Origin: Pedobacter rhodius | GTDB lineage: Bacteria; Bacteroidota; Bacteroidia; Sphingobacteriales; Sphingobacteriaceae | NCBI RefSeq assembly: GCF_027213645.1 | Contig: NZ_JAPWGL010000002.1 | Span: 496,001 to 560,000 of the forward strand | DNA: 64,000 nt | Direction of reading: 5' to 3' | Notes under the pieces: model-generated | Told to the model about the DNA's origin: nothing | The model's database searches: none | Seen by the model: the letters and a program-made list of their open reading frames with translations, nothing else | Position numbers and translations under genes: made by a program | Shown here: positions 1-64,000 of the stretch, piece by piece | Layout of the letters: the number at the start of each line of letters is the position of its first letter | Numbering within the stretch: the stretch's first letter is position 1

Positions 1-104
1 TACTACCTGTTCAAACATAGGATGCTCATAAATTAATATTTGGATATCTCTCGAAACTCTTCACATATTATATAAAGATAAATCGGAATGCTACGAAAAT
101 ATAA

Positions 105-129
105 AATAATCGTAACAGTAACGTTTATT
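105..129. promoter_or_regulatory. Palindromic regulatory motif A (copy 1), upstream of MIOX
   Basis: The sequence is AATAATCGT, seven bases, then ACGTTTATT. The two 9-base arms are inverted repeats with a single mismatch. The same two arms with the same 7-base spacer recur at 14697-14721 in front of the GH51 operon, while the spacers differ. Conserved arms, fixed spacing and a free spacer are what a dimeric regulator site looks like. The regulator is not in the window and is unknown. Confidence 0.6.
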
Positions 130-253
130 TAGTCATTTACCTCAATATTTTTACGTTTAATACCTTCAAATAAATAAATCGACCTGTTCTTGTTATTTGT
201 TTTTTAACGCGGCATCCTCAATTTTCACAACTTTTTCTAAGGTATTTTATAAA

Positions 254-280
254 TTTTACTTAATCGTTTACGTAAATAAA
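254..280. promoter_or_regulatory. LacI/GalR-type operator motif B (copy 1), MIOX promoter
   Basis: A 27-base block with core TAATCGTTTACGTAAATAAA matches the block at 21368-21394 before the GH3 gene at 26 of 27 positions. Its centre TAATCGTTTA fits TAANCGNTTA, the core recognised by GalR/LacI-family repressors. It lies about 25-40 bases before a candidate -7 box (TAAGTTTT, 301-308), so it would cover the -33 region. That placement suggests repression, which is an inference. No LacI-family gene lies in the window. Confidence 0.6.
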
Positions 281-372
281 ACCGGCAAAAAGTAAAAAAA
301 TAAGTTTTCAAAAACTCAACTTTAAAAAATTAAAACCAAAGAAAATTTTTAACCGAATTAATTTCTGGCCTT

Positions 373-1257
373 ATGAGAACCCAAAACACAATTTCGAAGG
401 ATAATAATCCTCTGGATAATTTAGATCAGTGGGAAGATGATTTATTAGTCCGCTACCCTGACCCGTCAAATATAAATACCGATAAAAAAGAAGAACAGTT
501 CCGGAATTACGAAGAAACTGAAAAAGATAGCGTTAAAGAATTTTATCGCCTAAACCATAAGTATCAGACTTACGATTTCGTAAAACAGAAAAAAGCAGAT
601 TATTTGAAGTTTGATAAAAGTGAAATGCCAATCTGGAGTGCATTTGATTTCTTAAATAAACTGGTAGATGATTCCGATCCGGATACCGATCTCGACCAGA
701 TGCAGCATTTATTGCAAACATCAGAAGCCATCAGAAACGACGGACACCCGGATTGGATGGTTTTGGTTGGCTTAATTCACGATATGGGCAAAGTACTCTG
801 CCTGTTTGGCGAACCTCAGTGGGCGGTTGTAGGCGATACATTTCCTGTTGGATGTGCTTATTCAGATAAGATTGTTTATCCTGAGTTTTTTAAAGACAAC
901 CCCGACTATCAAAATGAAACGTATCAGACAAAACTTGGTGTGTACACCCAAAACTGCGGGCTTGATAATGTAGATATGTCGTGGGGACATGATGAATATG
1001 TCTACCATATGATGAAACCCTATATACCCGAACCAGGTTTATACATGCTTCGTTACCATTCTTTTTATTCGCAGCACCGGGAAAATGCATATGATCATTT
1101 AATGAATGAAAAAGACCATGAGCTATTTAAATGGGTTAGGTTATTTAATCCTTATGATCTTTATTCTAAAAACCCTAATCAAAAAAGCTGGGCAGAATTA
1201 AAGCCTTATTATGAAGCACTCGTAGCCAAATATTTGCCTGCAAACATTAAATTTTAA
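373..1257 (+). CDS. Inositol oxygenase (myo-inositol -> D-glucuronate)
   Basis: This is a 294-residue protein of the MIOX family, a di-iron enzyme that oxidises free myo-inositol with O2 to D-glucuronate in the cytoplasm. All six iron ligands known for the family are visible in order: H112, H136-D137 (LIHDMGK), H206 (WGHDEYVY), H229 (RYHSFY) and D262 (NPYDLYSK). The length is normal for the family and there is no signal peptide. MIOX is best known from eukaryotes and is unusual as the first gene of a SusC/SusD locus. Motifs A and B lie upstream, and the SusC gene starts 65 bases downstream, so co-transcription is likely. Enzymes that would use glucuronate are not in the window. Confidence 0.95.
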
Positions 1258-1299
1258 AAATTTTAACTAAATATTTTATAACCAAATAAATAAACAATT

Positions 1300-1326
1300 A
1301 TGAACCTAACTCTACAAACATTATGA
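1300..1326 (+). other. Possible 8-codon upstream ORF overlapping the SusC start
   Basis: An ATG at 1300 opens a short frame encoding MNLTLQTL. Its TGA stop overlaps the SusC ATG as ATGA (1323-1326). Such stop-start overlaps allow translational coupling. No strong Shine-Dalgarno sequence is present and the frame could be accidental. Confidence 0.25.
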
Positions 1327-4300
1327 GATTTAAATTTACACGCTTAAAGTATAGCGGCCTGTTATTGCTGCTTTTACTTATCGGCCAGTCGTTCAGTATT
1401 GTAAGGGCGCAAACAGAACGAAAAATCACAGGAAGTTTATCGGATAATCAGAACAGGCCAATTATGGGGGCTTCGGTGGCAGTAAAGGGCACCACTAAAG
1501 TTACTGTTACCGGAGATGCAGGTGCTTTTAGTATACTGGCTAAAACCGGCGACAAGCTGGTATTTACTTTTATGGGCTTTGAAACCAAGGAGGTAACCGT
1601 GGGTACATCTTCAACTTATAAAGTAACCATCGAGGAAGCCAGCGCATCATTAACCGATGTTGTTGTGGTTGGTTATGGTAAAAGTTCCAGAAAAGCGCTA
1701 ACCAGTTCTATTTCTACCGTTAAGGGTGATGAATTAAATAAAGGCGCGATTAGTGATGTCGGACAAATGCTGCAAGGTAAAGTACCGGGTTTAAACATTA
1801 GTCGCAGTGGCGATCCGAACCGGGCGGCAGCTATTGTTTTACGTGGTGCCTCTACCCTTCGCGAGGGCGCACAATCACCGTTATTCGTAATCGACGGTGT
1901 TCCGGGTGCCGATATTTCTATTATTGCACCAGATGATATCGCATCTATTGATGTGCTAAAAGATGCTGCTGCTGCAGCTATTTATGGTAACCGTGCCGCA
2001 AACGGTGTGATTATGGTTACCTTGAAAAAAGGTAAAAGCGGTCAGCCTCAATTAACGTATAGTACTTATGTTGGTGTAGAAAATGTTTCGAACCAATATA
2101 AAATGATGGATGCTGATCAATTGCGTAGTTTCCTGGCCAGGACAGGACAGGCACTTACCCCTGCGAATGACAAGGGTGCAAATACCAACTGGCAAAATGA
2201 AGTTCAGCGCAGCGACGCCATTTCATACAACCATAATATCGCAATGAGTGGTGGCAGCGACAAAACCACTTATAATGCCAGTTTAAATTACTTTGATCAA
2301 AAAGGTATTATTAAGCGTAGCGGCCTTGATCGTTTTATCGGAAGAGTTGGCGTTGAACAGAAAGCCATTAACGATAAATTAAAACTCGGCTTAACCTTAA
2401 CCAATTCTGTCAGCAATTCAGACTTAGTTCCTTATCGTAATACGGTATTGTCTCAGATGTTAACCTATCTGCCTACGGCTCCGGTTAAAAACCCTGACGG
2501 ATCTTATTTTGATAACCTTACGCAAACCAGTTATTATAACCCGGTTTCGATGATAGATAATGCGACGGAAAACCTTAAATACAAAAATTTACTTGGAAGT
2601 TTCACCGCTAATTTAAAACTGCCATTTGGCTTTTCTTATGATGTGGTTGCATCTTATCAGAATTTTCAAACGGTTTACGGTGCGTACTACAACAGTATTT
2701 ATACCTCGAGATATAACAACGTAAGAAGCACGCCTGACCCGCCGGCAAACCCATCAACGGTTTCATTGGTTGGTAAAAATGGTGTTGCGGTTAGAAATGC
2801 TTATCAAAACACCAATAAAATCCTTGAAACTTATTTAACCTGGGATAGAAAATTTGGCGACCACTCCATCAATGCTGTTATCGGTTACTCCTATCAAAAA
2901 TCGGTTAACGGAGATGGATTACAGGCATCTTCAACAAATTTCCCGATTGATAATGTAAGCTATTACAACCTTAGTTTGGGTAATCCTTATGGCGTAAGCG
3001 ATTTCAGGGTGAATTATGGCGGGGATACTTACCAGGAAGTGTTGTTAATTTCCGACTTCGCAAGGGCTAATTATAACTATAAAAACAAATACCTGTTGCA
3101 GGCATCGATTCGTCGTGACGGATCATCTGTTTTCGGCTTAAACGAACAATGGGGGTATTTTCCTTCAGTTGGTGGTGCATGGAACATCGATCAGGAAGGA
3201 TTTATGAAGAATCAAACCTTTGTAACGGGTTTAAAAATCCGTGGTAGTTATGGTATAGCGGGTAACTCTGCAGGTTTTAGTCCTTTAACTACAAAATTGA
3301 TATTTGGGGCAAACGGACAGTTTTATTATAACGGTGTTAATGAAAACTCTCTTGGTGCCATTCAAAATGAAAACCTTGATTTAAGGTGGGAAAAAACTGC
3401 TACAACCAACATCGGACTTGATTTCACAATTTTTAAAGGAAAAATAAACGGCTCATTTGATTGGTATAACAAGCTTACTAAAGATTTGATTTATACTTAT
3501 CCGGTAGATCCGAACATTTATCCTGCAGGTTTTCTTACTGCTAACGTAGGCAAGATGAGTAACAAAGGATTTGAATTTGCCTTAAACTCAACACCGGTTG
3601 CTACAGATAATTTCTCCTGGACAACAGGCTTAAATTTAGCACACAACACCAACAAAATTGTAAGTTTATCCGATAGCCGTTTTACCGTTGATAATGTACT
3701 AATTGTACAGCCTGATGGTGCTGGTCAAACCGGTTCAACCGTGCAGATACTTGCCGTTGGCCAGCCAATCGGAACTTTTTATACTTTTAAATATGCAGGT
3801 AAAAATGCGGCGGGTGTATCTCAATACTATGATGCTGCCGGCAACATTAAAACCACCGGATTGTTAAACAAAACAGATTATTACTATGCGGGAAGTGCGC
3901 AACCAAAAGCTTTATTAGGCTGGGTTAATACATTTAAATACAAAGATTTTGATTTAAACATTTTCATGCGTGCCGTATTAGGTAATAAAATTATGAATAT
4001 TACCAGGGCAGATTTATTCCGCCCGAGTACTGCACAATTTACAAATATCCCGGTTGAGGTTGCTGATGAATCGCCTGCAGATTTTAACTCTTATAAATAT
4101 TCATCACGTTTTATTGAAGATGGAAGCTATTTAAGAATGGACAATGCGACATTAGGTTATACCTTTAGAAAAGGCATACCGGGTGTAAGATCTTTACGCG
4201 TATATGCAACAGGCAATAACCTTTTTGTTATCACTAAATATAAAGGAATCGATCCGGAGATTAACCAAGGCGGTATTGCTCCTGGCGTAGATACAAATAA

Positions 4301-4355
4301 CTTTTATCCGAAAACGAGAACCTTTCTTTTTGGTATAAATGTATCATTTAATTAA
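1323..4355 (+). CDS. SusC/RagA-family TonB-linked outer-membrane transporter
   Basis: This 1010-residue outer-membrane beta-barrel imports oligosaccharides with its SusD partner, powered by TonB. In order it shows a signal peptide (cleavage near IVRAQ, residue 30), a carboxypeptidase-D-like regulatory domain (about 34-110), a TonB-box-like stretch LTDVVVVGYG (about 111-120), a plug with the SusC hallmarks VIDGVPG and SIDVLKDAAAAAIYGNRAANGVIMVTLKKG, and a long barrel ending in an aromatic-rich strand. The SusD gene follows after 30 bases. The neighbouring enzymes suggest an inositol- or amino-sugar-containing glycan as ligand, which is an inference. Confidence 0.95.
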   Translation: MRFKFTRLKYSGLLLLLLLIGQSFSIVRAQTERKITGSLSDNQNRPIMGASVAVKGTTKVTVTGDAGAFSILAKTGDKLVFTFMGFETKEVTVGTSSTYKVTIEEASASLTDVVVVGYGKSSRKALTSSISTVKGDELNKGAISDVGQMLQGKVPGLNISRSGDPNRAAAIVLRGASTLREGAQSPLFVIDGVPGADISIIAPDDIASIDVLKDAAAAAIYGNRAANGVIMVTLKKGKSGQPQLTYSTYVGVENVSNQYKMMDADQLRSFLARTGQALTPANDKGANTNWQNEVQRSDAISYNHNIAMSGGSDKTTYNASLNYFDQKGIIKRSGLDRFIGRVGVEQKAINDKLKLGLTLTNSVSNSDLVPYRNTVLSQMLTYLPTAPVKNPDGSYFDNLTQTSYYNPVSMIDNATENLKYKNLLGSFTANLKLPFGFSYDVVASYQNFQTVYGAYYNSIYTSRYNNVRSTPDPPANPSTVSLVGKNGVAVRNAYQNTNKILETYLTWDRKFGDHSINAVIGYSYQKSVNGDGLQASSTNFPIDNVSYYNLSLGNPYGVSDFRVNYGGDTYQEVLLISDFARANYNYKNKYLLQASIRRDGSSVFGLNEQWGYFPSVGGAWNIDQEGFMKNQTFVTGLKIRGSYGIAGNSAGFSPLTTKLIFGANGQFYYNGVNENSLGAIQNENLDLRWEKTATTNIGLDFTIFKGKINGSFDWYNKLTKDLIYTYPVDPNIYPAGFLTANVGKMSNKGFEFALNSTPVATDNFSWTTGLNLAHNTNKIVSLSDSRFTVDNVLIVQPDGAGQTGSTVQILAVGQPIGTFYTFKYAGKNAAGVSQYYDAAGNIKTTGLLNKTDYYYAGSAQPKALLGWVNTFKYKDFDLNIFMRAVLGNKIMNITRADLFRPSTAQFTNIPVEVADESPADFNSYKYSSRFIEDGSYLRMDNATLGYTFRKGIPGVRSLRVYATGNNLFVITKYKGIDPEINQGGIAPGVDTNNFYPKTRTFLFGINVSFN

Positions 4356-4385
4356 GCGGATTATCACTTATAAAAAATTAAAAAG

Positions 4386-5984
4386 ATGAAAAATCTTATA
4401 AAATACACCTTAGCTGCATTTGTTTGCAGCATGGGTTTTTCTTCCTGCCAAAAGCTTGATGTTGAAGTAAAAACACAGCTTACGCCAGAAAATTTTCCAC
4501 AAACAGAAGCGCATTTTGTACAACTTGCCGGTCAAACGTACAGCCAGTTCAGACAAAGTTATGCGGTGGAGTATTTCTTTATGCAATCCATCAGTACGGA
4601 TGAATCCATCATGCCGGCCCGCGGAGGTAACTGGTACGATGGCGGCCGTTATGAGCAGCATGAAAAGCATACCTGGGATAAGGATAACGCTCACATTAGT
4701 GGCGTTTGGAACTGGCTCTCTACGACCATAAGTAAATGTAACCAGAGTTTAAGTTTAATAGATGTTGCACAGGAATCGCCTGCCAAAAGAACAGCAGTAG
4801 CAGAAGTGCGTACCATGCGGGCAATATGCCTTTACCTGATGATGGATTTATGGGGAAACGTACCTATTGTATCTAAATTCGGTGATGTTACGCCGCCGGA
4901 AACCAAATCGCGCAGTGAAGTATTCAATTTTATAGAAACAGAAGTTAAAGAGTCATTACCAAACCTGAATCCGGCAACCGGAATTTCAACCTACGGCCGG
5001 CCAAATAAATACACAGGATATGCTTTATTAGCAAAAATGTATTTAAACGCCGAAGTATATATCGGAACGTCACGTTATAATGATGCTGTTGCCATGTGCG
5101 ATGCCATTATGACGGCAAGCGGCAGTCCGTACAGCTTGGAAAGCGATTACCGCAAAATGTTTTTTATCGATAATGGTCCTCAAACCAAAGAATTTATTTT
5201 TGCCATCCCTTACGATCCGGGCTATACAAACGGTTATATGTTCTATGCCCGTTATTCTTTACCGCGTTCATTACAGGCAAAATTCAGTCTTAAGCATACA
5301 CCAAGTGCGCCGATGAGTACACTACCTGAATACTATGCAAACTTTAATGATCCGAACGACAAACGTAACGCACAATGGATAAAAGGTTTACAGTTCGATA
5401 ATGCCGGTAAACCGGTAATGGTTTCGACAACAAAAAAAGGTTACGATCAGTTTTATACTGGTTCTGACGGATCTGCTCCCCTTACCTATCAAGTGGATAT
5501 TACACCGAACGTTACACTTCGCGATGCGACCCGTCCGTTTGATGCGGGTAATGATGAAATTGCATGGAACATGGGTTACCGTAACAACAAGTTTTATTGC
5601 GACAGTACTTCAGCAAACCGAAATCAGAACAATGATGTTCCGGTATTCAGGTATTCGGATATATTGCTGATGAAGGCAGAAGCCATTCTTCGAGGCGCAA
5701 CACCAACTCAGGGTCAGACAGCATTGTCATTGGTAAACCAGTTACGTGCGGTACGTACTACATCTCCTGCGTGGACAAGCGTGACCTTAGAAGATTTGTA
5801 TAAGGAACGTTGCCGTGAAATGGCCTGGGAATGCTGGCACCGTAACGATATGATCCGTTTCGGTAAGTTTGAAGGTACCTGGGGTTTTAAAACCGATGCA
5901 CAAACTTTCCATCGTTTATTCCCTATTCCGGCTTCGGCAATTATTTTAAATCCAAAATTAAAGCAAAATCCGGGATATAATTAA
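4386..5984 (+). CDS. SusD/RagB-family glycan-binding outer-membrane lipoprotein
   Basis: This 532-residue surface lipoprotein caps the preceding SusC barrel. A short signal peptide ends in a lipobox (GFSSC, Cys21). The body has the SusD organisation: helical TPR-like segments (VRTMRAICLYLMMDLWGNVPIV near residues 140-160; YTGYALLAKMYLNAEVY), the late conserved segment VFRYSDILLMKAEAILRG, and a C-terminal RCREMAWECWHRNDMIRFGKF segment. The protein ends LKQNPGYN, the usual SusD ending (NPGY). A strong intrinsic terminator follows at once, so SusC/SusD transcription should mostly stop here. Confidence 0.95.
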   Translation: MKNLIKYTLAAFVCSMGFSSCQKLDVEVKTQLTPENFPQTEAHFVQLAGQTYSQFRQSYAVEYFFMQSISTDESIMPARGGNWYDGGRYEQHEKHTWDKDNAHISGVWNWLSTTISKCNQSLSLIDVAQESPAKRTAVAEVRTMRAICLYLMMDLWGNVPIVSKFGDVTPPETKSRSEVFNFIETEVKESLPNLNPATGISTYGRPNKYTGYALLAKMYLNAEVYIGTSRYNDAVAMCDAIMTASGSPYSLESDYRKMFFIDNGPQTKEFIFAIPYDPGYTNGYMFYARYSLPRSLQAKFSLKHTPSAPMSTLPEYYANFNDPNDKRNAQWIKGLQFDNAGKPVMVSTTKKGYDQFYTGSDGSAPLTYQVDITPNVTLRDATRPFDAGNDEIAWNMGYRNNKFYCDSTSANRNQNNDVPVFRYSDILLMKAEAILRGATPTQGQTALSLVNQLRAVRTTSPAWTSVTLEDLYKERCREMAWECWHRNDMIRFGKFEGTWGFKTDAQTFHRLFPIPASAIILNPKLKQNPGYN

Positions 5985-6004
5985 CAATCTCAATTCAGAA
6001 TAAA

Positions 6005-6050
6005 AACTAAAAGCTCCTGCTTAACTTCAGGGGCTTTTAGTTCTTTTTAA
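6005..6050 (+). terminator. Intrinsic terminator after SusD
   Basis: A 15-bp stem (AACTAAAAGCTCCTG at 6005-6019 with its partner at 6028-6042, one G-U pair) has an 8-base loop and is followed by CTTTTTAA. It separates the MIOX-SusCD unit from the phosphatase-GH89 unit. Confidence 0.85.
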
Positions 6051-6081
6051 TACCTTGCATGTTCAAATTATAGCCACTTAG

Positions 6082-7065
6082 ATGAACAAATACTTACTTT
6101 TATTATTTTATTTTAATGCTTTCTTGGTTACCGCAAATGCTCAGGTTATTTTAAGAGACTCTTTAACCAATAAGGCAAAAACAAAAACGTTAATTAGACA
6201 GGATGCTGCCCTCAATTTTATCGCTATGGGCGATTGGGGCAGAAACGGTGCCGACCACCAGAAACCTGTTGCCTTGCAAATGGGTAAGACCGCTACAGAT
6301 GTTAAAGCACAATTCATTATATCCACTGGTGATAACTTTTACCCGAGTGGCGTAATCAGTGAAAATGACCCGCTTTTCAGATATTCCTATGAAGATATTT
6401 ATACGGCATTTTCATTACAATGGGATTGGTATGTTGTATTGGGCAACCACGACTATAAATCAAATCCTGACGCTGAAGTGGCCTACTCTAAAATTAGCCG
6501 TAGGTGGAAAATGCCGGCACGTTATTATTCAAAAAAGTTTGCCATAAATGGCGATGTGAATCAGCAGGTATTAATCGCTTTTATCGATACAAATCCATTA
6601 ATTCCCGAATACTATAAAAATACCGAATACGGACCAAATGTTAAAGGACAGGACACCACGGCTCAAAAACGCTGGCTTAATAAAACATTGAGCGACACCG
6701 ACCCATCCATTAAATGGAAAATAGTGGTTGGCCATCACCCTATCTATACCGGTGGCGGCCGTACAGAGGCGTATGATACCAAAGCCGTACGTTCATCCTT
6801 AAAATCAACTTTCGATAAATATGGCGTCGATGTTTATTTAACAGGCCATGAACACAGCCTGCAATACATAAAGCCGGAAGGTAAAACCCATTATTTCATT
6901 TCAGGGTCCGCATCAGAAAAAACACCTGTTAAAATGATACCGGATGCCCAGATGGTCGCATCGGAATATGGTTTTATGCTTTTTTCGGTAACTAAAGGGC
7001 AGCTACTGGTGCAAACGATAAACGAAGAGGGTTATATTATTTACAGTACCCTTATCAAAAAATAA
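6082..7065 (+). CDS. Secreted metallophosphatase, purple-acid-phosphatase (ACP5) type
   Basis: This 327-residue calcineurin-like metallophosphoesterase has a signal peptide (MNKYLLLLFYFNAFLVTANAQ), so it is probably periplasmic. The metal-binding motifs are all present: GDWG (about residue 51), GDNFY (about 81), GNHD (about 121), GHHP (about 219) and the final GHEH (about 256). The layout matches tartrate-resistant/purple acid phosphatases, which cleave phosphomonoesters; some plant members act on inositol phosphates. Lying between SusCD and the GH89 gene, it may dephosphorylate an inositol-phosphate product, but the substrate is not shown by sequence. It starts a new transcription unit after the terminator at 6005-6050. 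Confidence 0.85.
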   Translation: MNKYLLLLFYFNAFLVTANAQVILRDSLTNKAKTKTLIRQDAALNFIAMGDWGRNGADHQKPVALQMGKTATDVKAQFIISTGDNFYPSGVISENDPLFRYSYEDIYTAFSLQWDWYVVLGNHDYKSNPDAEVAYSKISRRWKMPARYYSKKFAINGDVNQQVLIAFIDTNPLIPEYYKNTEYGPNVKGQDTTAQKRWLNKTLSDTDPSIKWKIVVGHHPIYTGGGRTEAYDTKAVRSSLKSTFDKYGVDVYLTGHEHSLQYIKPEGKTHYFISGSASEKTPVKMIPDAQMVASEYGFMLFSVTKGQLLVQTINEEGYIIYSTLIKK

Positions 7066-7146
7066 TTTTAGGTTTTATGCCTATTATCCTGATTTAAAAA
7101 TATTTAACACAAAACTCAGGCGCACTCAAGCATCGCATATCATATC

Positions 7147-8367
7147 ATGGCTTTATCCCCGACAGAAAAAGAATCGTTCAAAGCAAACAAAAGACTTCTG
7201 TCTTTAGATGCACTGCGTGGTTTTGATATGTTTTGGATCATCAGCGGAGAACAAATTTTCCACGGGCTGGCTACTGGTGTGATGGCAAAACATTCCCTTA
7301 TCAGAAACCAGTACGACTGGACGATTTCAACTAACGGAAACTTATCATTTTTTGAGCGTCTGTTTATATTAATCAGTAATCAGCTGCACCATTCCCCCTG
7401 GAATGGTTTTACTTTTTATGATTTAATTTTTCCGCTGTTTATATTTATTTCGGGTGTATCGATGCCCTTTTCCTATCAAAAATACATGGCTGCAAAAAAC
7501 AGTAAAGATAATGCATCGAAACAGGTTTATTTTGCTTTGATAAAAAGAACATTGATACTGCTTATACTCGGCATGATAGTGAACGGGTTATTGAAATTTA
7601 ATGGTTATGAGCATACCCGTTTTGCAAGCGTACTCGGACGGATTGCCCTTTCCACATTTTTCGCAGCCTTAATTTACCTTAACTTTTCACTCCCTAAACA
7701 AATTATCTGGTTTGTTTCTATTCTGGGTGGCTATTATCTTATTATGAGGCTGGTGCCTGTTCCTGGTTTTGGAAGTGGTTATTTAACACCCGAGGGCAAT
7801 CTTGCCGCCTTTATCGATCAGATGCTTCTTCCGGGTAAACTGCACAGAATCGTTTATGATCCTGAGGGATTGCTCAGTACCATTCCCGCAATTGCTTCTG
7901 CATTATCAGGTGTGTTTACAGGTTCCTTTTTAATTTCAACCGCCCAAAAACTAACACCTTCAAAAAAAGCTTTTTATTTACTTATCGCCGGATTGGTTTT
8001 ACTCTCGGCAGGACTGCTGTGGAGCTTATTTTTCCCGATTAATAAAAATATGTGGACAAGTTCCTTTGTACTGTTTGCCGGCGGCTGGAGCGTAATTTTA
8101 TTTAGCATATTTTACTATGTGATAGATGTGCGCCATTATGCAAAATGGAGTCTGCCGTTTGTTTGGATAGGAACAAATTCTATCCTGATATATGTTTGCG
8201 CACACGGGCTTTTTAATTTTGAAGCGACTTCACAATTTATTTTCGGAGGGCTTATACAAATAATGCCTTTAACTTTACAACAGGCAATTTTATGGTTTGG
8301 CGTATTGCTCATACAGTTATTCCTATTAAAGTTGCTCTACGATAGGAAGTTATTTTTAAAAATTTAA
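7147..8367 (+). CDS. HGSNAT/NagX-like transmembrane acetyltransferase (DUF5009 type)
   Basis: This is a 406-residue polytopic membrane protein with about ten hydrophobic segments and a basic N-terminus leading into RLLSLDALRGFDMFW, the family's first motif. Residues 82-101 (starting HSPWNG and continuing into FYDLIFPLFIFISG) correspond to the human heparan-alpha-glucosaminide N-acetyltransferase segment containing H-A-S-W-N-G and its active-site histidine, so H82 is the candidate catalytic residue. Family members move acetyl groups from cytosolic acetyl-CoA across the membrane to terminal amino sugars. The gene ends one base before GH89 starts, mirroring the human HGSNAT-NAGLU reaction pair. 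The acceptor (terminal alpha-glucosamine) is inferred. NagX proteins are often found in chitin or GlcNAc loci, which is an alternative role. Confidence 0.8.
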   Translation: MALSPTEKESFKANKRLLSLDALRGFDMFWIISGEQIFHGLATGVMAKHSLIRNQYDWTISTNGNLSFFERLFILISNQLHHSPWNGFTFYDLIFPLFIFISGVSMPFSYQKYMAAKNSKDNASKQVYFALIKRTLILLILGMIVNGLLKFNGYEHTRFASVLGRIALSTFFAALIYLNFSLPKQIIWFVSILGGYYLIMRLVPVPGFGSGYLTPEGNLAAFIDQMLLPGKLHRIVYDPEGLLSTIPAIASALSGVFTGSFLISTAQKLTPSKKAFYLLIAGLVLLSAGLLWSLFFPINKNMWTSSFVLFAGGWSVILFSIFYYVIDVRHYAKWSLPFVWIGTNSILIYVCAHGLFNFEATSQFIFGGLIQIMPLTLQQAILWFGVLLIQLFLLKLLYDRKLFLKI

Positions 8368-8368
8368 A

Positions 8369-10588
8369 ATGAAATTAAAATTATACCTGTTAGCCGCAGT
8401 ACTGGCATTTACTTTTCTAAGCGCTGAAGCACAAACCTATCTTGCATCATCAAATGCGCTTATTGAAAGGGTTTTACCCAAACAACACCATTTATTTTTA
8501 ACAGAAAGTATCGGGACGGAAAACGGCAAGGATGTTTTCGAAATTGAGGGCAAAAACCAAAAAATTATTTTAAGAGGCAGTAGCGGAGTAGCACTTGCTT
8601 CGGCTTTTTATCATTACCTGACTGAATATGCACATTGCCAGATTACCTGGAATGGCACCAATTTAAAATTACCGGCAAAATTGCCGATAATAGAAACTAA
8701 AGTCAGGAGAAATACACCCTACGAATATCGCTACTACCTCAATTACTGCACTTTTAATTACAGTATGAGCTGGTGGGATTGGCCGAGATGGGAAAAAGAA
8801 ATCGATTGGATGGCCCTCCATGGCATTAATATGCCGCTGGCCATAACGGGTGAAGAATATACCTGGTATCTTTTGTATAAGGAAATGGGCTTTACCGATA
8901 ATGACTTAAAAGATTTTTTCACGGGCCCTGCTTATTTCTCCTGGTTCTGGATGGGTAATATCGATGGATGGGGCGGTCCGCTCCCGCTCAGCTGGATGAA
9001 AAGTCACTTCGAACTGCAAAAGAAAATATTGGCCAGGCAGCGGTCGCTTGGCATGAAGCCCGTACTTCCGGCTTTTACCGGGCATGTGCCTGCAGCTTTC
9101 AAAAAGAAATTCCCGAATGCGAAGCTTAAAGCCACCAACTGGACAAATGGATTTGCAGACACCTATATCCTGGATTCTGAAGATCCGATGTTTGCAGTAA
9201 TCGGGAAAAAATTCCTTCAAAAACAAACTGAATTATTGGGTACCGATCACCTTTATTCAGCCGATACCTTTAACGAAAATGAACCGCCTTCATCAGACCC
9301 TGATTTTTTAAGTAAATTAAGCGCCAGGGTTTACGACGGGATGCGTCAGGCCGATCCTGAAGCAATCTGGGTAATGCAGGGATGGCTTTTCTACAGTGAC
9401 CGTAAATTTTGGAAAGAACCTCAAACAGAAGCACTTTTAAAAGCCGTTCCAAACGATAAGATGATTTTGCTGGATTTAGCAACAGAAATTGAACCGGTTT
9501 GGAAACGTACCGAAGGTTTTTATGGAAAACCATGGATATGGAACATGCTTCATAATTTTGGCGGAAATACGAATTTATTCGGGAGAATGGATGTAGTTGC
9601 CACTGCGCCTGCAGAAGCATTGAATCATCCGCAAAGCGGTAAAATGAAGGGCATTGGACTGACCATGGAGGGCATTGAGCAAAACCCCGTTTTATACGAA
9701 TTGATGATGGCGAATGTATGGCAGTCGAAACCTGTAAATCTCGATGTTTGGTTACCACAATTTGTGCTTAACCGCTACGGCAATAAAAATCAAAATGCTT
9801 TAAAAGCATGGAATATCTTAAGAAAAACGGTTTATACTGTCCCTGCAGACAAATACATCCGAGATGGTGCAGAATCAATAATACAGGCCCGGCCTACATT
9901 CGATTCGCTTAGCCGCTGGGCTAAAACGACTTTAAATTACAAGCAGGAAGACTTACTTCCGGCATGGGACGAACTGATAAAAGCAGCACCTTTCTGCCAG
10001 AATAGCGAAGGTTTTCAATATGACGTTGTAGATGTTACCCGCCAGGTACTGGCAAACTTTGCATTACCAATTCAAAGAAAATTTGTTTCCGCTTACAGGA
10101 GAAAAGATTTGGTTGCATTTAAAGCCGAAAGCGAAAAATTTCTTCAACTTATTGATGATATGGACAAGTTGCTTGCTACAAGGAAAGATTTTATGTTAGG
10201 TCCATGGGTGGCAGATGCGAGGGCCTGGGGCACAAATCCTGAAGAAAAAGCCCGTTATGAAATGAATGCAAAAGATTTGATAACCCTTTGGGGTGATGCA
10301 AAAAATCCGCTGAATGAATATGCCTGCAGGCAATGGAGCGGATTATTAAGTGATTTCTACAAACCCAGGTGGCAGCTTTTCTTTTCAGGTATTCAGGAAA
10401 ATTTAATTCATCAAAAAGAGTTTAACCTGAATACATTTAACGGGGATATCAGCGCATGGGAATGGAAATGGGTCAATCAAAGAAAAGATTATCCGACAAA
10501 ACCCGTTGGCAATCCGGTAAATACGGCAAAAGAAATGCATAAAAAATATCGTGCGCTAATTGAAAGCTACGCGGATAAATTAAACTAA
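8369..10588 (+). CDS. GH89 alpha-N-acetylglucosaminidase (NAGLU family)
   Basis: This 739-residue exported enzyme has a signal peptide (cleavage after AEAQ, about residue 22). Order: small N-terminal domain (about 25-115), (beta/alpha)8 catalytic domain (about 120-460), then an all-helical C-terminal domain. The two family catalytic glutamates are clear: E303 in ADTFNENEPP (human NAGLU has ADTFNEMQPP) and E434 in LTMEGIEQNPVLYELM. The family hydrolyses terminal alpha-linked GlcNAc with retention, for example in heparan, gastric mucin, and GlcNAc-alpha on uronic acid or inositol glycolipids. Its start follows the acetyltransferase stop by one base, which implies translational coupling. No sulfatase, uronyl hydrolase or heparinase is nearby, so heparan is an unlikely substrate. 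Confidence 0.95.
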   Translation: MKLKLYLLAAVLAFTFLSAEAQTYLASSNALIERVLPKQHHLFLTESIGTENGKDVFEIEGKNQKIILRGSSGVALASAFYHYLTEYAHCQITWNGTNLKLPAKLPIIETKVRRNTPYEYRYYLNYCTFNYSMSWWDWPRWEKEIDWMALHGINMPLAITGEEYTWYLLYKEMGFTDNDLKDFFTGPAYFSWFWMGNIDGWGGPLPLSWMKSHFELQKKILARQRSLGMKPVLPAFTGHVPAAFKKKFPNAKLKATNWTNGFADTYILDSEDPMFAVIGKKFLQKQTELLGTDHLYSADTFNENEPPSSDPDFLSKLSARVYDGMRQADPEAIWVMQGWLFYSDRKFWKEPQTEALLKAVPNDKMILLDLATEIEPVWKRTEGFYGKPWIWNMLHNFGGNTNLFGRMDVVATAPAEALNHPQSGKMKGIGLTMEGIEQNPVLYELMMANVWQSKPVNLDVWLPQFVLNRYGNKNQNALKAWNILRKTVYTVPADKYIRDGAESIIQARPTFDSLSRWAKTTLNYKQEDLLPAWDELIKAAPFCQNSEGFQYDVVDVTRQVLANFALPIQRKFVSAYRRKDLVAFKAESEKFLQLIDDMDKLLATRKDFMLGPWVADARAWGTNPEEKARYEMNAKDLITLWGDAKNPLNEYACRQWSGLLSDFYKPRWQLFFSGIQENLIHQKEFNLNTFNGDISAWEWKWVNQRKDYPTKPVGNPVNTAKEMHKKYRALIESYADKLN

Positions 10589-10605
10589 TTTTTAACACAT
10601 AAACT

Positions 10606-12126
10606 ATGAGACTTCTTAGCTACCTGCTTATATTATTACTATCCGCTTTTAATGCATCTGCTCAAACCAAAACCTTTAACATCATCGATTTTGGCGCAAA
10701 AGCCGGTTTGGGTTACTTAAATACTAAAAACATTCAAAACGCGATCGACGCCGCTGCAAAAAATGGTGGGCGGGTAATTATCCCTGACGGGCAATTTGTT
10801 ACCGGGCCTATTGAAATCAAATCGGGTGTTGAATTGTACCTGCATGAGGGTGCAGAACTGTTAGGGAGTGTAAACAGGTTAGACTATGGACAGAAAAATG
10901 CGCAGGCATTAATTTATGCAAAAAAACAACATTCGATTGCCATCAATGGTAATGGAATAATTAACGGAAGAGGCCGTGAAGTGGTTAAAAATTTATTAAC
11001 GCTCCTGCACCGGGGCACTTTGCAGGATGACACCTGGAAAGTCAAGCGTCCTTCTGAAAGCAACAGACCACGATTAATCGCTTTCACCGATTGTGAAGAC
11101 ATTTCTGTGAAAAACGTTAAGCTTAAAAACAGCGCGGGTTGGGTGCAGGATTTTGTTAGGTGTAACCGGTTAAATATCGACAGTGTCACCGTTGAAAGTA
11201 CCGAATACTGGAATAATGACGGTATTGATATTGTAAACAGTAAAAATGTTCGCATCACAAACTGTAATGTTGATGCCGCCGACGACGGTATTTGCCTGAA
11301 ATCAGAAGGCGGAATTTCAGGCACTTGTGAAAATGTATATGTAGAAAATTGCATAATCCGATCAAGTGCAAGTGGCTTCAAACTTGGCACCGGCTCCTAT
11401 GGTGGTTTTAAAAATATAAAAGTTAGAAACATAACCGTTTATAATACTTACCGTTCAGCAATTGCATTGGAGGCTGTCGACGGAGGGTTTATTGAAGACG
11501 TTGATATAGAAGGTGTTGTTGCAAAATACACCGGAAATGCAATTTTTATCCGCCTGGGCCACAGAAATAAGACAGATAAATACAGCAGCATCAAAAACAT
11601 TCGCATCGCAAACCTCAAGGCAGATATACCTAATACAAAGCCCGATGCAGGCTATCCGATCGAAGGACCATTGCCAAAGGTACCTCCGCATAACTTAATT
11701 CCGTCATCCATTACCGGAATACCAGGGCACCTGGTTGAAAATGTATTGCTGGAGGATATTGAAATCACTTATGGTGGTGGTGCATCAAAGGAAATAGCAA
11801 ATATTCCTGTCGATCAGCTGGATAAGGTAACTGAAAATGAATCCGGATATCCTGAATTCAGCATGTTCGGCGAGTTACCTGCATGGGGATTTTACGTTCG
11901 GCACGCTAAAGGAATCTCTTTTAAAAATGTAAAATTAAGTTATAAAGAAAGTGATTTCAGACCATCCGTTATTTTTGATGATGTAAAAGCCATAGCTTTA
12001 GATGGGTTAAAAATTGATAAATCTGAACATCCGAATGTTATTGTCTTGAAAAACACCAGCGAGGTGTCCATAAAGAACACAAAATTGCCTTTCAATAAAA
12101 AAGAATCGATAAAAGAACTACCATAA
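10606..12126 (+). CDS. GH28 family glycosidase (polygalacturonase-like)
   Basis: This 506-residue exported right-handed beta-helix has a signal peptide ending near NASAQ. An N-terminal pectate-lyase-like start, FNIIDFGAKAG...NTKNIQNAIDAAAKNGG, is followed by stacked helix rungs. The GH28 catalytic aspartates are visible: D205 (WNNDGIDI) and D226-D227 (AADDGICLKS), followed by SGFKLGTGSYGG. GH28 enzymes invert alpha-linked galacturonic acid (pectin, rhamnogalacturonan). In this context it may remove an alpha-linked uronic acid from a complex glycan, which is inference. It lies 17 bases after GH89 and 22 before GH92. Confidence 0.9.
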   Translation: MRLLSYLLILLLSAFNASAQTKTFNIIDFGAKAGLGYLNTKNIQNAIDAAAKNGGRVIIPDGQFVTGPIEIKSGVELYLHEGAELLGSVNRLDYGQKNAQALIYAKKQHSIAINGNGIINGRGREVVKNLLTLLHRGTLQDDTWKVKRPSESNRPRLIAFTDCEDISVKNVKLKNSAGWVQDFVRCNRLNIDSVTVESTEYWNNDGIDIVNSKNVRITNCNVDAADDGICLKSEGGISGTCENVYVENCIIRSSASGFKLGTGSYGGFKNIKVRNITVYNTYRSAIALEAVDGGFIEDVDIEGVVAKYTGNAIFIRLGHRNKTDKYSSIKNIRIANLKADIPNTKPDAGYPIEGPLPKVPPHNLIPSSITGIPGHLVENVLLEDIEITYGGGASKEIANIPVDQLDKVTENESGYPEFSMFGELPAWGFYVRHAKGISFKNVKLSYKESDFRPSVIFDDVKAIALDGLKIDKSEHPNVIVLKNTSEVSIKNTKLPFNKKESIKELP

Positions 12127-12148
12127 TTAATAGACTGAAGAAATTACC

Positions 12149-14440
12149 ATGCATTTATTTACCTTAAAAAAAATGGCAAAAAAATATAGTTCAGTATATA
12201 AAAAGTACTTATTTCTGGTGTTTGCAATACTGAATTTCAGTTCCGTATATGCACAGCAATCAGCATTAATAAAATATGTCCAGCCATTTTCAGGCACTTC
12301 TGCCAGTACCACAATGGCAAGCCAGCACATAGAAGACAAAACCGAACGCCTGGCCAATACCATTCCGGCTGTAGCACCGCCTTTTAGCATGACCCAGTGG
12401 ACACCACAAACGCAGTTAACAGAAACCAAATGCCTGGCACCGTACTATTACAACAATAAAAAGATTTACGGCTTCAGGGCAAGTCACTGGATAAGTGGTT
12501 CCTGCACACAGGATTATGGCAGTTTCACCATTATGCCGATTTCGGGCAAACTTAAAACCATTTCTACTGATTATGCTGAAGATTATGTACATGAAAATGA
12601 AGCCGCTACCCCATCCTATTACCGCCTGAATTTTAACAGGTATAAATTACAAATTGAATTGAGCTCAACACTTAGGTGTGGCGTAATGAGGATTACTGCG
12701 ATGAAGACGGACAGCATTTATCTCCTGGTAAGCCCAAACAGCGATGAAAACAAAGGCTACATTCACATAGATAAGGCGAAAGGTGAAATTTCCGGTTACA
12801 ATCCCGTTCACAGGATTTACCAGGGATGGGGTGAAGCTGCAGGGTTTAGCGGTTATTTTTTTATCCGGATAAAAAAAGTGTTTAATACCGGTGGCGTGTA
12901 CAGTGAGGGAAATGTTTCAGAAAATCATACCATTAGTAATCAAAAAAACATCGGTGCATTTGCTGGTTTTAAACTACAAAAAGGCGAACAAATCCTAATC
13001 TATTCAGGCACTTCTTTCACCAGTATTGATGCAGCGAAACGCAACCTCGAAAGTGAAATAAAAAACGATACTTTTGAAACCGTTCTGGCTAAAACAAATG
13101 CCGTCTGGGAAAAATCATTATCGCAAATAAAGGTTTCTGATTTGAATGAAAAGAAGAAAAAAATCTTTTATACAGCACTTTACCATGCGCAGCAGCATCC
13201 CCGGCTATTTAATGATGCGGATGGCTCATATCCACAATTTGCAGGTAATTATCAAAGCAAAAAAATCAGCAAAGGCAATTATTATGATGATTTTTCGATG
13301 TGGGATATTTATCGCGCACAACTTCCGCTAATCGAATTATTAAAACCCGATTTAGCAAATTCATTTGCAAATTCATTGGTTTTAAAAGGTCAGCAAGGTG
13401 GTTGGTTACCGATTTTCCCTTGCTGGAACAGTTATACCGCAGCGATGATCGGTGATCATGCGACAGCCTTTCTCGCTTCAGCTTACAATAAGGGAATCAG
13501 GGATTTTGATGTAAAAGAGGCCTATCGCCTGATGAGGCAAAATGCGTTTCAAATGCCCGATTCAGCAGATTATTTAAATGGTAAAGGCCGACGCGGAATT
13601 AATAGTTACCTTAAATATGGTTACATCCCTATGGAAGACAGCATCCCAAATGCATTTCATAAAAAAGAACAGGTTAGCAGAACCTTAGAATATGCTTACG
13701 ATGATTATGCATTGGCAACGATAGCAAAAGATTTAGGTAAAAAAGACGACTATAACCAATTAATTAAGCGATCGTTAAATTATAAAAACATATTCGACCC
13801 GCAAGTTGGGATGGTTAGAGGAAAGTTTAAAAATGGCAATTGGTATAAACCTTTTTATCCCGATCACCGTGAACCTTACATTACCGAGGGTACACCTCGG
13901 CAATACACTTTTTATGTACCACATGATATGCCTGGCCTCATAAAACTAATGGGTGGAAGTAAAAATCTTGAAAATGAACTGGATTCTTTGTTTGATAAGA
14001 AAGAATACTGGCATGGAAATGAACCGGGTCATCAGATTCCATTTTTATACAATTACACCGCATCTCCATGGAAAACACAAATGCAGGTTAACCGTATTTT
14101 GAATGAAGAATATGACGAGGGTAAAGGCGGGTTAAGCGGCAATGATGATGCCGGACAAATGTCGGCCTGGTATGTTTTTGCTTCGCTGGGCTTTTATCCG
14201 GTTGATCCCGTTTCGGGGAATTATCAGTTAACAAGTCCTTCATTTAAGCAAAGTACCATTTCATTTAATAATGGAAATAAATTAAATATCAGGACAATCA
14301 AAAGCAGCAATAATTCTATTTATATTTCTAAAATCACTTTAAACGGAAAAACTTTTAGCGGAACTTACATTAGCCATAATGATTTGATTAAAGGTGGTGA
14401 AATGGTTTTTTACCTGACTGAAAAACCGAAAAACAAGTAG
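12149..14440 (+). CDS. GH92 alpha-mannosidase (divergent subgroup)
   Basis: This 763-residue exported GH92 enzyme belongs to a Ca2+-dependent, inverting exo-alpha-mannosidase family. A second in-frame ATG at 12173 gives the more typical signal peptide MAKKYSSVYKKYLFLVFAI and may be the real start. The catalytic acid is E625 (WHGNEPGHQ) and the base region is D666-D667 (SGNDDAGQMSAWY). Unlike the second GH92 at 29792-32077, the N-terminal substrate loop reads WISGSCTQDYGSF rather than FSGTGHSDLGDF, so linkage preference probably differs. As last gene of the unit it would remove alpha-mannose from the same glycan that GH89 and the phosphatase handle. Confidence 0.9.
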   Translation: MHLFTLKKMAKKYSSVYKKYLFLVFAILNFSSVYAQQSALIKYVQPFSGTSASTTMASQHIEDKTERLANTIPAVAPPFSMTQWTPQTQLTETKCLAPYYYNNKKIYGFRASHWISGSCTQDYGSFTIMPISGKLKTISTDYAEDYVHENEAATPSYYRLNFNRYKLQIELSSTLRCGVMRITAMKTDSIYLLVSPNSDENKGYIHIDKAKGEISGYNPVHRIYQGWGEAAGFSGYFFIRIKKVFNTGGVYSEGNVSENHTISNQKNIGAFAGFKLQKGEQILIYSGTSFTSIDAAKRNLESEIKNDTFETVLAKTNAVWEKSLSQIKVSDLNEKKKKIFYTALYHAQQHPRLFNDADGSYPQFAGNYQSKKISKGNYYDDFSMWDIYRAQLPLIELLKPDLANSFANSLVLKGQQGGWLPIFPCWNSYTAAMIGDHATAFLASAYNKGIRDFDVKEAYRLMRQNAFQMPDSADYLNGKGRRGINSYLKYGYIPMEDSIPNAFHKKEQVSRTLEYAYDDYALATIAKDLGKKDDYNQLIKRSLNYKNIFDPQVGMVRGKFKNGNWYKPFYPDHREPYITEGTPRQYTFYVPHDMPGLIKLMGGSKNLENELDSLFDKKEYWHGNEPGHQIPFLYNYTASPWKTQMQVNRILNEEYDEGKGGLSGNDDAGQMSAWYVFASLGFYPVDPVSGNYQLTSPSFKQSTISFNNGNKLNIRTIKSSNNSIYISKITLNGKTFSGTYISHNDLIKGGEMVFYLTEKPKNK

Positions 14441-14476
14441 TACTAATTTCGGAGTTATCGTCATTTCTAAATGATT

Positions 14477-14538
14477 GGGAATCTTAAAGCAATGGATTTC
14501 ATCTTTCTCTTGCTTTAAGATTCCCGCCTACGCGGGAA
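14477..14538. repeat. Palindromic intergenic repeat (REP-like), with nested hairpins
   Basis: GGGAATCTTAAAGCA (14477-14491) and its exact reverse complement (14511-14525) form a 15-bp stem with a 19-base loop. TTCCCGC/GCGGGAA (14521-14527 and 14532-14538) forms a second stem with a 4-base loop. The motif AAGATTCCCGC...GCGnGAAnGACG recurs in other gaps of this window, marking a dispersed family. It may also act as a terminator after GH92, although no T-tract follows. Confidence 0.7.
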
Positions 14539-14603
14539 AGACGGACTGAGAGAGACGGATTGAGAAAGTCAACGAGTATGCCTCGGCAAGTCGCCTCAGC
14601 AAG

Positions 14604-14638
14604 TCGTCATTCCCAAATGATTGGGAATCTTAAAGCAG
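14604..14638. repeat. Second copy of the TGATTGGGAATCTTAAAGC repeat
   Basis: The segment beginning CGTCATTCCCAAATGATTGGG and continuing through AATCTTAAAGCAGTGG repeats the segment at about 14459-14495 with only a few changes. Within it TTCCCAAATGATTGGGAA is itself an inverted repeat. It belongs to the same dispersed family. Confidence 0.6.
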
Positions 14639-14696
14639 TGGTCACGAGTAGCTAAAAAAGAACCACACAAACGGGAGGATAACATTTTAATTAAAT

Positions 14697-14721
14697 AATA
14701 ATCGTATAAATGACGTTTATT
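14697..14721. promoter_or_regulatory. Palindromic regulatory motif A (copy 2), upstream of the GH51 operon
   Basis: AATAATCGT at 14697-14705, ATAAATG as spacer, ACGTTTATT at 14713-14721. Both arms and the 7-base spacing are identical to copy 1 at 105-129. It ends 50 bases before the GH51 ATG, close to where a promoter must lie, which suggests common control of the two units. Confidence 0.6.
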
Positions 14722-14771
14722 ATTTTAAAATTTTTATTTTTACTACACGATTCTTTCCAAATATTATCATT

Positions 14772-16772
14772 ATGAAACCAAATAACACTCCAAATAGTGT
14801 ATTTTACGCCCTCATTATCTGCATTTTAACCGGCATAAGTGCTTTCAATTCCCATGCTCAAACGGCAAAAATAATTACCATAAATACAGATAACTCAATT
14901 GCTAAAGTACAACCGAATATGTGGGGTGTATTTTTTGAAGACATTAATTTTGGCGCCGATGGCGGCGTTTACGCCGAATTATTAAAAAACAGATCTTTCG
15001 AGTTTGCCAAACCATTAATGGGCTGGACAGTGCAGCGACCAAAAGCAAACGAAGGCGAACTACTGGTGGTAAACCGTAAGGAAGAAAATACAACCAATCC
15101 GAGGTACATTCAGGTTAATACCGAAAAAGGAAACTTTGGCCTAAGCAATGAAGGCTTTAAAGGGATTGGCGTAAAGAAGGGGCTTCGTTATGATTTCTCG
15201 GTTATGTACCGCCAGAAAGCGCCAGGCATAAAGCTGCGTCTGCAATTAATATCATCCGATAATAAAATTATTGGAGAAGGAAGTTTAGCCCCGGAAACTT
15301 CAGGAAACGAGTGGAAAAAACAATCTGCAAGCTTTACAGCTAAAGAAACGGATGCTAAAGCAAAATTTACCATACTATTTGATGGAAAGGGACAAATCGA
15401 TTTAGACATGATATCGTTGTTTCCCGGCGATACCTGGAAAAACCGTCCGCAAGGCTTACGTGCAGACATGGTTAAAATGCTTGCCGATATGAAACCTGGC
15501 TTTATACGCTTCCCGGGTGGCTGCATTGTTGAAGGAACTGACCTGGCAAACCGGTACCAGTGGAAAAAAACCATTGGCCCGATTGAAAACAGGCAATTGA
15601 TTATGAACCGCTGGAATGTAGAATTTGCCCATCGCCCCGCACCTGATTATTACCAAAGTTTCGGATTGGGTTTTTTCGAATATTTTCAACTGGCAGAAGA
15701 CATTGGTTCTGATGCGCTTCCGATCTTAAACTGCGGGATGGCCTGCCAGTTCAACACCGGAGAAGTTGCAGCTTTAGATGAGCTTGATCCATACGTTCAG
15801 GATGCGCTTGACCTGATTGAATTTGCAAATGGTGATACCAATACCAAATGGGGGAAAATGCGGGCCGACTTAGGACACCCAAAACCTTTTAATTTAAAAA
15901 TGATGGGCATCGGAAACGAAAACTGGGGTCCGCAATATTTAGAACGACTGGCCATTTTCACTAAATCAATAAAAGCTAAATATCCTGATTTTAAACTCAT
16001 AAACAGTTCAGGGACGGATCCGGAAGGCGATAGATTTAACTTATTAAACACATCACTTAGAAATTCGAAAGCCGACCTTATCGACGAACATTATTATCGT
16101 CCTGCAGATTGGTTCCTTAAAAATGCCGGCCGTTATGACGATTATCCACGAGATGGTTCGAAAGTTTTTGTTGGCGAATATGCGGTTCATGCCGATAGAA
16201 ATGTAATTGGAAGCAATAGAAACAACTGGCAAAGTGCTTTGGCAGCTGCTTCGCTCATGACCGGGCTGGAGCGAAACGCAGATGTGGTTCAAATGGCATC
16301 TTACGCACCGCTTTTTGCCCATATAGATGCCTGGCAATGGGCCCCGGATATGATTTGGGTAGATAACCTGAACACCTACGGAACACCCGATTACTATGTT
16401 CAAAAACTTTTTTCAACCAACAAAGGTACAGATGTAATTGCAGCAAAACTTGACGGCAAAAATATAACCGGTCAGGATGGCTTGTATGCCTCAGCCGTAA
16501 CTGATAAAATTTCAAAAGAGATTATCATTAAAATCTCCAATACGACAGACAAAGCACAAAACATTGATTTCAATTTAGCTGGCAAGCGGAGTTTAAAAAC
16601 GAAAGGCTTTGTAGACGAACTTTCGAGTTCTAATCTAAATCAGCTGAATTCTTTTGAAAATCCTGACGCGATAAGTCCAAAAAGAAATCCCATTATCATT
16701 AAAAATAAAAAACTGGCGCTTACCTTAAAGCCCTACTCTTTCAGCGTAATTAAAATCCCGTTTACCAAATAA
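14772..16772 (+). CDS. GH51 alpha-L-arabinofuranosidase with CBM-like insert
   Basis: This 666-residue exported retaining arabinofuranosidase has a signal peptide ending near NSHAQ. An N-terminal strand (NMWGVFFEDINFGADGGVYAELLKNRSFE) typical of GH51 is followed by a jelly-roll, CBM4_9-like segment (about 75-215), a (beta/alpha)8 domain and a C-terminal beta-domain. The acid/base is E383 (IGNENWGP) and the nucleophile E469 (FVGEYAVHA). It would release terminal arabinofuranose from arabinan or arabinogalactan side chains. The next GH51 gene follows with no gap. Confidence 0.93.
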   Translation: MKPNNTPNSVFYALIICILTGISAFNSHAQTAKIITINTDNSIAKVQPNMWGVFFEDINFGADGGVYAELLKNRSFEFAKPLMGWTVQRPKANEGELLVVNRKEENTTNPRYIQVNTEKGNFGLSNEGFKGIGVKKGLRYDFSVMYRQKAPGIKLRLQLISSDNKIIGEGSLAPETSGNEWKKQSASFTAKETDAKAKFTILFDGKGQIDLDMISLFPGDTWKNRPQGLRADMVKMLADMKPGFIRFPGGCIVEGTDLANRYQWKKTIGPIENRQLIMNRWNVEFAHRPAPDYYQSFGLGFFEYFQLAEDIGSDALPILNCGMACQFNTGEVAALDELDPYVQDALDLIEFANGDTNTKWGKMRADLGHPKPFNLKMMGIGNENWGPQYLERLAIFTKSIKAKYPDFKLINSSGTDPEGDRFNLLNTSLRNSKADLIDEHYYRPADWFLKNAGRYDDYPRDGSKVFVGEYAVHADRNVIGSNRNNWQSALAAASLMTGLERNADVVQMASYAPLFAHIDAWQWAPDMIWVDNLNTYGTPDYYVQKLFSTNKGTDVIAAKLDGKNITGQDGLYASAVTDKISKEIIIKISNTTDKAQNIDFNLAGKRSLKTKGFVDELSSSNLNQLNSFENPDAISPKRNPIIIKNKKLALTLKPYSFSVIKIPFTK

Positions 16773-16778
16773 ATGTTT

Positions 16779-18317
16779 ATGAAAAAAATATGGCTATTCG
16801 TTGGCGCTATATGCTTAACGATTCAAACAAATGCGCAAACCGAGGCAAAATTAACAGTTAAACAAGCTGGTGAGCAGGTAATTAGCAAACATATATACGG
16901 GCATTTTTCTGAACACCTTGGCCGATGTATTTATGATGGTTTCTGGGTTGATGAAAATTCTTCAATTCCTAATAAAGGCCGGATCAGGCTCGATGTAGTT
17001 GATGCACTAAAAAAAATAAACATACCAAACCTGCGTTGGCCGGGCGGTTGCTTTGCCGATGAATACCACTGGAGAGATGGTATAGGCCCGAGAAACCAGC
17101 GACCTAAAATGGTGAACACCAACTGGGGCGGCGTTACGGAAGACAATAGTTTCGGCACACATGAATTTCTGGAACTTTGTAATATGCTAAAATGCGAACC
17201 CTACGTTGCAGGTAACGTTGGTAGTGGTACCGTTGAGGAAATGGCCAAATGGGTTGAATACCTAAACTTTGATGGCGTTAGTCCGATGGCAACCATTCGT
17301 GCGCAAAACGGCCGGGAAAAACCCTGGAAAGTTACTTTCTGGGGCGTTGGAAACGAGAGCTGGGGATGTGGCGGCCATATGACGGCTGATTACTATACCG
17401 ATTTGTATAAAAGGTATGCTACCTACGCCAGGGATTATGCCGGTGCGCCTTTAAAAAGAATTGCCAGCGGCGCAAATGCAGATGATTACAACTGGACAGA
17501 AACCTGTATGAAAAATATTGGCTCGAGAATGTGGGGACTTACGTTGCATTATTACACAATACCAACAGGCAACTGGAAGGCAAAAGGCTCCGCAACACAA
17601 TTCGATGAGGAACAATATTTCAGCACCATGAAAAACTGCTTAAAAATGGAAGAACTCGTAACAAAACATTCGGCCATAATGGATAAGTACGATCCAAAGA
17701 AAAAAGTCGCCCTTGTAGTAGATGAATGGGGTATTTGGACAGATGTAGAACCCGGAACAAATCCAGGTTTCCTTTACCAGCAGAGCAGCCTCCGGGATGC
17801 ACTTATCGCCGGTACAACCTTAAATATTTTCAATAACCATTCCGACAGGGTAAAAATGGCTAATCTCGCGCAAACGGTAAACGTATTGCAGGCACTTGTT
17901 TTAACTGAAAAAGACAAAATGGTCTTAACCCCTACTTATCACATTTTCGATTTATATAAAGTTCACCAGGATGCCAAATACCTGCCGATAACATTTGCCA
18001 GTCCTGAATACACGGTTGGAAATGATAAAATTCCGGCGCTGAATGTATCCGCTTCTCAGGATTCTACTGGCGCTATTCACATTTCATTAGTAAATTTAGA
18101 CCCTAAAAATAAAATTTCATTAAGTACAGATTTAGAAGGTTTAAAGTGGAAAACAGTAACTGGTCAGATATTGACATCTTCGAAACTTACAGATATAAAT
18201 ACCTTTTCCAGCCCGGATAAAATTCATAATTCAAAGTTTTCTGGCGCAAAAAAATCAGGCAATCTGCTAAAAGTAGAATTACCATCACAATCCGTTGTTG
18301 TACTGGAATTAAAATAA
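16779..18317 (+). CDS. GH51 alpha-L-arabinofuranosidase, compact form
   Basis: This is a second, shorter GH51 enzyme without the carbohydrate-binding insert. Translation could begin at ATG 16773, touching the previous stop, but ATG 16779 gives the standard signal peptide [20 protein letters not shown] and 512 residues, and is preferred. The family start [17 protein letters not shown] and the motif [19 protein letters not shown] are present. From the 16779 start the acid/base is E193 ([10 protein letters not shown]) and the nucleophile E316 (VDEWGIW). Two GH51 forms side by side suggest different arabinofuranosyl linkages in one substrate. Confidence 0.93.
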
Positions 18318-18320
18318 AAC

Positions 18321-20255
18321 ATGATAAATAGATATTTTTTACTGCTGATACCGGCGATCCTGGTTTCATCACAACTCACACAGGCGCAGACAAAATTTGA
18401 TATTTCAAGTCCGGATAAAACAATCACGGCTGAGGTCTCGATTAACAAAGGAAATGTATTTTACACCATACGGAAAGGTTCAGAGCAGCTTTTAAAACTT
18501 TCAAACCTTGGTGTTGTCCGGGGAGATGAAGATTTGTCGAAAGGACTTTCTTTACTTTCCGTTTCTAAAAATGAAGTTGTTAAAGATGCTTACATCCTTA
18601 AAAATGCCAAGCGGTTAAATCATAATTATATCGCTAACAAGCAGGTTTTTCACTTAAAAAATTCTTCAGGAAAGAAGATCGATGTTATTTTTCAGGTATC
18701 GGATGACGGTGTAGCCTTTCGATATTATTTCCCGGAAAAAGATGCCAAGCTGAAGAACATTACCGATGAGAAAAGTTCCTTCCACTTTTTTGAGCAAACC
18801 AAAGCCTGGATGCAGCCGATGTCTGTAGCCAAAACTGGTTGGGAAAGTACCAATCCATCTTATGAAGAATATTATCAGAAAGAAATTAATGTCGGAACAC
18901 CCGCACCAACACAAGCGGGTTGGGTATACCCTGCCCTTTTCAAATATAAAGATACCTGGTTACTGGTTTCAGAAACCGGTCTTGATGAAAATTATTGCGC
19001 TACCCGTTTGGAACAAAAATCAGCTGATGGAAACTATAAGGTTGGTTTTCCGGATAAGAGGGAGGCTTTTACCGGTCAAAACGTAAATCCTGAGTCTGCA
19101 CTGCCCTGGCTTACACCCTGGCGTATTATTGCTGTAGGCAGTCTCAAAAAGATAACAGAATCAACCTTAGGTACAGATTTAGCGTATCCTGCTAAAGCAA
19201 AAATAAATCCCGATTTGTTTAAAATGGGAAAAGCTTCCTGGAGCTGGATTATGCTGAAAGACAGCTCTATAACCTACAACACGCAAAAAAAATACATCGA
19301 TTTTGCAGCGGAGATGAAGTGGGAATATACGCTTATCGATGTAGACTGGGATACAAAAATTGGTTATGATAAAATGCAGGAATTGGCCGGTTATGCAAAA
19401 CAAAAAAATGTTGGCTTAATATTGTGGTATAATTCTGCCGGCGACTGGAATACGGTAAAATACACACCAAAGAATAAACTGACCACACGCGAAAACCGTT
19501 TAAAGGAGTTTGCAACTTTACAAAAAATGGGCATAAAGGGCATAAAGGTCGATTTTTTTGGTGGCGATGGTCAATCAATGATTAAATATTACCTCGAAAT
19601 TTTTGAAGATGCAGCCAGGTTTAACCTGAGTGTAAACTGCCATGGAGCAACATTACCCAGAGGATGGCAGCGTACCTATCCAAACCTGATGACCATGGAA
19701 TCTATCAAAGGCATGGAGTTTATCACTTTCAAACAAGAGAATGCCGATGAAGAACCATTGCATGCCACTACAATCCCGTTTACAAGGAACGTATTCGACC
19801 CTATGGATTTTACCCCGATGCGTTTATATGAAATCCCTAAAATTGATAAAAAAACGACCAGTGCTTTTGAGCTGGCGCTACCTGTTATTTTCCAATCCGG
19901 AATTCAGCATTTGGCCGAAGCACCTGATGGAATGGAAAGAATGCCATCGTATATTAAAAGTTTTCTTCAAGATTTCCCATCGAGCTGGACAGATACAAAA
20001 CTAATAGATGGTTATCCGGGTAAGTTTGTGGTTATGGCAAGAAAGGCTGGCAACAAATGGTACCTGGCCGGCATAAATGGCGAAGGAAATTCTAAAAAAA
20101 TCGCATTAGATTTATCAAAATATGGAGGTAAAAGCGCAAAAATAATAGAAGATGGTACGGAAAAATTCACTTTTAAACAAAGTGATGCACCACTTAATAC
20201 AACTAAAGAAATCACAATGAAACCTTTCGGAGGATTCGTAATCACAATTGAATAA
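18321..20255 (+). CDS. GH97 glycosidase, probably a retaining alpha-galactosidase type
   Basis: This 644-residue exported protein begins with a signal peptide (cleavage near TQAQ). GH97 order: N-terminal beta-sandwich (about 25-270), catalytic barrel (about 280-560) and C-terminal beta-domain. GH97 contains inverting alpha-glucosidases (SusB) and retaining alpha-galactosidases. The segment IKVDFFGGDG places D411 where the retaining subgroup has its nucleophile, and glutamates at 460 and 466 (ESIKGMEF) are acid/base candidates. The retaining assignment rests on remembered family numbering and is moderately sure. It starts 3 bases after the GH51 stop. Confidence 0.85.
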   Translation: MINRYFLLLIPAILVSSQLTQAQTKFDISSPDKTITAEVSINKGNVFYTIRKGSEQLLKLSNLGVVRGDEDLSKGLSLLSVSKNEVVKDAYILKNAKRLNHNYIANKQVFHLKNSSGKKIDVIFQVSDDGVAFRYYFPEKDAKLKNITDEKSSFHFFEQTKAWMQPMSVAKTGWESTNPSYEEYYQKEINVGTPAPTQAGWVYPALFKYKDTWLLVSETGLDENYCATRLEQKSADGNYKVGFPDKREAFTGQNVNPESALPWLTPWRIIAVGSLKKITESTLGTDLAYPAKAKINPDLFKMGKASWSWIMLKDSSITYNTQKKYIDFAAEMKWEYTLIDVDWDTKIGYDKMQELAGYAKQKNVGLILWYNSAGDWNTVKYTPKNKLTTRENRLKEFATLQKMGIKGIKVDFFGGDGQSMIKYYLEIFEDAARFNLSVNCHGATLPRGWQRTYPNLMTMESIKGMEFITFKQENADEEPLHATTIPFTRNVFDPMDFTPMRLYEIPKIDKKTTSAFELALPVIFQSGIQHLAEAPDGMERMPSYIKSFLQDFPSSWTDTKLIDGYPGKFVVMARKAGNKWYLAGINGEGNSKKIALDLSKYGGKSAKIIEDGTEKFTFKQSDAPLNTTKEITMKPFGGFVITIE

Positions 20256-20265
20256 ACCAATCAAA

Positions 20266-21201
20266 ATGAAAAAAATACTCATTATTTGTACCTTGCTAAT
20301 CAGCATTCTGATGAATGTTCAGGCACAATCAAAAAAAGGAATTTATCTTTTTGCCTATTTCAAAGATAATGGTGAAGATGGATTGCACCTTGCTTACAGT
20401 ACTGATGCTTATAACTGGGCAGCACTTAAAAATGACAAATCATTTCTGACGCCTATGGTAAGTAAGGATAAACTCATGCGAGACCCATGTATTTTAAGAG
20501 GAGCAGATGGTCTTTTTCACATGGTATGGACAGTTAGCTGGAAATCTAACGGTATTGGTTATGCAAGCTCCAAAGATTTAATAAATTGGAGTCCGCAGCA
20601 ATTTCTACCCGTTATGGAAAAGGAACCTGGTGTAGGGAATTCATGGGCGCCGGAAATCACTTTTGATAACAAAACGAAAACCTATATGATTTATTGGTCC
20701 AGTACCATTAAAGGAAAATTCCCGGAGACTTTATTAAAAAAAGAAGAGGGTAATAACAACAGGATTTATTATGTAACCACAAAGGATTTTAAAACCTTTT
20801 CCCCAACACAGTTGCTGTACGAGCCCGGATTTAATGTAATAGATGCCTCAATTGTTCACGATAATGGCAGGTTTGTTATGTTTTTAAAAGATGAAACAAA
20901 GGAACCTGCTCAAAAAAACATCAAAATTGCACATAGTGATAACCTGACAGGACCTTACTCCAAAGCAAGCGAACCGATTACAGGAAACTATTGGGCCGAA
21001 GGGCCAACCTCTTTGAGAATCGGTAAAGAATGGATCGTATATTTTGATAAATATACCGAGCATAAGTACGGCGCAATTAAATCTGAAGATTTAAAAACCT
21101 GGACAGACGTTTCAGATAAAATATCGTTGCCAAAAGGGCTCAGACATGGAACCATCATAACGATAACGAAAAAGGAACTCGAAAAATTACAAAAGCAATA
21201 A
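20266..21201 (+). CDS. GH43-like five-bladed beta-propeller glycosidase
   Basis: The frame is open from a TTG at 20248, but the ATG at 20266 gives a clean signal peptide (MKKILIICTLLISILMNVQAQ) and 311 residues, ten bases after the GH97 stop; it is preferred. Repeated propeller strands are seen (HLAYSTDAYNW, GIGYASSKDLINWS, RIYYVTTKDFKTFS, KIAHSDNLTGPY, YGAIKSEDLKTWTD). Likely active-site elements are MRDPCILRG and NSWAPEITFD. The fold and motifs fit GH43 and related propeller families that act on arabinose or xylose. Exact specificity cannot be read. Confidence 0.75.
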   Translation: MKKILIICTLLISILMNVQAQSKKGIYLFAYFKDNGEDGLHLAYSTDAYNWAALKNDKSFLTPMVSKDKLMRDPCILRGADGLFHMVWTVSWKSNGIGYASSKDLINWSPQQFLPVMEKEPGVGNSWAPEITFDNKTKTYMIYWSSTIKGKFPETLLKKEEGNNNRIYYVTTKDFKTFSPTQLLYEPGFNVIDASIVHDNGRFVMFLKDETKEPAQKNIKIAHSDNLTGPYSKASEPITGNYWAEGPTSLRIGKEWIVYFDKYTEHKYGAIKSEDLKTWTDVSDKISLPKGLRHGTIITITKKELEKLQKQ

Positions 21202-21214
21202 GCCCCTGAAGTTG

Positions 21215-21350
21215 GCTTGCGCCCGTTTGTAACGAGTGTAAATAGCATAACGATTCTTTGCTTGCGCTCGTTTATAACGAGTGCAAAATAGCATGACGAT
21301 TTAATCGTTTTAAACGATGTATTTTTCCAAGCTCGTTATAAAAGAGCTTG
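21215..21350. repeat. 45-bp tandem direct repeat with palindromic cores
   Basis: Two adjacent units (21215-21259 and 21260-21304) share GCTTGCGC(C/T)CGTTT(G/A)TAACGAGTG followed by TAGCAT(A/G)ACGATT. The second contains CTCGTTTATAACGAG, a 6-bp inverted repeat. A related inverted piece, AAGCTC/GAGCTT at 21329-21349, follows. This looks like intergenic palindromic repeat DNA rather than a gene. Confidence 0.6.
21304..21318. promoter_or_regulatory. Second LacI-type palindrome upstream of GH3
   Basis: ATCGTTT-T-AAACGAT is a perfect 7-bp inverted repeat around one base, preceded by TTTA. It contains the AANCGNTT core also seen in motif B and lies about 65 bases before motif B copy 2. It could be an auxiliary operator; it could also belong to the neighbouring repeats. 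Confidence 0.35.
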
Positions 21351-21367
21351 AGCATTAGCCTGTCTGT

Positions 21368-21394
21368 TTTTACTAAATCGTTTACGTAAATAAA
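21368..21394. promoter_or_regulatory. LacI/GalR-type operator motif B (copy 2), GH3 promoter
   Basis: The block TTTTACT followed by AAATCGTTTACGTAAATAAA differs from the MIOX copy (254-280) at one position. Similarity continues downstream (CAACTTTAAAA, then TTTTTAACC just before the coding region). A candidate -7 box AAGCTTTG lies at 21409-21416. GH3 and MIOX therefore appear to share a regulator. Confidence 0.6.
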
Positions 21395-21463
21395 TCTGGA
21401 AAAAAACTAAGCTTTGACACCTCAAAACAGCAACTTTAAAACGTAAAACTGATTTTTAACCAA

Positions 21464-24049
21464 ATGAATTTCAAGCTAAAACTTTTTCTAATCATACCTC
21501 TTTTCTGCCTATTACCATTTTTAGGTTTTGGCCAGCAATTAAATAAGTTTCCATTTAATGATGCAAAATTACCAATCGAAACCAGGTTGCAGGATGTTGT
21601 GAAAAGGTTAACAATTGATGAAAAAATCGGTATGTTGTCAGAAACTTCATCAGCAGTAGAGCGGCTTGGAATTGACAAATACTATTACGGGAATGAAGGC
21701 TTACATGGTGTGATGCGTCCCGGTAAATTTACTGTTTTCCCTCAATCTATCGGCCTGGCTGCTACCTGGAACCCGGCTTTGGTAAATAGCGTTGCAACTG
21801 CAATATCCGATGAAGCCCGCGGCAAATGGAATGAACTGGGAAAAGGGAAAAATCAGAATGCGCCGTTCAGTGACTTACTTACCTTATGGTCGCCTACCAT
21901 AAACATGGCCCGCGACCCAAGATGGGGACGTACCGCCGAAACCTATGGAGAAGACCCATACCTTACTTCACGCTTTGCAGTCGCTTACATTAAAGGTCTG
22001 CAAGGTAATGACCCTAACCACATCAAAGTGGTAGCAACACCCAAACACCTCGCGGCCAATAACGAAGAAAATAACCGTCTTGCTGCAAATTCGATTATTT
22101 CTGAAAAAACTTTAAGAGAATATTACCTTCCGGCCTTTAAAAGTAGTGTTATGGAAGGCAATGCGCAAAGCATCATGTCGGCTTATAATAAAGTGAACTG
22201 GATACCATCAACAGCGAGCAGGTGGTTATTAACCGATGTACTTCGAAAAGAATGGAGATTTGATGGCTATGTGGTGAGCGACTGTGGTGCCGCTTGTAAC
22301 ATATTCAGCAAGCACCAGTTTACCGCATCAATGGAAGAAGCTGCCGCCGCTGCACTTAAAGCCGGTATGGATATGGAATGTGCTGCCGGTTGTAATTTAA
22401 TTAAAGAATATTTAAAATTGGCCTGGCAGAAAAAACTGGTTACGGACGCAGAGATAAACCAGGCAGTAAAAAACGTTTTGAGGGTAAGGTTTCGTCTGGG
22501 GCTGTTTGATAAAACAGGTTCCGGACCATATGATAACATCAGTCCTTCCGTAATCGGAAATGCGGCACATCAGAAACTTGCTTTGGATGCTGCCAAAGAA
22601 AGTATTGTACTTTTAAAGAACGATAAAAACATATTGCCGCTACAGCTTCAAAAGCTAAAATCCATCGCAGTAGTTGGCCATAATGCGGATATTAATGTTT
22701 TTGGCGGCTACAGTGGTGTTCCTTTAAATGCACCTGTAACACCGCTGCAAGGCATAAAAAATCTTGTCGGTAACACGGTGACCATAAACTATGCACCTAC
22801 AAAATTAGATCTGTTCAATGTCGAAATGATTCCTTCCGACGAACTGGTATCTGCAAGCGGGCAAAACGGACTTGATGCAGAATATTTTGACAATAAATTT
22901 TTAGAAGGCACGCCAAAAAAAAGAATCGATGCCCAGGTGAATTTCAACACCAAGGAGAACCCGCCTGACCCGTTTATTCCGGCAGGGAAAAAATCCATCC
23001 GCTGGACCGGTTGGTTGGTACCGGCAAAAAGCGGTGAATATACCTTAGCCGTTAGTTCTGATGATGGTTCACGCACCTGGTTTAATGGCAAAATGGTGAT
23101 AGACAGCTGGAAAGACAGGGGCGAAATATTAGACAGCTTCCGGGTAAAACTGGAAGCCGGCAAAAAATATCCTGTAAAAATTGAGTATTATGATACAGGT
23201 AGCGACGCGGTTTGCCGGTTTTGGTGGAAAACTCCTTTTGCTAAAGAGCGAATTTACACCCAACAAATAGCGGCTGCAAAGAAAAGTGATGTTGTGGTAG
23301 CCGTAATCGGAAGCGGATTGTATAATGAACGGGAAGGCCATGATAAGGAAAGTCTTGAACTTCCCGGTGACCAAATGGCGATGCTGAAAGCCGTTTACCA
23401 GGCTAATCCAAACGTTGTGGTCGTAATGGTTACCGGAAGTCAGCATACGATAGGCTGGATAAAGGAAAATATCCCCGGAATAGTAAACATTTATTTCGGC
23501 GGAGAACAAGCTGGAAATGCCATTGCATCCGCCCTGTTCGGCAAATATAATCCTTCAGGGAAATTACCGCTAACCTATTATGAAAGCCTGGAACGCGTAC
23601 CGGCAATGAACCGGTACGAAATAACTGAAGGGCGAACGTATATGTACTACCCGGGGAAGCCACTTTACGAATTTGGATACGGACTTAGCTATACCACTTT
23701 TAAATATTCGGATTTGCAGGTTAAAAGAATCGCGGAAAATGGAAAAAAATACCTCGCGGTTGAACTTGAAATTGAAAATACCGGAAACATGGATGGTGAA
23801 GAGGTTATACAGTTATACACCAGTTATCCGGATGCAAAACAAGAAAGGCCTTTAGAACAATTAAAGGGTTTTAAAAAAGTATTTGTGGCCAAAGGCAAAA
23901 AAGTAAAAGTAGATTTTAAATTGAATGAGGATGATATTTCATTCTGGTCTTTTGAGCAAGGCTGGCAAACAGAAAAAGGCAATGTGATGATAAATATTGG
24001 TTCTTCATCGAAAGATATCCGCTTACATTCGGTCGTTAATTTAAAATAA
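21464..24049 (+). CDS. GH3 beta-glycosidase with PA14 insert
   Basis: This is an 861-residue exported GH3 enzyme. After a signal peptide (to about residue 25) come the (alpha/beta)8 domain with nucleophile D273 (VVSDCGAACN), then the alpha/beta sandwich interrupted by a PA14 domain (about 455-600, with GLDAEYFDNKFLEG, SGEYTLAVSSDDGSR and YPVKIEYYD), and a C-terminal fibronectin-III-like domain (about 750-860). PA14-bearing GH3 enzymes include beta-glucosidases, beta-xylosidases and beta-galactosidases. The sequence alone does not decide which. It has its own promoter with motif B, shared with MIOX, and probably completes breakdown of the same glycan. Confidence 0.92.
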   Translation: MNFKLKLFLIIPLFCLLPFLGFGQQLNKFPFNDAKLPIETRLQDVVKRLTIDEKIGMLSETSSAVERLGIDKYYYGNEGLHGVMRPGKFTVFPQSIGLAATWNPALVNSVATAISDEARGKWNELGKGKNQNAPFSDLLTLWSPTINMARDPRWGRTAETYGEDPYLTSRFAVAYIKGLQGNDPNHIKVVATPKHLAANNEENNRLAANSIISEKTLREYYLPAFKSSVMEGNAQSIMSAYNKVNWIPSTASRWLLTDVLRKEWRFDGYVVSDCGAACNIFSKHQFTASMEEAAAAALKAGMDMECAAGCNLIKEYLKLAWQKKLVTDAEINQAVKNVLRVRFRLGLFDKTGSGPYDNISPSVIGNAAHQKLALDAAKESIVLLKNDKNILPLQLQKLKSIAVVGHNADINVFGGYSGVPLNAPVTPLQGIKNLVGNTVTINYAPTKLDLFNVEMIPSDELVSASGQNGLDAEYFDNKFLEGTPKKRIDAQVNFNTKENPPDPFIPAGKKSIRWTGWLVPAKSGEYTLAVSSDDGSRTWFNGKMVIDSWKDRGEILDSFRVKLEAGKKYPVKIEYYDTGSDAVCRFWWKTPFAKERIYTQQIAAAKKSDVVVAVIGSGLYNEREGHDKESLELPGDQMAMLKAVYQANPNVVVVMVTGSQHTIGWIKENIPGIVNIYFGGEQAGNAIASALFGKYNPSGKLPLTYYESLERVPAMNRYEITEGRTYMYYPGKPLYEFGYGLSYTTFKYSDLQVKRIAENGKKYLAVELEIENTGNMDGEEVIQLYTSYPDAKQERPLEQLKGFKKVFVAKGKKVKVDFKLNEDDISFWSFEQGWQTEKGNVMINIGSSSKDIRLHSVVNLK

Positions 24050-24400
24050 ACAGGCATACATCTAGCCCATGGTCTGTGCGCATAGACCATGGGATTGATA
24101 ACCCCGCTCTTGAATCCTTCCTCTTTAAGGAGGAAGGTGCAAGGCAGGCGGACGGCAGTTTCTGAACCATCCACTTTAAGATTCCTGCCCGTCTGCGGAA
24201 GGCAGGCGCGAGAATGACGACTCATGGACAAAAAATAAGAGGTGTTAAACAAGCTTATTTATGAATTCTAAGTCTTTAATCAATCAACGCTCTTAAATCC
24301 ATTCCATTCAAGTAGAAAAGTGCCGGCAGGTGGACGGCAGTTTTAACCCTGCTACAGATTTCAAACAGATTTCTGTATTTTATTTGAAGAAAAACAATTA
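24050..24400. other. Gene-free gap with hairpins and dispersed repeats
   Basis: No gene is seen. It holds a 10-bp hairpin (CCCATGGTCT/AGACCATGGG, 24066-24093), an 8-bp hairpin (CCTTCCTC/GAGGAAGG, 24116-24137) and a member of the dispersed repeat family (TTTAAGATTCCTGCCCG...AGGCGCGAGAATGACG, about 24167-24218). The promoter of the TonB receptor should lie in the last 100 bases but no strong box was found. Confidence 0.6.
24066..24093 (+). terminator. Hairpin after GH3, possible terminator
   Basis: A perfect 10-bp stem CCCATGGTCT/AGACCATGGG with an 8-base loop lies 17 bases after the GH3 stop. There is no T-tract behind it, so it may stabilise the mRNA end rather than terminate. Confidence 0.4.
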
Positions 24401-26590
24401 ATGAAAACGTTTTTCAAACTACTTCTATTTTTAGCAACCGTTCAAACTGCCTTCGCACAAAATAACTTCAAGGTATTGGTTAAAAATGCTTCAGATAATC
24501 AATCCATGCCAGGGGTAACCATTTACCTTAAATCAAATCCTCAAAAGATTACACAAAGTGATAAAAACGGGTTTGCCATATTAAATAATTTAAAAGATGG
24601 GAATGATACGGTAGTTTTTAAAACAGTTGGCTTTTCTACAAAGCAACTGGCGATATTGCTTCCTGATACAACAATTTATAAAATTTCGTTAACCGCTGAT
24701 GAAAAAGCATTAGAAGAAGTAACCATCATTGCTTCAACCAGAAATAACGAAAGAATTGAAAACGCTGCAACAAAAGTTGAGGTGCTTGGCCTGGAAGAAA
24801 TGAATGAAGAAAGCATGGTGAAACCCGGAAATGTAGCCAGTATACTGGGCGATATCAGTGGTGTTCAGATACAACAATCGTCTGCCGTTTCGGGTAATTC
24901 CAACATTCGGATTCAGGGATTAGATGGAAAATACACTCAAATGCTTCGTGATGGTATGCCACTTTACGAAGGCTTTTCCGGTGGCTTTGGTGTACTGTCT
25001 ATACCGCCGCTTGATTTAAAGCAGCTCGAATTGATTAAAGGCTCTTCATCAACCTTATACGGTGCCGGTGCAATCGGCGGACTCATCAACTTTATTTCTA
25101 AAAAGCCCACGTTTGAACCTGATGCATCTGTTGTACTAAATACGTCTACCTTAAAAGAAAGTAACCTGAATGCTTATTTGGCGAAGCGATGGAAATACAT
25201 AGGTTTCACTTTTTTTGCCGGAAAAACCCTTCAGCAAGAGGTTGATGTAGATAAAGACGGCTTAAGTGATGTGCCCAAATTAAACAGCACATTAATTCAT
25301 CCGGTTTTATTCTTTTATCCAACGGAAAACAGTAGCGTTTCTTTAGGTTGGTCGGGAAATTTCGAAAAACGTACGGGCGGCGATATGCTGGCAATTAATG
25401 GAAAAGGTAACACCTCACATCCTTATTTCGAAACCAATAAACTTAACCGGAATACCTTCACTCTGATTGCAGACCACAGATTTAATCAGGTTTTAACGGG
25501 TACAGTTAAGAGTACATTTACAAATTTTGAGCGAAACATTACAACAAATACCTATATGTTTAATGGTACTCAGCAAAATTACTATGCGGAGGCTTCCCTA
25601 TCCGCTTTCCTTAATAAACATACTTTAATTGGTGGTGTAAACCTGGTTGGTGATAATTTTAAACCTTCTTCTGCTACGCCGGTTAATATTGGCCAGATTA
25701 AAAATCATATCGAAGGCATATTTATACAGGATAGCTGGCGCTTTTTAGAAAGCAGTAAAATAGAAGCCGGCTTACGCTTTGATCATAATGATTATGGCAA
25801 TTTTGTTTTACCAAGGCTCGCCATATTCCATCGTTTAAGCGAAAAATTTGGTATTCGCGGTGGCTTTGGTTCGGGATACAAATCGCCTAATCCGTTAACG
25901 CCTCAAATAAAAGATTACGATATTGATAAAATAAATCCGCTAAACCAGAATGCTACAACAGAACGTTCTTTCGGGGGAAATTTAGAAGCGAATTATAAAT
26001 ACAGCTGGGATGATGAGCATAATATTTTCATAAATCATGCTTTCTTTCTAACCAAAGTGAATAACCCGTTTGTCGGTTTCGAAGAATCGAATGGAACACT
26101 GAGTTTTTTTAATGCCGGCCGGCCGATAGTTACGCAAGGTTTTGATAGTTATATTCAAATGAAATTGAGTAGCTGGGAAATATATTTTGGTTATACATTT
26201 ACCGATGCTAAAAGAAAATATTTAAACGAAAATCAATTTGTTCCGTTAACACCAAAAAACCGGGCTGCCAGTACTTTGGTTTACGAGATCGAAATTGCCT
26301 GGCGTTTTGGAATTGAAGCTTCTTACAACGGTAAACAATTCAGAGATGGCGAAGCGCAAACGCAAGATTATGTTTTTATGGCGGCTATGATTGAGCGCAA
26401 ATTCGGACCGAAATTCAGCCTGGTTTTAAACGCTGAAAACCTCTTCGATAAGCGCCAGAGTAAATATGAAAAAATTTATACAGGGACCATTACAAATCCG
26501 GTATATAAACCCCTTTGGGCACCGCTTGATGGACGGGTAATTAACCTGGCAATACGACTCCTGCCTTTTGCCAGAGCCAAAGCTGAATAA
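24401..26590 (+). CDS. TonB-dependent outer-membrane receptor (siderophore/cofactor type)
   Basis: This 729-residue TonB-dependent receptor is clearly not a SusC: it is shorter and no SusD follows. A signal peptide (to about 20) precedes a carboxypeptidase-D-like N-terminal domain (about 22-100), a plug (about 125-230; IRIQGLDGKYTQMLRDGMPLYEG and IKGSSSTLYGAGAIGGLINFISKKP) and a barrel ending ...ENLFDKRQSKYEKI. The FepA/CirA/BtuB-type layout suggests uptake of a metal chelate or small cofactor. The ligand cannot be told. Its stop lies one base from the stop of the convergent PAP2 gene. Confidence 0.92.
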   Translation: MKTFFKLLLFLATVQTAFAQNNFKVLVKNASDNQSMPGVTIYLKSNPQKITQSDKNGFAILNNLKDGNDTVVFKTVGFSTKQLAILLPDTTIYKISLTADEKALEEVTIIASTRNNERIENAATKVEVLGLEEMNEESMVKPGNVASILGDISGVQIQQSSAVSGNSNIRIQGLDGKYTQMLRDGMPLYEGFSGGFGVLSIPPLDLKQLELIKGSSSTLYGAGAIGGLINFISKKPTFEPDASVVLNTSTLKESNLNAYLAKRWKYIGFTFFAGKTLQQEVDVDKDGLSDVPKLNSTLIHPVLFFYPTENSSVSLGWSGNFEKRTGGDMLAINGKGNTSHPYFETNKLNRNTFTLIADHRFNQVLTGTVKSTFTNFERNITTNTYMFNGTQQNYYAEASLSAFLNKHTLIGGVNLVGDNFKPSSATPVNIGQIKNHIEGIFIQDSWRFLESSKIEAGLRFDHNDYGNFVLPRLAIFHRLSEKFGIRGGFGSGYKSPNPLTPQIKDYDIDKINPLNQNATTERSFGGNLEANYKYSWDDEHNIFINHAFFLTKVNNPFVGFEESNGTLSFFNAGRPIVTQGFDSYIQMKLSSWEIYFGYTFTDAKRKYLNENQFVPLTPKNRAASTLVYEIEIAWRFGIEASYNGKQFRDGEAQTQDYVFMAAMIERKFGPKFSLVLNAENLFDKRQSKYEKIYTGTITNPVYKPLWAPLDGRVINLAIRLLPFARAKAE

Positions 26591-26591
26591 T

Positions 26592-27374
26592 TCAGAACCT
26601 GCCATAAAGCATTAATCCATTGGCACCATCCTGATGAAACGGCATTACGGTAAAGTTTTGCGTTTTCTTTTCAGCGAATAACTGGCGGATATAGGGATAA
26701 ACGAAATATGAAATTTTAGTTGATGCAATACCAAACCCTGCACCGGCTACCACATCGCTAAACCAATGTTTATTGTTATACATTCTTAAGGTACCTGTTG
26801 CTGTCGCAACAAAATAACCTGCATAACCATACCAGGGTGAAACATCTTTATACTCCTGTTTTAAAAATTCAGCTGCAGCAAAAGCAGAAGCCGTGTGTCC
26901 TGAAGGAAAGGAATTATATGCTGAACCATTTGGTCTCAACCGATGTTCTGCCTGCTTAACAAAATGGGTAGATATGCCCATAATCGCTGCAGATGTGGCG
27001 TATAAAAATGTCGCATCCATCAGGCTATGCTTTCCTTTTATACCTGCTAAGTTTAAACCGTAAACTGCCAAGGCGGGTGCAAACTGAACATAATCATCTA
27101 CATGAGCAGCGAATAGCGGATGATCTTCCTGTAATTCATCTTTTGTACTCAAATCCAGTTGTTTTAGCGCTCCATTGTCATGTACTGCCGCAAAACCATA
27201 TCCTATAAGCACAGCAGGGATAATTAATGGCGCAACTTTAAATTTAACAGGCTCAACAGGCTCATATAAATAAAGAGGTTCCTGTTTATTAAAGTGTAAG
27301 GAATCAGCTTGTTGTGAGAAGGCACTCTGAAAAACAAGGCCTAGCATGATGCAGCATATTGACGTTTTATACAT
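26592..27374 (-). CDS. PAP2-family phosphatase
   Basis: This 260-residue phosphatidic-acid-phosphatase-type protein has the three family motifs: KQAEHRLRP (about 142-150), PSGH (about 158-161) and RMYNNKHWFSD (about 198-208). An N-terminal signal peptide and a few hydrophobic stretches place it at the envelope, acting on lipid phosphates such as undecaprenyl pyrophosphate or on soluble phosphate esters. It is convergent with the TonB receptor, one base apart, and lies directly downstream of the two-component system on the same strand, so it may be a target of it. Confidence 0.9.
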   Translation of the reverse strand: MYKTSICCIMLGLVFQSAFSQQADSLHFNKQEPLYLYEPVEPVKFKVAPLIIPAVLIGYGFAAVHDNGALKQLDLSTKDELQEDHPLFAAHVDDYVQFAPALAVYGLNLAGIKGKHSLMDATFLYATSAAIMGISTHFVKQAEHRLRPNGSAYNSFPSGHTASAFAAAEFLKQEYKDVSPWYGYAGYFVATATGTLRMYNNKHWFSDVVAGAGFGIASTKISYFVYPYIRQLFAEKKTQNFTVMPFHQDGANGLMLYGRF

Positions 27375-27426
27375 TGCTTTTTTAAGCTAAAGTAAAAGCC
27401 AATTATGAAGCAAAACTGTAGCTGAA

Positions 27427-28683
27427 TTAATTTTTGAATAAAACTTTAAAACAATGATTTTCCTGAAAGAAAGAATAGGTAACTGAAAAATTATAAAGGG
27501 TACAAATTTGTTTAATTATTGCAAGCCCCAGGCCCATACCCTCTGAAGACGCAGATTTAAAAAATCTGTCGAAATGCTGATCTGTTAACGAAAAATTCTT
27601 TCCTGAATTGATTATTTCTATAAAATCATTATCCAGATTTATAGTTATAAAACCTTTAGTATGATTGTATTTAACTGCGTTTCCGAGTAAATTATTTAAT
27701 AAAATATCGGCCAGATAACGGCTCATCTCTATTTCACAAGGTTTTAAATTGATATTTAAACTAAGATTTTCTTTCTTTAAAATTTCCTGGAATTGTCTGC
27801 ATTTTTCTGTAATTACTTCCCTAAAATCTACAAGCTGAACATCTGAAATTAAATTATTTTCAATTTTTGTTAATAGCAATAACGATTGGTTAAGTTTTGT
27901 TAAGCGATTAATGGCATTGTAAATATCTTCCATTAAAACACCTTGTCGTTCCGTAATCGGTCCTGCTTGCAATAGTGTATCGAGCTTAGAGTTTATTACC
28001 GCCAAAGGTGTCATCATTTCGTGCGAGGCATTATCAGTAAAATTCTTAAGCTCTTTGTAATCCTGCCTTACACGCAAAGCCATCTGAACTGCAGATGTAT
28101 TGAGTTCTTTAAATTCATCAACATCTGTAGAATTCAGCTTTATTTCACTCATTTTAACCAGATTGAAAGCCTTCATTTGTTCTAAAATAGCATAGAATGG
28201 CATCCATAACCGTTTTAAAACAAAGCGGTTTATCAAAATTAAACTCAGCAAAAGCAAACAAGTAACACCGAGTGTAATTAATAATATGATTTGAACTAAA
28301 TCATCTGCCTCCAACCTTGATTTGGTTATGGTAACTTCATATAAATTATTTCCCTGAACTAATGTTGTAATTAAACTCCTTCCAGGTTCTGATTCTTTCT
28401 CCTTTGAATTATAATAAGTGGTATTTTTAAAAAACCTGCTTTCTTTATCATCCCTGTTTAATAATTTATATTGAACTTGCTGGTCAAGAAAACTTGCAGG
28501 CAGCGGTAGTTTTTGATAGGTAGCAACATATTGTTTTATTTCATCTTCTTCTACTGTTAAATCTCTATCCAGTTTTTCCGTAAAAATAAAGTGAATAACC
28601 ACATAATAAATAATACCTGTAATTAACAATACGATCAGCGCCGTAATTAAGTTAACACGATTGTATCTGTCTGCTAATTTCAT
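27427..28683 (-). CDS. Sensor histidine kinase
   Basis: This 418-residue membrane kinase has transmembrane helices at about 10-33 and 131-151 enclosing a small periplasmic sensor of about 95 residues. The phosphoacceptor is H221 (NASHEMMTPLAV). The ATPase domain shows N, G1 (FFKSASSEGMGLGLAIIKQ) and related boxes to the C-terminus. Its ATG overlaps the stop of the response-regulator gene by 4 bases, so the two are translationally coupled. The signal is unknown. Confidence 0.93.
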   Translation of the reverse strand: MKLADRYNRVNLITALIVLLITGIIYYVVIHFIFTEKLDRDLTVEEDEIKQYVATYQKLPLPASFLDQQVQYKLLNRDDKESRFFKNTTYYNSKEKESEPGRSLITTLVQGNNLYEVTITKSRLEADDLVQIILLITLGVTCLLLLSLILINRFVLKRLWMPFYAILEQMKAFNLVKMSEIKLNSTDVDEFKELNTSAVQMALRVRQDYKELKNFTDNASHEMMTPLAVINSKLDTLLQAGPITERQGVLMEDIYNAINRLTKLNQSLLLLTKIENNLISDVQLVDFREVITEKCRQFQEILKKENLSLNINLKPCEIEMSRYLADILLNNLLGNAVKYNHTKGFITINLDNDFIEIINSGKNFSLTDQHFDRFFKSASSEGMGLGLAIIKQICTLYNFSVTYSFFQENHCFKVLFKN

Positions 28684-29357
28684 ACGTTACCAAACTTATA
28701 ACCAATACCATAAACAGATTGCAGGTAATCGCTTGCACCAGCCTCAATGATTTTTTTACGAAGATTTTTGATGTGCGTGTAAATAAAATCGAAATCGTCA
28801 GATATATCCATTTCATCGCCCCAAAGGTGCTCCGCAATTGCATTTTTGGTTACGACTTTCCCCTTATTCGAAAGGAAATAAATAAGCAAATCATATTCTT
28901 TTTTGGTTAGGGTTATAATTTGCCCTTTAACAGAAGTTTCCATTTTAGTAATGTCTACACTGATTTCATTAAAGGTGATAACATTATTACCATCGAACTT
29001 CTTTCTCCTTACAATAGCCGCTACCCTGGCTTTTAATTCTGATAAATGAAAAGGCTTAACCAAATAATCATCTGCACCTAAATCAAGTCCCGAAAGCTTA
29101 TCATCCAATGAATGCCTTGCTGAAATAATTAACACACCATCATTTTTTTTTAGTTTTTTTAGTTCCTTCAGCAAATTTAAGCCTTCCCCATCGGGTAAGC
29201 CTAAATCAAGCAGGATACAATCGTAACTATAAAGATTTATTTTTTCCGATGCAGCCAGATATGTTGATGCCGATTCGCAAATATTACCAACTTCGGTAAA
29301 GTAAGTCAGCATACTGTCCAGTAAGGACAGTTCGTCTTCAACTATCAGGATTTTCAT
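28680..29357 (-). CDS. OmpR-family response regulator
   Basis: This 225-residue protein has a receiver domain (1-120; acidic E7-D8, phosphoacceptor D51 in LLDLGLPDG, K102 in YLVKPF) and a winged-helix DNA-binding domain (about 128-225, with LTKKEYDLLIYFLSN and DFIYTHIKNLRKKI). It is the partner of the downstream kinase. The neighbouring PAP2 and TonB-receptor genes are candidate targets by location only. Confidence 0.95.
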   Translation of the reverse strand: MKILIVEDELSLLDSMLTYFTEVGNICESASTYLAASEKINLYSYDCILLDLGLPDGEGLNLLKELKKLKKNDGVLIISARHSLDDKLSGLDLGADDYLVKPFHLSELKARVAAIVRRKKFDGNNVITFNEISVDITKMETSVKGQIITLTKKEYDLLIYFLSNKGKVVTKNAIAEHLWGDEMDISDDFDFIYTHIKNLRKKIIEAGASDYLQSVYGIGYKFGNV

Positions 29358-29435
29358 TTATGTAAAATAGCAAATTAAATACGATATTAGAATTGAAATC
29401 TGTAGGAATATTGAAGCCTATTTTATATGATTGAT

Positions 29436-29512
29436 AAGATTCCCGCAGGCGCGAGAACGACGATTTGAAGGAGTTATAGAAAATAAGTTTTTGCACCCTG
29501 CTATCCGGCATA
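29436..29512. repeat. Dispersed intergenic repeat, copy 1 of a local pair
   Basis: It starts AAGATTCCCGCAGGCGCGAG, continues with ACGACGATTTGAAGG, and ends TTTTTGCACCCTGCTATCCGGCAT. The first part is the repeat family seen at 14511 and 24167; the last part also occurs in the copy at 29626-29718. Confidence 0.55.
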
Positions 29513-29625
29513 GGAAATGATGGAAGGAAAAACGTTAAAGCTTTGAACAAACTTTCAACTTACCGGCGACCTGCCTGATCAAGACTGTACCCAAGCGAAA
29601 CACAACAATCTATCTAAAGCATTAT

Positions 29626-29718
29626 GATCCCCGCCTGCCTGCCTGTGGAAGGCAGGCGCAAGCATGACGGTTTGAGGTGAACAGGTATAAGGGGTTTTTG
29701 CATCCTTTTACCTGGCAT
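29626..29718. repeat. Dispersed intergenic repeat, copy 2 of a local pair
   Basis: It contains a GCCTGCC/GGCAGGC stem, then GCGCAAGCATGACGGTTTGAGG and TTTTTGCATCCTTTTACCTGGCAT, matching copy 1 in the same order. Confidence 0.55.
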
Positions 29719-29791
29719 CACCATTTAATAAACTTTTGAAATATAATCAACCCATTCTTGAAAATAAAAAGCGGAGCCAACTTATATTAAA

Positions 29792-32077
29792 TTATTTTTT
29801 CGGTTTCGCCGACATGTAAAAAGTTAGCTTTCCGCCGTTGATAATGTCGCTATGTTTGATCTGATGATTGCTAATTTCCTTTCCATTAAGCAGCACTTTC
29901 TCAACATAAACATTTCTATCACTTTGTTTAATCGCTTCAATGGTAAATGTTTTTCCATTCTCTAAGTTTAAAACAGCGTTGCTAATCAACGGGCTTCCCA
30001 AAGAATAATCATCAGAACCAGGCGACACCGGATAAAAGCCCAACGATGAAAACATATACCAGGCACTCATTTGTCCGCAATCATCGTTACCGCCTAAACC
30101 GTCGGCTGTTGGCTTGTATTGCATGTTTAAAATATGACGGATTTGTGCCTGACCTTTATAAGCATTATCTGTCCAGTTGTATAAATAAGCGACGTGGTGC
30201 GCAGGTTCGTTACCATGAACATAACCGCCGATAATGCCTTCGCGGGTAATGTCTTCCGTATGGGCAAAGAATTCATCTGGCAAGTGCATGCTGAATAAGG
30301 AATCTAACCGAGCAGCGAATTTTTTCTTGCCACCCATAACTTCGACCATCGCCGACGGATCATGAGGTACAAAAAAACTATAGTTCCAGCTATTGCCTTC
30401 AATAAAACCTTGTCCTTCAGTATCTTTCGGGTCAAAAGCTTTTTTAAAGGTTCCGTCAGCCAGTTTTGGGCGCATAAAACCTGAAGCCGCGTCATAGTTA
30501 TTTCTCCAGTTGCCGGAGCGTTTAATAAACTCGTTGTAGATAGCTGTACGATTCAGCTTTTTTGCCAGTTGTGCGATGGCCCAGTCATCGTAAGCATATT
30601 CCAAAGTATTGGAAACCGAAACCCCACTTCTTTCAGCTGGTATGTAGCCTAAATCCATATAATAACCTATGCCTTCATAATCGCGGTGTTTTGCGGTAGT
30701 AACACAGGCATCTAAAGCTTTATTTGGATCACCATTATAAGTACCTTTTACAATCGCATCAGCAATTACTGAAACGCTGTGGTAACCACTCATGCACCAA
30801 TTATCATTTGCATAGTGCGACCAGATTGGTAACATATGTAAACTGCTTTGATCATAATGTGCCATCATCGATTTCACCATATCATTACTTCGGCCCGGCT
30901 GCATGATATTAAAAAAAGGATGCAGGGCTCTATAAGTATCCCAAAGGGAAAAAGTTGTGTAATTGGTAAAACCATCAGCTTTGTGAACGCCCTGATCTAA
31001 GCCTTTATATTCGCCATTTACATCTGTATAAGTTGTCGGATTAATAAAAGCATGGTAAAGGGCCGTATAAAAATTGATTTTATTATTATTTGAGGTCGTT
31101 ACCTGAATCTTATTCAGCTCCTTATTCCAGGTAGATTGTGCCTGTGCCTTAACTTTATCAAAATCCCAGCCTGAAATTTCTGCACGCATGTTTTGCAGAG
31201 CATTTTCCTGGCTCACCGGCGATAAGGCAAATTTGATTTTTACCTGTTCACCTTCCTGCGTGTCAAAATCGAAGAACATTTTTATTTTCTTTCCGGCAAT
31301 TTCGGGGAAGTTTTTATCCTGATTAAACTTACCCCAGAAACCACGGTAAGCTTGCTTCGGATCGTAGCTTTTACGCCCGTAACTTTTAAAAGGCTTTGAA
31401 AAACTCATGGCAAAGTAAACTGTTCTCGTCCTCGCCCACCCGTTCGTCTGGCGATAGCCGGTAACCAAAGTATCATTAACCACCCGAACATATGTCCAAA
31501 CCGTTTTTTCTTCATAGTTGTAAATTCCGGCCATTAAATCTAAAATCAGATGCGATTGATCGGACTTCGGAAAAGTATACCGATGCATACCTACCCGGTT
31601 TGTAGCTGTAAGTTCAGCAAGAATATTATCATCATCTAATTTTACTTTGTAATAACCAGCCTCTGCAACTTCATTAGCATGCGTATAAGCAGAACGATAG
31701 CCTGATTTAGGATCGGCAGCGGTACCAGGGTTCATTTGTAACTTACCTTGAGTTGGCATGATCAAAAAATCACCTAAATCTGAGTGACCTGTACCACTGA
31801 AATGGGTATGGCTAAAACCTGTTATCGTTTTATCTTCATATTTATAGCCTGCACAGTATTTATAAACATCGCCATTGTATTTACCGTTTACTTCGTAAGA
31901 TAAAGTATCGGTTTCAGGGCTTAACTGCACTGCACCAAAAGGCACGGTTGCGCCGGGATAAGTATGCCCCATTTTCGATGTACCAATAATCGGTTTAACG
32001 TACTGCACTAAATTCTGCTGTGCAGATACGGTAAAGGCAGCGAACAGGAGACAAGACAGGATAAGTTTTTTAATCAT
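29792..32077 (-). CDS. GH92 exo-alpha-mannosidase
   Basis: This 761-residue exported enzyme has a signal peptide ending VSAQQ. It carries the classical GH92 features: FSHTHFSGTGHSDLGDF in the N-terminal beta-sandwich, catalytic acid E624 (HGNEPAHHVAYLYNW) and the base motif GGNDDCGQMSAWYMF. Family members remove alpha-1,2/1,3/1,4/1,6-mannose from N-glycans, mannans or GPI glycans. It stands alone, without a SusCD, and a LacI-type half motif (32152-32165) lies upstream. It could therefore work together with the 1-24 kb locus, but this is not certain. Confidence 0.93.
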   Translation of the reverse strand: MIKKLILSCLLFAAFTVSAQQNLVQYVKPIIGTSKMGHTYPGATVPFGAVQLSPETDTLSYEVNGKYNGDVYKYCAGYKYEDKTITGFSHTHFSGTGHSDLGDFLIMPTQGKLQMNPGTAADPKSGYRSAYTHANEVAEAGYYKVKLDDDNILAELTATNRVGMHRYTFPKSDQSHLILDLMAGIYNYEEKTVWTYVRVVNDTLVTGYRQTNGWARTRTVYFAMSFSKPFKSYGRKSYDPKQAYRGFWGKFNQDKNFPEIAGKKIKMFFDFDTQEGEQVKIKFALSPVSQENALQNMRAEISGWDFDKVKAQAQSTWNKELNKIQVTTSNNNKINFYTALYHAFINPTTYTDVNGEYKGLDQGVHKADGFTNYTTFSLWDTYRALHPFFNIMQPGRSNDMVKSMMAHYDQSSLHMLPIWSHYANDNWCMSGYHSVSVIADAIVKGTYNGDPNKALDACVTTAKHRDYEGIGYYMDLGYIPAERSGVSVSNTLEYAYDDWAIAQLAKKLNRTAIYNEFIKRSGNWRNNYDAASGFMRPKLADGTFKKAFDPKDTEGQGFIEGNSWNYSFFVPHDPSAMVEVMGGKKKFAARLDSLFSMHLPDEFFAHTEDITREGIIGGYVHGNEPAHHVAYLYNWTDNAYKGQAQIRHILNMQYKPTADGLGGNDDCGQMSAWYMFSSLGFYPVSPGSDDYSLGSPLISNAVLNLENGKTFTIEAIKQSDRNVYVEKVLLNGKEISNHQIKHSDIINGGKLTFYMSAKPKK

Positions 32078-32151
32078 ATCAATTTAAAATTTAACTTATT
32101 TTTCAGAATTCAGATGGTATCAATTTAAAAATAAATCTATTAAATTATAAA

Positions 32152-32165
32152 ACTAAATCGTTTAA
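32152..32165. promoter_or_regulatory. Possible LacI-type operator upstream of the second GH92
   Basis: ACTAAATCGTTTA repeats 13 consecutive bases of motif B copy 2 and contains AANCGNTT. It lies 75-90 bases upstream of the minus-strand GH92 start and also before mnmA. The downstream half of motif B is absent. Confidence 0.35.
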
Positions 32166-32210
32166 CCCACATAAAAAATACAAATGGCTTTTTACAAGTG
32201 ACTGACGGGC

Positions 32211-32245
32211 TTTGAAAAATATGAGGTAAATAAATCTTATTTTTG
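32211..32245 (+). promoter_or_regulatory. mnmA: Bacteroidota-type promoter of mnmA
   Basis: TTTG at 32211-32214 and TATTTTTG at 32238-32245 match the -33 and -7 boxes of Bacteroidota housekeeping promoters, with the spacing at the long end. The ATG is 17 bases after the -7 box. Confidence 0.5.
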
Positions 32246-32262
32246 CAACCAATAGTTTTAAA

Positions 32263-33354
32263 ATGAGTAAACACGGTAGAATTCTGGTAGCCATGAGTGG
32301 CGGGGTTGACAGTTCAGTAGCAGCAGTAATGTTGCATGAGCAGGGTTATGAAGTTATCGGTTTGACGATGAAAACCTGGGACTATGCCTCTTCGGGCGGA
32401 AGCAGCAAAGAAACGGGTTGCTGCTCGTTGGATAGCATTAATGATGCCCGTACACTCGCCGTAAACTATGGTTTTCCGCATTATATTTTAGATATCCGTG
32501 ATGAATTTGGCGATTATGTAATCGATAACTTCGTTGACGAATATTTGGCCGGCAGAACACCAAATCCCTGCGTTTTGTGCAATACCCACATTAAATGGGA
32601 AGCTTTATTAAAACGGGCCAATAAATTGGACTGCGAGTTTATTGCTACCGGGCATTATGCAAATATCCGCCAGCAAGACAGCGGCCGTTATGTAATCTCA
32701 AAAGGTAAAGACGAAAATAAAGATCAATCTTACGTGCTGTGGGGTGTTTCCCAGGAAAACCTTTCCCGTACAAAATTTCCCTTGGGTAGTTTTGCAAAAT
32801 CTGAAATCAGGCAAATGGCTCTTGATATGGGGCAGGAAGAACTGGCTAAAAAATCTGAGAGTTATGAAATCTGTTTCGTTCCGGATAATGATTACCGTGC
32901 GTTCTTAAAACATAAAGTTGAAGATTTAGAAGACAGGGTTGCCGGCGGTAATTTCATTTTAAGCAATGGAATGGTGGTTGGTCAGCACAAAGGTTATCCT
33001 TTTTACACCATCGGTCAGCGTAAAGGATTAGGTGTCGCTTTTGGTGAACCGATGTTTGTTACGCAGATTTTACCGGAAAGCAATACTGTTGTTTTAGGAA
33101 AAGCCGATGAGTTGGAACGCAGAGAAGCAATGGTTCGTAATGTAAACCTTGTTAAATATGCAAGTATTGAAGAACCAATGAACGACGTAATTACCAAAAT
33201 CCGTTATAAAGATGCGGGCATGTTAAGTACAATTGTTCAGGAAAAAGATAAAATGCGTGTGGTATTTGACCACAATGTTTCTGCTATCGCACCCGGACAA
33301 TCTGCTGTTTTTTACGAAGGCAATGATTTACTCGGTGGTGGTTTCTTAGTTTAA
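32263..33354 (+). CDS. mnmA: tRNA-specific 2-thiouridylase MnmA
   Basis: This 363-residue cytoplasmic enzyme adds sulfur to U34 of tRNAs for Lys, Glu and Gln. It shows the PP-loop ATP site (AMSGGVDSSVAAVML, residues 9-23), the catalytic cysteines C103 (GRTPNPCVLCN) and C204 (SYEICFVPD), and the C-terminal beta-barrel (IGQRKGLG onward). Length is normal. It is a single gene with its own promoter and is convergent with the glutathione peroxidase gene. Confidence 0.97.
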   Translation: MSKHGRILVAMSGGVDSSVAAVMLHEQGYEVIGLTMKTWDYASSGGSSKETGCCSLDSINDARTLAVNYGFPHYILDIRDEFGDYVIDNFVDEYLAGRTPNPCVLCNTHIKWEALLKRANKLDCEFIATGHYANIRQQDSGRYVISKGKDENKDQSYVLWGVSQENLSRTKFPLGSFAKSEIRQMALDMGQEELAKKSESYEICFVPDNDYRAFLKHKVEDLEDRVAGGNFILSNGMVVGQHKGYPFYTIGQRKGLGVAFGEPMFVTQILPESNTVVLGKADELERREAMVRNVNLVKYASIEEPMNDVITKIRYKDAGMLSTIVQEKDKMRVVFDHNVSAIAPGQSAVFYEGNDLLGGGFLV

Positions 33355-33379
33355 GTGGCAGAAAACCCTCGTAAATGGA

Positions 33380-33428
33380 AATGTAATATGGATGATGGAA
33401 AGTACGTATCCATCATCCATATTACATT
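33380..33428. terminator. 20-bp perfect inverted repeat between mnmA and gpx
   Basis: AATGTAATATGGATGATGGA (33380-33399) and its exact reverse complement (33409-33428) flank a 9-base loop. The position between convergent genes suits a bidirectional terminator, although the T-tracts are weak (ATACATTTTC). Confidence 0.5.
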
Positions 33429-33438
33429 ATACATTTTC

Positions 33439-33954
33439 TTACAGGTTCTTTACAATTGCTTCGTCAGTAGGTTTTGTTTTTGAACGAAAACGGTGAACTA
33501 ACTCCCCTTTTTCATTAATCAGGAATTTTTCAAAGTTCCATTTAATGTCACCCTGCTCTTCTGTGTTCGTTTGCGTAGTAAGATACTTAAATAAAGGGCT
33601 GATATCATCACCTTTTACGCTGCTCTTCTCTGCTAATAAAAATGAAACATTGTATTTTCCGGTGCAAAATTCTTTGATTTCAGCATTCGTAGAAAATTCC
33701 TGTCCGCCAAAATTACCTGCCGGAAAGCCAATTAATACAACTTTTTTACCATACTGCTTTTGAAGTTTTTCTAAATCTTCGTATTGGGGTGTGAAACCAC
33801 ATTTTGAAGCGGTGTTAACAATCAGGATTTTTTTCCCTTTAAATTTTGAAAGTTTAACTTCTTTACCATCAATGGTTTTGAAGCTGAAATCGTAAACATT
33901 TTTTGGTGGTGTCGACACTAAAAAGTTTAATAGGATTAGGATTGTGTTTATCAT
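33439..33954 (-). CDS. Glutathione/thiol peroxidase, possibly exported
   Basis: The frame extends to 33987, but the ATG at 33954 gives a typical hydrophobic N-terminus (MINTILILLNFLVST) and a 171-residue protein; this start is preferred. The family features are NTASKCGFTPQY with peroxidatic C52, FGGQEF containing the catalytic Gln, and WNFEKFLI containing the Trp/Asn of the active tetrad. A second Cys in EFCTGKY may resolve via thioredoxin. The usual FPCNQFGGQE reads FPAGNFGGQE here. It reduces hydrogen or lipid peroxides. Confidence 0.9.
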   Translation of the reverse strand: MINTILILLNFLVSTPPKNVYDFSFKTIDGKEVKLSKFKGKKILIVNTASKCGFTPQYEDLEKLQKQYGKKVVLIGFPAGNFGGQEFSTNAEIKEFCTGKYNVSFLLAEKSSVKGDDISPLFKYLTTQTNTEEQGDIKWNFEKFLINEKGELVHRFRSKTKPTDEAIVKNL

Positions 33955-34104
33955 CGTTTTTAATTTTATATACGAATATATACACAAATAGTTTTTGGTG
34001 ATGTATTTTGGGTGTCATTAAATTATAAACATGTAATAAATTGGACGTAAACTAAAAGCCTAATCAAAACGTTCTAAAAAGACATCAACACCTCTTCTAC
34101 CCGA

Positions 34105-34821
34105 ATGAAAGTTTTCCATTTCTTTTTACTGATGCTTATTACGCAGATCACATTTGCTCAAAAAACATTCTTGTTTCCAAAAATAAAAACGCAAGGTGTT
34201 TCAATTGAGCAACTTACCCCTGAGGGTTGGACAATATTGGAAAAAGCAAACGGAGATTTAAACAATGATGGTTCTGATGATTTAGCAATCATTTTTGAGT
34301 CTGATAAAATTACAGACGAAACGAGAACTTATGGTGATAATAATTCAGCCATTATTAAAGAAACTCAAAAACCCCGTATTCTGGCCATATTTTTCAGGGA
34401 GAATTCGTCCGGAAATTATCGTTTATCAATTCAAAATAATGATTTCATTTTACGTGCGAGGGAAGGCGGTAAAATTGGCGACCCGCTTAACCAGATTTCG
34501 ATTAAAGATCAGCAATTATATCTACGGTTTCAGGGCGGTGCCGAATGGCGCTGGGAATTGGGTTATACTTTCAAATTTGAAAACAAAGACTGGTTTTTAA
34601 CCAGTGCCATAAATTTGTATTTCAATCAAAATACAGGTGATATGACCGAAAGGGTTTATGATTTTAAAACCCGCGAACTATTTACAACTACAGGTAATTT
34701 GCATAGCAGAGCCGTCGCAAATCGAACAACAAGTGAAGTGCTGTATTTTTCCCAATTAAGAACTTTTAAAACATTTAAAAAACCCTGGGCCTGGGAAATT
34801 ATGCCGGATGTTTATTTGTGA
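34105..34821 (+). CDS. Secreted protein of unknown function with an FG-GAP-like motif
   Basis: This 238-residue protein has a signal peptide (MKVFHFFLLMLITQITFAQ). Near residue 50 it carries GDLNNDGSDDLAIIFES, resembling the calcium-binding loop of an FG-GAP/integrin-type repeat. The rest is rich in beta-strands with many aromatic residues (LYLRFQGGAEWRWELGYTFKFENKDWF). Such proteins occur in other Bacteroidota as uncharacterised secreted proteins. It stands alone between convergent and divergent housekeeping genes and no function is assigned. Confidence 0.7.
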   Translation: MKVFHFFLLMLITQITFAQKTFLFPKIKTQGVSIEQLTPEGWTILEKANGDLNNDGSDDLAIIFESDKITDETRTYGDNNSAIIKETQKPRILAIFFRENSSGNYRLSIQNNDFILRAREGGKIGDPLNQISIKDQQLYLRFQGGAEWRWELGYTFKFENKDWFLTSAINLYFNQNTGDMTERVYDFKTRELFTTTGNLHSRAVANRTTSEVLYFSQLRTFKTFKKPWAWEIMPDVYL

Positions 34822-34833
34822 TCATAAAGTCGT

Positions 34834-34851
34834 CATCCGATCTATCGGATG
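34834..34851. terminator. Hairpin between convergent genes
   Basis: CATCCGAT-CT-ATCGGATG is a perfect 8-bp stem in the 41-base gap between two convergent genes. It begins GTCGTCATCC, like the dispersed repeats elsewhere in the window. No T-tract is present. Confidence 0.35.
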
Positions 34852-34862
34852 CGAGCTGTTTA

Positions 34863-36056
34863 TTAAATATGCTGCGCAATTACAAAACCACTGGCCCAGG
34901 CCCATTGGAAATTATAACCACCCAACCAGCCTGTAACATCTAAACATTCTCCGCCGAAAAACAGGTTTGGAATTTTCCTGCATTCTAACGTTTTAGAAGA
35001 AATTTCATTGGTATCAATTCCGCCACGCATTACTTCGGCCTTATCGTAACCTTTATCACCTGCCGGTTTAACCTTAAAATTGTGAATGGTTTGTTCAATT
35101 AATCCAATTTCCGTATTCGTTAAAGAGGCCACGGTTTTACTTAAGGGCAAAAATTTTCCTAACGCATCGGTAAATTTCCTGGTGTAGAAACGATTCAAAA
35201 AAGTTGATAAAAGTGTTTTTCCGCTGATTTTACGTTCCTCTTCTAAAAGGGAAACGATATTGTGGTTGGGCAACAAATTCAGGTTAATCTCTTTTCCCTT
35301 TCGCCAAAAGGAAGATATCTGTAAAACTGCAGGTCCGCTTAAGCCCCAATGGGTAAACAAAATATGTTCTTCAAAAGAAATTTTATCATTACTTACTTCA
35401 CAAAAAACTGAGTTTCCTGATAGTTGTGCAAACCATTCTTCATCCTTTCCCGTAATGGTTAAAGGAACCAGAGCAGGGGCTGTTTCTACGATTTTTAAAT
35501 TATGTTTACGGGCAAAACGCAATGCAAAATCAGTAGCACCCATTTTTGGAATAGGCAATCCGCCAGTTGCAATAACCAGCTTTTCAGCGGTTAGCACAAT
35601 CTTTTTACCATTCTTTTCATAAGTAACTTTGAAACCATCAGCTGTAATTTCGATGTCTTTAACATCGGCATTGCACCTGATTTCCTGACCAAAATCTTCA
35701 CAAATCGAAGTGAAAACCTGCACCACATCCCTAGCATTTTTAGCATCAGGAAACAATTGCCCTAAAGTTTTTTCCTTACCATGAATGCCATAGGTTTCAA
35801 AAAAATTGATGGTATCGTCAACCGTCCACTGTGTAAAAGAAGATTTAATGAAATGTGGATTTGCAGAGATAAATTGCTCCGCTGATGCGAATTGGTTGGT
35901 ATAGTTACAGCGGCCGCCGCCAGAAATCAAAATCTTGGCACCGGGTTTTTCATTCTTTTCGAGCACAATTACTTTCTTACCCAGGTAGCCCGCCTGCACC
36001 GCACACATCAATCCACAGGCACCTGCCCCAATAATTATTGCATCAGCATTCATCAA
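34863..36056 (-). CDS. HI0933-family FAD-dependent oxidoreductase
   Basis: This 397-residue flavoprotein has an N-terminal dinucleotide-binding fold (IIGAGACGLMCAVQAGYLGKK, then LEKNEKPGAKILISGGGRCNYTN), a middle substrate domain, and the C-terminal FAD-contact motif FFGGECLDVTGWLGGYNFQWAWASG. This is the BaiN/HI0933-type family, annotated as aminoacetone oxidase or NAD(P)/FAD-dependent oxidoreductase. The physiological substrate is not known. It is divergent from purK with about 50 bases between starts. Confidence 0.9.
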   Translation of the reverse strand: MMNADAIIIGAGACGLMCAVQAGYLGKKVIVLEKNEKPGAKILISGGGRCNYTNQFASAEQFISANPHFIKSSFTQWTVDDTINFFETYGIHGKEKTLGQLFPDAKNARDVVQVFTSICEDFGQEIRCNADVKDIEITADGFKVTYEKNGKKIVLTAEKLVIATGGLPIPKMGATDFALRFARKHNLKIVETAPALVPLTITGKDEEWFAQLSGNSVFCEVSNDKISFEEHILFTHWGLSGPAVLQISSFWRKGKEINLNLLPNHNIVSLLEEERKISGKTLLSTFLNRFYTRKFTDALGKFLPLSKTVASLTNTEIGLIEQTIHNFKVKPAGDKGYDKAEVMRGGIDTNEISSKTLECRKIPNLFFGGECLDVTGWLGGYNFQWAWASGFVIAQHI

Positions 36057-36072
36057 TAAAATTTATTATGGT

Positions 36073-36080
36073 TACTTTTG
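36073..36080 (+). promoter_or_regulatory. purK: -7 promoter box of purK
   Basis: TACTTTTG matches TAnnTTTG and lies 27 bases before the purK ATG at 36108. No clear -33 box is seen. Confidence 0.45.
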
Positions 36081-36107
36081 TGCAAAAATAGCATTATTTT
36101 CAAGCGC

Positions 36108-37247
36108 ATGGCAAAACAGATTAGCGAATTAAAATTAGGTATTTTAGGTGGCGGACAATTGGGCAGGATGCTCATTCAACAGGCAATTAATTACAACGTC
36201 ACCTCATTAGTTTTAGACCCCGACCCTGATGCACCTTGTAAACACATTGCAAATTACTTCGAAAATGGTTCGATAACCGATTTTGATACCGTTTATAACT
36301 TCGGAAAGAAAGCAGATATCATTACCATCGAAATTGAAAAAGTAAATATTGATGCCCTTGAACAGCTTGAAAAAGAAGGTAAGCAGGTTTTTCCGCAATC
36401 AAGAGTGATTCGTTTAATTCAGGATAAGGGTGTTCAGAAACAGTTTTTCAAAGAAAATGATATTCCTACATCGCCCTTCCAAATTGTGAACACTAAAGAA
36501 GACATGGAAAATAGTCATATCCCGTTTCCATATATATTGAAGTTACGCAAAGACGGATATGATGGCAAAGGCGTCATGAAAATTAATAGCATTGCTGATT
36601 TAGATAAAGCTTTTGACGCCCCTTGCATTATCGAAAAATTAGTTGATTTTGAGAAAGAAGTGGCTGTAATTGTTGCCCGTAATTCAAACGGTGACATGAA
36701 GACCTTTCCAATGGTAGAAATGGAATTTAATCCGGAGGCAAACCTGGTTGAGTTTCTGATTTCGCCATCTACCTATGCAGAAAATTTGCAACAAAAGGCA
36801 GAAAACATAGCAAAAAATATAGCATCAGCAATGAACATCACGGGTATTTTAGCTGTTGAAATGTTTGTTTGTAAAGATGGGGAATTGCTTGTAAACGAAG
36901 TTGCACCACGTCCGCATAACAGCGGTCATCAAACCATTGAAGGTAATTACGTTTCCCAGTTCGAACAACATTTACGTTCGATTTACAATTTGCCTTTAGG
37001 CGATACCACCAGTATTACCAACGCTGTAATGATAAATCTGCTCGGCGAAAAAGGTTCTGATGGCGTTGCCAAATATGAAAACTTAGAAAAAATTTTAGCC
37101 ATAGACGGTGTATTTGTGCATCTTTACGGTAAAAAATATACCAAACCTTTCCGTAAAATGGGTCATGTAACTATAGTGGATATCGACCGGGAAAAGGCAA
37201 TTGAAAAAGCCAGATACGTACAAAAAACATTAAAAGTAATTGCTTAA
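36108..37247 (+). CDS. purK: N5-carboxyaminoimidazole ribonucleotide synthase
   Basis: The open frame reaches a TTG at 36078, but that codon lies inside the promoter box, and ATG 36108 (MAKQISELKLGILGGGQLGRM) is the expected start, giving 379 residues. This ATP-grasp enzyme makes N5-CAIR from AIR, bicarbonate and ATP in purine synthesis. It has an N-terminal Rossmann-like domain (GGGQLGRML), the ATP-grasp core (LKLRKDGYDGKGV) and the family motif EVAPRPHNSGHQTIEG. purE follows 54 bases later, so the two consecutive steps share an operon. Confidence 0.96.
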   Translation: MAKQISELKLGILGGGQLGRMLIQQAINYNVTSLVLDPDPDAPCKHIANYFENGSITDFDTVYNFGKKADIITIEIEKVNIDALEQLEKEGKQVFPQSRVIRLIQDKGVQKQFFKENDIPTSPFQIVNTKEDMENSHIPFPYILKLRKDGYDGKGVMKINSIADLDKAFDAPCIIEKLVDFEKEVAVIVARNSNGDMKTFPMVEMEFNPEANLVEFLISPSTYAENLQQKAENIAKNIASAMNITGILAVEMFVCKDGELLVNEVAPRPHNSGHQTIEGNYVSQFEQHLRSIYNLPLGDTTSITNAVMINLLGEKGSDGVAKYENLEKILAIDGVFVHLYGKKYTKPFRKMGHVTIVDIDREKAIEKARYVQKTLKVIA

Positions 37248-37301
37248 AGGAATAAATAGCAAGGAAAAAGAACAAAGATTTAAATTATAAAACAAATTAG
37301 C

Positions 37302-37784
37302 ATGAGTGCAAGTGTAGGAATAATCATGGGTAGCAAATCTGATTTGCCTGTTATGCAGGATGCTGCTGATGTATTAAAAGCGTTTGGAATTAACTATGAA
37401 ATCACGGTGGTGTCTGCACACAGAACGCCGGAACGAATGTTTAACTACGCGAAAGAGGCTCAAGGCAGAGGTTTAAAAGTAATTATTGCCGGCGCCGGTG
37501 GTGCTGCGCATTTACCGGGAATGGTTGCATCAATTACGACATTACCTGTTATTGGCGTTCCTGTCAAATCGTCAAATTCTATCGATGGCTGGGATAGCAT
37601 TTTATCCATATTACAAATGCCAAACGGTATTCCCGTTGCAACGGTGGCACTAAATGCCGCCAAAAATGCCGGCTTGCTGGCTGCTCAGATTTTAGCTACT
37701 GCAGATGAATCTTTAACCGTAAAAATGCAGGCTTACAAAGATGAGTTGAGAAGAAAAGTCGAGGAAAGCGCAGATAGTTTTTAG
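37302..37784 (+). CDS. purE: N5-CAIR mutase
   Basis: This 160-residue class I PurE converts N5-CAIR to CAIR. The signature [16 protein letters not shown] (residues 6-21), SAHRTPERM (with the catalytic His) and [14 protein letters not shown] are present. Normal length; second gene of the purKE operon. Confidence 0.97.
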
Positions 37785-37841
37785 TCCGAGATCAGAGGTC
37801 AGGTTCAATACCTTCTAACACCCAACCTCTGACTTTCCGAC

Positions 37842-38405
37842 TTAATTTAAACTTGGGTCTATCGGAAAATTACTTACATGTGCATACTTCGGACCCAAGT
37901 TTACGATAACATCTCTCCATAGTTTTTCATCATCATTTCCAAAAATCAAATCAGGATTAGAGACATCGCTTACCATCCAGGCATTTTCTTTAATTTCATT
38001 ATCCAGTTGTCCGCTACCCCAGCCAGAATAACCCATAAAAAACTTTATTTCACTTTCATCAATAGCATTTGTATTGATAAGGATTTTAAGCGTTTCGAAA
38101 TTGCCACCCCAATAAATACCATTACCCATTTCTTCACCGCTTAGTAATTTATCATAAGCACGATGAATGAAATGCAGTGTATCTGAAGCGACCGGACCGC
38201 CAAAGTAGATTAGATTATCTGCCGCCCATAAATCCTGAACCACATCTTTTAAAAGTAAATTACCCAACTGATTCAAAATATAACCTACTGTTCCATCTTC
38301 GCCATGTTCGGTTAATAAAACGACAGACCGTTTAAAATTAGGGTCAGCCATAAAAGGTTCGGAGATCAGTAAACGGCCAGTTTTCGGTTTAATATTATTA
38401 AGCAT
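37842..38405 (-). CDS. YqgE/AlgH family protein (UPF0301)
   Basis: The frame runs to 38429, but ATG 38405 (MLNNIKPKTGRLLISEPFM) is the family start and gives 187 residues. The conserved N-terminal block LLISEPFMADPNFKRSVVLLTEH and GPVASDTLHFIHR are present, as is the late FMGYSGWGSGQLDNEI. The function of this widespread family is unresolved. It is divergent from pdxH with 46 bases between the starts. Confidence 0.93.
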   Translation of the reverse strand: MLNNIKPKTGRLLISEPFMADPNFKRSVVLLTEHGEDGTVGYILNQLGNLLLKDVVQDLWAADNLIYFGGPVASDTLHFIHRAYDKLLSGEEMGNGIYWGGNFETLKILINTNAIDESEIKFFMGYSGWGSGQLDNEIKENAWMVSDVSNPDLIFGNDDEKLWRDVIVNLGPKYAHVSNFPIDPSLN

Positions 38406-38416
38406 GATGATAATCA

Positions 38417-38447
38417 TTTGCAGCATCATAAAAGATGCCTATTTTTG
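38417..38447 (+). promoter_or_regulatory. pdxH: Consensus promoter of pdxH, apparently leaderless
   Basis: TTTG (38417-38420), 19 bases, then TATTTTTG (38440-38447): a full match to the Bacteroidota -33/-7 consensus. The pdxH ATG begins only 4 bases after the -7 box, so the transcript would have almost no 5' leader. Confidence 0.65.
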
Positions 38448-38451
38448 TTTT

Positions 38452-39102
38452 ATGCAAGTTACAAATGAATTTCTACAAAACCTGCGCCAGGATTATAAAA
38501 GCGCCACATTAGATGAAGCTGATGTAGACAATAACCCGATTGTTCAATTTAAAAAATGGTTTGATCATGCCGTTAACGCACAGGTTTATGAGCCCAACGT
38601 AATGACCTTAGCTACTGCTGATAAATCGGGGAAACCTGATGCAAGAATTGTTTTATTAAAAGGCGTAGATGAAGATGGATTTAGATTTTTTACCAATTAT
38701 TTAAGTGCTAAAGGTAAAGAATTGAAAAGAAATCCTTACGCGGCGCTGGTTTTCTTCTGGCCGGATTTAGAACGACAAGTAAGAATTGAGGGTACCGTAG
38801 AAAAATTAGATAAAGAGACTTCAGAGGCCTATTTTTTAACCCGCCCGGTGGCAAGCCAGATTGGTGCGGTAGCCTCACCTCAAAGCCAGGTAATACCAAA
38901 CAGGACTTTCTTAGAAGAAAAGTTTGAAGAACTGAAATCAAAAAGTGAAGGTAAAACCATTGCTAAGCCTGCACATTGGGGTGGTTATATAGTTAAACCA
39001 ACACGAATAGAATTCTGGCAAGGGAGAAGAAGCCGGTTGCACGACAGAATAAATTTTGAATTGGTAAAAGGCAGCTGGATTAAAACAAGATTAGCCCCAT
39101 AA
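38452..39102 (+). CDS. pdxH: Pyridoxamine/pyridoxine 5'-phosphate oxidase
   Basis: The frame extends to 38404, but that would run over the promoter; ATG 38452 (MQVTNEFLQNLRQDY) gives 216 residues, the usual PdxH size. This FMN enzyme makes pyridoxal 5'-phosphate. Motifs: PDARIVLLKGVDEDGFRFFTNY (FMN site), ALVFFWPDLERQVRIEG, and the C-terminal EFWQGRRSRLHDR. Confidence 0.96.
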   Translation: MQVTNEFLQNLRQDYKSATLDEADVDNNPIVQFKKWFDHAVNAQVYEPNVMTLATADKSGKPDARIVLLKGVDEDGFRFFTNYLSAKGKELKRNPYAALVFFWPDLERQVRIEGTVEKLDKETSEAYFLTRPVASQIGAVASPQSQVIPNRTFLEEKFEELKSKSEGKTIAKPAHWGGYIVKPTRIEFWQGRRSRLHDRINFELVKGSWIKTRLAP

Positions 39103-39140
39103 AAAAAGGTTCTCAGCTTTTACACTGAGAACCTTTTTTA
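39101..39140. terminator. Bidirectional terminator between pdxH and the SusD gene
   Basis: GGTTCTCAG (39108-39116) pairs with CTGAGAACC (39125-39133) around an 8-base loop, flanked by AAAAAAA on the left and TTTTTT on the right, so it works in both directions between these convergent genes. Confidence 0.9.
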
Positions 39141-39159
39141 TTGAAAAGACATGCTGTTT

Positions 39160-40665
39160 TTATGGGTTTTGTGGACCAATATTAGGGTTAGCATTAATTT
39201 CATCGCGAGGGATCAAAAATAAGAATCTAGGATCTCCCGCTGGTATTACCATTACATTGTTTACTGAAGTCGCAACAAAGTTAGGAACAGCTGTTCTGTC
39301 TAAGCCGAGATTTAAACGTTTTAAATCAAGGTATCTGAAGCCTTCTCCCCACAACTCAACTCTGCGATTAACCATAATCTCATCAATTAAAGCTGTACCG
39401 GTATTGGCTGATTTTGCCGCTGTTAAATCCCGTTTAGATACCAATGCAAATAGTGCAGTTTGCGCTAATGCATCTTGTCCGCTTCTTGCATAAGCTTCAG
39501 CCAAAATCAAATGCATTTCTGCACTTCTCATCCATGGCACATCCCCTAAAGATGGGTCGCCTACGGCTTTAACAGAGAACTTTCTACTCATATACGCCCT
39601 TCTAACAAAGGCTGTTGTAGGTAATGGGAAATTTGCCGCGGTTGGTGCAGGCTCCCACATTTTCTTTCTTACGTCGTTAGCACCAATAAGGTTATACAGT
39701 GCCTGGTTTATCATTTTAGGTGTACCCCTTTGATAAGTGGTATTTGCATTATAGGCAATTTGAGCATAAAATGAACCAAATGTATCACCTTGTTCAGTAG
39801 TTGGATTAGCACCCCACATGTATTCTGATAAGCCCAGGTTGTTAAAGCCGGTTTGATAATCAGCCTGACTCATTAATGGAAATTGGTTACCATCAATTAC
39901 CTCTTTGGCATATTTGATAGCATTTGGATAATCTTGCATCGTTAAAGCAACTCTTGCTCTTAATCCCTTCGATACCCAAACGCCGGCATGTGTTTTATTT
40001 GGAACTACAGTTGCGTTTAACGCAATTGCAGCATCTAGATCAGCAACAATAGCTGTATAAACAGCTTCTACACTTACCCTTGGCATTTTGGTATCAGTAG
40101 ATTTTAATGGTAGTGGAACGGCTAACTGTGTATTTGGTTTTGCAGCTGCGTTATAACGGGTACCATAAAACTGAACTAAATAAGAATATGCATAAGCTCT
40201 TAAAGTTAAAGCTTCGGCTTTAACCCTGGCTTTTTCGGTAACGGTACCCTCTGCAGCATCAATATTATCAATAATGTAGTTTGCATTACCAATCATTCTG
40301 AAGAATGTGCGATAATAATAAAGGTTACTTGCTGCATTATCCGTACGGGCAGCAACATAGGTACCTTCGCCGGTTGAAGTAAACCAGGTTGCATTTGCCT
40401 GATGTACATCCTCACCCATGAAATCAATCCCTAAAAGGATACCGGCTACGCCCGGTTTACCCTGTGCATTACTTGATGTTGTAGTTGTTCTTTCAAACAT
40501 ATAACGATAGATACCATTTAAGGCAACACTTGCGTTTGCAGCTGTTGAAAATATAGAGGTATTATCAACTTTATCTGTTGGTGTTGTTTGAAGATATTCT
40601 TTTTTACAACCAGTTTCACCTAAAAATAAAAAGGCTAAAACCACTGAATAAATTATTTTTTTCAT
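39160..40665 (-). CDS. SusD/RagB-family outer-membrane lipoprotein
   Basis: This 501-residue SusD protein has a lipobox (FLGETGC, Cys20). Helical SusD segments are seen, including KARVKAEALTLRAYAYSYLVQFYGTRYN, VSKGLRARVALTMQDYPNAIKYAKEVI, MRSAEMHLILAEAYARSG and VNRRVELWGEGFRYLDLKRLNLGL. The end (NPNIGPQNP) is normal for this group. It partners the SusC gene that ends 24 bases upstream. No glycosidase accompanies the pair, so the substrate is unknown; pairs of this kind can also serve peptides. Confidence 0.95.
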   Translation of the reverse strand: MKKIIYSVVLAFLFLGETGCKKEYLQTTPTDKVDNTSIFSTAANASVALNGIYRYMFERTTTTSSNAQGKPGVAGILLGIDFMGEDVHQANATWFTSTGEGTYVAARTDNAASNLYYYRTFFRMIGNANYIIDNIDAAEGTVTEKARVKAEALTLRAYAYSYLVQFYGTRYNAAAKPNTQLAVPLPLKSTDTKMPRVSVEAVYTAIVADLDAAIALNATVVPNKTHAGVWVSKGLRARVALTMQDYPNAIKYAKEVIDGNQFPLMSQADYQTGFNNLGLSEYMWGANPTTEQGDTFGSFYAQIAYNANTTYQRGTPKMINQALYNLIGANDVRKKMWEPAPTAANFPLPTTAFVRRAYMSRKFSVKAVGDPSLGDVPWMRSAEMHLILAEAYARSGQDALAQTALFALVSKRDLTAAKSANTGTALIDEIMVNRRVELWGEGFRYLDLKRLNLGLDRTAVPNFVATSVNNVMVIPAGDPRFLFLIPRDEINANPNIGPQNP

Positions 40666-40689
40666 ATCTTTTTGATATTAGTATTAAAA

Positions 40690-43600
40690 TTAAAATGAAG
40701 CATTTAAACCAACGCTAAGAATTCTTGCTTGCGGATAAAGGTTCGAGTTTGTACCATCGAATGACTCTGACGGGTTTAAACCTTTTCTTCTCGAGAATAA
40801 ATGTAAGTTTTCCCCCGTTACAAATAACCTTGCATTACTTAAATCGACTTTCCTAAGCCAGGCCTTCGGTAAGCTGTAAGAAAGGTTAACATTACGGATT
40901 GCTAAATAAGACGCATCTATTAACCATCTGGTAGAAGCAGCACTAATATTTGTTGAGTTACCAAAATCTGCTCTCGGAATATTACTCGATGTATTAGTTT
41001 GAGTCCATGCTTGTAATAAATCTTTGTGCAGGGCAGCACCATAAGCAGAAGTTGTCATTAAACCTGCGTATACACTATCATAAAATTTGCCACCAATTTG
41101 GTAATTAACCAAAACGGATAATGATAAATTTTTGTAACTGAAGGTATTGGTGAAAGAGCCCATTAAATCAGGAATTGCACTACCGGAACGGTCAAACAAA
41201 GCATTTGATTGAGTGGTAACATATTCTACACCATTAACAGTTCTTTTATTCGCTGGCAAAATAGTTGTCGTATAATCCGGAATATATAGTGCCGCACCAT
41301 CTGTCGGATCTACACCGGCATATTGTCTTAACCAGAATTGGTAATAATCATATCCAACCTCCCGTCTTTTAGTTCCGCTAACAATTGTTGGTGTTTCAGC
41401 CGGTAATTTAGTTACTTTGTTTTTAAGGAAAGTCCAGTTGGTTAATAAATTCCAGGTAAAATCTTTTGTCCTTACAACATCAGCACCAAGCATAATCTCC
41501 ACACCAGCATTATACATCGAACCAATATTCTTGTTAATTGATGTAACCGGATCAGAAAGTGGTTGTGGAACGCTGAATAATAAATTATTAACATTCTTTT
41601 TAAAATATTCTACTTCTCCATATAGTCTTTTCTTGAATAAAGAAAAGCTTACGCCAGTATTAAATGTATTTTGAGATTCCCATTTTAAAGTTGGATTTGC
41701 AACTGAAGTTAGAAGTGCGCCTGGTTCGGTTCCATTACTAAAACCTAAATCATAAAACGCCCTGTCTGCATAATAAACGTTACTACCATCACTTAATATT
41801 GCATTATTACCCACTTGTCCATATGAGGCTTTTAGTCTTAAATCATCTAACCAGGAAACGTTTTGAAAAAAGTCTTTATTGATTGCCCAACCGCCACCTA
41901 CAGAAAAGAAAGTTCCCCATCGTGATTGAGCAGAGAATCTAGATGAAGCATCACGTCTTATCGATGCATCCAAAAAATATTTTTCTTTGTAATTATAGGC
42001 GAATTTAGAGAAATAAGATTCAATTCGATCGTTATCTGCCTGGCCACCTGAACTATTAGAGTTAACAAAATTAGCAAATTCTGTATTTCCTTCTAATATT
42101 AAGCCTGTTCTGCTTGCATTGAATGTACGGTAGTTATAATCATAGTTTTCATGGGCCACTAAGCCGGAGAAAGTATGATTTCCAAAAGTTTTATTATAAT
42201 TTAATACCTGATTAAATGTATAAGATAAAATTGTGTTCGTACTTTGCGACTTGTAACCTTTTTGTGTCTGACCGTCACCTACCGTTGGATTTTGATAAGT
42301 GTTCGTGTTACTGTTTCTTAAATCAACACTGAATGTTGGTACAAAAGTAAAATCCTTTAAAAACCTAACTTCAACATATGATCTGGCACTAACCTGGTTT
42401 CTTCTGTTTAAGTACTCATTCAATAAGGTTTCATAAACAACATGTCGGCCTGGAGAAGCTCCTGAAGGACGAGATACTGCACCTGGGTGAAGACCATAAT
42501 CATACCATTGAGCACCCGTTAAGCTATTCATTATCGGATTACCTGAAGCATCAAAAGCATGAACCGGATAAATCGGACCGATACCTCTTGCAAAACTGAA
42601 GGCATTGATAAAACTAGCACCACTACCCGTAGCGGCATCATTAGCGGTATTGGCAGTTGTAAATGAACCGGATACGTTTAAACCTGTTTTTAACCATGAT
42701 TTAACCTGAGAATTTACATTAACCCTGGCATTAAATCTTTGATAATCCGATTTAATGTTAAAACCCTGATCTTTTAAGTATCCCATCGATACGAAGTAAT
42801 CAGTTTTATCATTCCGACCAGATAAGTTTAAATTTGCATCTGTTCTTTTACCTGTTCTGGCCATTGCTTTATACCAGTCAAAATCATCATATAATAATGA
42901 GGCATTCGGATTAATTTTACCATCTGTTCCAACAATTTGATTTCCTGGAACATTAAATGGATTGTAAACTAAGTTTGTGAATACATCAGCAGATGCCTTT
43001 GTAGAAGCCGCAGATTCGGTAGAAGCCGGAGTGGCTGTGTACATTAAGTTATTTTTAATGCCTTGCCATACCAAAGGATAATATTCGAACGCATTTACAC
43101 GCTCATATTCAGGTACACCCCGCTCAGAAAAACCCTGAACAACAGTTGCGCCAATTTTAGGCTCGCCCATTTTACCACGTTTTGTTGTAATTAATACAAC
43201 ACCATTAGCACCTCTCGCACCATATAATGCAGAAGATGATGCATCTTTTAGAACAGAAATACTTTCAATATCATTCTGGTTGATATCACCAATGCTTCCA
43301 TCATAAACAGACCCGTCTAATACATAAAGTGGTGTATTCGAAGCTGAAAAAGATCCAAAACCACGAATTCTGATGCCTGCAGAACTACCTGGCTGACCAT
43401 TCGAAGCGGCAACACTTATACCAGGCGCAGAACCTTGAAGAGCAGCAGTAATATTCGTAACCGTTCTTTTTTCCAGATCTGCAGCGCTTAAATTAGAAAC
43501 AGAACCCGTAATTGCACCTTTTTTTGCGGTACCGTATGCCACATTAATGACAACGTCCTGTAAATTCCTGGCTTCGCTTTCTAACGATACACTAACAATA

Positions 43601-43869
43601 GTAGAAGTTGTCAGATTTACTGTTCTGGTTGTAAAACCGATAATTGAAAATTGTAAAGCCTTTGCTGATGCAGGTACATTAATTTTAAAAGACCCGTCAT
43701 TTGAAGTTGATACACCTCCCTGACTACCTACAATACTTACAGATACGCCGGGTAAACCTTGTCCGTCATCGGCACTGGTTACCTTACCTGTAATTGTTCT
43801 GTTTTGAGCAAAAACGCTGCTAAGCGTAATAAAACTCAAGATAAAAATTAAAAGTAATTGTTTTTTCAT
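40690..43869 (-). CDS. SusC/RagA-family TonB-linked outer-membrane transporter
   Basis: This is a 1059-residue SusC. Signal peptide (to about 22, SSVFAQ), carboxypeptidase-D-like domain (RTITGKVTSADDGQGLPGVSVSI onward), TonB-box-like LQDVVINVAYGTAKKG, plug (LYVLDGSVYDGSIGDI, SISVLKDASSSALYGARGANGVVLITTKRG), then a long barrel. It differs from the inositol-locus SusC in loops and barrel. The 1.4-kb gap upstream lacks the sigma/anti-sigma pair that often controls such genes. Confidence 0.95.
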   Translation of the reverse strand: MKKQLLLIFILSFITLSSVFAQNRTITGKVTSADDGQGLPGVSVSIVGSQGGVSTSNDGSFKINVPASAKALQFSIIGFTTRTVNLTTSTIVSVSLESEARNLQDVVINVAYGTAKKGAITGSVSNLSAADLEKRTVTNITAALQGSAPGISVAASNGQPGSSAGIRIRGFGSFSASNTPLYVLDGSVYDGSIGDINQNDIESISVLKDASSSALYGARGANGVVLITTKRGKMGEPKIGATVVQGFSERGVPEYERVNAFEYYPLVWQGIKNNLMYTATPASTESAASTKASADVFTNLVYNPFNVPGNQIVGTDGKINPNASLLYDDFDWYKAMARTGKRTDANLNLSGRNDKTDYFVSMGYLKDQGFNIKSDYQRFNARVNVNSQVKSWLKTGLNVSGSFTTANTANDAATGSGASFINAFSFARGIGPIYPVHAFDASGNPIMNSLTGAQWYDYGLHPGAVSRPSGASPGRHVVYETLLNEYLNRRNQVSARSYVEVRFLKDFTFVPTFSVDLRNSNTNTYQNPTVGDGQTQKGYKSQSTNTILSYTFNQVLNYNKTFGNHTFSGLVAHENYDYNYRTFNASRTGLILEGNTEFANFVNSNSSGGQADNDRIESYFSKFAYNYKEKYFLDASIRRDASSRFSAQSRWGTFFSVGGGWAINKDFFQNVSWLDDLRLKASYGQVGNNAILSDGSNVYYADRAFYDLGFSNGTEPGALLTSVANPTLKWESQNTFNTGVSFSLFKKRLYGEVEYFKKNVNNLLFSVPQPLSDPVTSINKNIGSMYNAGVEIMLGADVVRTKDFTWNLLTNWTFLKNKVTKLPAETPTIVSGTKRREVGYDYYQFWLRQYAGVDPTDGAALYIPDYTTTILPANKRTVNGVEYVTTQSNALFDRSGSAIPDLMGSFTNTFSYKNLSLSVLVNYQIGGKFYDSVYAGLMTTSAYGAALHKDLLQAWTQTNTSSNIPRADFGNSTNISAASTRWLIDASYLAIRNVNLSYSLPKAWLRKVDLSNARLFVTGENLHLFSRRKGLNPSESFDGTNSNLYPQARILSVGLNASF

Positions 43870-44423
43870 TTACATGAATTTAGTTGTGAATAAATTTGAT
43901 TGATTTATAAAATAAGCGATCTGGTTTATCAGGCAGCTGAATTTTAAATTTAGGTGTTTACACATGTCATAATATTTTACAGATTAAAACTTAATCAGGT
44001 AAACAATACGACGTAATCATTTTAACAGGTATAAATTTTATTTATACTGCAAAATTCGTTTGATAAAATTAATTGACATTGCTGTTGAATTTGAGCTGTA
44101 ATTAACAAATGTAATCTGATATAGTAAATTCTTTAAAAGCTAGTTAGGCCATAAGAAATTACAAATTACACCGATAAAACAACTATATATTTTTAAGTTA
44201 GTTAGTGAATGTTTGGTTTGGAATTTCAATAATATATTTATAACAATGACATAGTTGGTAATATAACTATAACATTCGCATAAAATACAACATCACTGTA
44301 GCTCCGGCGACCGCAAGGATAACAAAAAAAAGAAATTTATACAAAAAATATTCAAAAGTTTAACACTTTTATTTGTTAACAAGCTAAAAGGAAATTTTTG
44401 AAAAGAATAGAATTATGAGCATA

Positions 44424-44505
44424 AAAAACAAATAGAGACCCGCCATCCGGCAAAATCTCTATTTAACTAATTATTAACTAACCTAATTTATAGGGAAGTA
44501 TCTTT
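44424..44505 (-). repeat. Duplicated terminator-bearing segment, copy A
   Basis: On the minus strand a shared GGTTAGTTAATNATTAGTTAAA stretch is followed by a hairpin with a 9-bp stem (AAATAGAGA/TCTCTATTT; 44430-44438 and 44456-44464) and then TGTTTTTTAT, an intrinsic terminator. An inner GCC/GGC pair sits in the loop. Nearly the whole segment is repeated in copy B. Confidence 0.65.
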
Positions 44506-44924
44506 AGCGAATCAGAATGATTGAAAGTGATTAAATACCGATCCTATTATTTTACGATAAACTTCAATAATTCGTTCTTTTAACTTTATAAAATCTCTTA
44601 ATACAATTTTAATAATACCAATTCAATTGTATCCGCATCGGGCATTATACCAAGAAATTATTGACCAATGAATAAAATATAAATTCAATTAAGCAACGAT
44701 TACATCGTCAATTTTGAATAAAAAACAAATCAGGCAGGTAGATAAGATATAATGATTAGTGCAAAAAATAACTACTTAACAATTCGCATTTTAATCATAA
44801 ATAACAGACAATTATATACAAATCCTATTTAGAATATTAAAACCACATTAAAATCGGTTAAAAAAAGATTAAAAATCATTAAAATAAGGCTATTGCTCTA
44901 AGATTTACCTTGAAACTTCCTTAT

Positions 44925-45010
44925 AAAAACAAATAGAGATACGCCATCCGGCCATATCTCTATTTTAACTAATCATTAACTAACCTAAATTTACTAGGAA
45001 GTACTTTTAT
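44925..45010 (-). repeat. Duplicated terminator-bearing segment, copy B
   Basis: The stem here is 11 bp and perfect (AAATAGAGATA/TATCTCTATTT; 44931-44941 and 44955-44965), with GCCATCCGGC in the loop as in copy A, followed on the minus strand by TGTTTTTAT. It would end transcripts leaving the thioredoxin-like gene at 45293. Confidence 0.65.
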
Positions 45011-45292
45011 AAAAACGTTTAATTTCATTGAAATCTAAACGGCTATTTCTTTCTTATAAAGCAAATTAATTGCTTTTTGTTTTTCTTGATATATCAAATA
45101 TCTGGGGAAATAAGTCTTTTTTAAAACGTGTATCGACGAATAATTAGTATGTATCGATAAACAAAATCAGCGTAAATCTTCGCCGGTTTATTTAACATTT
45201 TTTAACTATAATTTTTTGTAAATCAACATTTTAAAGTGTAATAACTGAACAGTTATTAAATTTCAGGATACGATAATTGCATCCTGAAATTT

Positions 45293-46375
45293 CTATTTTA
45301 CAAACTTATTTAATACAATGCGTAATGAATCAGGTTTAATTGATTTTGCAATAATTTTACCATTTGGTGCTATCAGATAATTTGAAGGAATGCTATCGAA
45401 TTTTATAGTATTAATTGCCTTACCATTCCACATTTCAATATCAATTAAATTTTGCCAGTTTATTTTATTGTCTTCAAGATATTTTCGCCAAACTTTTCTG
45501 TCAGGTTCTAACGCAACACTTACCATTCTTAATTTAGCCTTATCAAACACATTAAAAACTTCAATTTTAGGCTTGGTATAAACTAAGCTATGTGGGTTCC
45601 AGGAAGCCCAAAAGTCTATAAATGTAAATTTTCCTTTATCCGCTAAAACCGCCTCTTCATTATTTGCCCCGGGCAATTTAAAATCAGGAAACTTATTCCC
45701 TACTAAAAGTTCTTCCTTCATCACACTTAAATAGTTTTCGACTTTTTTCCCTAGTGCAATAAATGGCTGATAAGACCCGAATTTAACTTTAGCCCTGGCC
45801 ATAAATTTTGATAAAGAATTATACTGATTTCCAAAATCGACGTTATTGTAAATTAACATGAAAGCTATCGGATTTTTTACTGAATCAGCATAATTAATGT
45901 AGTTAAGTTCTATTTTTTTTCGCAAAGAATTTCTGGATGCAATGCTATTTTGCAAATCTTTAGCTTTTTCCAGCTTTGAAAGCTGACTGATTAGTTTCGC
46001 CTGTAGCGCATTGAATTTTATAATGCTTTGAGTTGCCGGAGAATTCTTTACCCGATTGTTCCTGGCAAAGAAATCGACATCTACTTCAATAACTTTATTA
46101 TCTTTTATAAAGTCTACCTTATAATTGTTAAAGCTCGATGTTATAGAATACATTTTCGGGGCATCATCGTTTATAAAAAAAACCGTAGGCTGTTTGTTGT
46201 CCGCCACCTTAAAAGAGTCAATTATTTTAGAATCTCCTTCATTGTCCGAAACGGATAAATACAAAAATTCGCCTAACCCTACTTTCTGATTTACAATAAT
46301 TTTATTTTCCTTTTTTTCACACGCTAAAAAGAATATGGTTATAAATACTAAGTAGTTTTTCAGATTAAATTTCAT
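45293..46375 (-). CDS. Thioredoxin-fold (TlpA-like) lipoprotein lacking the CxxC active site
   Basis: This 360-residue lipoprotein (lipobox FFLAC, Cys19) has an N-terminal DUF4369-like region (about 25-110), a helical linker, and a C-terminal thioredoxin domain (about 225-360). The active site, normally WASWCGPC, reads WASWNPHS (N260-P261-H262-S263): both catalytic cysteines are gone, while the cis-proline loop (SIPSNYLI, P330) is kept. It is thus unlikely to be a disulfide reductase and may be a binding or structural protein. It follows the SusC/D-DUF1735 genes but a terminator (46408-46437) lies between. Confidence 0.85.
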   Translation of the reverse strand: MKFNLKNYLVFITIFFLACEKKENKIIVNQKVGLGEFLYLSVSDNEGDSKIIDSFKVADNKQPTVFFINDDAPKMYSITSSFNNYKVDFIKDNKVIEVDVDFFARNNRVKNSPATQSIIKFNALQAKLISQLSKLEKAKDLQNSIASRNSLRKKIELNYINYADSVKNPIAFMLIYNNVDFGNQYNSLSKFMARAKVKFGSYQPFIALGKKVENYLSVMKEELLVGNKFPDFKLPGANNEEAVLADKGKFTFIDFWASWNPHSLVYTKPKIEVFNVFDKAKLRMVSVALEPDRKVWRKYLEDNKINWQNLIDIEMWNGKAINTIKFDSIPSNYLIAPNGKIIAKSIKPDSLRIVLNKFVK

Positions 46376-46400
46376 AATTAAAGGTATAACCTGGTCACCA

Positions 46401-46437
46401 ATTAATAAAAAGAGAGACTTCTTCTGAAGCCTCCCCT
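46401..46437 (-). terminator. Intrinsic terminator after the DUF1735-type gene
   Basis: On the minus strand GAGGCTTC-AGAA-GAAGTCTC is followed by TCTTTTTATTAAT. The stem is 8 bp with one G-U pair. It closes the SusC-SusD-DUF1735 operon. Confidence 0.85.
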
Positions 46438-46465
46438 AATATCATTAACTAAAAATATCCGGAAT

Positions 46466-47431
46466 TTATTTTCTAACCCACTTCTCATAAACTTGACGCG
46501 TCCAGCTTGCCTGACCTGTACCGCCCGATGCAACATAACCTGCATGCATATAGAAAGTTTTATTGGTTGCGTCATAGCTATTGTTATAAGTTGAATGCAA
46601 CCAGGGCGAAGTACCTGGTTTATCGGCAGCACCGGATGAATTTACCCATGTAGCGCTCGCACCGGGTTGATCGGCAGTCATAAAACCGCTGCCTAATCCA
46701 GTTGGCGTAGAACCAATCGGTGCATAGTTGGTTAATGTTGAACCACTTACATCGAACGAGAAATAATAGTTTGATCCGCCAAGATCACCAAATGGTACGG
46801 AGCATTTTGAAATCCCTAAAGTGCTCACTGCATAGGTTGCATTAATAGCCCTACCTGCTGTAGGGTGAAAAAGCCAGCCGGTAACCGCATAATTTGCCTC
46901 ATATGCATTCTTGGCTACTACCCTAAAAATTCCCGTACTGTAGTTTCCGCTAACTGTACCTGCACTTGCCGATGTGATTGAAATGCCCAATGCATAAGAT
47001 TTACTAAAATCAAACGATGCCGTTTTCAATTTAATAAGAAAAGTACCTTTTTTGGAACCGGCAGGTATCGTAACCGTATTTGACGATACCGTATATAAAG
47101 TAGTCGGTAAAATGATATAACTGGTAGAACTTGCAGAATTGTAAGTAGTAACTGCTGCATCGTTTATGGCAACATTTAAAGTAATATCACTTGGTGCTCC
47201 GGCCGTTCCGGTATAATTTATCGTTACCGGAAAATCTATCTCTGTAGCCGCATCAAAAGATTTAGTTACAATTGAATAAACTGTTGAACTCGTTCTTGAA
47301 GGCAAGTCCGCCAATTCGATAATACCACTGGATCCATCCTCTGAGAACACTCCTTCTTCTTTGGTACATGATGAAATAACGCACATTCCAAATGCCATTA
47401 CCATCAAATATATGCTATAGTATTTTTTCAT
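46466..47431 (-). CDS. DUF1735-domain surface lipoprotein (SusE/F-like position)
   Basis: This 321-residue lipoprotein has a lipobox (CVISSC, Cys22). The N-terminal half (about 45-165) is a beta-sandwich with the DUF1735/BT_3987-like pattern (DFPVTINYTGTAGAPSDITLNVAI, YTVSSNTVTIPAGSKKGTFLIKL). The C-terminal half (about 175-321) resembles the DUF4361-type domain that often follows it. Such proteins sit beside SusC/SusD and bind glycans at the surface or help secretion. It lies 14 bases after the SusD gene and is the last gene before the terminator. Confidence 0.8.
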   Translation of the reverse strand: MKKYYSIYLMVMAFGMCVISSCTKEEGVFSEDGSSGIIELADLPSRTSSTVYSIVTKSFDAATEIDFPVTINYTGTAGAPSDITLNVAINDAAVTTYNSASSTSYIILPTTLYTVSSNTVTIPAGSKKGTFLIKLKTASFDFSKSYALGISITSASAGTVSGNYSTGIFRVVAKNAYEANYAVTGWLFHPTAGRAINATYAVSTLGISKCSVPFGDLGGSNYYFSFDVSGSTLTNYAPIGSTPTGLGSGFMTADQPGASATWVNSSGAADKPGTSPWLHSTYNNSYDATNKTFYMHAGYVASGGTGQASWTRQVYEKWVRK

Positions 47432-47445
47432 TTTTTTTCTAATCG

Positions 47446-49041
47446 TTAATTATTATCCCAGAAAATTTTGCTTGTAAACGGATTTAAACCTGCAGGAACA
47501 TTAGGATTCAAATTGTACTCGGTCGTAGGATAAATGCTTCTAACAGGTAACCTGTCGCCTGTAGTTCCGATAGATTGGGTTGAAGCAAATGTTGTGGTTG
47601 CACCTGTTCCGGAAACCGTAGGATATCCTGTTCTTTTATACTCCTGCCATGCCTCAAAACCATTAACAAAATTTAAAGCAATGTATTTTTGAGTAATAAT
47701 CGCTTCTAATCTTTGTGCATTTGTTGCAGCAAGATTGTAATTAACCAGGTAACTGTTAGCATTTGCTGCTTTATAAGCTGTTAAGTAAGCCGTTTGGGCT
47801 GCCGCAGTTGCAGAAGCGGTTGATGCACCAGTTTTTTGCAGATAATTGTAAGAAGCTTTAATGCCACTATCAAAATTTGTGGCTGCATCTCCGGATAAAA
47901 CCCGACCGTTTAATGCTGCCTCAGCCAAAAGAAAATAAGTTTCGGCAGCCGGCATTAACAACTGGCCCATTACCCTGCTCTTTAAAATCCCTTGGGTTTC
48001 TGTTGCAGATACACCTGTTCCGGTACCAATATACCAAGCATTGTTACCAGAAATCCAGGAAGGAACATTCGTTTCATTGCCCAATTGATTTATCGGTGTA
48101 CTGCCTGAAGCAAAGTTTTTATAAATTAAACCTCCACGAGTTGCGTCGTTTAATTTTGTTCCGTTATAAAATGAATACATCCAAGTCGTTGGAATTCTTG
48201 AAGCGGCGTATGAACCGTTAGTACCGGTATAAGTAGAGTGATAGGTATTCCATAAAGGATTTTGCCTGTCACTGGTACTTACATAGCCCGGATTAACAAC
48301 TACATCATCTGTTAAAAACCCTTCAGAAGAAAATGTTCCGAATGCTGTTGATACAAATGAGGATATAGAGCTGTTTTGTGCTCTGGTTAAAATACGAAGT
48401 TTGATATTATTTGCAAATTGAATCCATTTCGTAACACTACCACCAAGCATTATATCAGCGGTACCCAAAGCAGTAACTGCTGAATTTGAGCCATAAGTTT
48501 TCAGTTGTGTAATTGAAGCATCTATTTCAGTCACCAGCGATTGATAAACAACTGCAGGATCATCATATTTTGGCGTTACATTATCCGAACCTTGCAAAGC
48601 TTCGCTGTAAGGGATGCGTCCGTATTCATCAATTAAAATCTGATAATAATAAGATTTCATAATTCTGGCTACAGCATTGTATAGCGCATATTTAGTTACA
48701 CCTGTTGTAGAATTAATGATGTACTGGTAACTGCGCAAATCAGAAAATGCATTATTAAATAATCCGTTATTGGAAGATGCATTCCAGTTATAAGTTAAAA
48801 CAATTGAGCCCGCATACGAATAGCCACCCGCATTTGCCTCATAACCCGCCGTAAATGCACCAAAATCAAAATAGGTTATAAAATTTGACGCCGTATTGTT
48901 TAGTGCTGCCGGCAAAACCAGTTCAGGTGTTGATGACGTTGCAGCATTTGTATTTGTGTTTATGTCCAGATAACTCTTTTTACAGCCAGACGCCGTAAAT
49001 ATTGCTATTATCAGGATTGATAATTTTAAAATTCTTCTCAT
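47446..49041 (-). CDS. SusD-like outer-membrane lipoprotein (SusD_2 group)
   Basis: This 531-residue lipoprotein (lipobox TASGC, Cys20) belongs to the branch with the N-terminal pattern SYLDINTNTNAATSSTPELVLPAALNN and the helical core YNAVARIMKSYYYQILIDEYGRIPYSEALQG. The late segments AETYFLLAEAALNGR and IITQKYIALNFVNGFEAWQEYKRTGYP are typical. It caps the SusC barrel encoded 12 bases upstream. This SusD branch is frequent in systems for which no glycan is known. Confidence 0.93.
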   Translation of the reverse strand: MRRILKLSILIIAIFTASGCKKSYLDINTNTNAATSSTPELVLPAALNNTASNFITYFDFGAFTAGYEANAGGYSYAGSIVLTYNWNASSNNGLFNNAFSDLRSYQYIINSTTGVTKYALYNAVARIMKSYYYQILIDEYGRIPYSEALQGSDNVTPKYDDPAVVYQSLVTEIDASITQLKTYGSNSAVTALGTADIMLGGSVTKWIQFANNIKLRILTRAQNSSISSFVSTAFGTFSSEGFLTDDVVVNPGYVSTSDRQNPLWNTYHSTYTGTNGSYAASRIPTTWMYSFYNGTKLNDATRGGLIYKNFASGSTPINQLGNETNVPSWISGNNAWYIGTGTGVSATETQGILKSRVMGQLLMPAAETYFLLAEAALNGRVLSGDAATNFDSGIKASYNYLQKTGASTASATAAAQTAYLTAYKAANANSYLVNYNLAATNAQRLEAIITQKYIALNFVNGFEAWQEYKRTGYPTVSGTGATTTFASTQSIGTTGDRLPVRSIYPTTEYNLNPNVPAGLNPFTSKIFWDNN

Positions 49042-49053
49042 AATTCTTTTGTA

Positions 49054-52000
49054 TTAGAAAGTTAATGATATGGTTGCACCATAATATCTTGTTGGAGGTG
49101 TTTGCGATAATGAGGTAATACCTACAGCATTACTATCAGAACCATTATTGCTGTAATCCGGATCGGCATACTGATTTGATTTAGGCAACCAAATGAACAA
49201 ATTCCTTCCCTGTGCACTAATGGTAGCAGATTTAACAAACTTTAAACCGTGAAGTAATGATGATGGAATTTTATATGCTAACATCAGCTCCCTTAATTTC
49301 CAGTAGTTGCCCGAATAAACATAGTTGCTTGTTACACCAGTATTAAGTGTGCTGCTTGTCCAGAAACCTGCACCGCCATCAGATACAGTAATGCTGTTGT
49401 TAGCAACATAGGTACCTGAAGTTGAATCATAATAGGATGAATTTGGAAATACAAATTTTTCCCGGTTGTAGTAAGCACTTCTGGCAGATGAACCGGTGAA
49501 ATCGAAGGTAGAACCCGAACTCGCATACTGAACATAATTCGAACGGTATTCAAATAAGCCTGAAAAAGTCAAACCTTTATAGCTCAATTGAAAATCCAGT
49601 CCTAATCTGTTTTTAGGAACGGTATTGCCCAGAATATTACCTTGGGTAGTACCTACTGGGTTACCTGTATTCTTATCTACAACAACCCGTCCCTCAGTAT
49701 CGCGAATATAATCACTGCCGATAATAACAGGATATATAGAACCTACCTGACCATAAATTGTTGTGCTTCCACTCGCACCAATTCTGGTTAAATCATTAGA
49801 TAATGACACTAATTTATTATCAAGGTAAGTGTAATTACCGCCGATTCTTAAATTCCAGTTGCCTTTTTTAAACGGATTAAAATGTAATTCAGTTTCCCAG
49901 CCTTCGTTCGTTAACTCTCCGGTATTCAACAAGAAACTAGTGTAACCTGTAGTAGCTGAAATACCGGCTTCAATTGCCTGTCCTGTTGAGCTGGTATTAT
50001 AGTAAGTTACTTTTCCATCTATTGCACCTTTCATTAGCCTAAAATCCATACCAGCTTCATAACCTGTGGTTATTTCTGGTTTTAAATTGTTCGACACAAC
50101 CCTCGAACTCGGCGTATACCCCGTGCCATAACCATAGCCTGTTTGTGAATTAAAAACAGACTCCAAAGAATATGCACCTCCGTTAGTTGAATTACCCACA
50201 TTCACGTTACCAACTTTAGATAAACCAGCCCTAACTTTAATGTAATCGATAACCTTAATGTTTTTTAAGAATTCGAGAGCATCAGTCGGAATGAAGGATA
50301 CATCTATCGCCGGATAAAAGAATGACCTGTTTGCAGGGGCTAAAACAGAAACCCAGTCATTGCGACCGGTTAAGTGCACATATAAATATTTTCTATAGCC
50401 AAAGGTTAAATCAGCCCATAAACCATATTGACGCGTATTGTAATTGGATTCATCAGCAGATGGTGTACCGGTGATATTTCCCAAATTATACAATTCAGGT
50501 ACTTTCAAACCACTACCTGAAGCATTTAAATATTTATAATTATAACTTTTCAAAGAAGCACCTAGTAAAGCATTTACAGAAAAATCCTTAATGTCTTTTT
50601 TGATATTGGCAAAAAAGTCTGTACTGAAATTGCTTGTAGATAACATCTGATCACTTACCGCACTACCCTCATTAGTCTTTGCCGAGTGGCTTAAAGTATA
50701 CTGTGTATACGTATAACCCATTGTATTATTTTTATTTTCGTAATAACGATTACTTAATGCGGCCCTGTAAGTAAAATCCAGCCAATCAGTCGTTTTGTGT
50801 TTCAACTCTAATAAACCTGTTAAATAATCATTTTTTGTATTTTGTCTGTAGTTATCAATGGCCCAATATGGATTCTCATAATAATCGTTATAATAATTAT
50901 CAGGATTACCCCAACTTGTAGGATCCTGCCAGTTAGAATAATCCAGTAAAGGTATCTGGGCGGGTGTATTTAATAAATTGTTATAAACCGTAGAGGTTGC
51001 ACTGGTAATATCATATTTATTCTGTATGTAACTTGCATTATAGTTAGCAGAAAACTTTTTTGAGAAATTCCTTGAACCATTAAACCTGAGCGAAGCTCTT
51101 GTAAACTTATCTTTTGGAGTTGTACCGGCACCATTTAAATATTGTGCAGATAAGTAGGTTGAAGATGTTTCTGTTGCAGATGACAATGAAATATCTGTTT
51201 GATTGGACACACCGATATCCCAGAAATCATATTTGTCATTTCTAGAGGAGTACACTGTATACTGCTGCTGCCCGCTTTCTGTTAAACGGCCAATCTCTCT
51301 GACAGAGCCATCAAAAGCAGGCCCGTACTGCTGGTTTTCAATTGCTTCATAAACCTGAGCGCCGGATGTGGATCCGGAACCAAAGCTATTTTGCAGCTTA
51401 GGATAAAAACTCACCTGCTCTAATGCAGTTGTGTTCGATACTTTAATCACAGGTGTGCCAATCTTACCTTTTTTTGTAGTAATGATTAGCGCTCCATTTG
51501 ACGCATCTGAACCATATAATGCAGCACCACTAGCACCATTTAATACCGTAATATCTTCAACATCATCAGGATTAATATTGCCTAATAATGAATTGGGAAC
51601 AACAGCACCATCTAAAACCAGTAAAGCCTGGTTATTACCGGTAATTGAACGGTTTCCCCTCAAAACCAAACGATAATTTGGATTTACACCACTGCTTACA
51701 GCACTAATCTGTAATCCAGGCACTTTACCTACTAAACCACCGGCAAGTGTTGGAGATTTGCCTGCAGTTAGCGTCTCAGCATCGATTCTTGTAGAAGCAT
51801 AACCTTGCTCTCTTGCAGCCCGCTTAACACCGCCCGCGGTTATAACAACTTCATCTAAATTCTTGGTATCTGATTCCAAAGCAACGTCAAGACTGTTGTT
51901 GGAAACAGCAATTTCTCTGGAATTGTAGCCAACAAAACTAAATACCAGTTCAATTTTACCAGCCGGAACTTTTATGGAATACCTTCCGTTTGCACCAGAT

Positions 52001-52164
52001 GTAGCACCCGTTACGGTTCCTTTTACTTTCACACTTACCCCTGGGATGGGTAAGCCGTCATCTTTAGCCGTTACCATACCGGTAATAGTTCTGTCTTGTG
52101 CGGAAACTTTTGTAGCCAGCAAGATCATAAAGAATAACAAACACTTTAGTAGTTTTCTTTTCAT
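49054..52164 (-). CDS. SusC/RagA-family TonB-linked outer-membrane transporter
   Basis: This is a 1036-residue SusC. Signal peptide (to about 22, KVSAQ), carboxypeptidase-D-like domain (RTITGMVTAKDDGLPIPGVSVKV onward), TonB-box-like LDEVVITAGGVKRAAREQGYAST (the VxxGY type is altered), plug (LLVLDGAVVPNSLLGNINPDDVEDITVLNGASGAALYGSDASNGALIITTKKG) and barrel. It opens the operon SusC - SusD - DUF1735 protein. Confidence 0.95.
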   Translation of the reverse strand: MKRKLLKCLLFFMILLATKVSAQDRTITGMVTAKDDGLPIPGVSVKVKGTVTGATSGANGRYSIKVPAGKIELVFSFVGYNSREIAVSNNSLDVALESDTKNLDEVVITAGGVKRAAREQGYASTRIDAETLTAGKSPTLAGGLVGKVPGLQISAVSSGVNPNYRLVLRGNRSITGNNQALLVLDGAVVPNSLLGNINPDDVEDITVLNGASGAALYGSDASNGALIITTKKGKIGTPVIKVSNTTALEQVSFYPKLQNSFGSGSTSGAQVYEAIENQQYGPAFDGSVREIGRLTESGQQQYTVYSSRNDKYDFWDIGVSNQTDISLSSATETSSTYLSAQYLNGAGTTPKDKFTRASLRFNGSRNFSKKFSANYNASYIQNKYDITSATSTVYNNLLNTPAQIPLLDYSNWQDPTSWGNPDNYYNDYYENPYWAIDNYRQNTKNDYLTGLLELKHKTTDWLDFTYRAALSNRYYENKNNTMGYTYTQYTLSHSAKTNEGSAVSDQMLSTSNFSTDFFANIKKDIKDFSVNALLGASLKSYNYKYLNASGSGLKVPELYNLGNITGTPSADESNYNTRQYGLWADLTFGYRKYLYVHLTGRNDWVSVLAPANRSFFYPAIDVSFIPTDALEFLKNIKVIDYIKVRAGLSKVGNVNVGNSTNGGAYSLESVFNSQTGYGYGTGYTPSSRVVSNNLKPEITTGYEAGMDFRLMKGAIDGKVTYYNTSSTGQAIEAGISATTGYTSFLLNTGELTNEGWETELHFNPFKKGNWNLRIGGNYTYLDNKLVSLSNDLTRIGASGSTTIYGQVGSIYPVIIGSDYIRDTEGRVVVDKNTGNPVGTTQGNILGNTVPKNRLGLDFQLSYKGLTFSGLFEYRSNYVQYASSGSTFDFTGSSARSAYYNREKFVFPNSSYYDSTSGTYVANNSITVSDGGAGFWTSSTLNTGVTSNYVYSGNYWKLRELMLAYKIPSSLLHGLKFVKSATISAQGRNLFIWLPKSNQYADPDYSNNGSDSNAVGITSLSQTPPTRYYGATISLTF

Positions 52165-52579
52165 TTACATTTAATTTTAGTTTAAATAGTTAATAATATA
52201 TTTGAAGAATTAATCATAACATGGTTGAGTAGAACCGGAGAACTCCTGCTGTTTACTGTTCCAAAAAAAATGATTAGTCAAATTTTTTCATCTTGTTAGA
52301 AATGCTGAGCAGATTTCTGGTTCTTTTCGAACAAACGTGATGATTAACAATTCGACAACTAATAAAGAATATTGAAAACAACTAAAATTTTAAGAAACGA
52401 CATACGCCGGTTTTATACCGATAAACAGGTTTAACATTGTTAAAATCCTTTTTTATCTGGAATTTTTCATTAATTTTTAATAAGAGCGTTTATTTTTATT
52501 GATTTTTTTTGAAAATTTCAGGTAAACACAACAAAACATAAAAACAATAAAACAAAAACATAACTAAAATACATACCTA
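52165..52579. other. Divergent promoter region, SusC (-) / hydroxyacyl-CoA dehydrogenase (+)
   Basis: No gene is seen. The 415 AT-rich bases should hold both promoters. No repeat or strong palindrome was noticed. Confidence 0.5.
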
Positions 52580-53473
52580 ATGAAAAACATATCTGTTATA
52601 GGCTCCGGAACAATGGGAAATGGTATTGCACATACATTTGCACAGTTCGGATACAGCGTAAATTTGATAGACATCAATCAAAATGCTTTAGACAAAGCAT
52701 TACAAACCATACAGAAAAATCTCGACAGGCAGGTTCTTAAAGGAACGTTAACTGAAGAACAAAAATCAGAAACATTACAGAACATTAAAACATTCACTTC
52801 TATTGAATCCGGTGTAAAAGCAGCTGATTTAGTTGTTGAGGCGGCTACAGAAAATATTGAATTAAAACTTAAAATATTTAAAGATTTAGATGCATTCGCC
52901 CCAGCTGATGCAATTTTAGCTTCAAACACGTCGTCAATATCAATTACCCAAATTGCGGCAGTTACAAACCGTGGTGATAACGTAATTGGCATGCATTTCA
53001 TGAACCCGGTTCCGGTAATGAAACTTGTTGAAGTGATAAGGGGATACCAGACACGTAATGAAACGACTGAAAAAATAATGGTGCTTTCAGAAAGTTTGCA
53101 GAAAACGCCCGTTGAAGTAAATGATTATCCTGGTTTTGTGGCAAACCGGATTTTAATGCCAATGATCAATGAAGCGATTTACACCTTACATGAAGGTGTT
53201 GCTGGCGTATACGAAATTGATACGGTTATGAAACTCGGAATGGCACACCCGATGGGACCATTACAATTGGCCGACTTTATTGGTTTAGATGTCTGTCTGG
53301 CCATATTGAAAGTTTTATATGATGGTTTTGGTAATCCAAAATATGCACCCTGCCCGCTTTTGGTCAATATGGTTGCGGCCGGTAAAAAAGGTATTAAAAC
53401 AGGCGAAGGTTTTTATGAATATGCTAACGGATCAAAAGATCTGATAATTGCCGGCAAATTTAAAAAATCCTAA
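52580..53473 (+). CDS. 3-hydroxybutyryl-CoA dehydrogenase family
   Basis: This 297-residue NAD-dependent enzyme oxidises (S)-3-hydroxyacyl-CoA in fatty-acid or butanoate metabolism. The Rossmann motif VIGSGTMGNGIAHTFAQFGYSVNLID (residues 5-30), the conserved ASNTSSISI and GMHFMNPVPVMKLVEVIRG (with the catalytic His) and the C-terminal helical domain (PGFVANRILMPMINEAIY; HPMGPLQLADFIGLD) are all present. It is followed 31 bases later by ruvB, which has its own promoter. Confidence 0.95.
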   Translation: MKNISVIGSGTMGNGIAHTFAQFGYSVNLIDINQNALDKALQTIQKNLDRQVLKGTLTEEQKSETLQNIKTFTSIESGVKAADLVVEAATENIELKLKIFKDLDAFAPADAILASNTSSISITQIAAVTNRGDNVIGMHFMNPVPVMKLVEVIRGYQTRNETTEKIMVLSESLQKTPVEVNDYPGFVANRILMPMINEAIYTLHEGVAGVYEIDTVMKLGMAHPMGPLQLADFIGLDVCLAILKVLYDGFGNPKYAPCPLLVNMVAAGKKGIKTGEGFYEYANGSKDLIIAGKFKKS

Positions 53474-53492
53474 TTTTTTTAGCATTTAATTT

Positions 53493-53500
53493 TATATTTG
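53493..53500 (+). promoter_or_regulatory. ruvB: -7 promoter box of ruvB, almost leaderless
   Basis: TATATTTG matches TAnnTTTG and ends 4 bases before the ruvB ATG. The -33 box is not clear (T-rich stretch only). Confidence 0.5.
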
Positions 53501-53504
53501 CTTT

Positions 53505-54527
53505 ATGAATGAGAATCTTGATCCCGAAGCAAGCAACCTGACACCCACCGACAGAGATATCGAAAGGGTTTTACGGCCACAGGCTTTTGAAGATTTTACC
53601 GGACAGGAAAAAGTGATGGAAAACTTACGAATCTTTGTTCAGGCAGCAAAACTTCGTGGTGAGGCTTTAGATCATGTATTGCTTCATGGTCCTCCCGGAT
53701 TAGGAAAAACAACATTATCTTATATAATAGCAAATGAAATGGGCGCCGGTATCAAAGTTACTTCCGGTCCTGTTTTAGATAAGCCAGGTGATTTGGCTGG
53801 TTTGCTAACCGGTTTAGATACCGGCGATATTCTTTTTATCGATGAAATCCATCGTTTATCACCCTTAGTAGAAGAATACCTGTATTCGGCAATGGAAGAT
53901 TTTAAGATAGACATTATGCTGGAAACCGGCCCTAACGCGCGTTCCGTACAGATATCTTTAAATCCTTTTACTTTAGTTGGTGCTACAACCCGGTCGGGAT
54001 TACTGACTGCACCATTAAGAGCACGATTCGGCATCAATGCGAGGTTAGCGTATTATGATGCTAAACTTTTAACCACCATCGTTCTTCGTTCTTCTGATAT
54101 TTTAAAAACACCAATTAACGATGAAGGCGCATACGAAATTGCCAGAAGAAGTCGTGGAACACCTCGTATTGCAAATGCATTGCTTCGCAGAACGAGAGAC
54201 TTTGCCCAGATAAAAGGTAATGGAAATATTGACACCGAAATTGCCCGTTATGCCTTAAACGCGCTTAATGTTGATGAGCATGGACTAGATGAAATGGATA
54301 ATAAAATTTTGGTAACCATTATCGACAAATTTAAAGGAGGACCCGTTGGTTTAAAAACCATTGCAACTGCAGTTGGCGAAGATGAAGGTACAATTGAAGA
54401 GGTTTATGAGCCGTTTTTAATTCAGGAAGGTTACATCATGCGTACATCCCGCGGCCGTGAAGTTACCGAAGCCGCTTATAAACACCTTAAGAAAAATTAT
54501 CCGGGACAAACAGGGAAGTTATTTTAA
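53505..54527 (+). CDS. ruvB: Holliday junction branch-migration helicase RuvB
   Basis: This 340-residue AAA+ motor drives Holliday-junction migration with RuvA. Walker [10 protein letters not shown] (about 65-73), Walker B LFIDEIHR (about 109-116), sensor GATTRSG, arginine-finger region LRARFGI, and the C-terminal winged helix ([37 protein letters not shown]) are present. The length is standard. Confidence 0.98.
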
Positions 54528-54540
54528 AGTTGTAAATTTT

Positions 54541-54810
54541 TTTCCCGCAGATTTAAAACATATCATATTTCATTTGAATCATTATTTTTAATCCCCGAAA
54601 ATCTGCGCTCCTTATCTGCGTAAATCTAAGGGAAATAAAAATTTTATATTCAATATTATATTTCATTGAATCATAAGCTTATCCCCGAAAATCTGCGCTC
54701 CTTATCTGCGTAAATCTGCGGGAAATAAAAATTTTATATTCAATATCATATTTTATTTGAATCATAAGCTTATCCCCGAAAATCTGCGCTCCTTTTCTGC
54801 AAATATCACC
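54541..54810. repeat. 90-bp tandem repeat, about three copies
   Basis: The marker ATCCCCGAAAATCTGCGCTC recurs at 54591, 54681 and 54772, periods of 90 and 91 bases. Between them CCTTATCTGCGTAAATCT, GGGAAATAAAAATTTTATATT and GAATCAT are repeated. TTTCCCGCAGATTTA (54541-54555) and its exact reverse complement (54711-54725) form a long-range inverted repeat. The array fills the gap after ruvB (54528-54874), which holds no gene. Confidence 0.8.
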
Positions 54811-54874
54811 GGGAAACCATTTTCTAGCAAACATTTCCCCTACTTGTCCGTTCATACCATATAAACCAAACAAA

Positions 54875-56383
54875 ATGAATATTGAATTACGTAAATTAAG
54901 CTCAGAAGATTACGCCGACTTAAAAGAATCTATGACCCAGGCTTACGACGGCATGGGAGGTTCTATATGGCCAAAATCAAGTATTGATAAACTGCTTAAA
55001 ATTTTTCCTGAAGGTCAGCTTTGTATTGCTGTAGACGATAAGGTAGTTGCCTGTTCTTTAGCAATTATTGTGAATTACGACGAATACGGCGATAAACATA
55101 CTTACAGGTTAATTACCGGTGATTATTCCTTTACCACTCACGACCCCAACGGAGATACTTTATATGGAATTGAAATTTTCGTACATCCGGAATATCGTGG
55201 CTTACGTTTAGGCAGAAGGTTATACGAAGCCAGAAAAGAACTTTGCGAAAGCTTAAATCTTAAAAGTATAATAGCAGGTGGTCGAATTCCGGGTTATCAT
55301 GCTTATGCTGAAACCTTGAGCCCGAGGCAATATATTGATAAGGTAAAAGCGAAGGAAATTTACGATCCAACGCTAACTTTTCAAATATCAAACGATTTCC
55401 ACGTAAGGAAAGTACTTAAAAATTATTTACCCGGCGACCACGAATCGAAAGAATTTGCAACACTAATTGAATGGAATAATATTTACTACCAAGGTGTTGA
55501 CGCTTCTGCCCGTTCGGCAATGACGATACGACTGGGCTTAGTGCAATGGGAAATGCGTTTGTTTCCGGATATGCTGGCATTTTACGAACAGGTGGAGTTT
55601 TTTGTCGACGCACTTAGCGGGTATAAATCCGATTTCATCATGTTTCCTGAACTATTTAACACACCGCTGCTCCAGCCATACAACCATTTACCGGAAATTG
55701 AGGCGATGCGAAAACTGGCAGAAAAAACGCAGGAAATTGTAGATAAAATGCATGAATATGCATTGAGTTACAACGTAAATATCATTACCGGAAGCATGCC
55801 TTTACTGGAAAACGGAAAACTTTACAATGTGACTTATTTATGCCACAGAACCGGTAAAATAGATGAATACCGTAAAATCCATATCACCCCGAATGAACAA
55901 AAATACTATGGCATGATTGGCGGTGATAAGGTTAAGGTTTTTGATACAGATTGCGGTAAAGTTGGTGTTTTAATCTGCTATGATGTCGAATTTCCCGAAT
56001 TGAGCAGAATCTATGCTGATCAGGGTATGCAGATTCTATTTGTACCTTTTTTAACCGATACACAGAACGGATATACGAGAGTAAGGCACTGTGCTCAAGC
56101 CAGAGCCATAGAAAATGAATGTTATGTGGCTATTGCCGGTTGCGTTGGTAATTTGCCTAAGGTAAATAATATGGACATCCAGTTTGCTCAATCGGCCGTA
56201 TTTACCCCTTCTGACTTTGCTTTTCCAACCAATGCAGTTAAAGCTGAAGCAACGCCCAATACAGAAATGGTTTTAGTGGTCGATGTTGATTTACATCTTT
56301 TAGATGAGTTGCACCATTATGGAACAGTGAAAGTCTTAAAAGACAGAAGAAGAGATTTGTATCAAACGAAATTATTAAAATAA
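54875..56383 (+). CDS. GNAT acetyltransferase - carbon-nitrogen hydrolase fusion
   Basis: This 502-residue two-domain protein has a GNAT fold at residues 1-165 (acetyl-CoA loop near IFVHPEYRGLRLGRRLYEARKEL) and a nitrilase-superfamily domain from about 220 to 495. The nitrilase triad is complete: E259 (FPELFN), K334 (YRKIHITP) and C368 (LICYDVEFPELSR). The fusion is a recognised but uncharacterised architecture. It may acylate an amine and hydrolyse an amide or nitrile, but the substrate is unknown. A terminator follows. Confidence 0.9.
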   Translation: MNIELRKLSSEDYADLKESMTQAYDGMGGSIWPKSSIDKLLKIFPEGQLCIAVDDKVVACSLAIIVNYDEYGDKHTYRLITGDYSFTTHDPNGDTLYGIEIFVHPEYRGLRLGRRLYEARKELCESLNLKSIIAGGRIPGYHAYAETLSPRQYIDKVKAKEIYDPTLTFQISNDFHVRKVLKNYLPGDHESKEFATLIEWNNIYYQGVDASARSAMTIRLGLVQWEMRLFPDMLAFYEQVEFFVDALSGYKSDFIMFPELFNTPLLQPYNHLPEIEAMRKLAEKTQEIVDKMHEYALSYNVNIITGSMPLLENGKLYNVTYLCHRTGKIDEYRKIHITPNEQKYYGMIGGDKVKVFDTDCGKVGVLICYDVEFPELSRIYADQGMQILFVPFLTDTQNGYTRVRHCAQARAIENECYVAIAGCVGNLPKVNNMDIQFAQSAVFTPSDFAFPTNAVKAEATPNTEMVLVVDVDLHLLDELHHYGTVKVLKDRRRDLYQTKLLK

Positions 56384-56391
56384 CCATTAAC

Positions 56392-56430
56392 AAAAAAATG
56401 CCGGTCACATCACTAACCGGCATTTCAAAT
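56392..56430. terminator. Bidirectional terminator after the GNAT-nitrilase gene
   Basis: AATGCCGGT (56397-56405) pairs with ACCGGCATT (56416-56424), preceded by seven A and followed by TCAAAT, between convergent genes. The A-tract gives a good minus-strand terminator for the small gene at 56443. Confidence 0.75.
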
Positions 56431-56442
56431 GTACTAAAGCTA

Positions 56443-56649
56443 TTATTTTCTCATTGCAAACCATACGATTAAACCAATAATCACTGCAATTGGTAAAATC
56501 CATTTAAGTACTGATCCTGCACCATCCTCATCCTTCTCTGTAACAGCAGGCTTTGCAGGTCCCGGATCTGCTTTATGGCTTTCATAATCTTTTTCTATCG
56601 GTTTTGGAGCTTCTCCGCTTTCCGTATGTTTAGGATCTATATTTTCCAT
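56443..56649 (-). CDS. Small tail-anchored membrane protein, unknown function
   Basis: This 68-residue protein has a charged, proline-rich, probably disordered N-terminus (residues 1-45) and a single C-terminal helix WILPIAVIIGLIVWFAMRK. It probably sits in the inner membrane with the N-terminus in the cytoplasm. The convergent terminator and the clean codon pattern support a real gene. Function unknown. Confidence 0.65.
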   Translation of the reverse strand: MENIDPKHTESGEAPKPIEKDYESHKADPGPAKPAVTEKDEDGAGSVLKWILPIAVIIGLIVWFAMRK

Positions 56650-56784
56650 TATTAAAATTTATTGCGTTAAATAAGCCTGAAAGCTTTCCAATTCAATAAT
56701 TGAAAATCACGTGGCTCATAATTAATTAATTCAGCTTTCAAATTAACAACAAGAAATTAAGTAAAAGGTTTTAATCTTAAGCCC

Positions 56785-56792
56785 TATCTTTG
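56785..56792 (+). promoter_or_regulatory. queG: -7 promoter box of queG, short leader
   Basis: TATCTTTG matches TAnnTTTG and ends 7 bases before the ATG at 56800, so the 5' leader would be a few bases at most. Confidence 0.5.
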
Positions 56793-56799
56793 TAAAATC

Positions 56800-57738
56800 A
56801 TGTCTAATAATTCCGCAAAATACAGTATGCTTATAAAAAATGAAGCCCTTCGCCTCGGCTTTATGGCATGTGGTATTTCTAAAGCAGAATTTTTAGCATC
56901 TGAAGCCCCCAGATTAGAGCATTGGCTGAATAATAATCTTCATGGCGAGATGAAATACATGGAAAATTATTTTGATAAACGACTAGACCCCCGGCTATTG
57001 GTAGATGATGCAAAATCGGTAATTTCTTTATCTCTTAATTATTATACTGAAGATAAACAAGCGGATAGCGATGCGCCGAAAATTTCGAAGTATGCTTATG
57101 GCCAGGATTATCATACCGTAATTAAGGATAAATTAAAAACTTTAATGTTTTTCATTGAAGAAAATATTGGTGAAGTATCAGGAAGGGCTTTTGTTGATTC
57201 TGCGCCCGTTCTTGACCGGGCATGGGCACAACGGTCAGGAATTGGCTGGGTTGGAAAAAACACCAATCTCATCAGTAAACAAAATGGCTCTTTTTTTTTT
57301 CTGGCCGAGCTGATAATAGATTTGGAACTGGATTACGACCACCCTTTCCAGACCGACCATTGCGGTACCTGTACCAGATGTTTAGATGCCTGCCCTACCG
57401 ACGCTATAATCGCGCCGCAGGTTGTTGATGGTTCGAAATGTATTTCCTACCTGACCATTGAACTGAAAAATGAAATTCCGGCTGAGTTTAAAGATAAAAT
57501 GGATAACTGGATGTTTGGCTGTGATATTTGTCAGGATGTATGCCCCTGGAACCGGTTTTCCAAAGCGCATGATGAAAAAGCGTTTAAACCTGAAAACGGC
57601 TTACTTGAACTAAGTGCTAAAGAGCTCACAGAAATTACCGATGAAGTTTTTAAGAAAGTTTTTAAAGGCTCTGCGGTTAAAAGAACAAAATTTGCCGGTT
57701 TAAAAAGAAATATCGATTTCTTGAAGTCAGAAGACTGA
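56800..57738 (+). CDS. queG: Epoxyqueuosine reductase QueG
   Basis: This 312-residue cobalamin/iron-sulfur enzyme carries out the last step of queuosine synthesis on tRNA. Two [4Fe-4S] motifs are clear: [16 protein letters not shown] (about 187-202) and [11 protein letters not shown] (about 237-247). The N-terminal family block [14 protein letters not shown] and [19 protein letters not shown] fit. The length corresponds to forms without the extra C-terminal HEAT-like repeats. Confidence 0.95.
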
Positions 57739-57740
57739 TT

Positions 57741-57793
57741 AAAAAAAACGTAAAGCACTCAAACCGGCAGTAAAGATTGCTTTACGTTTTGAA
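57741..57793. terminator. queG: Hairpin terminator after queG
   Basis: AAAACGTAAAGC (57745-57756) pairs with GCTTTACGTTTT (57779-57790) over a 22-base loop. It is preceded by A's and ends in TTTT, suiting the convergent arrangement. Confidence 0.7.
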
Positions 57794-57832
57794 AATGATG
57801 GTTAAACAAGTTATCTCACCTTAAACTTTATT

Positions 57833-58837
57833 TTATTTTGGATTACAAATCGTAACCAATTTTGCCGCATAATTCGCGTTTAATGGCTCATTGGTTTGCG
57901 CTAAACGCTGTGAACCTGTATTTGCAGGACAGGCAATATCCCCCGCCGCATCATAAATTACCCTATTTCCATTAGCCAATAATTCTTTGGGTACGTAAAC
58001 CTGAACTTTCGTAATTGAATAACCCGAAGGAAAATAGCGTACATAATACCCATCAGGATGTTTAGTCCAGATGCCGCTCGGAACATCCGCTCTCGGTGGT
58101 GCCATCCCGGCTATAATAGCATATTTTTCCATATCGGCATAAGTATAATTGCCGGAAGATACCAACTGGCGTATATTGTTTTCGGCTTCGAAAACCGCTT
58201 TAACGCCTTAAGGTAATTGATCTTTGGCTTTTTCCATTACATCAAACGGCAAAACACCCAGCGCACCGCCTTCCAATTGCGTTAGCTGTTGAGGTGTTAA
58301 AAGTTTCAGCGCTGTAAGCTTAATGGTACCGTTGAAATCAGAAAACTTTGTTCTGGCAATAATCGTCCAAAGCAATGCCTGAATATCATGTTGTTCAACA
58401 TCAGCATGTTTTTCCGCACTTTTTAAGATTGAAACAACAATCGCTTCTTTCGGACCCAGAACAGGAGCAAACATGTAACCATCGCCCTTCGATGGAGCAA
58501 AAGTACCTGCTTTTAAACAATAGCTTTTGTTAGTCATTTCATAAAAGCCTTCACATAAAACATAACCTCCGTCCGGATTTTTAGGTAATAAATATAAAGG
58601 CTGAAACTTTGCATTTGCATTGAAATCAGGCATCTTTTCACCTTCACGGTTTACATCTTCAAAGGATGTGGTAATCGCAGCAGGCTGTTTTAAAAACTTA
58701 TCAACGCCCAATGCCTTAGCACCCTGGGCGGTCCCGACTTTTAATAATTTATCTTTCAAGCCGCCGAATTGCGCCTGAACTGTTAATCCTGATATTGCAA
58801 ATAACAATACCAGTGAGATAGATTTTATTTTTTTCAT
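57833..58837 (-). pseudogene. Secreted protein gene interrupted by one in-frame stop
   Basis: From the ATG at 58837 the frame encodes a 209-residue protein with a signal peptide (LTVQAQ) and ends at TAA 58208-58210 after AKDQLP. The same frame then continues open for 124 codons (GVKAVFEAENNIR, ..., LVTICNPK) to a stop at 57833. The second part has no plausible start of its own near its beginning. The intact gene would encode about 334 residues; a single CAA-to-TAA change would explain the break. It is a recent nonsense mutation, a sequencing error, or much less likely readthrough. The family is not recognised. Confidence 0.75.
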
Positions 58838-59041
58838 TATGATTAGATAGGTAATACAAACATAAAGTTTTGAAGTTAAATATTATGTCTGTTCATCGGT
58901 TTCATTTTTAAAAAACATTAACCTGGCTGACAATTAGTTAATAAAAATTCAAAATTTAATTTTGTTGTTTGAAATTTAATTCAGACATTTGAAATATTAT
59001 TTGGCAGACAGCTAAATAAAAGTCAATCTTTAATCGGATTG

Positions 59042-59150
59042 ATTTATAAAGAAGTGGCGAGAGACTGGCTCCCTGACCCACTGGCAACCCTCAGAAAGAG
59101 AAGGTGCCAATTCCTGACCAAGTAACATGGTGTTATTTGGAGATATAAAT
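59042..59150 (+). promoter_or_regulatory. SAM-I (S-box) riboswitch
   Basis: The core sequences GAGAGACTGGC, CACTGGCAACC and AAGGTGCCAATTCCTG match the S-box consensus. P1 is formed by ATTTATA (59042-59048) and TATAAAT (59144-59150). P4 is CCAAGTAAC/GTTATTTGG. It binds S-adenosylmethionine and should lower expression of the downstream methionine genes. No classical terminator follows directly; P1 ends 7 bases before the ATG of a short ORF, so control may act on translation or through that ORF. Confidence 0.93.
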
Positions 59151-59157
59151 TAAAAAG

Positions 59158-59277
59158 ATGAAAACATTAAATCTTCAATCGCAAAGCGAACCCGATCTAA
59201 GCCTAAAGCAGGTAGAAATTTCTTTGATTTGTTGTGATATGCAAGCGGTTACCGGTATGTGCTGTTGCATATTGTAA
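59158..59277 (+). CDS. Short Cys/Met-rich leader ORF (39 aa) between riboswitch and metY
   Basis: The ATG at 59158 follows an A-rich stretch 7 bases after riboswitch P1. The frame encodes 39 residues and ends at TAA 59275-59277. Its second half carries ICCDMQAVTGMCCCIL, with two Cys codons in tandem, Met, then Met and three Cys codons just before the stop. A hairpin CCCTTG/CAAGGG (59319-59334) lies 40 bases downstream. In an operon that uses cysteine-derived or sulfide sulfur for methionine, a run of Cys codons looks like an attenuation leader peptide sensing cysteine supply. This is inference; similar polycysteine upstream ORFs are known in mycobacteria. Confidence 0.6.
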   Translation: MKTLNLQSQSEPDLSLKQVEISLICCDMQAVTGMCCCIL

Positions 59278-59318
59278 TTTAAAAATCTTCCTCTTTTGTT
59301 TCTGCTCAAACAGGAAGG

Positions 59319-59334
59319 CCCTTGTTGCCAAGGG
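59319..59334 (+). promoter_or_regulatory. Hairpin downstream of the leader ORF
   Basis: CCCTTG-TTGC-CAAGGG is a perfect 6-bp stem with a tetraloop. Upstream CTTCCT/AGGAAG (about 59288-59316) can form another stem. No U-tract follows, so it may be an anti-antiterminator or pause element rather than a terminator. Confidence 0.35.
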
Positions 59335-59425
59335 TACACCCTACTACGATTATCTTGAGTTTAGGATTATAAGTTCTTATAACCAAAACCTGATAAGCTC
59401 AATCATTTAGTATTCATTCACTTAA

Positions 59426-60769
<1,344 letters not shown>

Positions 60770-60804
60770 TATCCAGATTTTAGTTACGACATTACACTTT
60801 TATA

Positions 60805-61863
60805 ATGAGCACAGCATCAACATATAGCTATTCCAAACAATTTAAATTAGAAAGCGGCAAGAAAATCCGTAACCTGCAAATTGCCTATCAAACTTATGGA
60901 AAATTGAATGCGAACAAGGATAATGTTATCTGGGTTTGCCACGCACTAACCGCAAATGCCGATGTTTTTGAATGGTGGGAAGGTTTATTCGGACCAAATG
61001 CTTTATTTAACCCTAACGAACATTATATCGTTTGCGCAAATATACTTGGTTCTAATTATGGCACAACCAATCCTTTAAGTATAAATTCTGTAACTGGTTT
61101 ACCCTATTATTTATCATTTCCGCAATTTACAATACGCGATTTTGTCTCAGCCCACCAATTGCTGGCAAAACATTTAGGTATAGCACAAATTAAACTTTTA
61201 ATTGGCGGTTCTCTGGGTGGTCAGCAGGCTGTTGAATGGGGAATTATTGAACCTAACCGATTTGAAAATCTGATTTTGGTAGCGACCAATGCCGTACATT
61301 CACCATGGGGAATCGCTTTTAATGAGAGTCAGCGTTTGGCCATTACAACGGATAGAACGTTTTATGCAAACAAACCTGACGGCGGCAGCAAAGGCTTAAA
61401 AACGGCTCGTAGCATTGCCCTTTTAAGCTATAGAACCTACACGGCCTATGGCAGCACTCAAGTGGAAAGTGTGAATGATAAAACAGATAATTTCAGGGCA
61501 GCCTCTTATCAGAATTACCAGGGTGAGAAATTGATAAACCGGTTTAATGCATACAGTTATTATTATTTAACTAAAGCAATGGACAGTCATAATGTTGGCC
61601 GCAACCGGAAATCAATTGCCGAAGCCTTGAAGTTAATAAAAGCAAATACTTTGGTTATTGGCATTGAGAATGATTTCTTATTCCCCATTTCTGAACAAAA
61701 ATACCTGGCTGATCAAATTAAAGATGCGGAATTTATTGCAATTCATTCAGAATACGGCCACGACGGGTTCTTAATCGAAACAAATGCTTTAACAAATATC
61801 ATCGGCACTTTTATAAAAGAGAGCAGGAATAAGAAGATTATTAAGCTGCAGCACACCGCTTAA
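60805..61863 (+). CDS. metX: Homoserine O-acetyltransferase
   Basis: This 352-residue alpha/beta-hydrolase-fold enzyme acetylates homoserine with acetyl-CoA. The nucleophile elbow GGSLGGQQAVEW has S136. A late catalytic Asp lies in GIENDFLFP and the His in EYGHDGFL. The early block VIWVCHALTANADVFEWW fits the family. It is 35 bases after metY and evidently co-transcribed. Confidence 0.95.
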   Translation: MSTASTYSYSKQFKLESGKKIRNLQIAYQTYGKLNANKDNVIWVCHALTANADVFEWWEGLFGPNALFNPNEHYIVCANILGSNYGTTNPLSINSVTGLPYYLSFPQFTIRDFVSAHQLLAKHLGIAQIKLLIGGSLGGQQAVEWGIIEPNRFENLILVATNAVHSPWGIAFNESQRLAITTDRTFYANKPDGGSKGLKTARSIALLSYRTYTAYGSTQVESVNDKTDNFRAASYQNYQGEKLINRFNAYSYYYLTKAMDSHNVGRNRKSIAEALKLIKANTLVIGIENDFLFPISEQKYLADQIKDAEFIAIHSEYGHDGFLIETNALTNIIGTFIKESRNKKIIKLQHTA

Positions 61864-62046
61864 AGCTGAAATTTTAAGACATAAAGGCCAAAGCGAAAAT
61901 TAAAAGGTATTCAAACATTAATCAGCCCACGGAAATACTAAAACACGGAAAAATCAGAAAATTAATACCGTGCTGACCGGTCCTTCTTCGGCAAAGAAAA
62001 CATAACAAACTGAGTAGCGAAATTTAATCAGTATACGGCCTTTATA

Positions 62047-62115
62047 TTAACTACTTGACACTAACGACTCGATACTTGATACTTGATACTAACTACTTGA
62101 TACTTGATACTATAA
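62047..62115 (+). repeat. TACTTGA heptamer repeats before hom
   Basis: TACTTGA occurs at 62052, 62073, 62080, 62094 and 62101, partly in tandem and ending just before the hom ATG. The rest of the 258-base gap (61864-62121) shows no gene. Confidence 0.65.
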
Positions 62116-62121
62116 AAACAC

Positions 62122-63366
62122 ATGAGTAAGAATTTAAAAATTGGATTATTTGGCTTCGGAGTTGTAGGGCAAGGTTTATTGGATATTATTCAAAGCCAGA
62201 ACCTGAATCTTGAAATCATCAAAATAGCGATAAAAGACTCAAGAAAGAAACGTACACTTAATAAAGATTTATTTACAACCGACAAAAACGAAATTCTGAA
62301 TAATTCAGAAATCAACACCATTGTTGAATTAATTAATGATGCCGATGCTGCTTATGAGATTGTAACTGCTGCTTTGAAAAATGGCAAAAACGTAGTTTCA
62401 GCGAATAAGAAAATGATTGCGACACATTTAAAAGAATTGGTCGATTTGCAGCAAAAGCACGGAACATCTCTATTATATGAAGGTGCGGTTTGTGGCAGTA
62501 TTCCAATTATCAGAAACCTGGAGGAATACTATGATAATGAACTTTTCCATGCCTTAAGTGGTATTTTTAACGGTTCATCAAATTATATTTTATCAAAGAT
62601 ATTTAATGAAAATCAGAGTTATAATTCAGCACTAAAAGAAGCACAGGATTTGGGTTTTGCCGAAACCGACCCGATTTTAGATGTTGGTGGTTACGATCCC
62701 AAATATAAACTTGCTATTGCAACCGCTCATGCTTATGGCTTGTTCGTTAATCCTGATGCGATTCTGAATATCGGTATTCAAAATCTTTCCCAGCATGACA
62801 TTAAATATGCCCGTGAAAAGAACTTTAAAATTAAATTAGTTCCAACCGCCCGAAAAGTAAATACGAAAGACATCGTTACTTACGTTCTGCCAAAACTGGT
62901 CGCTAAGGATGATTTCCTATACAATGTCGAAAACGAATACAATGCGGTAACTGTTCAGGCGGCTTTTGCCGATAAGCAGTTTTTTTTTGGTAAAGGTGCC
63001 GGTGGCCATCCAACCGGAGCTGCTGTACTTTCCGATATTGCTGCTTTACGTTATGATTATCGTTACGAGTATAAAAAATATCACTCTGAAAATGGTGTAA
63101 AACATACTGAAGATATTTTACTTGAGGTTTACCTTCGTTATGCTGATGAAGATTTAGTAAGCCTATTAGAGTTCGATAACATCAGTGAGCGTTATGCTGC
63201 GAGCGAGTTTAAATATGTAATTGGTACGGTAAAATTAAACAGCTTGATAAAAAACCGCGATTTGCTTTTAGACAAAAATGTATTTGTGGCCTACACCGGC
63301 CGACAAATCTACAAGCAAGAGCAGGTTGCCAATAACGTATACGCAGAAGAATTGGCTGCGCTTTAA
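62122..63366 (+). CDS. hom: Homoserine dehydrogenase
   Basis: This 414-residue NAD(P)-dependent enzyme reduces aspartate semialdehyde to homoserine, feeding metX. Dinucleotide-binding fold at the start (IGLFGFGVVGQGLLDII), NVVSANKKMIA, the catalytic block YEGAVCGSIPIIRNLEEYY and GIFNGSSNYILSKI, and AQDLGFAETDPILDVGGYDPKYKLAI are typical. There is no fused aspartokinase. The C-terminal 90 residues could be an ACT-like regulatory part but the motif is weak. It may be in the metYX operon or have its own start in the 258-base gap. Confidence 0.94.
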   Translation: MSKNLKIGLFGFGVVGQGLLDIIQSQNLNLEIIKIAIKDSRKKRTLNKDLFTTDKNEILNNSEINTIVELINDADAAYEIVTAALKNGKNVVSANKKMIATHLKELVDLQQKHGTSLLYEGAVCGSIPIIRNLEEYYDNELFHALSGIFNGSSNYILSKIFNENQSYNSALKEAQDLGFAETDPILDVGGYDPKYKLAIATAHAYGLFVNPDAILNIGIQNLSQHDIKYAREKNFKIKLVPTARKVNTKDIVTYVLPKLVAKDDFLYNVENEYNAVTVQAAFADKQFFFGKGAGGHPTGAAVLSDIAALRYDYRYEYKKYHSENGVKHTEDILLEVYLRYADEDLVSLLEFDNISERYAASEFKYVIGTVKLNSLIKNRDLLLDKNVFVAYTGRQIYKQEQVANNVYAEELAAL

Positions 63367-63412
63367 GAAATTTTATAAGGTTAATTTTTTTATTTGTTTT
63401 GTTGTTAAGCAC

Positions 63413-63437
63413 AAAGGTCGGAGCGAGTCCGACCTTT
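63413..63437. terminator. hom: Bidirectional terminator after hom
   Basis: AAAGGTCGGA (63413-63422) pairs with TCCGACCTTT (63428-63437) around a 5-base loop, followed by TGCATT. It sits between convergent genes and ends 5 bases before the minus-strand stop. Confidence 0.85.
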
Positions 63438-63441
63438 TGCA

Positions 63442-63897
63442 TTATTTAATTTCTTTGATATATTTCTCTATTATCCTCCTTTCTATACCCTCTTTTTCAA
63501 CTTTTTCTACCCCCGTTTGAATTAATGTATCATTTATCAGGCTAAGTTTAAAATCGAATGTTTTACCTTCCCAGTTTTTATTGCTGTAATATTCAAGATG
63601 CTCTGTGTATTTGCCATCATCAAAGCTATAGCTTCCTCCACCTGCATCAAAACCAGTACTATCTTTAAGATTTAAACTATGTTTCAGAAAGGCGAAATGC
63701 GTACGGTTAATAATTTTAATCATTTGAAAATCCATTGGATAGTTACTCGTTTTGCCTGAGTTTTTATCGACAATTTTCCCTGAAACCAACCTCCATGTAC
63801 CCTGAATGGTCTGTTCGTTGTCTGCTGCCTGCTCAGATTTTTCCTTACAGGCATATAAAAATGTGAAGGCTATAAATAGCAAAATTTTTGATTTCAT
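63442..63897 (-). CDS. Small lipocalin-like lipoprotein, unknown function
   Basis: This 151-residue lipoprotein has a lipobox (FLYAC, Cys17). After a short linker comes an eight-strand-like beta pattern beginning TIQGTWRLVSGKI, the usual start of lipocalin-like/DUF4488-type domains in Bacteroidota, and continuing with GGGSYSFDDGKYTEHLEYYS. It probably binds a small hydrophobic molecule at the envelope; the ligand is unknown. Confidence 0.75.
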   Translation of the reverse strand: MKSKILLFIAFTFLYACKEKSEQAADNEQTIQGTWRLVSGKIVDKNSGKTSNYPMDFQMIKIINRTHFAFLKHSLNLKDSTGFDAGGGSYSFDDGKYTEHLEYYSNKNWEGKTFDFKLSLINDTLIQTGVEKVEKEGIERRIIEKYIKEIK

Positions 63898-63912
63898 AAT
63901 TTCTGAATTAAA

Positions 63913-64000
63913 CTACCCTCTGCCAGCCATTTCCATCAATTTTTTAGCTAAATCTTTTCCCAGATAACCATCAATTATCGCGTGAACGATGTAGAGAATT
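63913..64000 (-). CDS. C-terminal end of a gene cut by the window edge
   Basis: Reading from the right edge on the minus strand, one frame is open for 28 codons and stops at TAG 63913-63915. The visible part has ILYIVHAIIDGYLG and ends KKLMEMAGRG. It is too short to name. It lies 15 bases upstream of the lipocalin-like gene, so the two may be co-transcribed. Confidence 0.4.
   Translation of the reverse strand, partial: ILYIVHAIIDGYLGKDLAKKLMEMAGRG

What the first reader, a model, noticed from the sequence alone, without database searches (positions are those of the whole stretch)
373..24049. Candidate pathway for a GPI-anchor- or GIPC-type Man-GlcN-inositol-phosphate glycan
One co-oriented locus holds GH92 alpha-mannosidase, an HGSNAT-like glucosamine acetyltransferase, GH89 alpha-GlcNAcase, a secreted purple-acid-type phosphatase and inositol oxygenase, with a SusC/SusD importer. 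Read in order they would strip mannose, acetylate the exposed alpha-glucosamine, release GlcNAc, remove phosphate and turn inositol into glucuronate. That order mirrors the core of a GPI anchor (Man-GlcN-inositol-P) and also suits plant GIPC head groups (GlcN(Ac)-GlcA-inositol-P). The two GH51, the GH97 and the GH43-like enzymes would fit arabinogalactan, which plants carry on GPI-anchored proteins. I know of no described polysaccharide utilisation locus with this set. Enzyme families are seen; the substrate is inferred.
Basis: partly seen in the sequence, partly recalled or inferred. Interest (0 to 1): 0.88.

Follow-up and report, generated by a model that had tools for sequence, protein, structure and literature searches.

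The report
Plant sphingolipid head-group feeding locus
A soil bacterium (a Pedobacter relative) carries a conserved, jointly regulated gene set that looks built to take apart the sugar-inositol-phosphate heads of the main plant membrane sphingolipids (GIPCs), a feeding pathway we did not find described; the enzyme families are clear, the substrate is still inferred.

Summary
The co-oriented locus at 373-24049 encodes inositol oxygenase, SusC/SusD, a TRAP-type purple acid phosphatase, a NagX/HGSNAT-type acetyltransferase, GH89, GH92, two GH51, GH97, GH43 and GH3. Just upstream of the window lie a divergent LacI regulator, an SSF symporter, a second GH28 and mannonate dehydratase UxuA.

The set is not accidental. 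In 201 genomes of the family, 32 of 50 with MIOX have GH89 within 25 kb. Of 26 MIOX+GH89 segments, 25 carry GH28, 24 NagX and 23 GH92. A LacI-type operator precedes MIOX, SSF and GH3 here, and NagX, GH28 or GH92 in some relatives. A second bacterial family has a similar set with a distant GH89.

The near-constant GH28, a family acting on alpha-linked uronates, discriminates. GPI anchors lack uronate; plant GIPC (GlcN(Ac)a1-4GlcAa1-2Ins-P, or Man-GlcA-Ins-P, with outer Gal/Ara) contains every residue. Best reading: a locus for plant GIPC-derived inositol(-phosphate) glycans. GPI is less likely here, but fits a second locus in the same genome (GH89-GH35-NagX-GH92). Activity on GIPC, above all GH28 as alpha-glucuronidase, is untested, and no linked phospholipase was recognised.

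The parts
263..277 (+). LacI-type operator ATCGTTTACGTAAAT, about 95 bases before MIOX
   Evidence: one of only two perfect copies in the 4.68-Mb genome (expected 0.025); TTACGTAA palindrome at this place in 31 of 32 Pedobacter-group and 3 of 11 other hand-picked locus-type upstream regions, 0 of 37 remaining MIOX loci
373..1257 (+). inositol oxygenase (MIOX), no signal peptide seen, presumably cytoplasmic: myo-inositol to D-glucuronate
   Evidence: PF05153 1.9e-108; the six iron ligands of mammalian MIOX (recalled numbering) align with identical residues
1323..4355 (+). SusC-type TonB-dependent importer
   Evidence: Pfam Plug, barrel, CarbopepD_reg_2
4386..5984 (+). SusD-type surface lipoprotein
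   Evidence: SusD_RagB, SusD-like_3; lipobox-like motif by simple script
6005..6042 (+). terminator-like hairpin (15 pairs, T-rich tail) between SusD and the enzyme genes
   Evidence: consensus scan only; scan total 26 against 19.0 +/- 5.1 in shuffles, so weak
6082..7065 (+). secreted TRAP-type purple acid phosphatase (candidate inositol-phosphate monoesterase)
   Evidence: 1qhw 6.8e-38; seven metal ligands of the family (recalled) visible in the alignment; hydrophobic N-terminus; present in 10 of 26 MIOX+GH89 segments
7147..8367 (+). NagX/HGSNAT-type inner-membrane transacetylase (candidate N-acetylation of periplasmic alpha-GlcN ends)
   Evidence: NF046061 325 bits, cut-off 480; HGSNAT 2.4e-17, His82 aligned with His297 (role of His297 from PMC9007349); one base between it and GH89
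8369..10588 (+). GH89 alpha-N-acetylglucosaminidase, secreted
   Evidence: NAGLU_N, NAGLU and NAGLU_C domains; both catalytic Glu conserved in 67 of 67 aligned GH89; in a 28-row clade, support 100, of which 23 rows are MIOX-linked in the fetched segment
10606..12126 (+).
   Evidence: PF00295 6.8e-20; model pLDDT 82, Z 33-36 to GH28 polygalacturonases and galacturonidase 5olp, but also to alginate epimerases; the three Asp kept, the usual His absent
12149..14440 (+). GH92 exo-alpha-mannosidase
   Evidence: PF07971 2.6e-165; a GH92 in 23 of 26 MIOX+GH89 segments
14772..16772 (+). GH51 alpha-L-arabinofuranosidase with CBM_4_9
   Evidence: ASD1_dom, Alpha-L-AF_C
16773..18317 (+). GH51 alpha-L-arabinofuranosidase
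   Evidence: Alpha-L-AF_C 1e-50
18321..20255 (+). GH97 (candidate alpha-galactosidase type)
   Evidence: PF10566 1.8e-65; only NCBIfam hit is retaining alpha-galactosidase, 218 bits under its cut-off of 800
20248..21201 (+). GH43-like enzyme (start codon uncertain)
   Evidence: PF04616 1.4e-14, BT_3657-like_N 3.9e-9
21377..21391 (+). second perfect LacI-type operator, about 72 bases before GH3
   Evidence: a perfect copy at the same distance from GH3 in relative G470
21464..24049 (+). GH3 glycosidase with PA14 insert
   Evidence: PF01915, PF00933, PF07691; tied to the regulon by its operator

Best explanation
A polysaccharide-utilisation-type locus for the soluble inositol(-phosphate) glycans (IPG/IG) of plant GIPC sphingolipids. 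SusC/SusD import the glycan. GH51, GH43, GH97 and GH3 trim outer Ara/Gal/Glc where present. GH92 takes alpha-Man off Man-GlcA-Ins. NagX acetylates an unacetylated alpha-GlcN end with cytosolic acetyl-CoA, and GH89 then removes alpha-GlcNAc from GlcNAc-a1,4-GlcA. One or both GH28 split GlcA from inositol. The phosphatase removes phosphate. The SSF symporter carries inositol in, MIOX oxidises it to glucuronate, and UxaC, a UxuB-like dehydrogenase and UxuA lead to KDG. The divergent LacI controls the set. Shown: gene families, linkage, clade specificity, shared operator sequence. Inferred: each substrate, the order of steps, cellular locations, the binding of LacI to the operator and its ligand. 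The ceramide is presumably cut off beforehand, by plant or fungal phospholipases or by an unlinked one.
For: Identities. Linkage: MIOX in 50 and GH89 in 55 of 201 family genomes, 41 with both, 32 within 25 kb; in 295 Bacteroidia, 8 of the 12 GH89 genomes have MIOX against 26 of 295 overall. Content (35% identity or more): NagX 24, GH28 25, GH92 23, SSF 20 of 26 MIOX+GH89 segments, against 1, 3, 4, 10 of 18 MIOX segments without GH89. GH89 clade of 28 rows, support 100: 23 MIOX-linked in the fetched segment, a 24th (G452) by the positions. Separate assembly in another family (G065, G101: distant GH89, with NagX, both GH28, two GH92, GH51, SSF, MIOX). Operator: 49 matches with up to 2 mismatches in the 26 segments, 45 of them within 300 bases before a gene (MIOX in 18 segments; also SSF, LacI, NagX, GH28, GH92, GH3), against 6 and 2 for the reversed motif. 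MIOX with SSF and no glycosidase set points to SSF as inositol importer. UxaC present, no IolD over cut-off. Substrate structures: PMC8099651, PMC11496612 (IPGs occur in plants; Botrytis phospholipase C releases them). NagX model: PMC9007349. GH89 relatives cleave GlcNAc-a1,4-GlcA: PMC8225759.
Against: No phospholipase C/D or ceramidase-like gene was recognised in the locus; the genome's PF04185 phospholipase C is unlinked. GH28 alpha-glucuronidase activity is not established for the family as far as I know, and the best-scoring models and structures are pectin enzymes. The GH89 clade keeps a Trp (517, 28 of 28 rows) at CpGH89 Trp685, a residue linked to GlcNAc-a1,4-Gal recognition and absent in human NAGLU. 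The phosphatase is in only 10 of 26 segments, Ara/Gal enzymes in few. NagX-GH89-GH92 without MIOX or GH28 also exists: 6 of 35 GH89 segments without MIOX have a NagX at 30-34% identity. The operator is not exclusive: it also precedes MIOX in 7 segments outside the 26, and a one-mismatch copy precedes a rhamnoside-type PUL.
Confidence: 0.6

Rival explanations
1. GPI-anchor glycan locus: Man-GlcN-Ins-P from GPI anchors (for example of arabinogalactan proteins) is dismantled by GH92, NagX, GH89, phosphatase and MIOX.
For: GPI core Man-a1,4-GlcN-a1,6-Ins-P with non-acetylated GlcN (PMC11907402, passages) suits GH92, NagX, GH89, MIOX.
Against: GH28 in 25 of 26 MIOX+GH89 segments has no role, as GPI has no uronate. 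A different locus in the same genome, SusCD-GH89-GH35-NagX-GH92 without GH28 or MIOX (L174), fits GPI better.
Confidence: 0.12
2. Another inositol-containing glycan: fungal GIPC (Man-GlcN-Ins-P-Cer), an actinobacterial lipoglycan, or a plant inositol glycan not yet described.
For: Alpha-Man, alpha-GlcN and inositol also occur in fungal GIPC (recalled; only search listings seen). Outer Ara/Gal enzymes vary between genomes.
Against: Fungal GIPC has no uronate, and lipoglycans have no alpha-GlcN, as far as I recall; neither explains GH28 and GH89/NagX together.
Confidence: 0.13
3. A uronate-sensing pectin/arabinogalactan locus into which inositol oxygenase was drawn because both feed the hexuronate pathway; GH89, NagX and phosphatase serve some side chain.
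For: GH28 profiles are nearest to rhamnogalacturonidase and polygalacturonase models, all under their cut-offs; UxuA sits beside the locus; a similar operator precedes a rhamnoside PUL.
Against: The conserved core is GH89/NagX/GH28/GH92/SSF, while arabinan/galactan side-chain enzymes are rare in it (GH51 6, GH43 2 of 26). No pectate lyase, GH105, GH78 or GH2 among the Pfam hits of window genes 373-26590. Does not explain NagX and GH89 with MIOX in two different layouts.
Confidence: 0.1
4. Phytate or free-inositol use plus an unrelated neighbouring glycan locus.
For: MIOX occurs with SSF but without the glycosidase set in many genomes; the phosphatase could act on inositol phosphates; the operator also precedes MIOX in segments without GH89.
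Against: Tight spacing of NagX-GH89-GH28-GH92, conserved linkage and operators before NagX, GH28, GH92 and GH3; PDB matches of the phosphatase are TRAP/plant-type purple acid phosphatases and a related parasite protein.
Confidence: 0.05

Closest known systems
Bacteroidota polysaccharide utilisation loci (SusC/SusD type)
   Same: SusC/SusD pair followed by co-oriented secreted glycosidases, local transcriptional regulator
   Different: Substrate is predicted to be a glycolipid head group, not a polysaccharide; includes inositol oxygenase, a phosphatase and a transmembrane transacetylase; LacI-type regulator beside it
Lysosomal heparan sulfate pathway (HGSNAT then NAGLU)
   Same: Membrane transacetylase plus GH89 acting in turn on alpha-GlcN ends; heparan and plant GIPC share the GlcN(Ac)-a1,4-GlcA motif
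   Different: Bacterial periplasm (inferred); no sulfatases; inositol-phosphate end; GH28 in place of a beta-glucuronidase
Bt3590 GH89 of Bacteroides thetaiotaomicron (PMC8225759, passages)
   Same: GH89 that removes GlcNAc-a1,4 from GlcA in heparosan oligosaccharides
   Different: Window GH89 keeps a Trp at CpGH89 Trp685; linked to MIOX; no glycosaminoglycan enzymes beside it. No sequence comparison with Bt3590 was made
Botrytis cinerea GIPC-phospholipase C (PMC11496612, passages and Discussion)
   Same: Acts on the same proposed lipid and yields inositol phosphate glycans
   Different: Cuts the lipid off; does not dismantle the glycan. It would supply the substrate of the present locus
NagX of glucosamine users (PMC9007349, passages)
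   Same: Proposed transfer of acetyl from cytosolic acetyl-CoA to periplasmic glucosamine; catalytic His kept
   Different: Here directly followed by GH89, so the acceptor is probably a glycan end, not free glucosamine (inferred)

Membership tests
Polysaccharide utilisation locus | SusC and SusD pair with co-oriented glycosidases | tested here: met
   SusC in 26 of 26 MIOX+GH89 segments
Inositol oxygenase | PF05153 over cut-off and iron ligands conserved | tested here: met
   362 bits, cut-off 25; ligands read from the alignment with 2huo (numbering recalled)
GH89 | NAGLU domains and the two catalytic Glu | tested here: met
   Glu303 and Glu434 conserved in 67 of 67
NagX_SO_3504 equivalog (NCBIfam) | score over the curated cut-off of 480 bits | tested here: not met
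   325 bits; called NagX/HGSNAT-type only, not a member of the equivalog
HGSNAT/NagX superfamily | acetyl-carrying catalytic His | tested here: met
   His82 aligned to HGSNAT His297
TRAP-type purple acid phosphatase | metal-ligand set with the Tyr | tested here: met
   alignment with 1qhw; ligand list recalled
GH28 | PF00295 over cut-off and GH28-like beta-helix | tested here: met
   71.8 bits, cut-off 22.9; Z 33-36 to polygalacturonases and galacturonidase, alginate epimerases at similar Z
GH28 | active-site His of the GHG motif (recalled) | tested here: not met
   replaced in both locus GH28 subfamilies; the three Asp kept. Divergent member by profile and fold; activity unproven
GIPC-degrading system | enzyme families for alpha-GlcN(Ac), alpha-uronate, alpha-Man, phosphate and inositol together | tested here: met
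   (families only)
GIPC-degrading system | activity on GlcN(Ac)/Man-GlcA-Ins(-P) | not testable with these tools
   needs enzyme assays
GIPC-degrading system | own lipid-releasing phospholipase or ceramidase in the locus | tested here: not met
   none recognised among Pfam hits of window genes 373-26590 or of the 8 L002 proteins scanned; PF04185 phospholipase C elsewhere in the genome
GPI-degrading system | enzyme set without a need for uronidases | tested here: not met
   GH28 in 25 of 26 MIOX+GH89 segments
Heparan/heparosan locus | sulfatases, uronate lyases or GH88 | tested here: not met
   none among the Pfam hits of window genes 373-26590 and of L002

The most novel reading that the evidence does not exclude
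A previously undescribed class of PUL that feeds on a glycosphingolipid head: plant GIPC. It uses a lysosome-like HGSNAT/NAGLU step in the periplasm, GH28 subfamilies turned into alpha-glucuronidases for GlcA-a1,2-inositol, and inositol oxygenase. In other lineages a uronate-lyase-like protein (c62) would take part instead of, or beside, the hydrolases.
Probability: 0.45. Interest if true: 0.85.

Novelty: new variant of a known kind. Interest (0 to 1): 0.72.

Why it matters
GIPCs are called major sphingolipids on Earth (PMC11907402, passage) and up to 40% of plant sphingolipids (PMC8099651, abstract in the listing). How soil and root bacteria recycle their heads was not found in print: searches returned no paper, one search listed 18 of 18 and searches listed only the top 20 of 623, 10 of 303 and 10 of 398, none of them on a GIPC utilisation locus or on MIOX in a PUL; the library holds open-licence PMC papers only. 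If true, the locus names concrete enzymes for dismantling GIPC heads, useful for analysing these poorly resolved glycans. It would connect plant or fungal phospholipase release of inositol phosphate glycans to bacterial feeding, and make two GH28 subfamilies and a lyase-like family testable for new specificities.

Tried and rejected
GPI as main substrate: set lower because of GH28. Heparan: no accessory enzymes. Phytate or free inositol plus a chance neighbour: set low by linkage and operators. Residue test of GH89 specificity: the Trp at CpGH89 Trp685 points away from the human-like pocket, so it does not help the GIPC reading (equivalence counted by eye from the alignment with an offset of 25). 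GH92 linkage specificity: not attempted, no reliable motif at hand. Structure of c62: pLDDT 49 from 3 sequences; its best Foldseek matches are uronate lyases (exoHep, GAG lyases, PL15/PL17; TM 0.26-0.40), but GH127 and epimerase structures with a similar helical part are also in the top 26, so it is a lead only. Promoter scan: fewer sites than in shuffles, uninformative. Operator with up to 2 mismatches genome-wide: 35 hits against 53 for the reversed control, uninformative; only the two perfect copies and the enrichment inside the locus segments count. Alignment A1 of GH28 fragments was not used. Literature searches on bacterial MIOX and on GH92 gave nothing pertinent in the rows listed.

Limits of counts: one search's group 'GH89 without MIOX' (35) includes G452, whose MIOX was cut off by the fetched stretch. 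Segments for the comparison were picked by hand: 44 segments hold MIOX, 36 of the 50 MIOX genomes of the family sample and 8 others of the class sample; 35 segments hold GH89 only. Counts use 35% identity or more; at 25% or more, 9 of the 35 have NagX, 9 GH92 and 2 GH28. In some searches the 43 locus-type regions were picked by hand (31 of 32 Pedobacter-group and 3 of 11 others have the palindrome), and some of the 37 control loci (L034, L052, L057, L066, L073, L081) also have SusC. Fisher values ignore relatedness. see at most 10-kb flanks.


Full report
Observation. The window is bases 496001-560000 of contig 4 of a 4.68-Mb genome. Its nearest named MIOX relatives are Pedobacter species and one Sphingobacteriaceae MAG, 90-92% identical, so I call it Pedobacter-like. 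The + strand genes at 373-24049 are MIOX, SusC, SusD, a TRAP-type purple acid phosphatase, a NagX/HGSNAT-type protein, GH89, GH28, GH92, GH51, GH51, GH97, GH43 and GH3. Spacing is 81 bases PAP to NagX, then 1, 17 and 22 bases in NagX-GH89-GH28-GH92, and 0, 3 and -8 in GH51-GH51-GH97-GH43. Gaps of 331 and 262 bases precede GH51a and GH3.

Beyond the window. Upstream, on the other strand, lie LacI, an SSF symporter, a second GH28, another LacI and UxuA (L002). UxuA is mannonate dehydratase over its curated cut-off. UxaC sits elsewhere in the genome, beside a mannitol-dehydrogenase-type oxidoreductase and an altronate-dehydratase-type enzyme. No IolD passes its cut-off. So glucuronate made by MIOX has a route, and MIOX is probably the inositol route.

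Is the set more than chance? In a sample of 201 genomes of the family, MIOX passes its cut-off in 50 and GH89 in 55; 41 have both, and in 32 of the 50 MIOX genomes a GH89 lies within 25 kb. In 295 Bacteroidia genomes MIOX passes in 26 and GH89 in 12; 8 have both (Fisher 5e-7, ignoring relatedness). I fetched stretches around MIOX and around other GH89 genes. Of 26 segments with MIOX and GH89, SusC is in 26, GH28 in 25, NagX in 24, GH92 in 23, LacI in 22, SSF in 20, PAP in 10, GH51 in 6. G410, where GH89 lies 23 kb off, lacks GH28, NagX and GH92; G450 lacks NagX and GH92, G114 lacks GH92. Of 18 MIOX segments without GH89 the numbers are GH28 3, NagX 1, GH92 4, LacI 11, SSF 10. Of 35 GH89 segments without MIOX: GH28 1, NagX 3, GH92 2, SSF 0 (one of the 35, G452, is misfiled; at a looser identity of 25% NagX is in 9, GH92 in 9 and GH28 in 2). 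One relative, G470, has the layout from UxuA to GH3 except the second LacI. Among the 80 named MIOX loci, NagX is in 38, within 10-kb flanks; beyond Pedobacter it is in Desertivirga, four Mucilaginibacter and two MAGs.

Evolution of GH89. In a tree of 67 GH89 proteins one clade of 28 rows with support 100 holds 23 of the 28 MIOX-linked rows. A 24th, G452, is linked by the positions. The four remaining rows are G421x, G110x and G446x, whose genomes have MIOX elsewhere, and G361x, in whose genome one search lists no MIOX. The five other MIOX-linked rows are two from another bacterial family (G065, G101, on a deep separate branch), two of a second type (G450_19, G374_01) and G410_25. The G065/G101 loci hold MIOX, NagX, both GH28 types, two GH92, GH51, SSF and SusCD in another order with a distant GH89. 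That looks like a second assembly of the same function (inference).

Regulation. Upstream of MIOX a palindrome TTACGTAA is found in 34 of 43 hand-picked locus-type regions (31 of 32 Pedobacter-group, 3 of 11 others) and in 0 of 37 other MIOX loci. The 15-base form ATCGTTTACGTAAAT has just two perfect copies in the whole genome, before MIOX and before GH3 (0.025 expected). A two-mismatch copy lies 74 bases before SSF. In the 26 MIOX+GH89 segments there are 49 matches with up to two mismatches, 45 within 300 bases before a gene, against 6 and 2 for the reversed motif. Their targets include MIOX (18 segments), SSF, LacI, NagX (G431, G396), GH28 (G440, G459, G374), GH92 (G406) and GH3 (here and G470). 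Against exclusivity: it also precedes MIOX in 7 segments outside the 26, a one-mismatch copy precedes SusC of a GH106/GH95/GH31/rhamnosidase PUL, and two-mismatch hits genome-wide are fewer than in the control.

Which glycan? The constant part asks for alpha-GlcN or GlcNAc (NagX, GH89), alpha-uronate (GH28), alpha-Man (GH92) and inositol (MIOX, SSF), with phosphate in some genomes. The tobacco GIPC core is GlcNAc(a1-4)GlcA(a1-2)inositol-1-O-phosphorylceramide; Arabidopsis leaf has Man-GlcA-IPC; [quoted passage not shown] PMC9113257, passages). This accounts for every conserved enzyme and for the outer GH51/GH43/GH97. The GPI core Man-GlcN-Ins-P (PMC11907402, passages) leaves GH28 without work. 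GlcNAc-a1,4-GlcA is also the motif of heparan; GH89 enzymes of Bacteroides and Clostridium cleave it with very different efficiency (PMC8225759, passages).

Weak points. The GH28 proteins keep the three catalytic Asp but lack the usual His, and their nearest named models are pectin exo-enzymes, all under their cut-offs. The step GlcA-inositol is therefore the least supported. The GH89 clade has, in 28 of 28 rows, a Trp at CpGH89 Trp685, which in that enzyme goes with GlcNAc-a1,4-Gal. No lipid-cutting enzyme was recognised in the locus; a PF04185 phospholipase C is elsewhere. Soluble inositol phosphate glycans do occur in plants, and Botrytis releases them with a GIPC-phospholipase C; an inositol glycan without phosphate also accumulates (PMC11496612, passages and Discussion). 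This could explain why the phosphatase is optional (inference).

A lead from relatives. A family without Pfam or PDB sequence match (c62, about 598 aa) follows SusD in MIOX loci of L067 and L081, lies close by in L073, and occurs in G065 and G110. Its model is poor (pLDDT 49); Foldseek's best matches are uronate lyases (exoHep, GAG lyases, PL17, hyaluronate lyase), with GH127 and epimerase structures also in the list. In L067, L073 and L081 no NagX, GH89 or GH28 was seen in the 10-kb flanks. A lyase acting on 4-substituted GlcA would be an alternative way into the same glycan (speculation).

A second locus in the same genome. L174 (contig 1, 567-587 kb) holds SusCD, GH89, GH35, NagX (33% identical to the window's) and GH92, without GH28 or MIOX. 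The same gene order is in G280, G386, G479 and G421. It fits a GPI glycan with beta-Gal branches better than the finding's own locus does (speculation).

Literature. Searches returned no paper; the rows listed (the last three capped) include none on a GIPC utilisation locus or MIOX in a PUL; only open-licence PMC papers are searched. NagX as transmembrane transacetylase is from PMC9007349 (passages).

Verdict. Gene families and functional unity are well supported. Plant GIPC-derived inositol(-phosphate) glycan is the best substrate reading at about 0.6; GPI for this locus about 0.12.

Noticed in passing
L174:4559-18879 (G000 contig 1, 571.6-585.9 kb): Second locus SusC-SusD-GH89-GH35-NagX-GH92(+LamG) without MIOX or GH28; same order in four other genomes; candidate for a GPI-type glycan.
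   Followed up: partly
L081:15731-17509, L067:15763-17559, L073:17078-18871; also in G065, G110: Family c62, no Pfam or PDB sequence match, in MIOX loci next to SusD or the phosphatase; poor model resembles uronate lyases. In G065 a DUF4861 gene is beside it; the gene after it in L073 was not scanned.
   Followed up: partly
L203:1366-3747 (G000 contig 5, about 537 kb): Phospholipase C (PF04185 + PLipase_C_C), unlinked; possible lipid-releasing enzyme.
   Followed up: partly
L205:9196-12433 (G000 contig 1): One-mismatch copy of the LacI operator before the SusC of a GH106/GH95/GH31/rhamnosidase locus.
   Followed up: yes
L073:15942-17020: The purple acid phosphatase gene is split over two overlapping frames in this record.
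   Followed up: no
29792-32077 (-): Second GH92 in the window, beside a response regulator/histidine kinase pair and a PAP2 phosphatase; not shown to belong to the locus.
   Followed up: no
45293-52164 (-): Separate SusC / SusD-like_2 / BT_3987-like / thioredoxin-like cluster, unrelated to the finding by content.
   Followed up: no
L101:9280-11196 and L129:3644-4546: Glucosamine-6-phosphate deaminase-PIG-L fusion inside the locus of G321; a ROK-family gene lies in that of G065: possible GlcNAc catabolism near GH89.
   Followed up: partly
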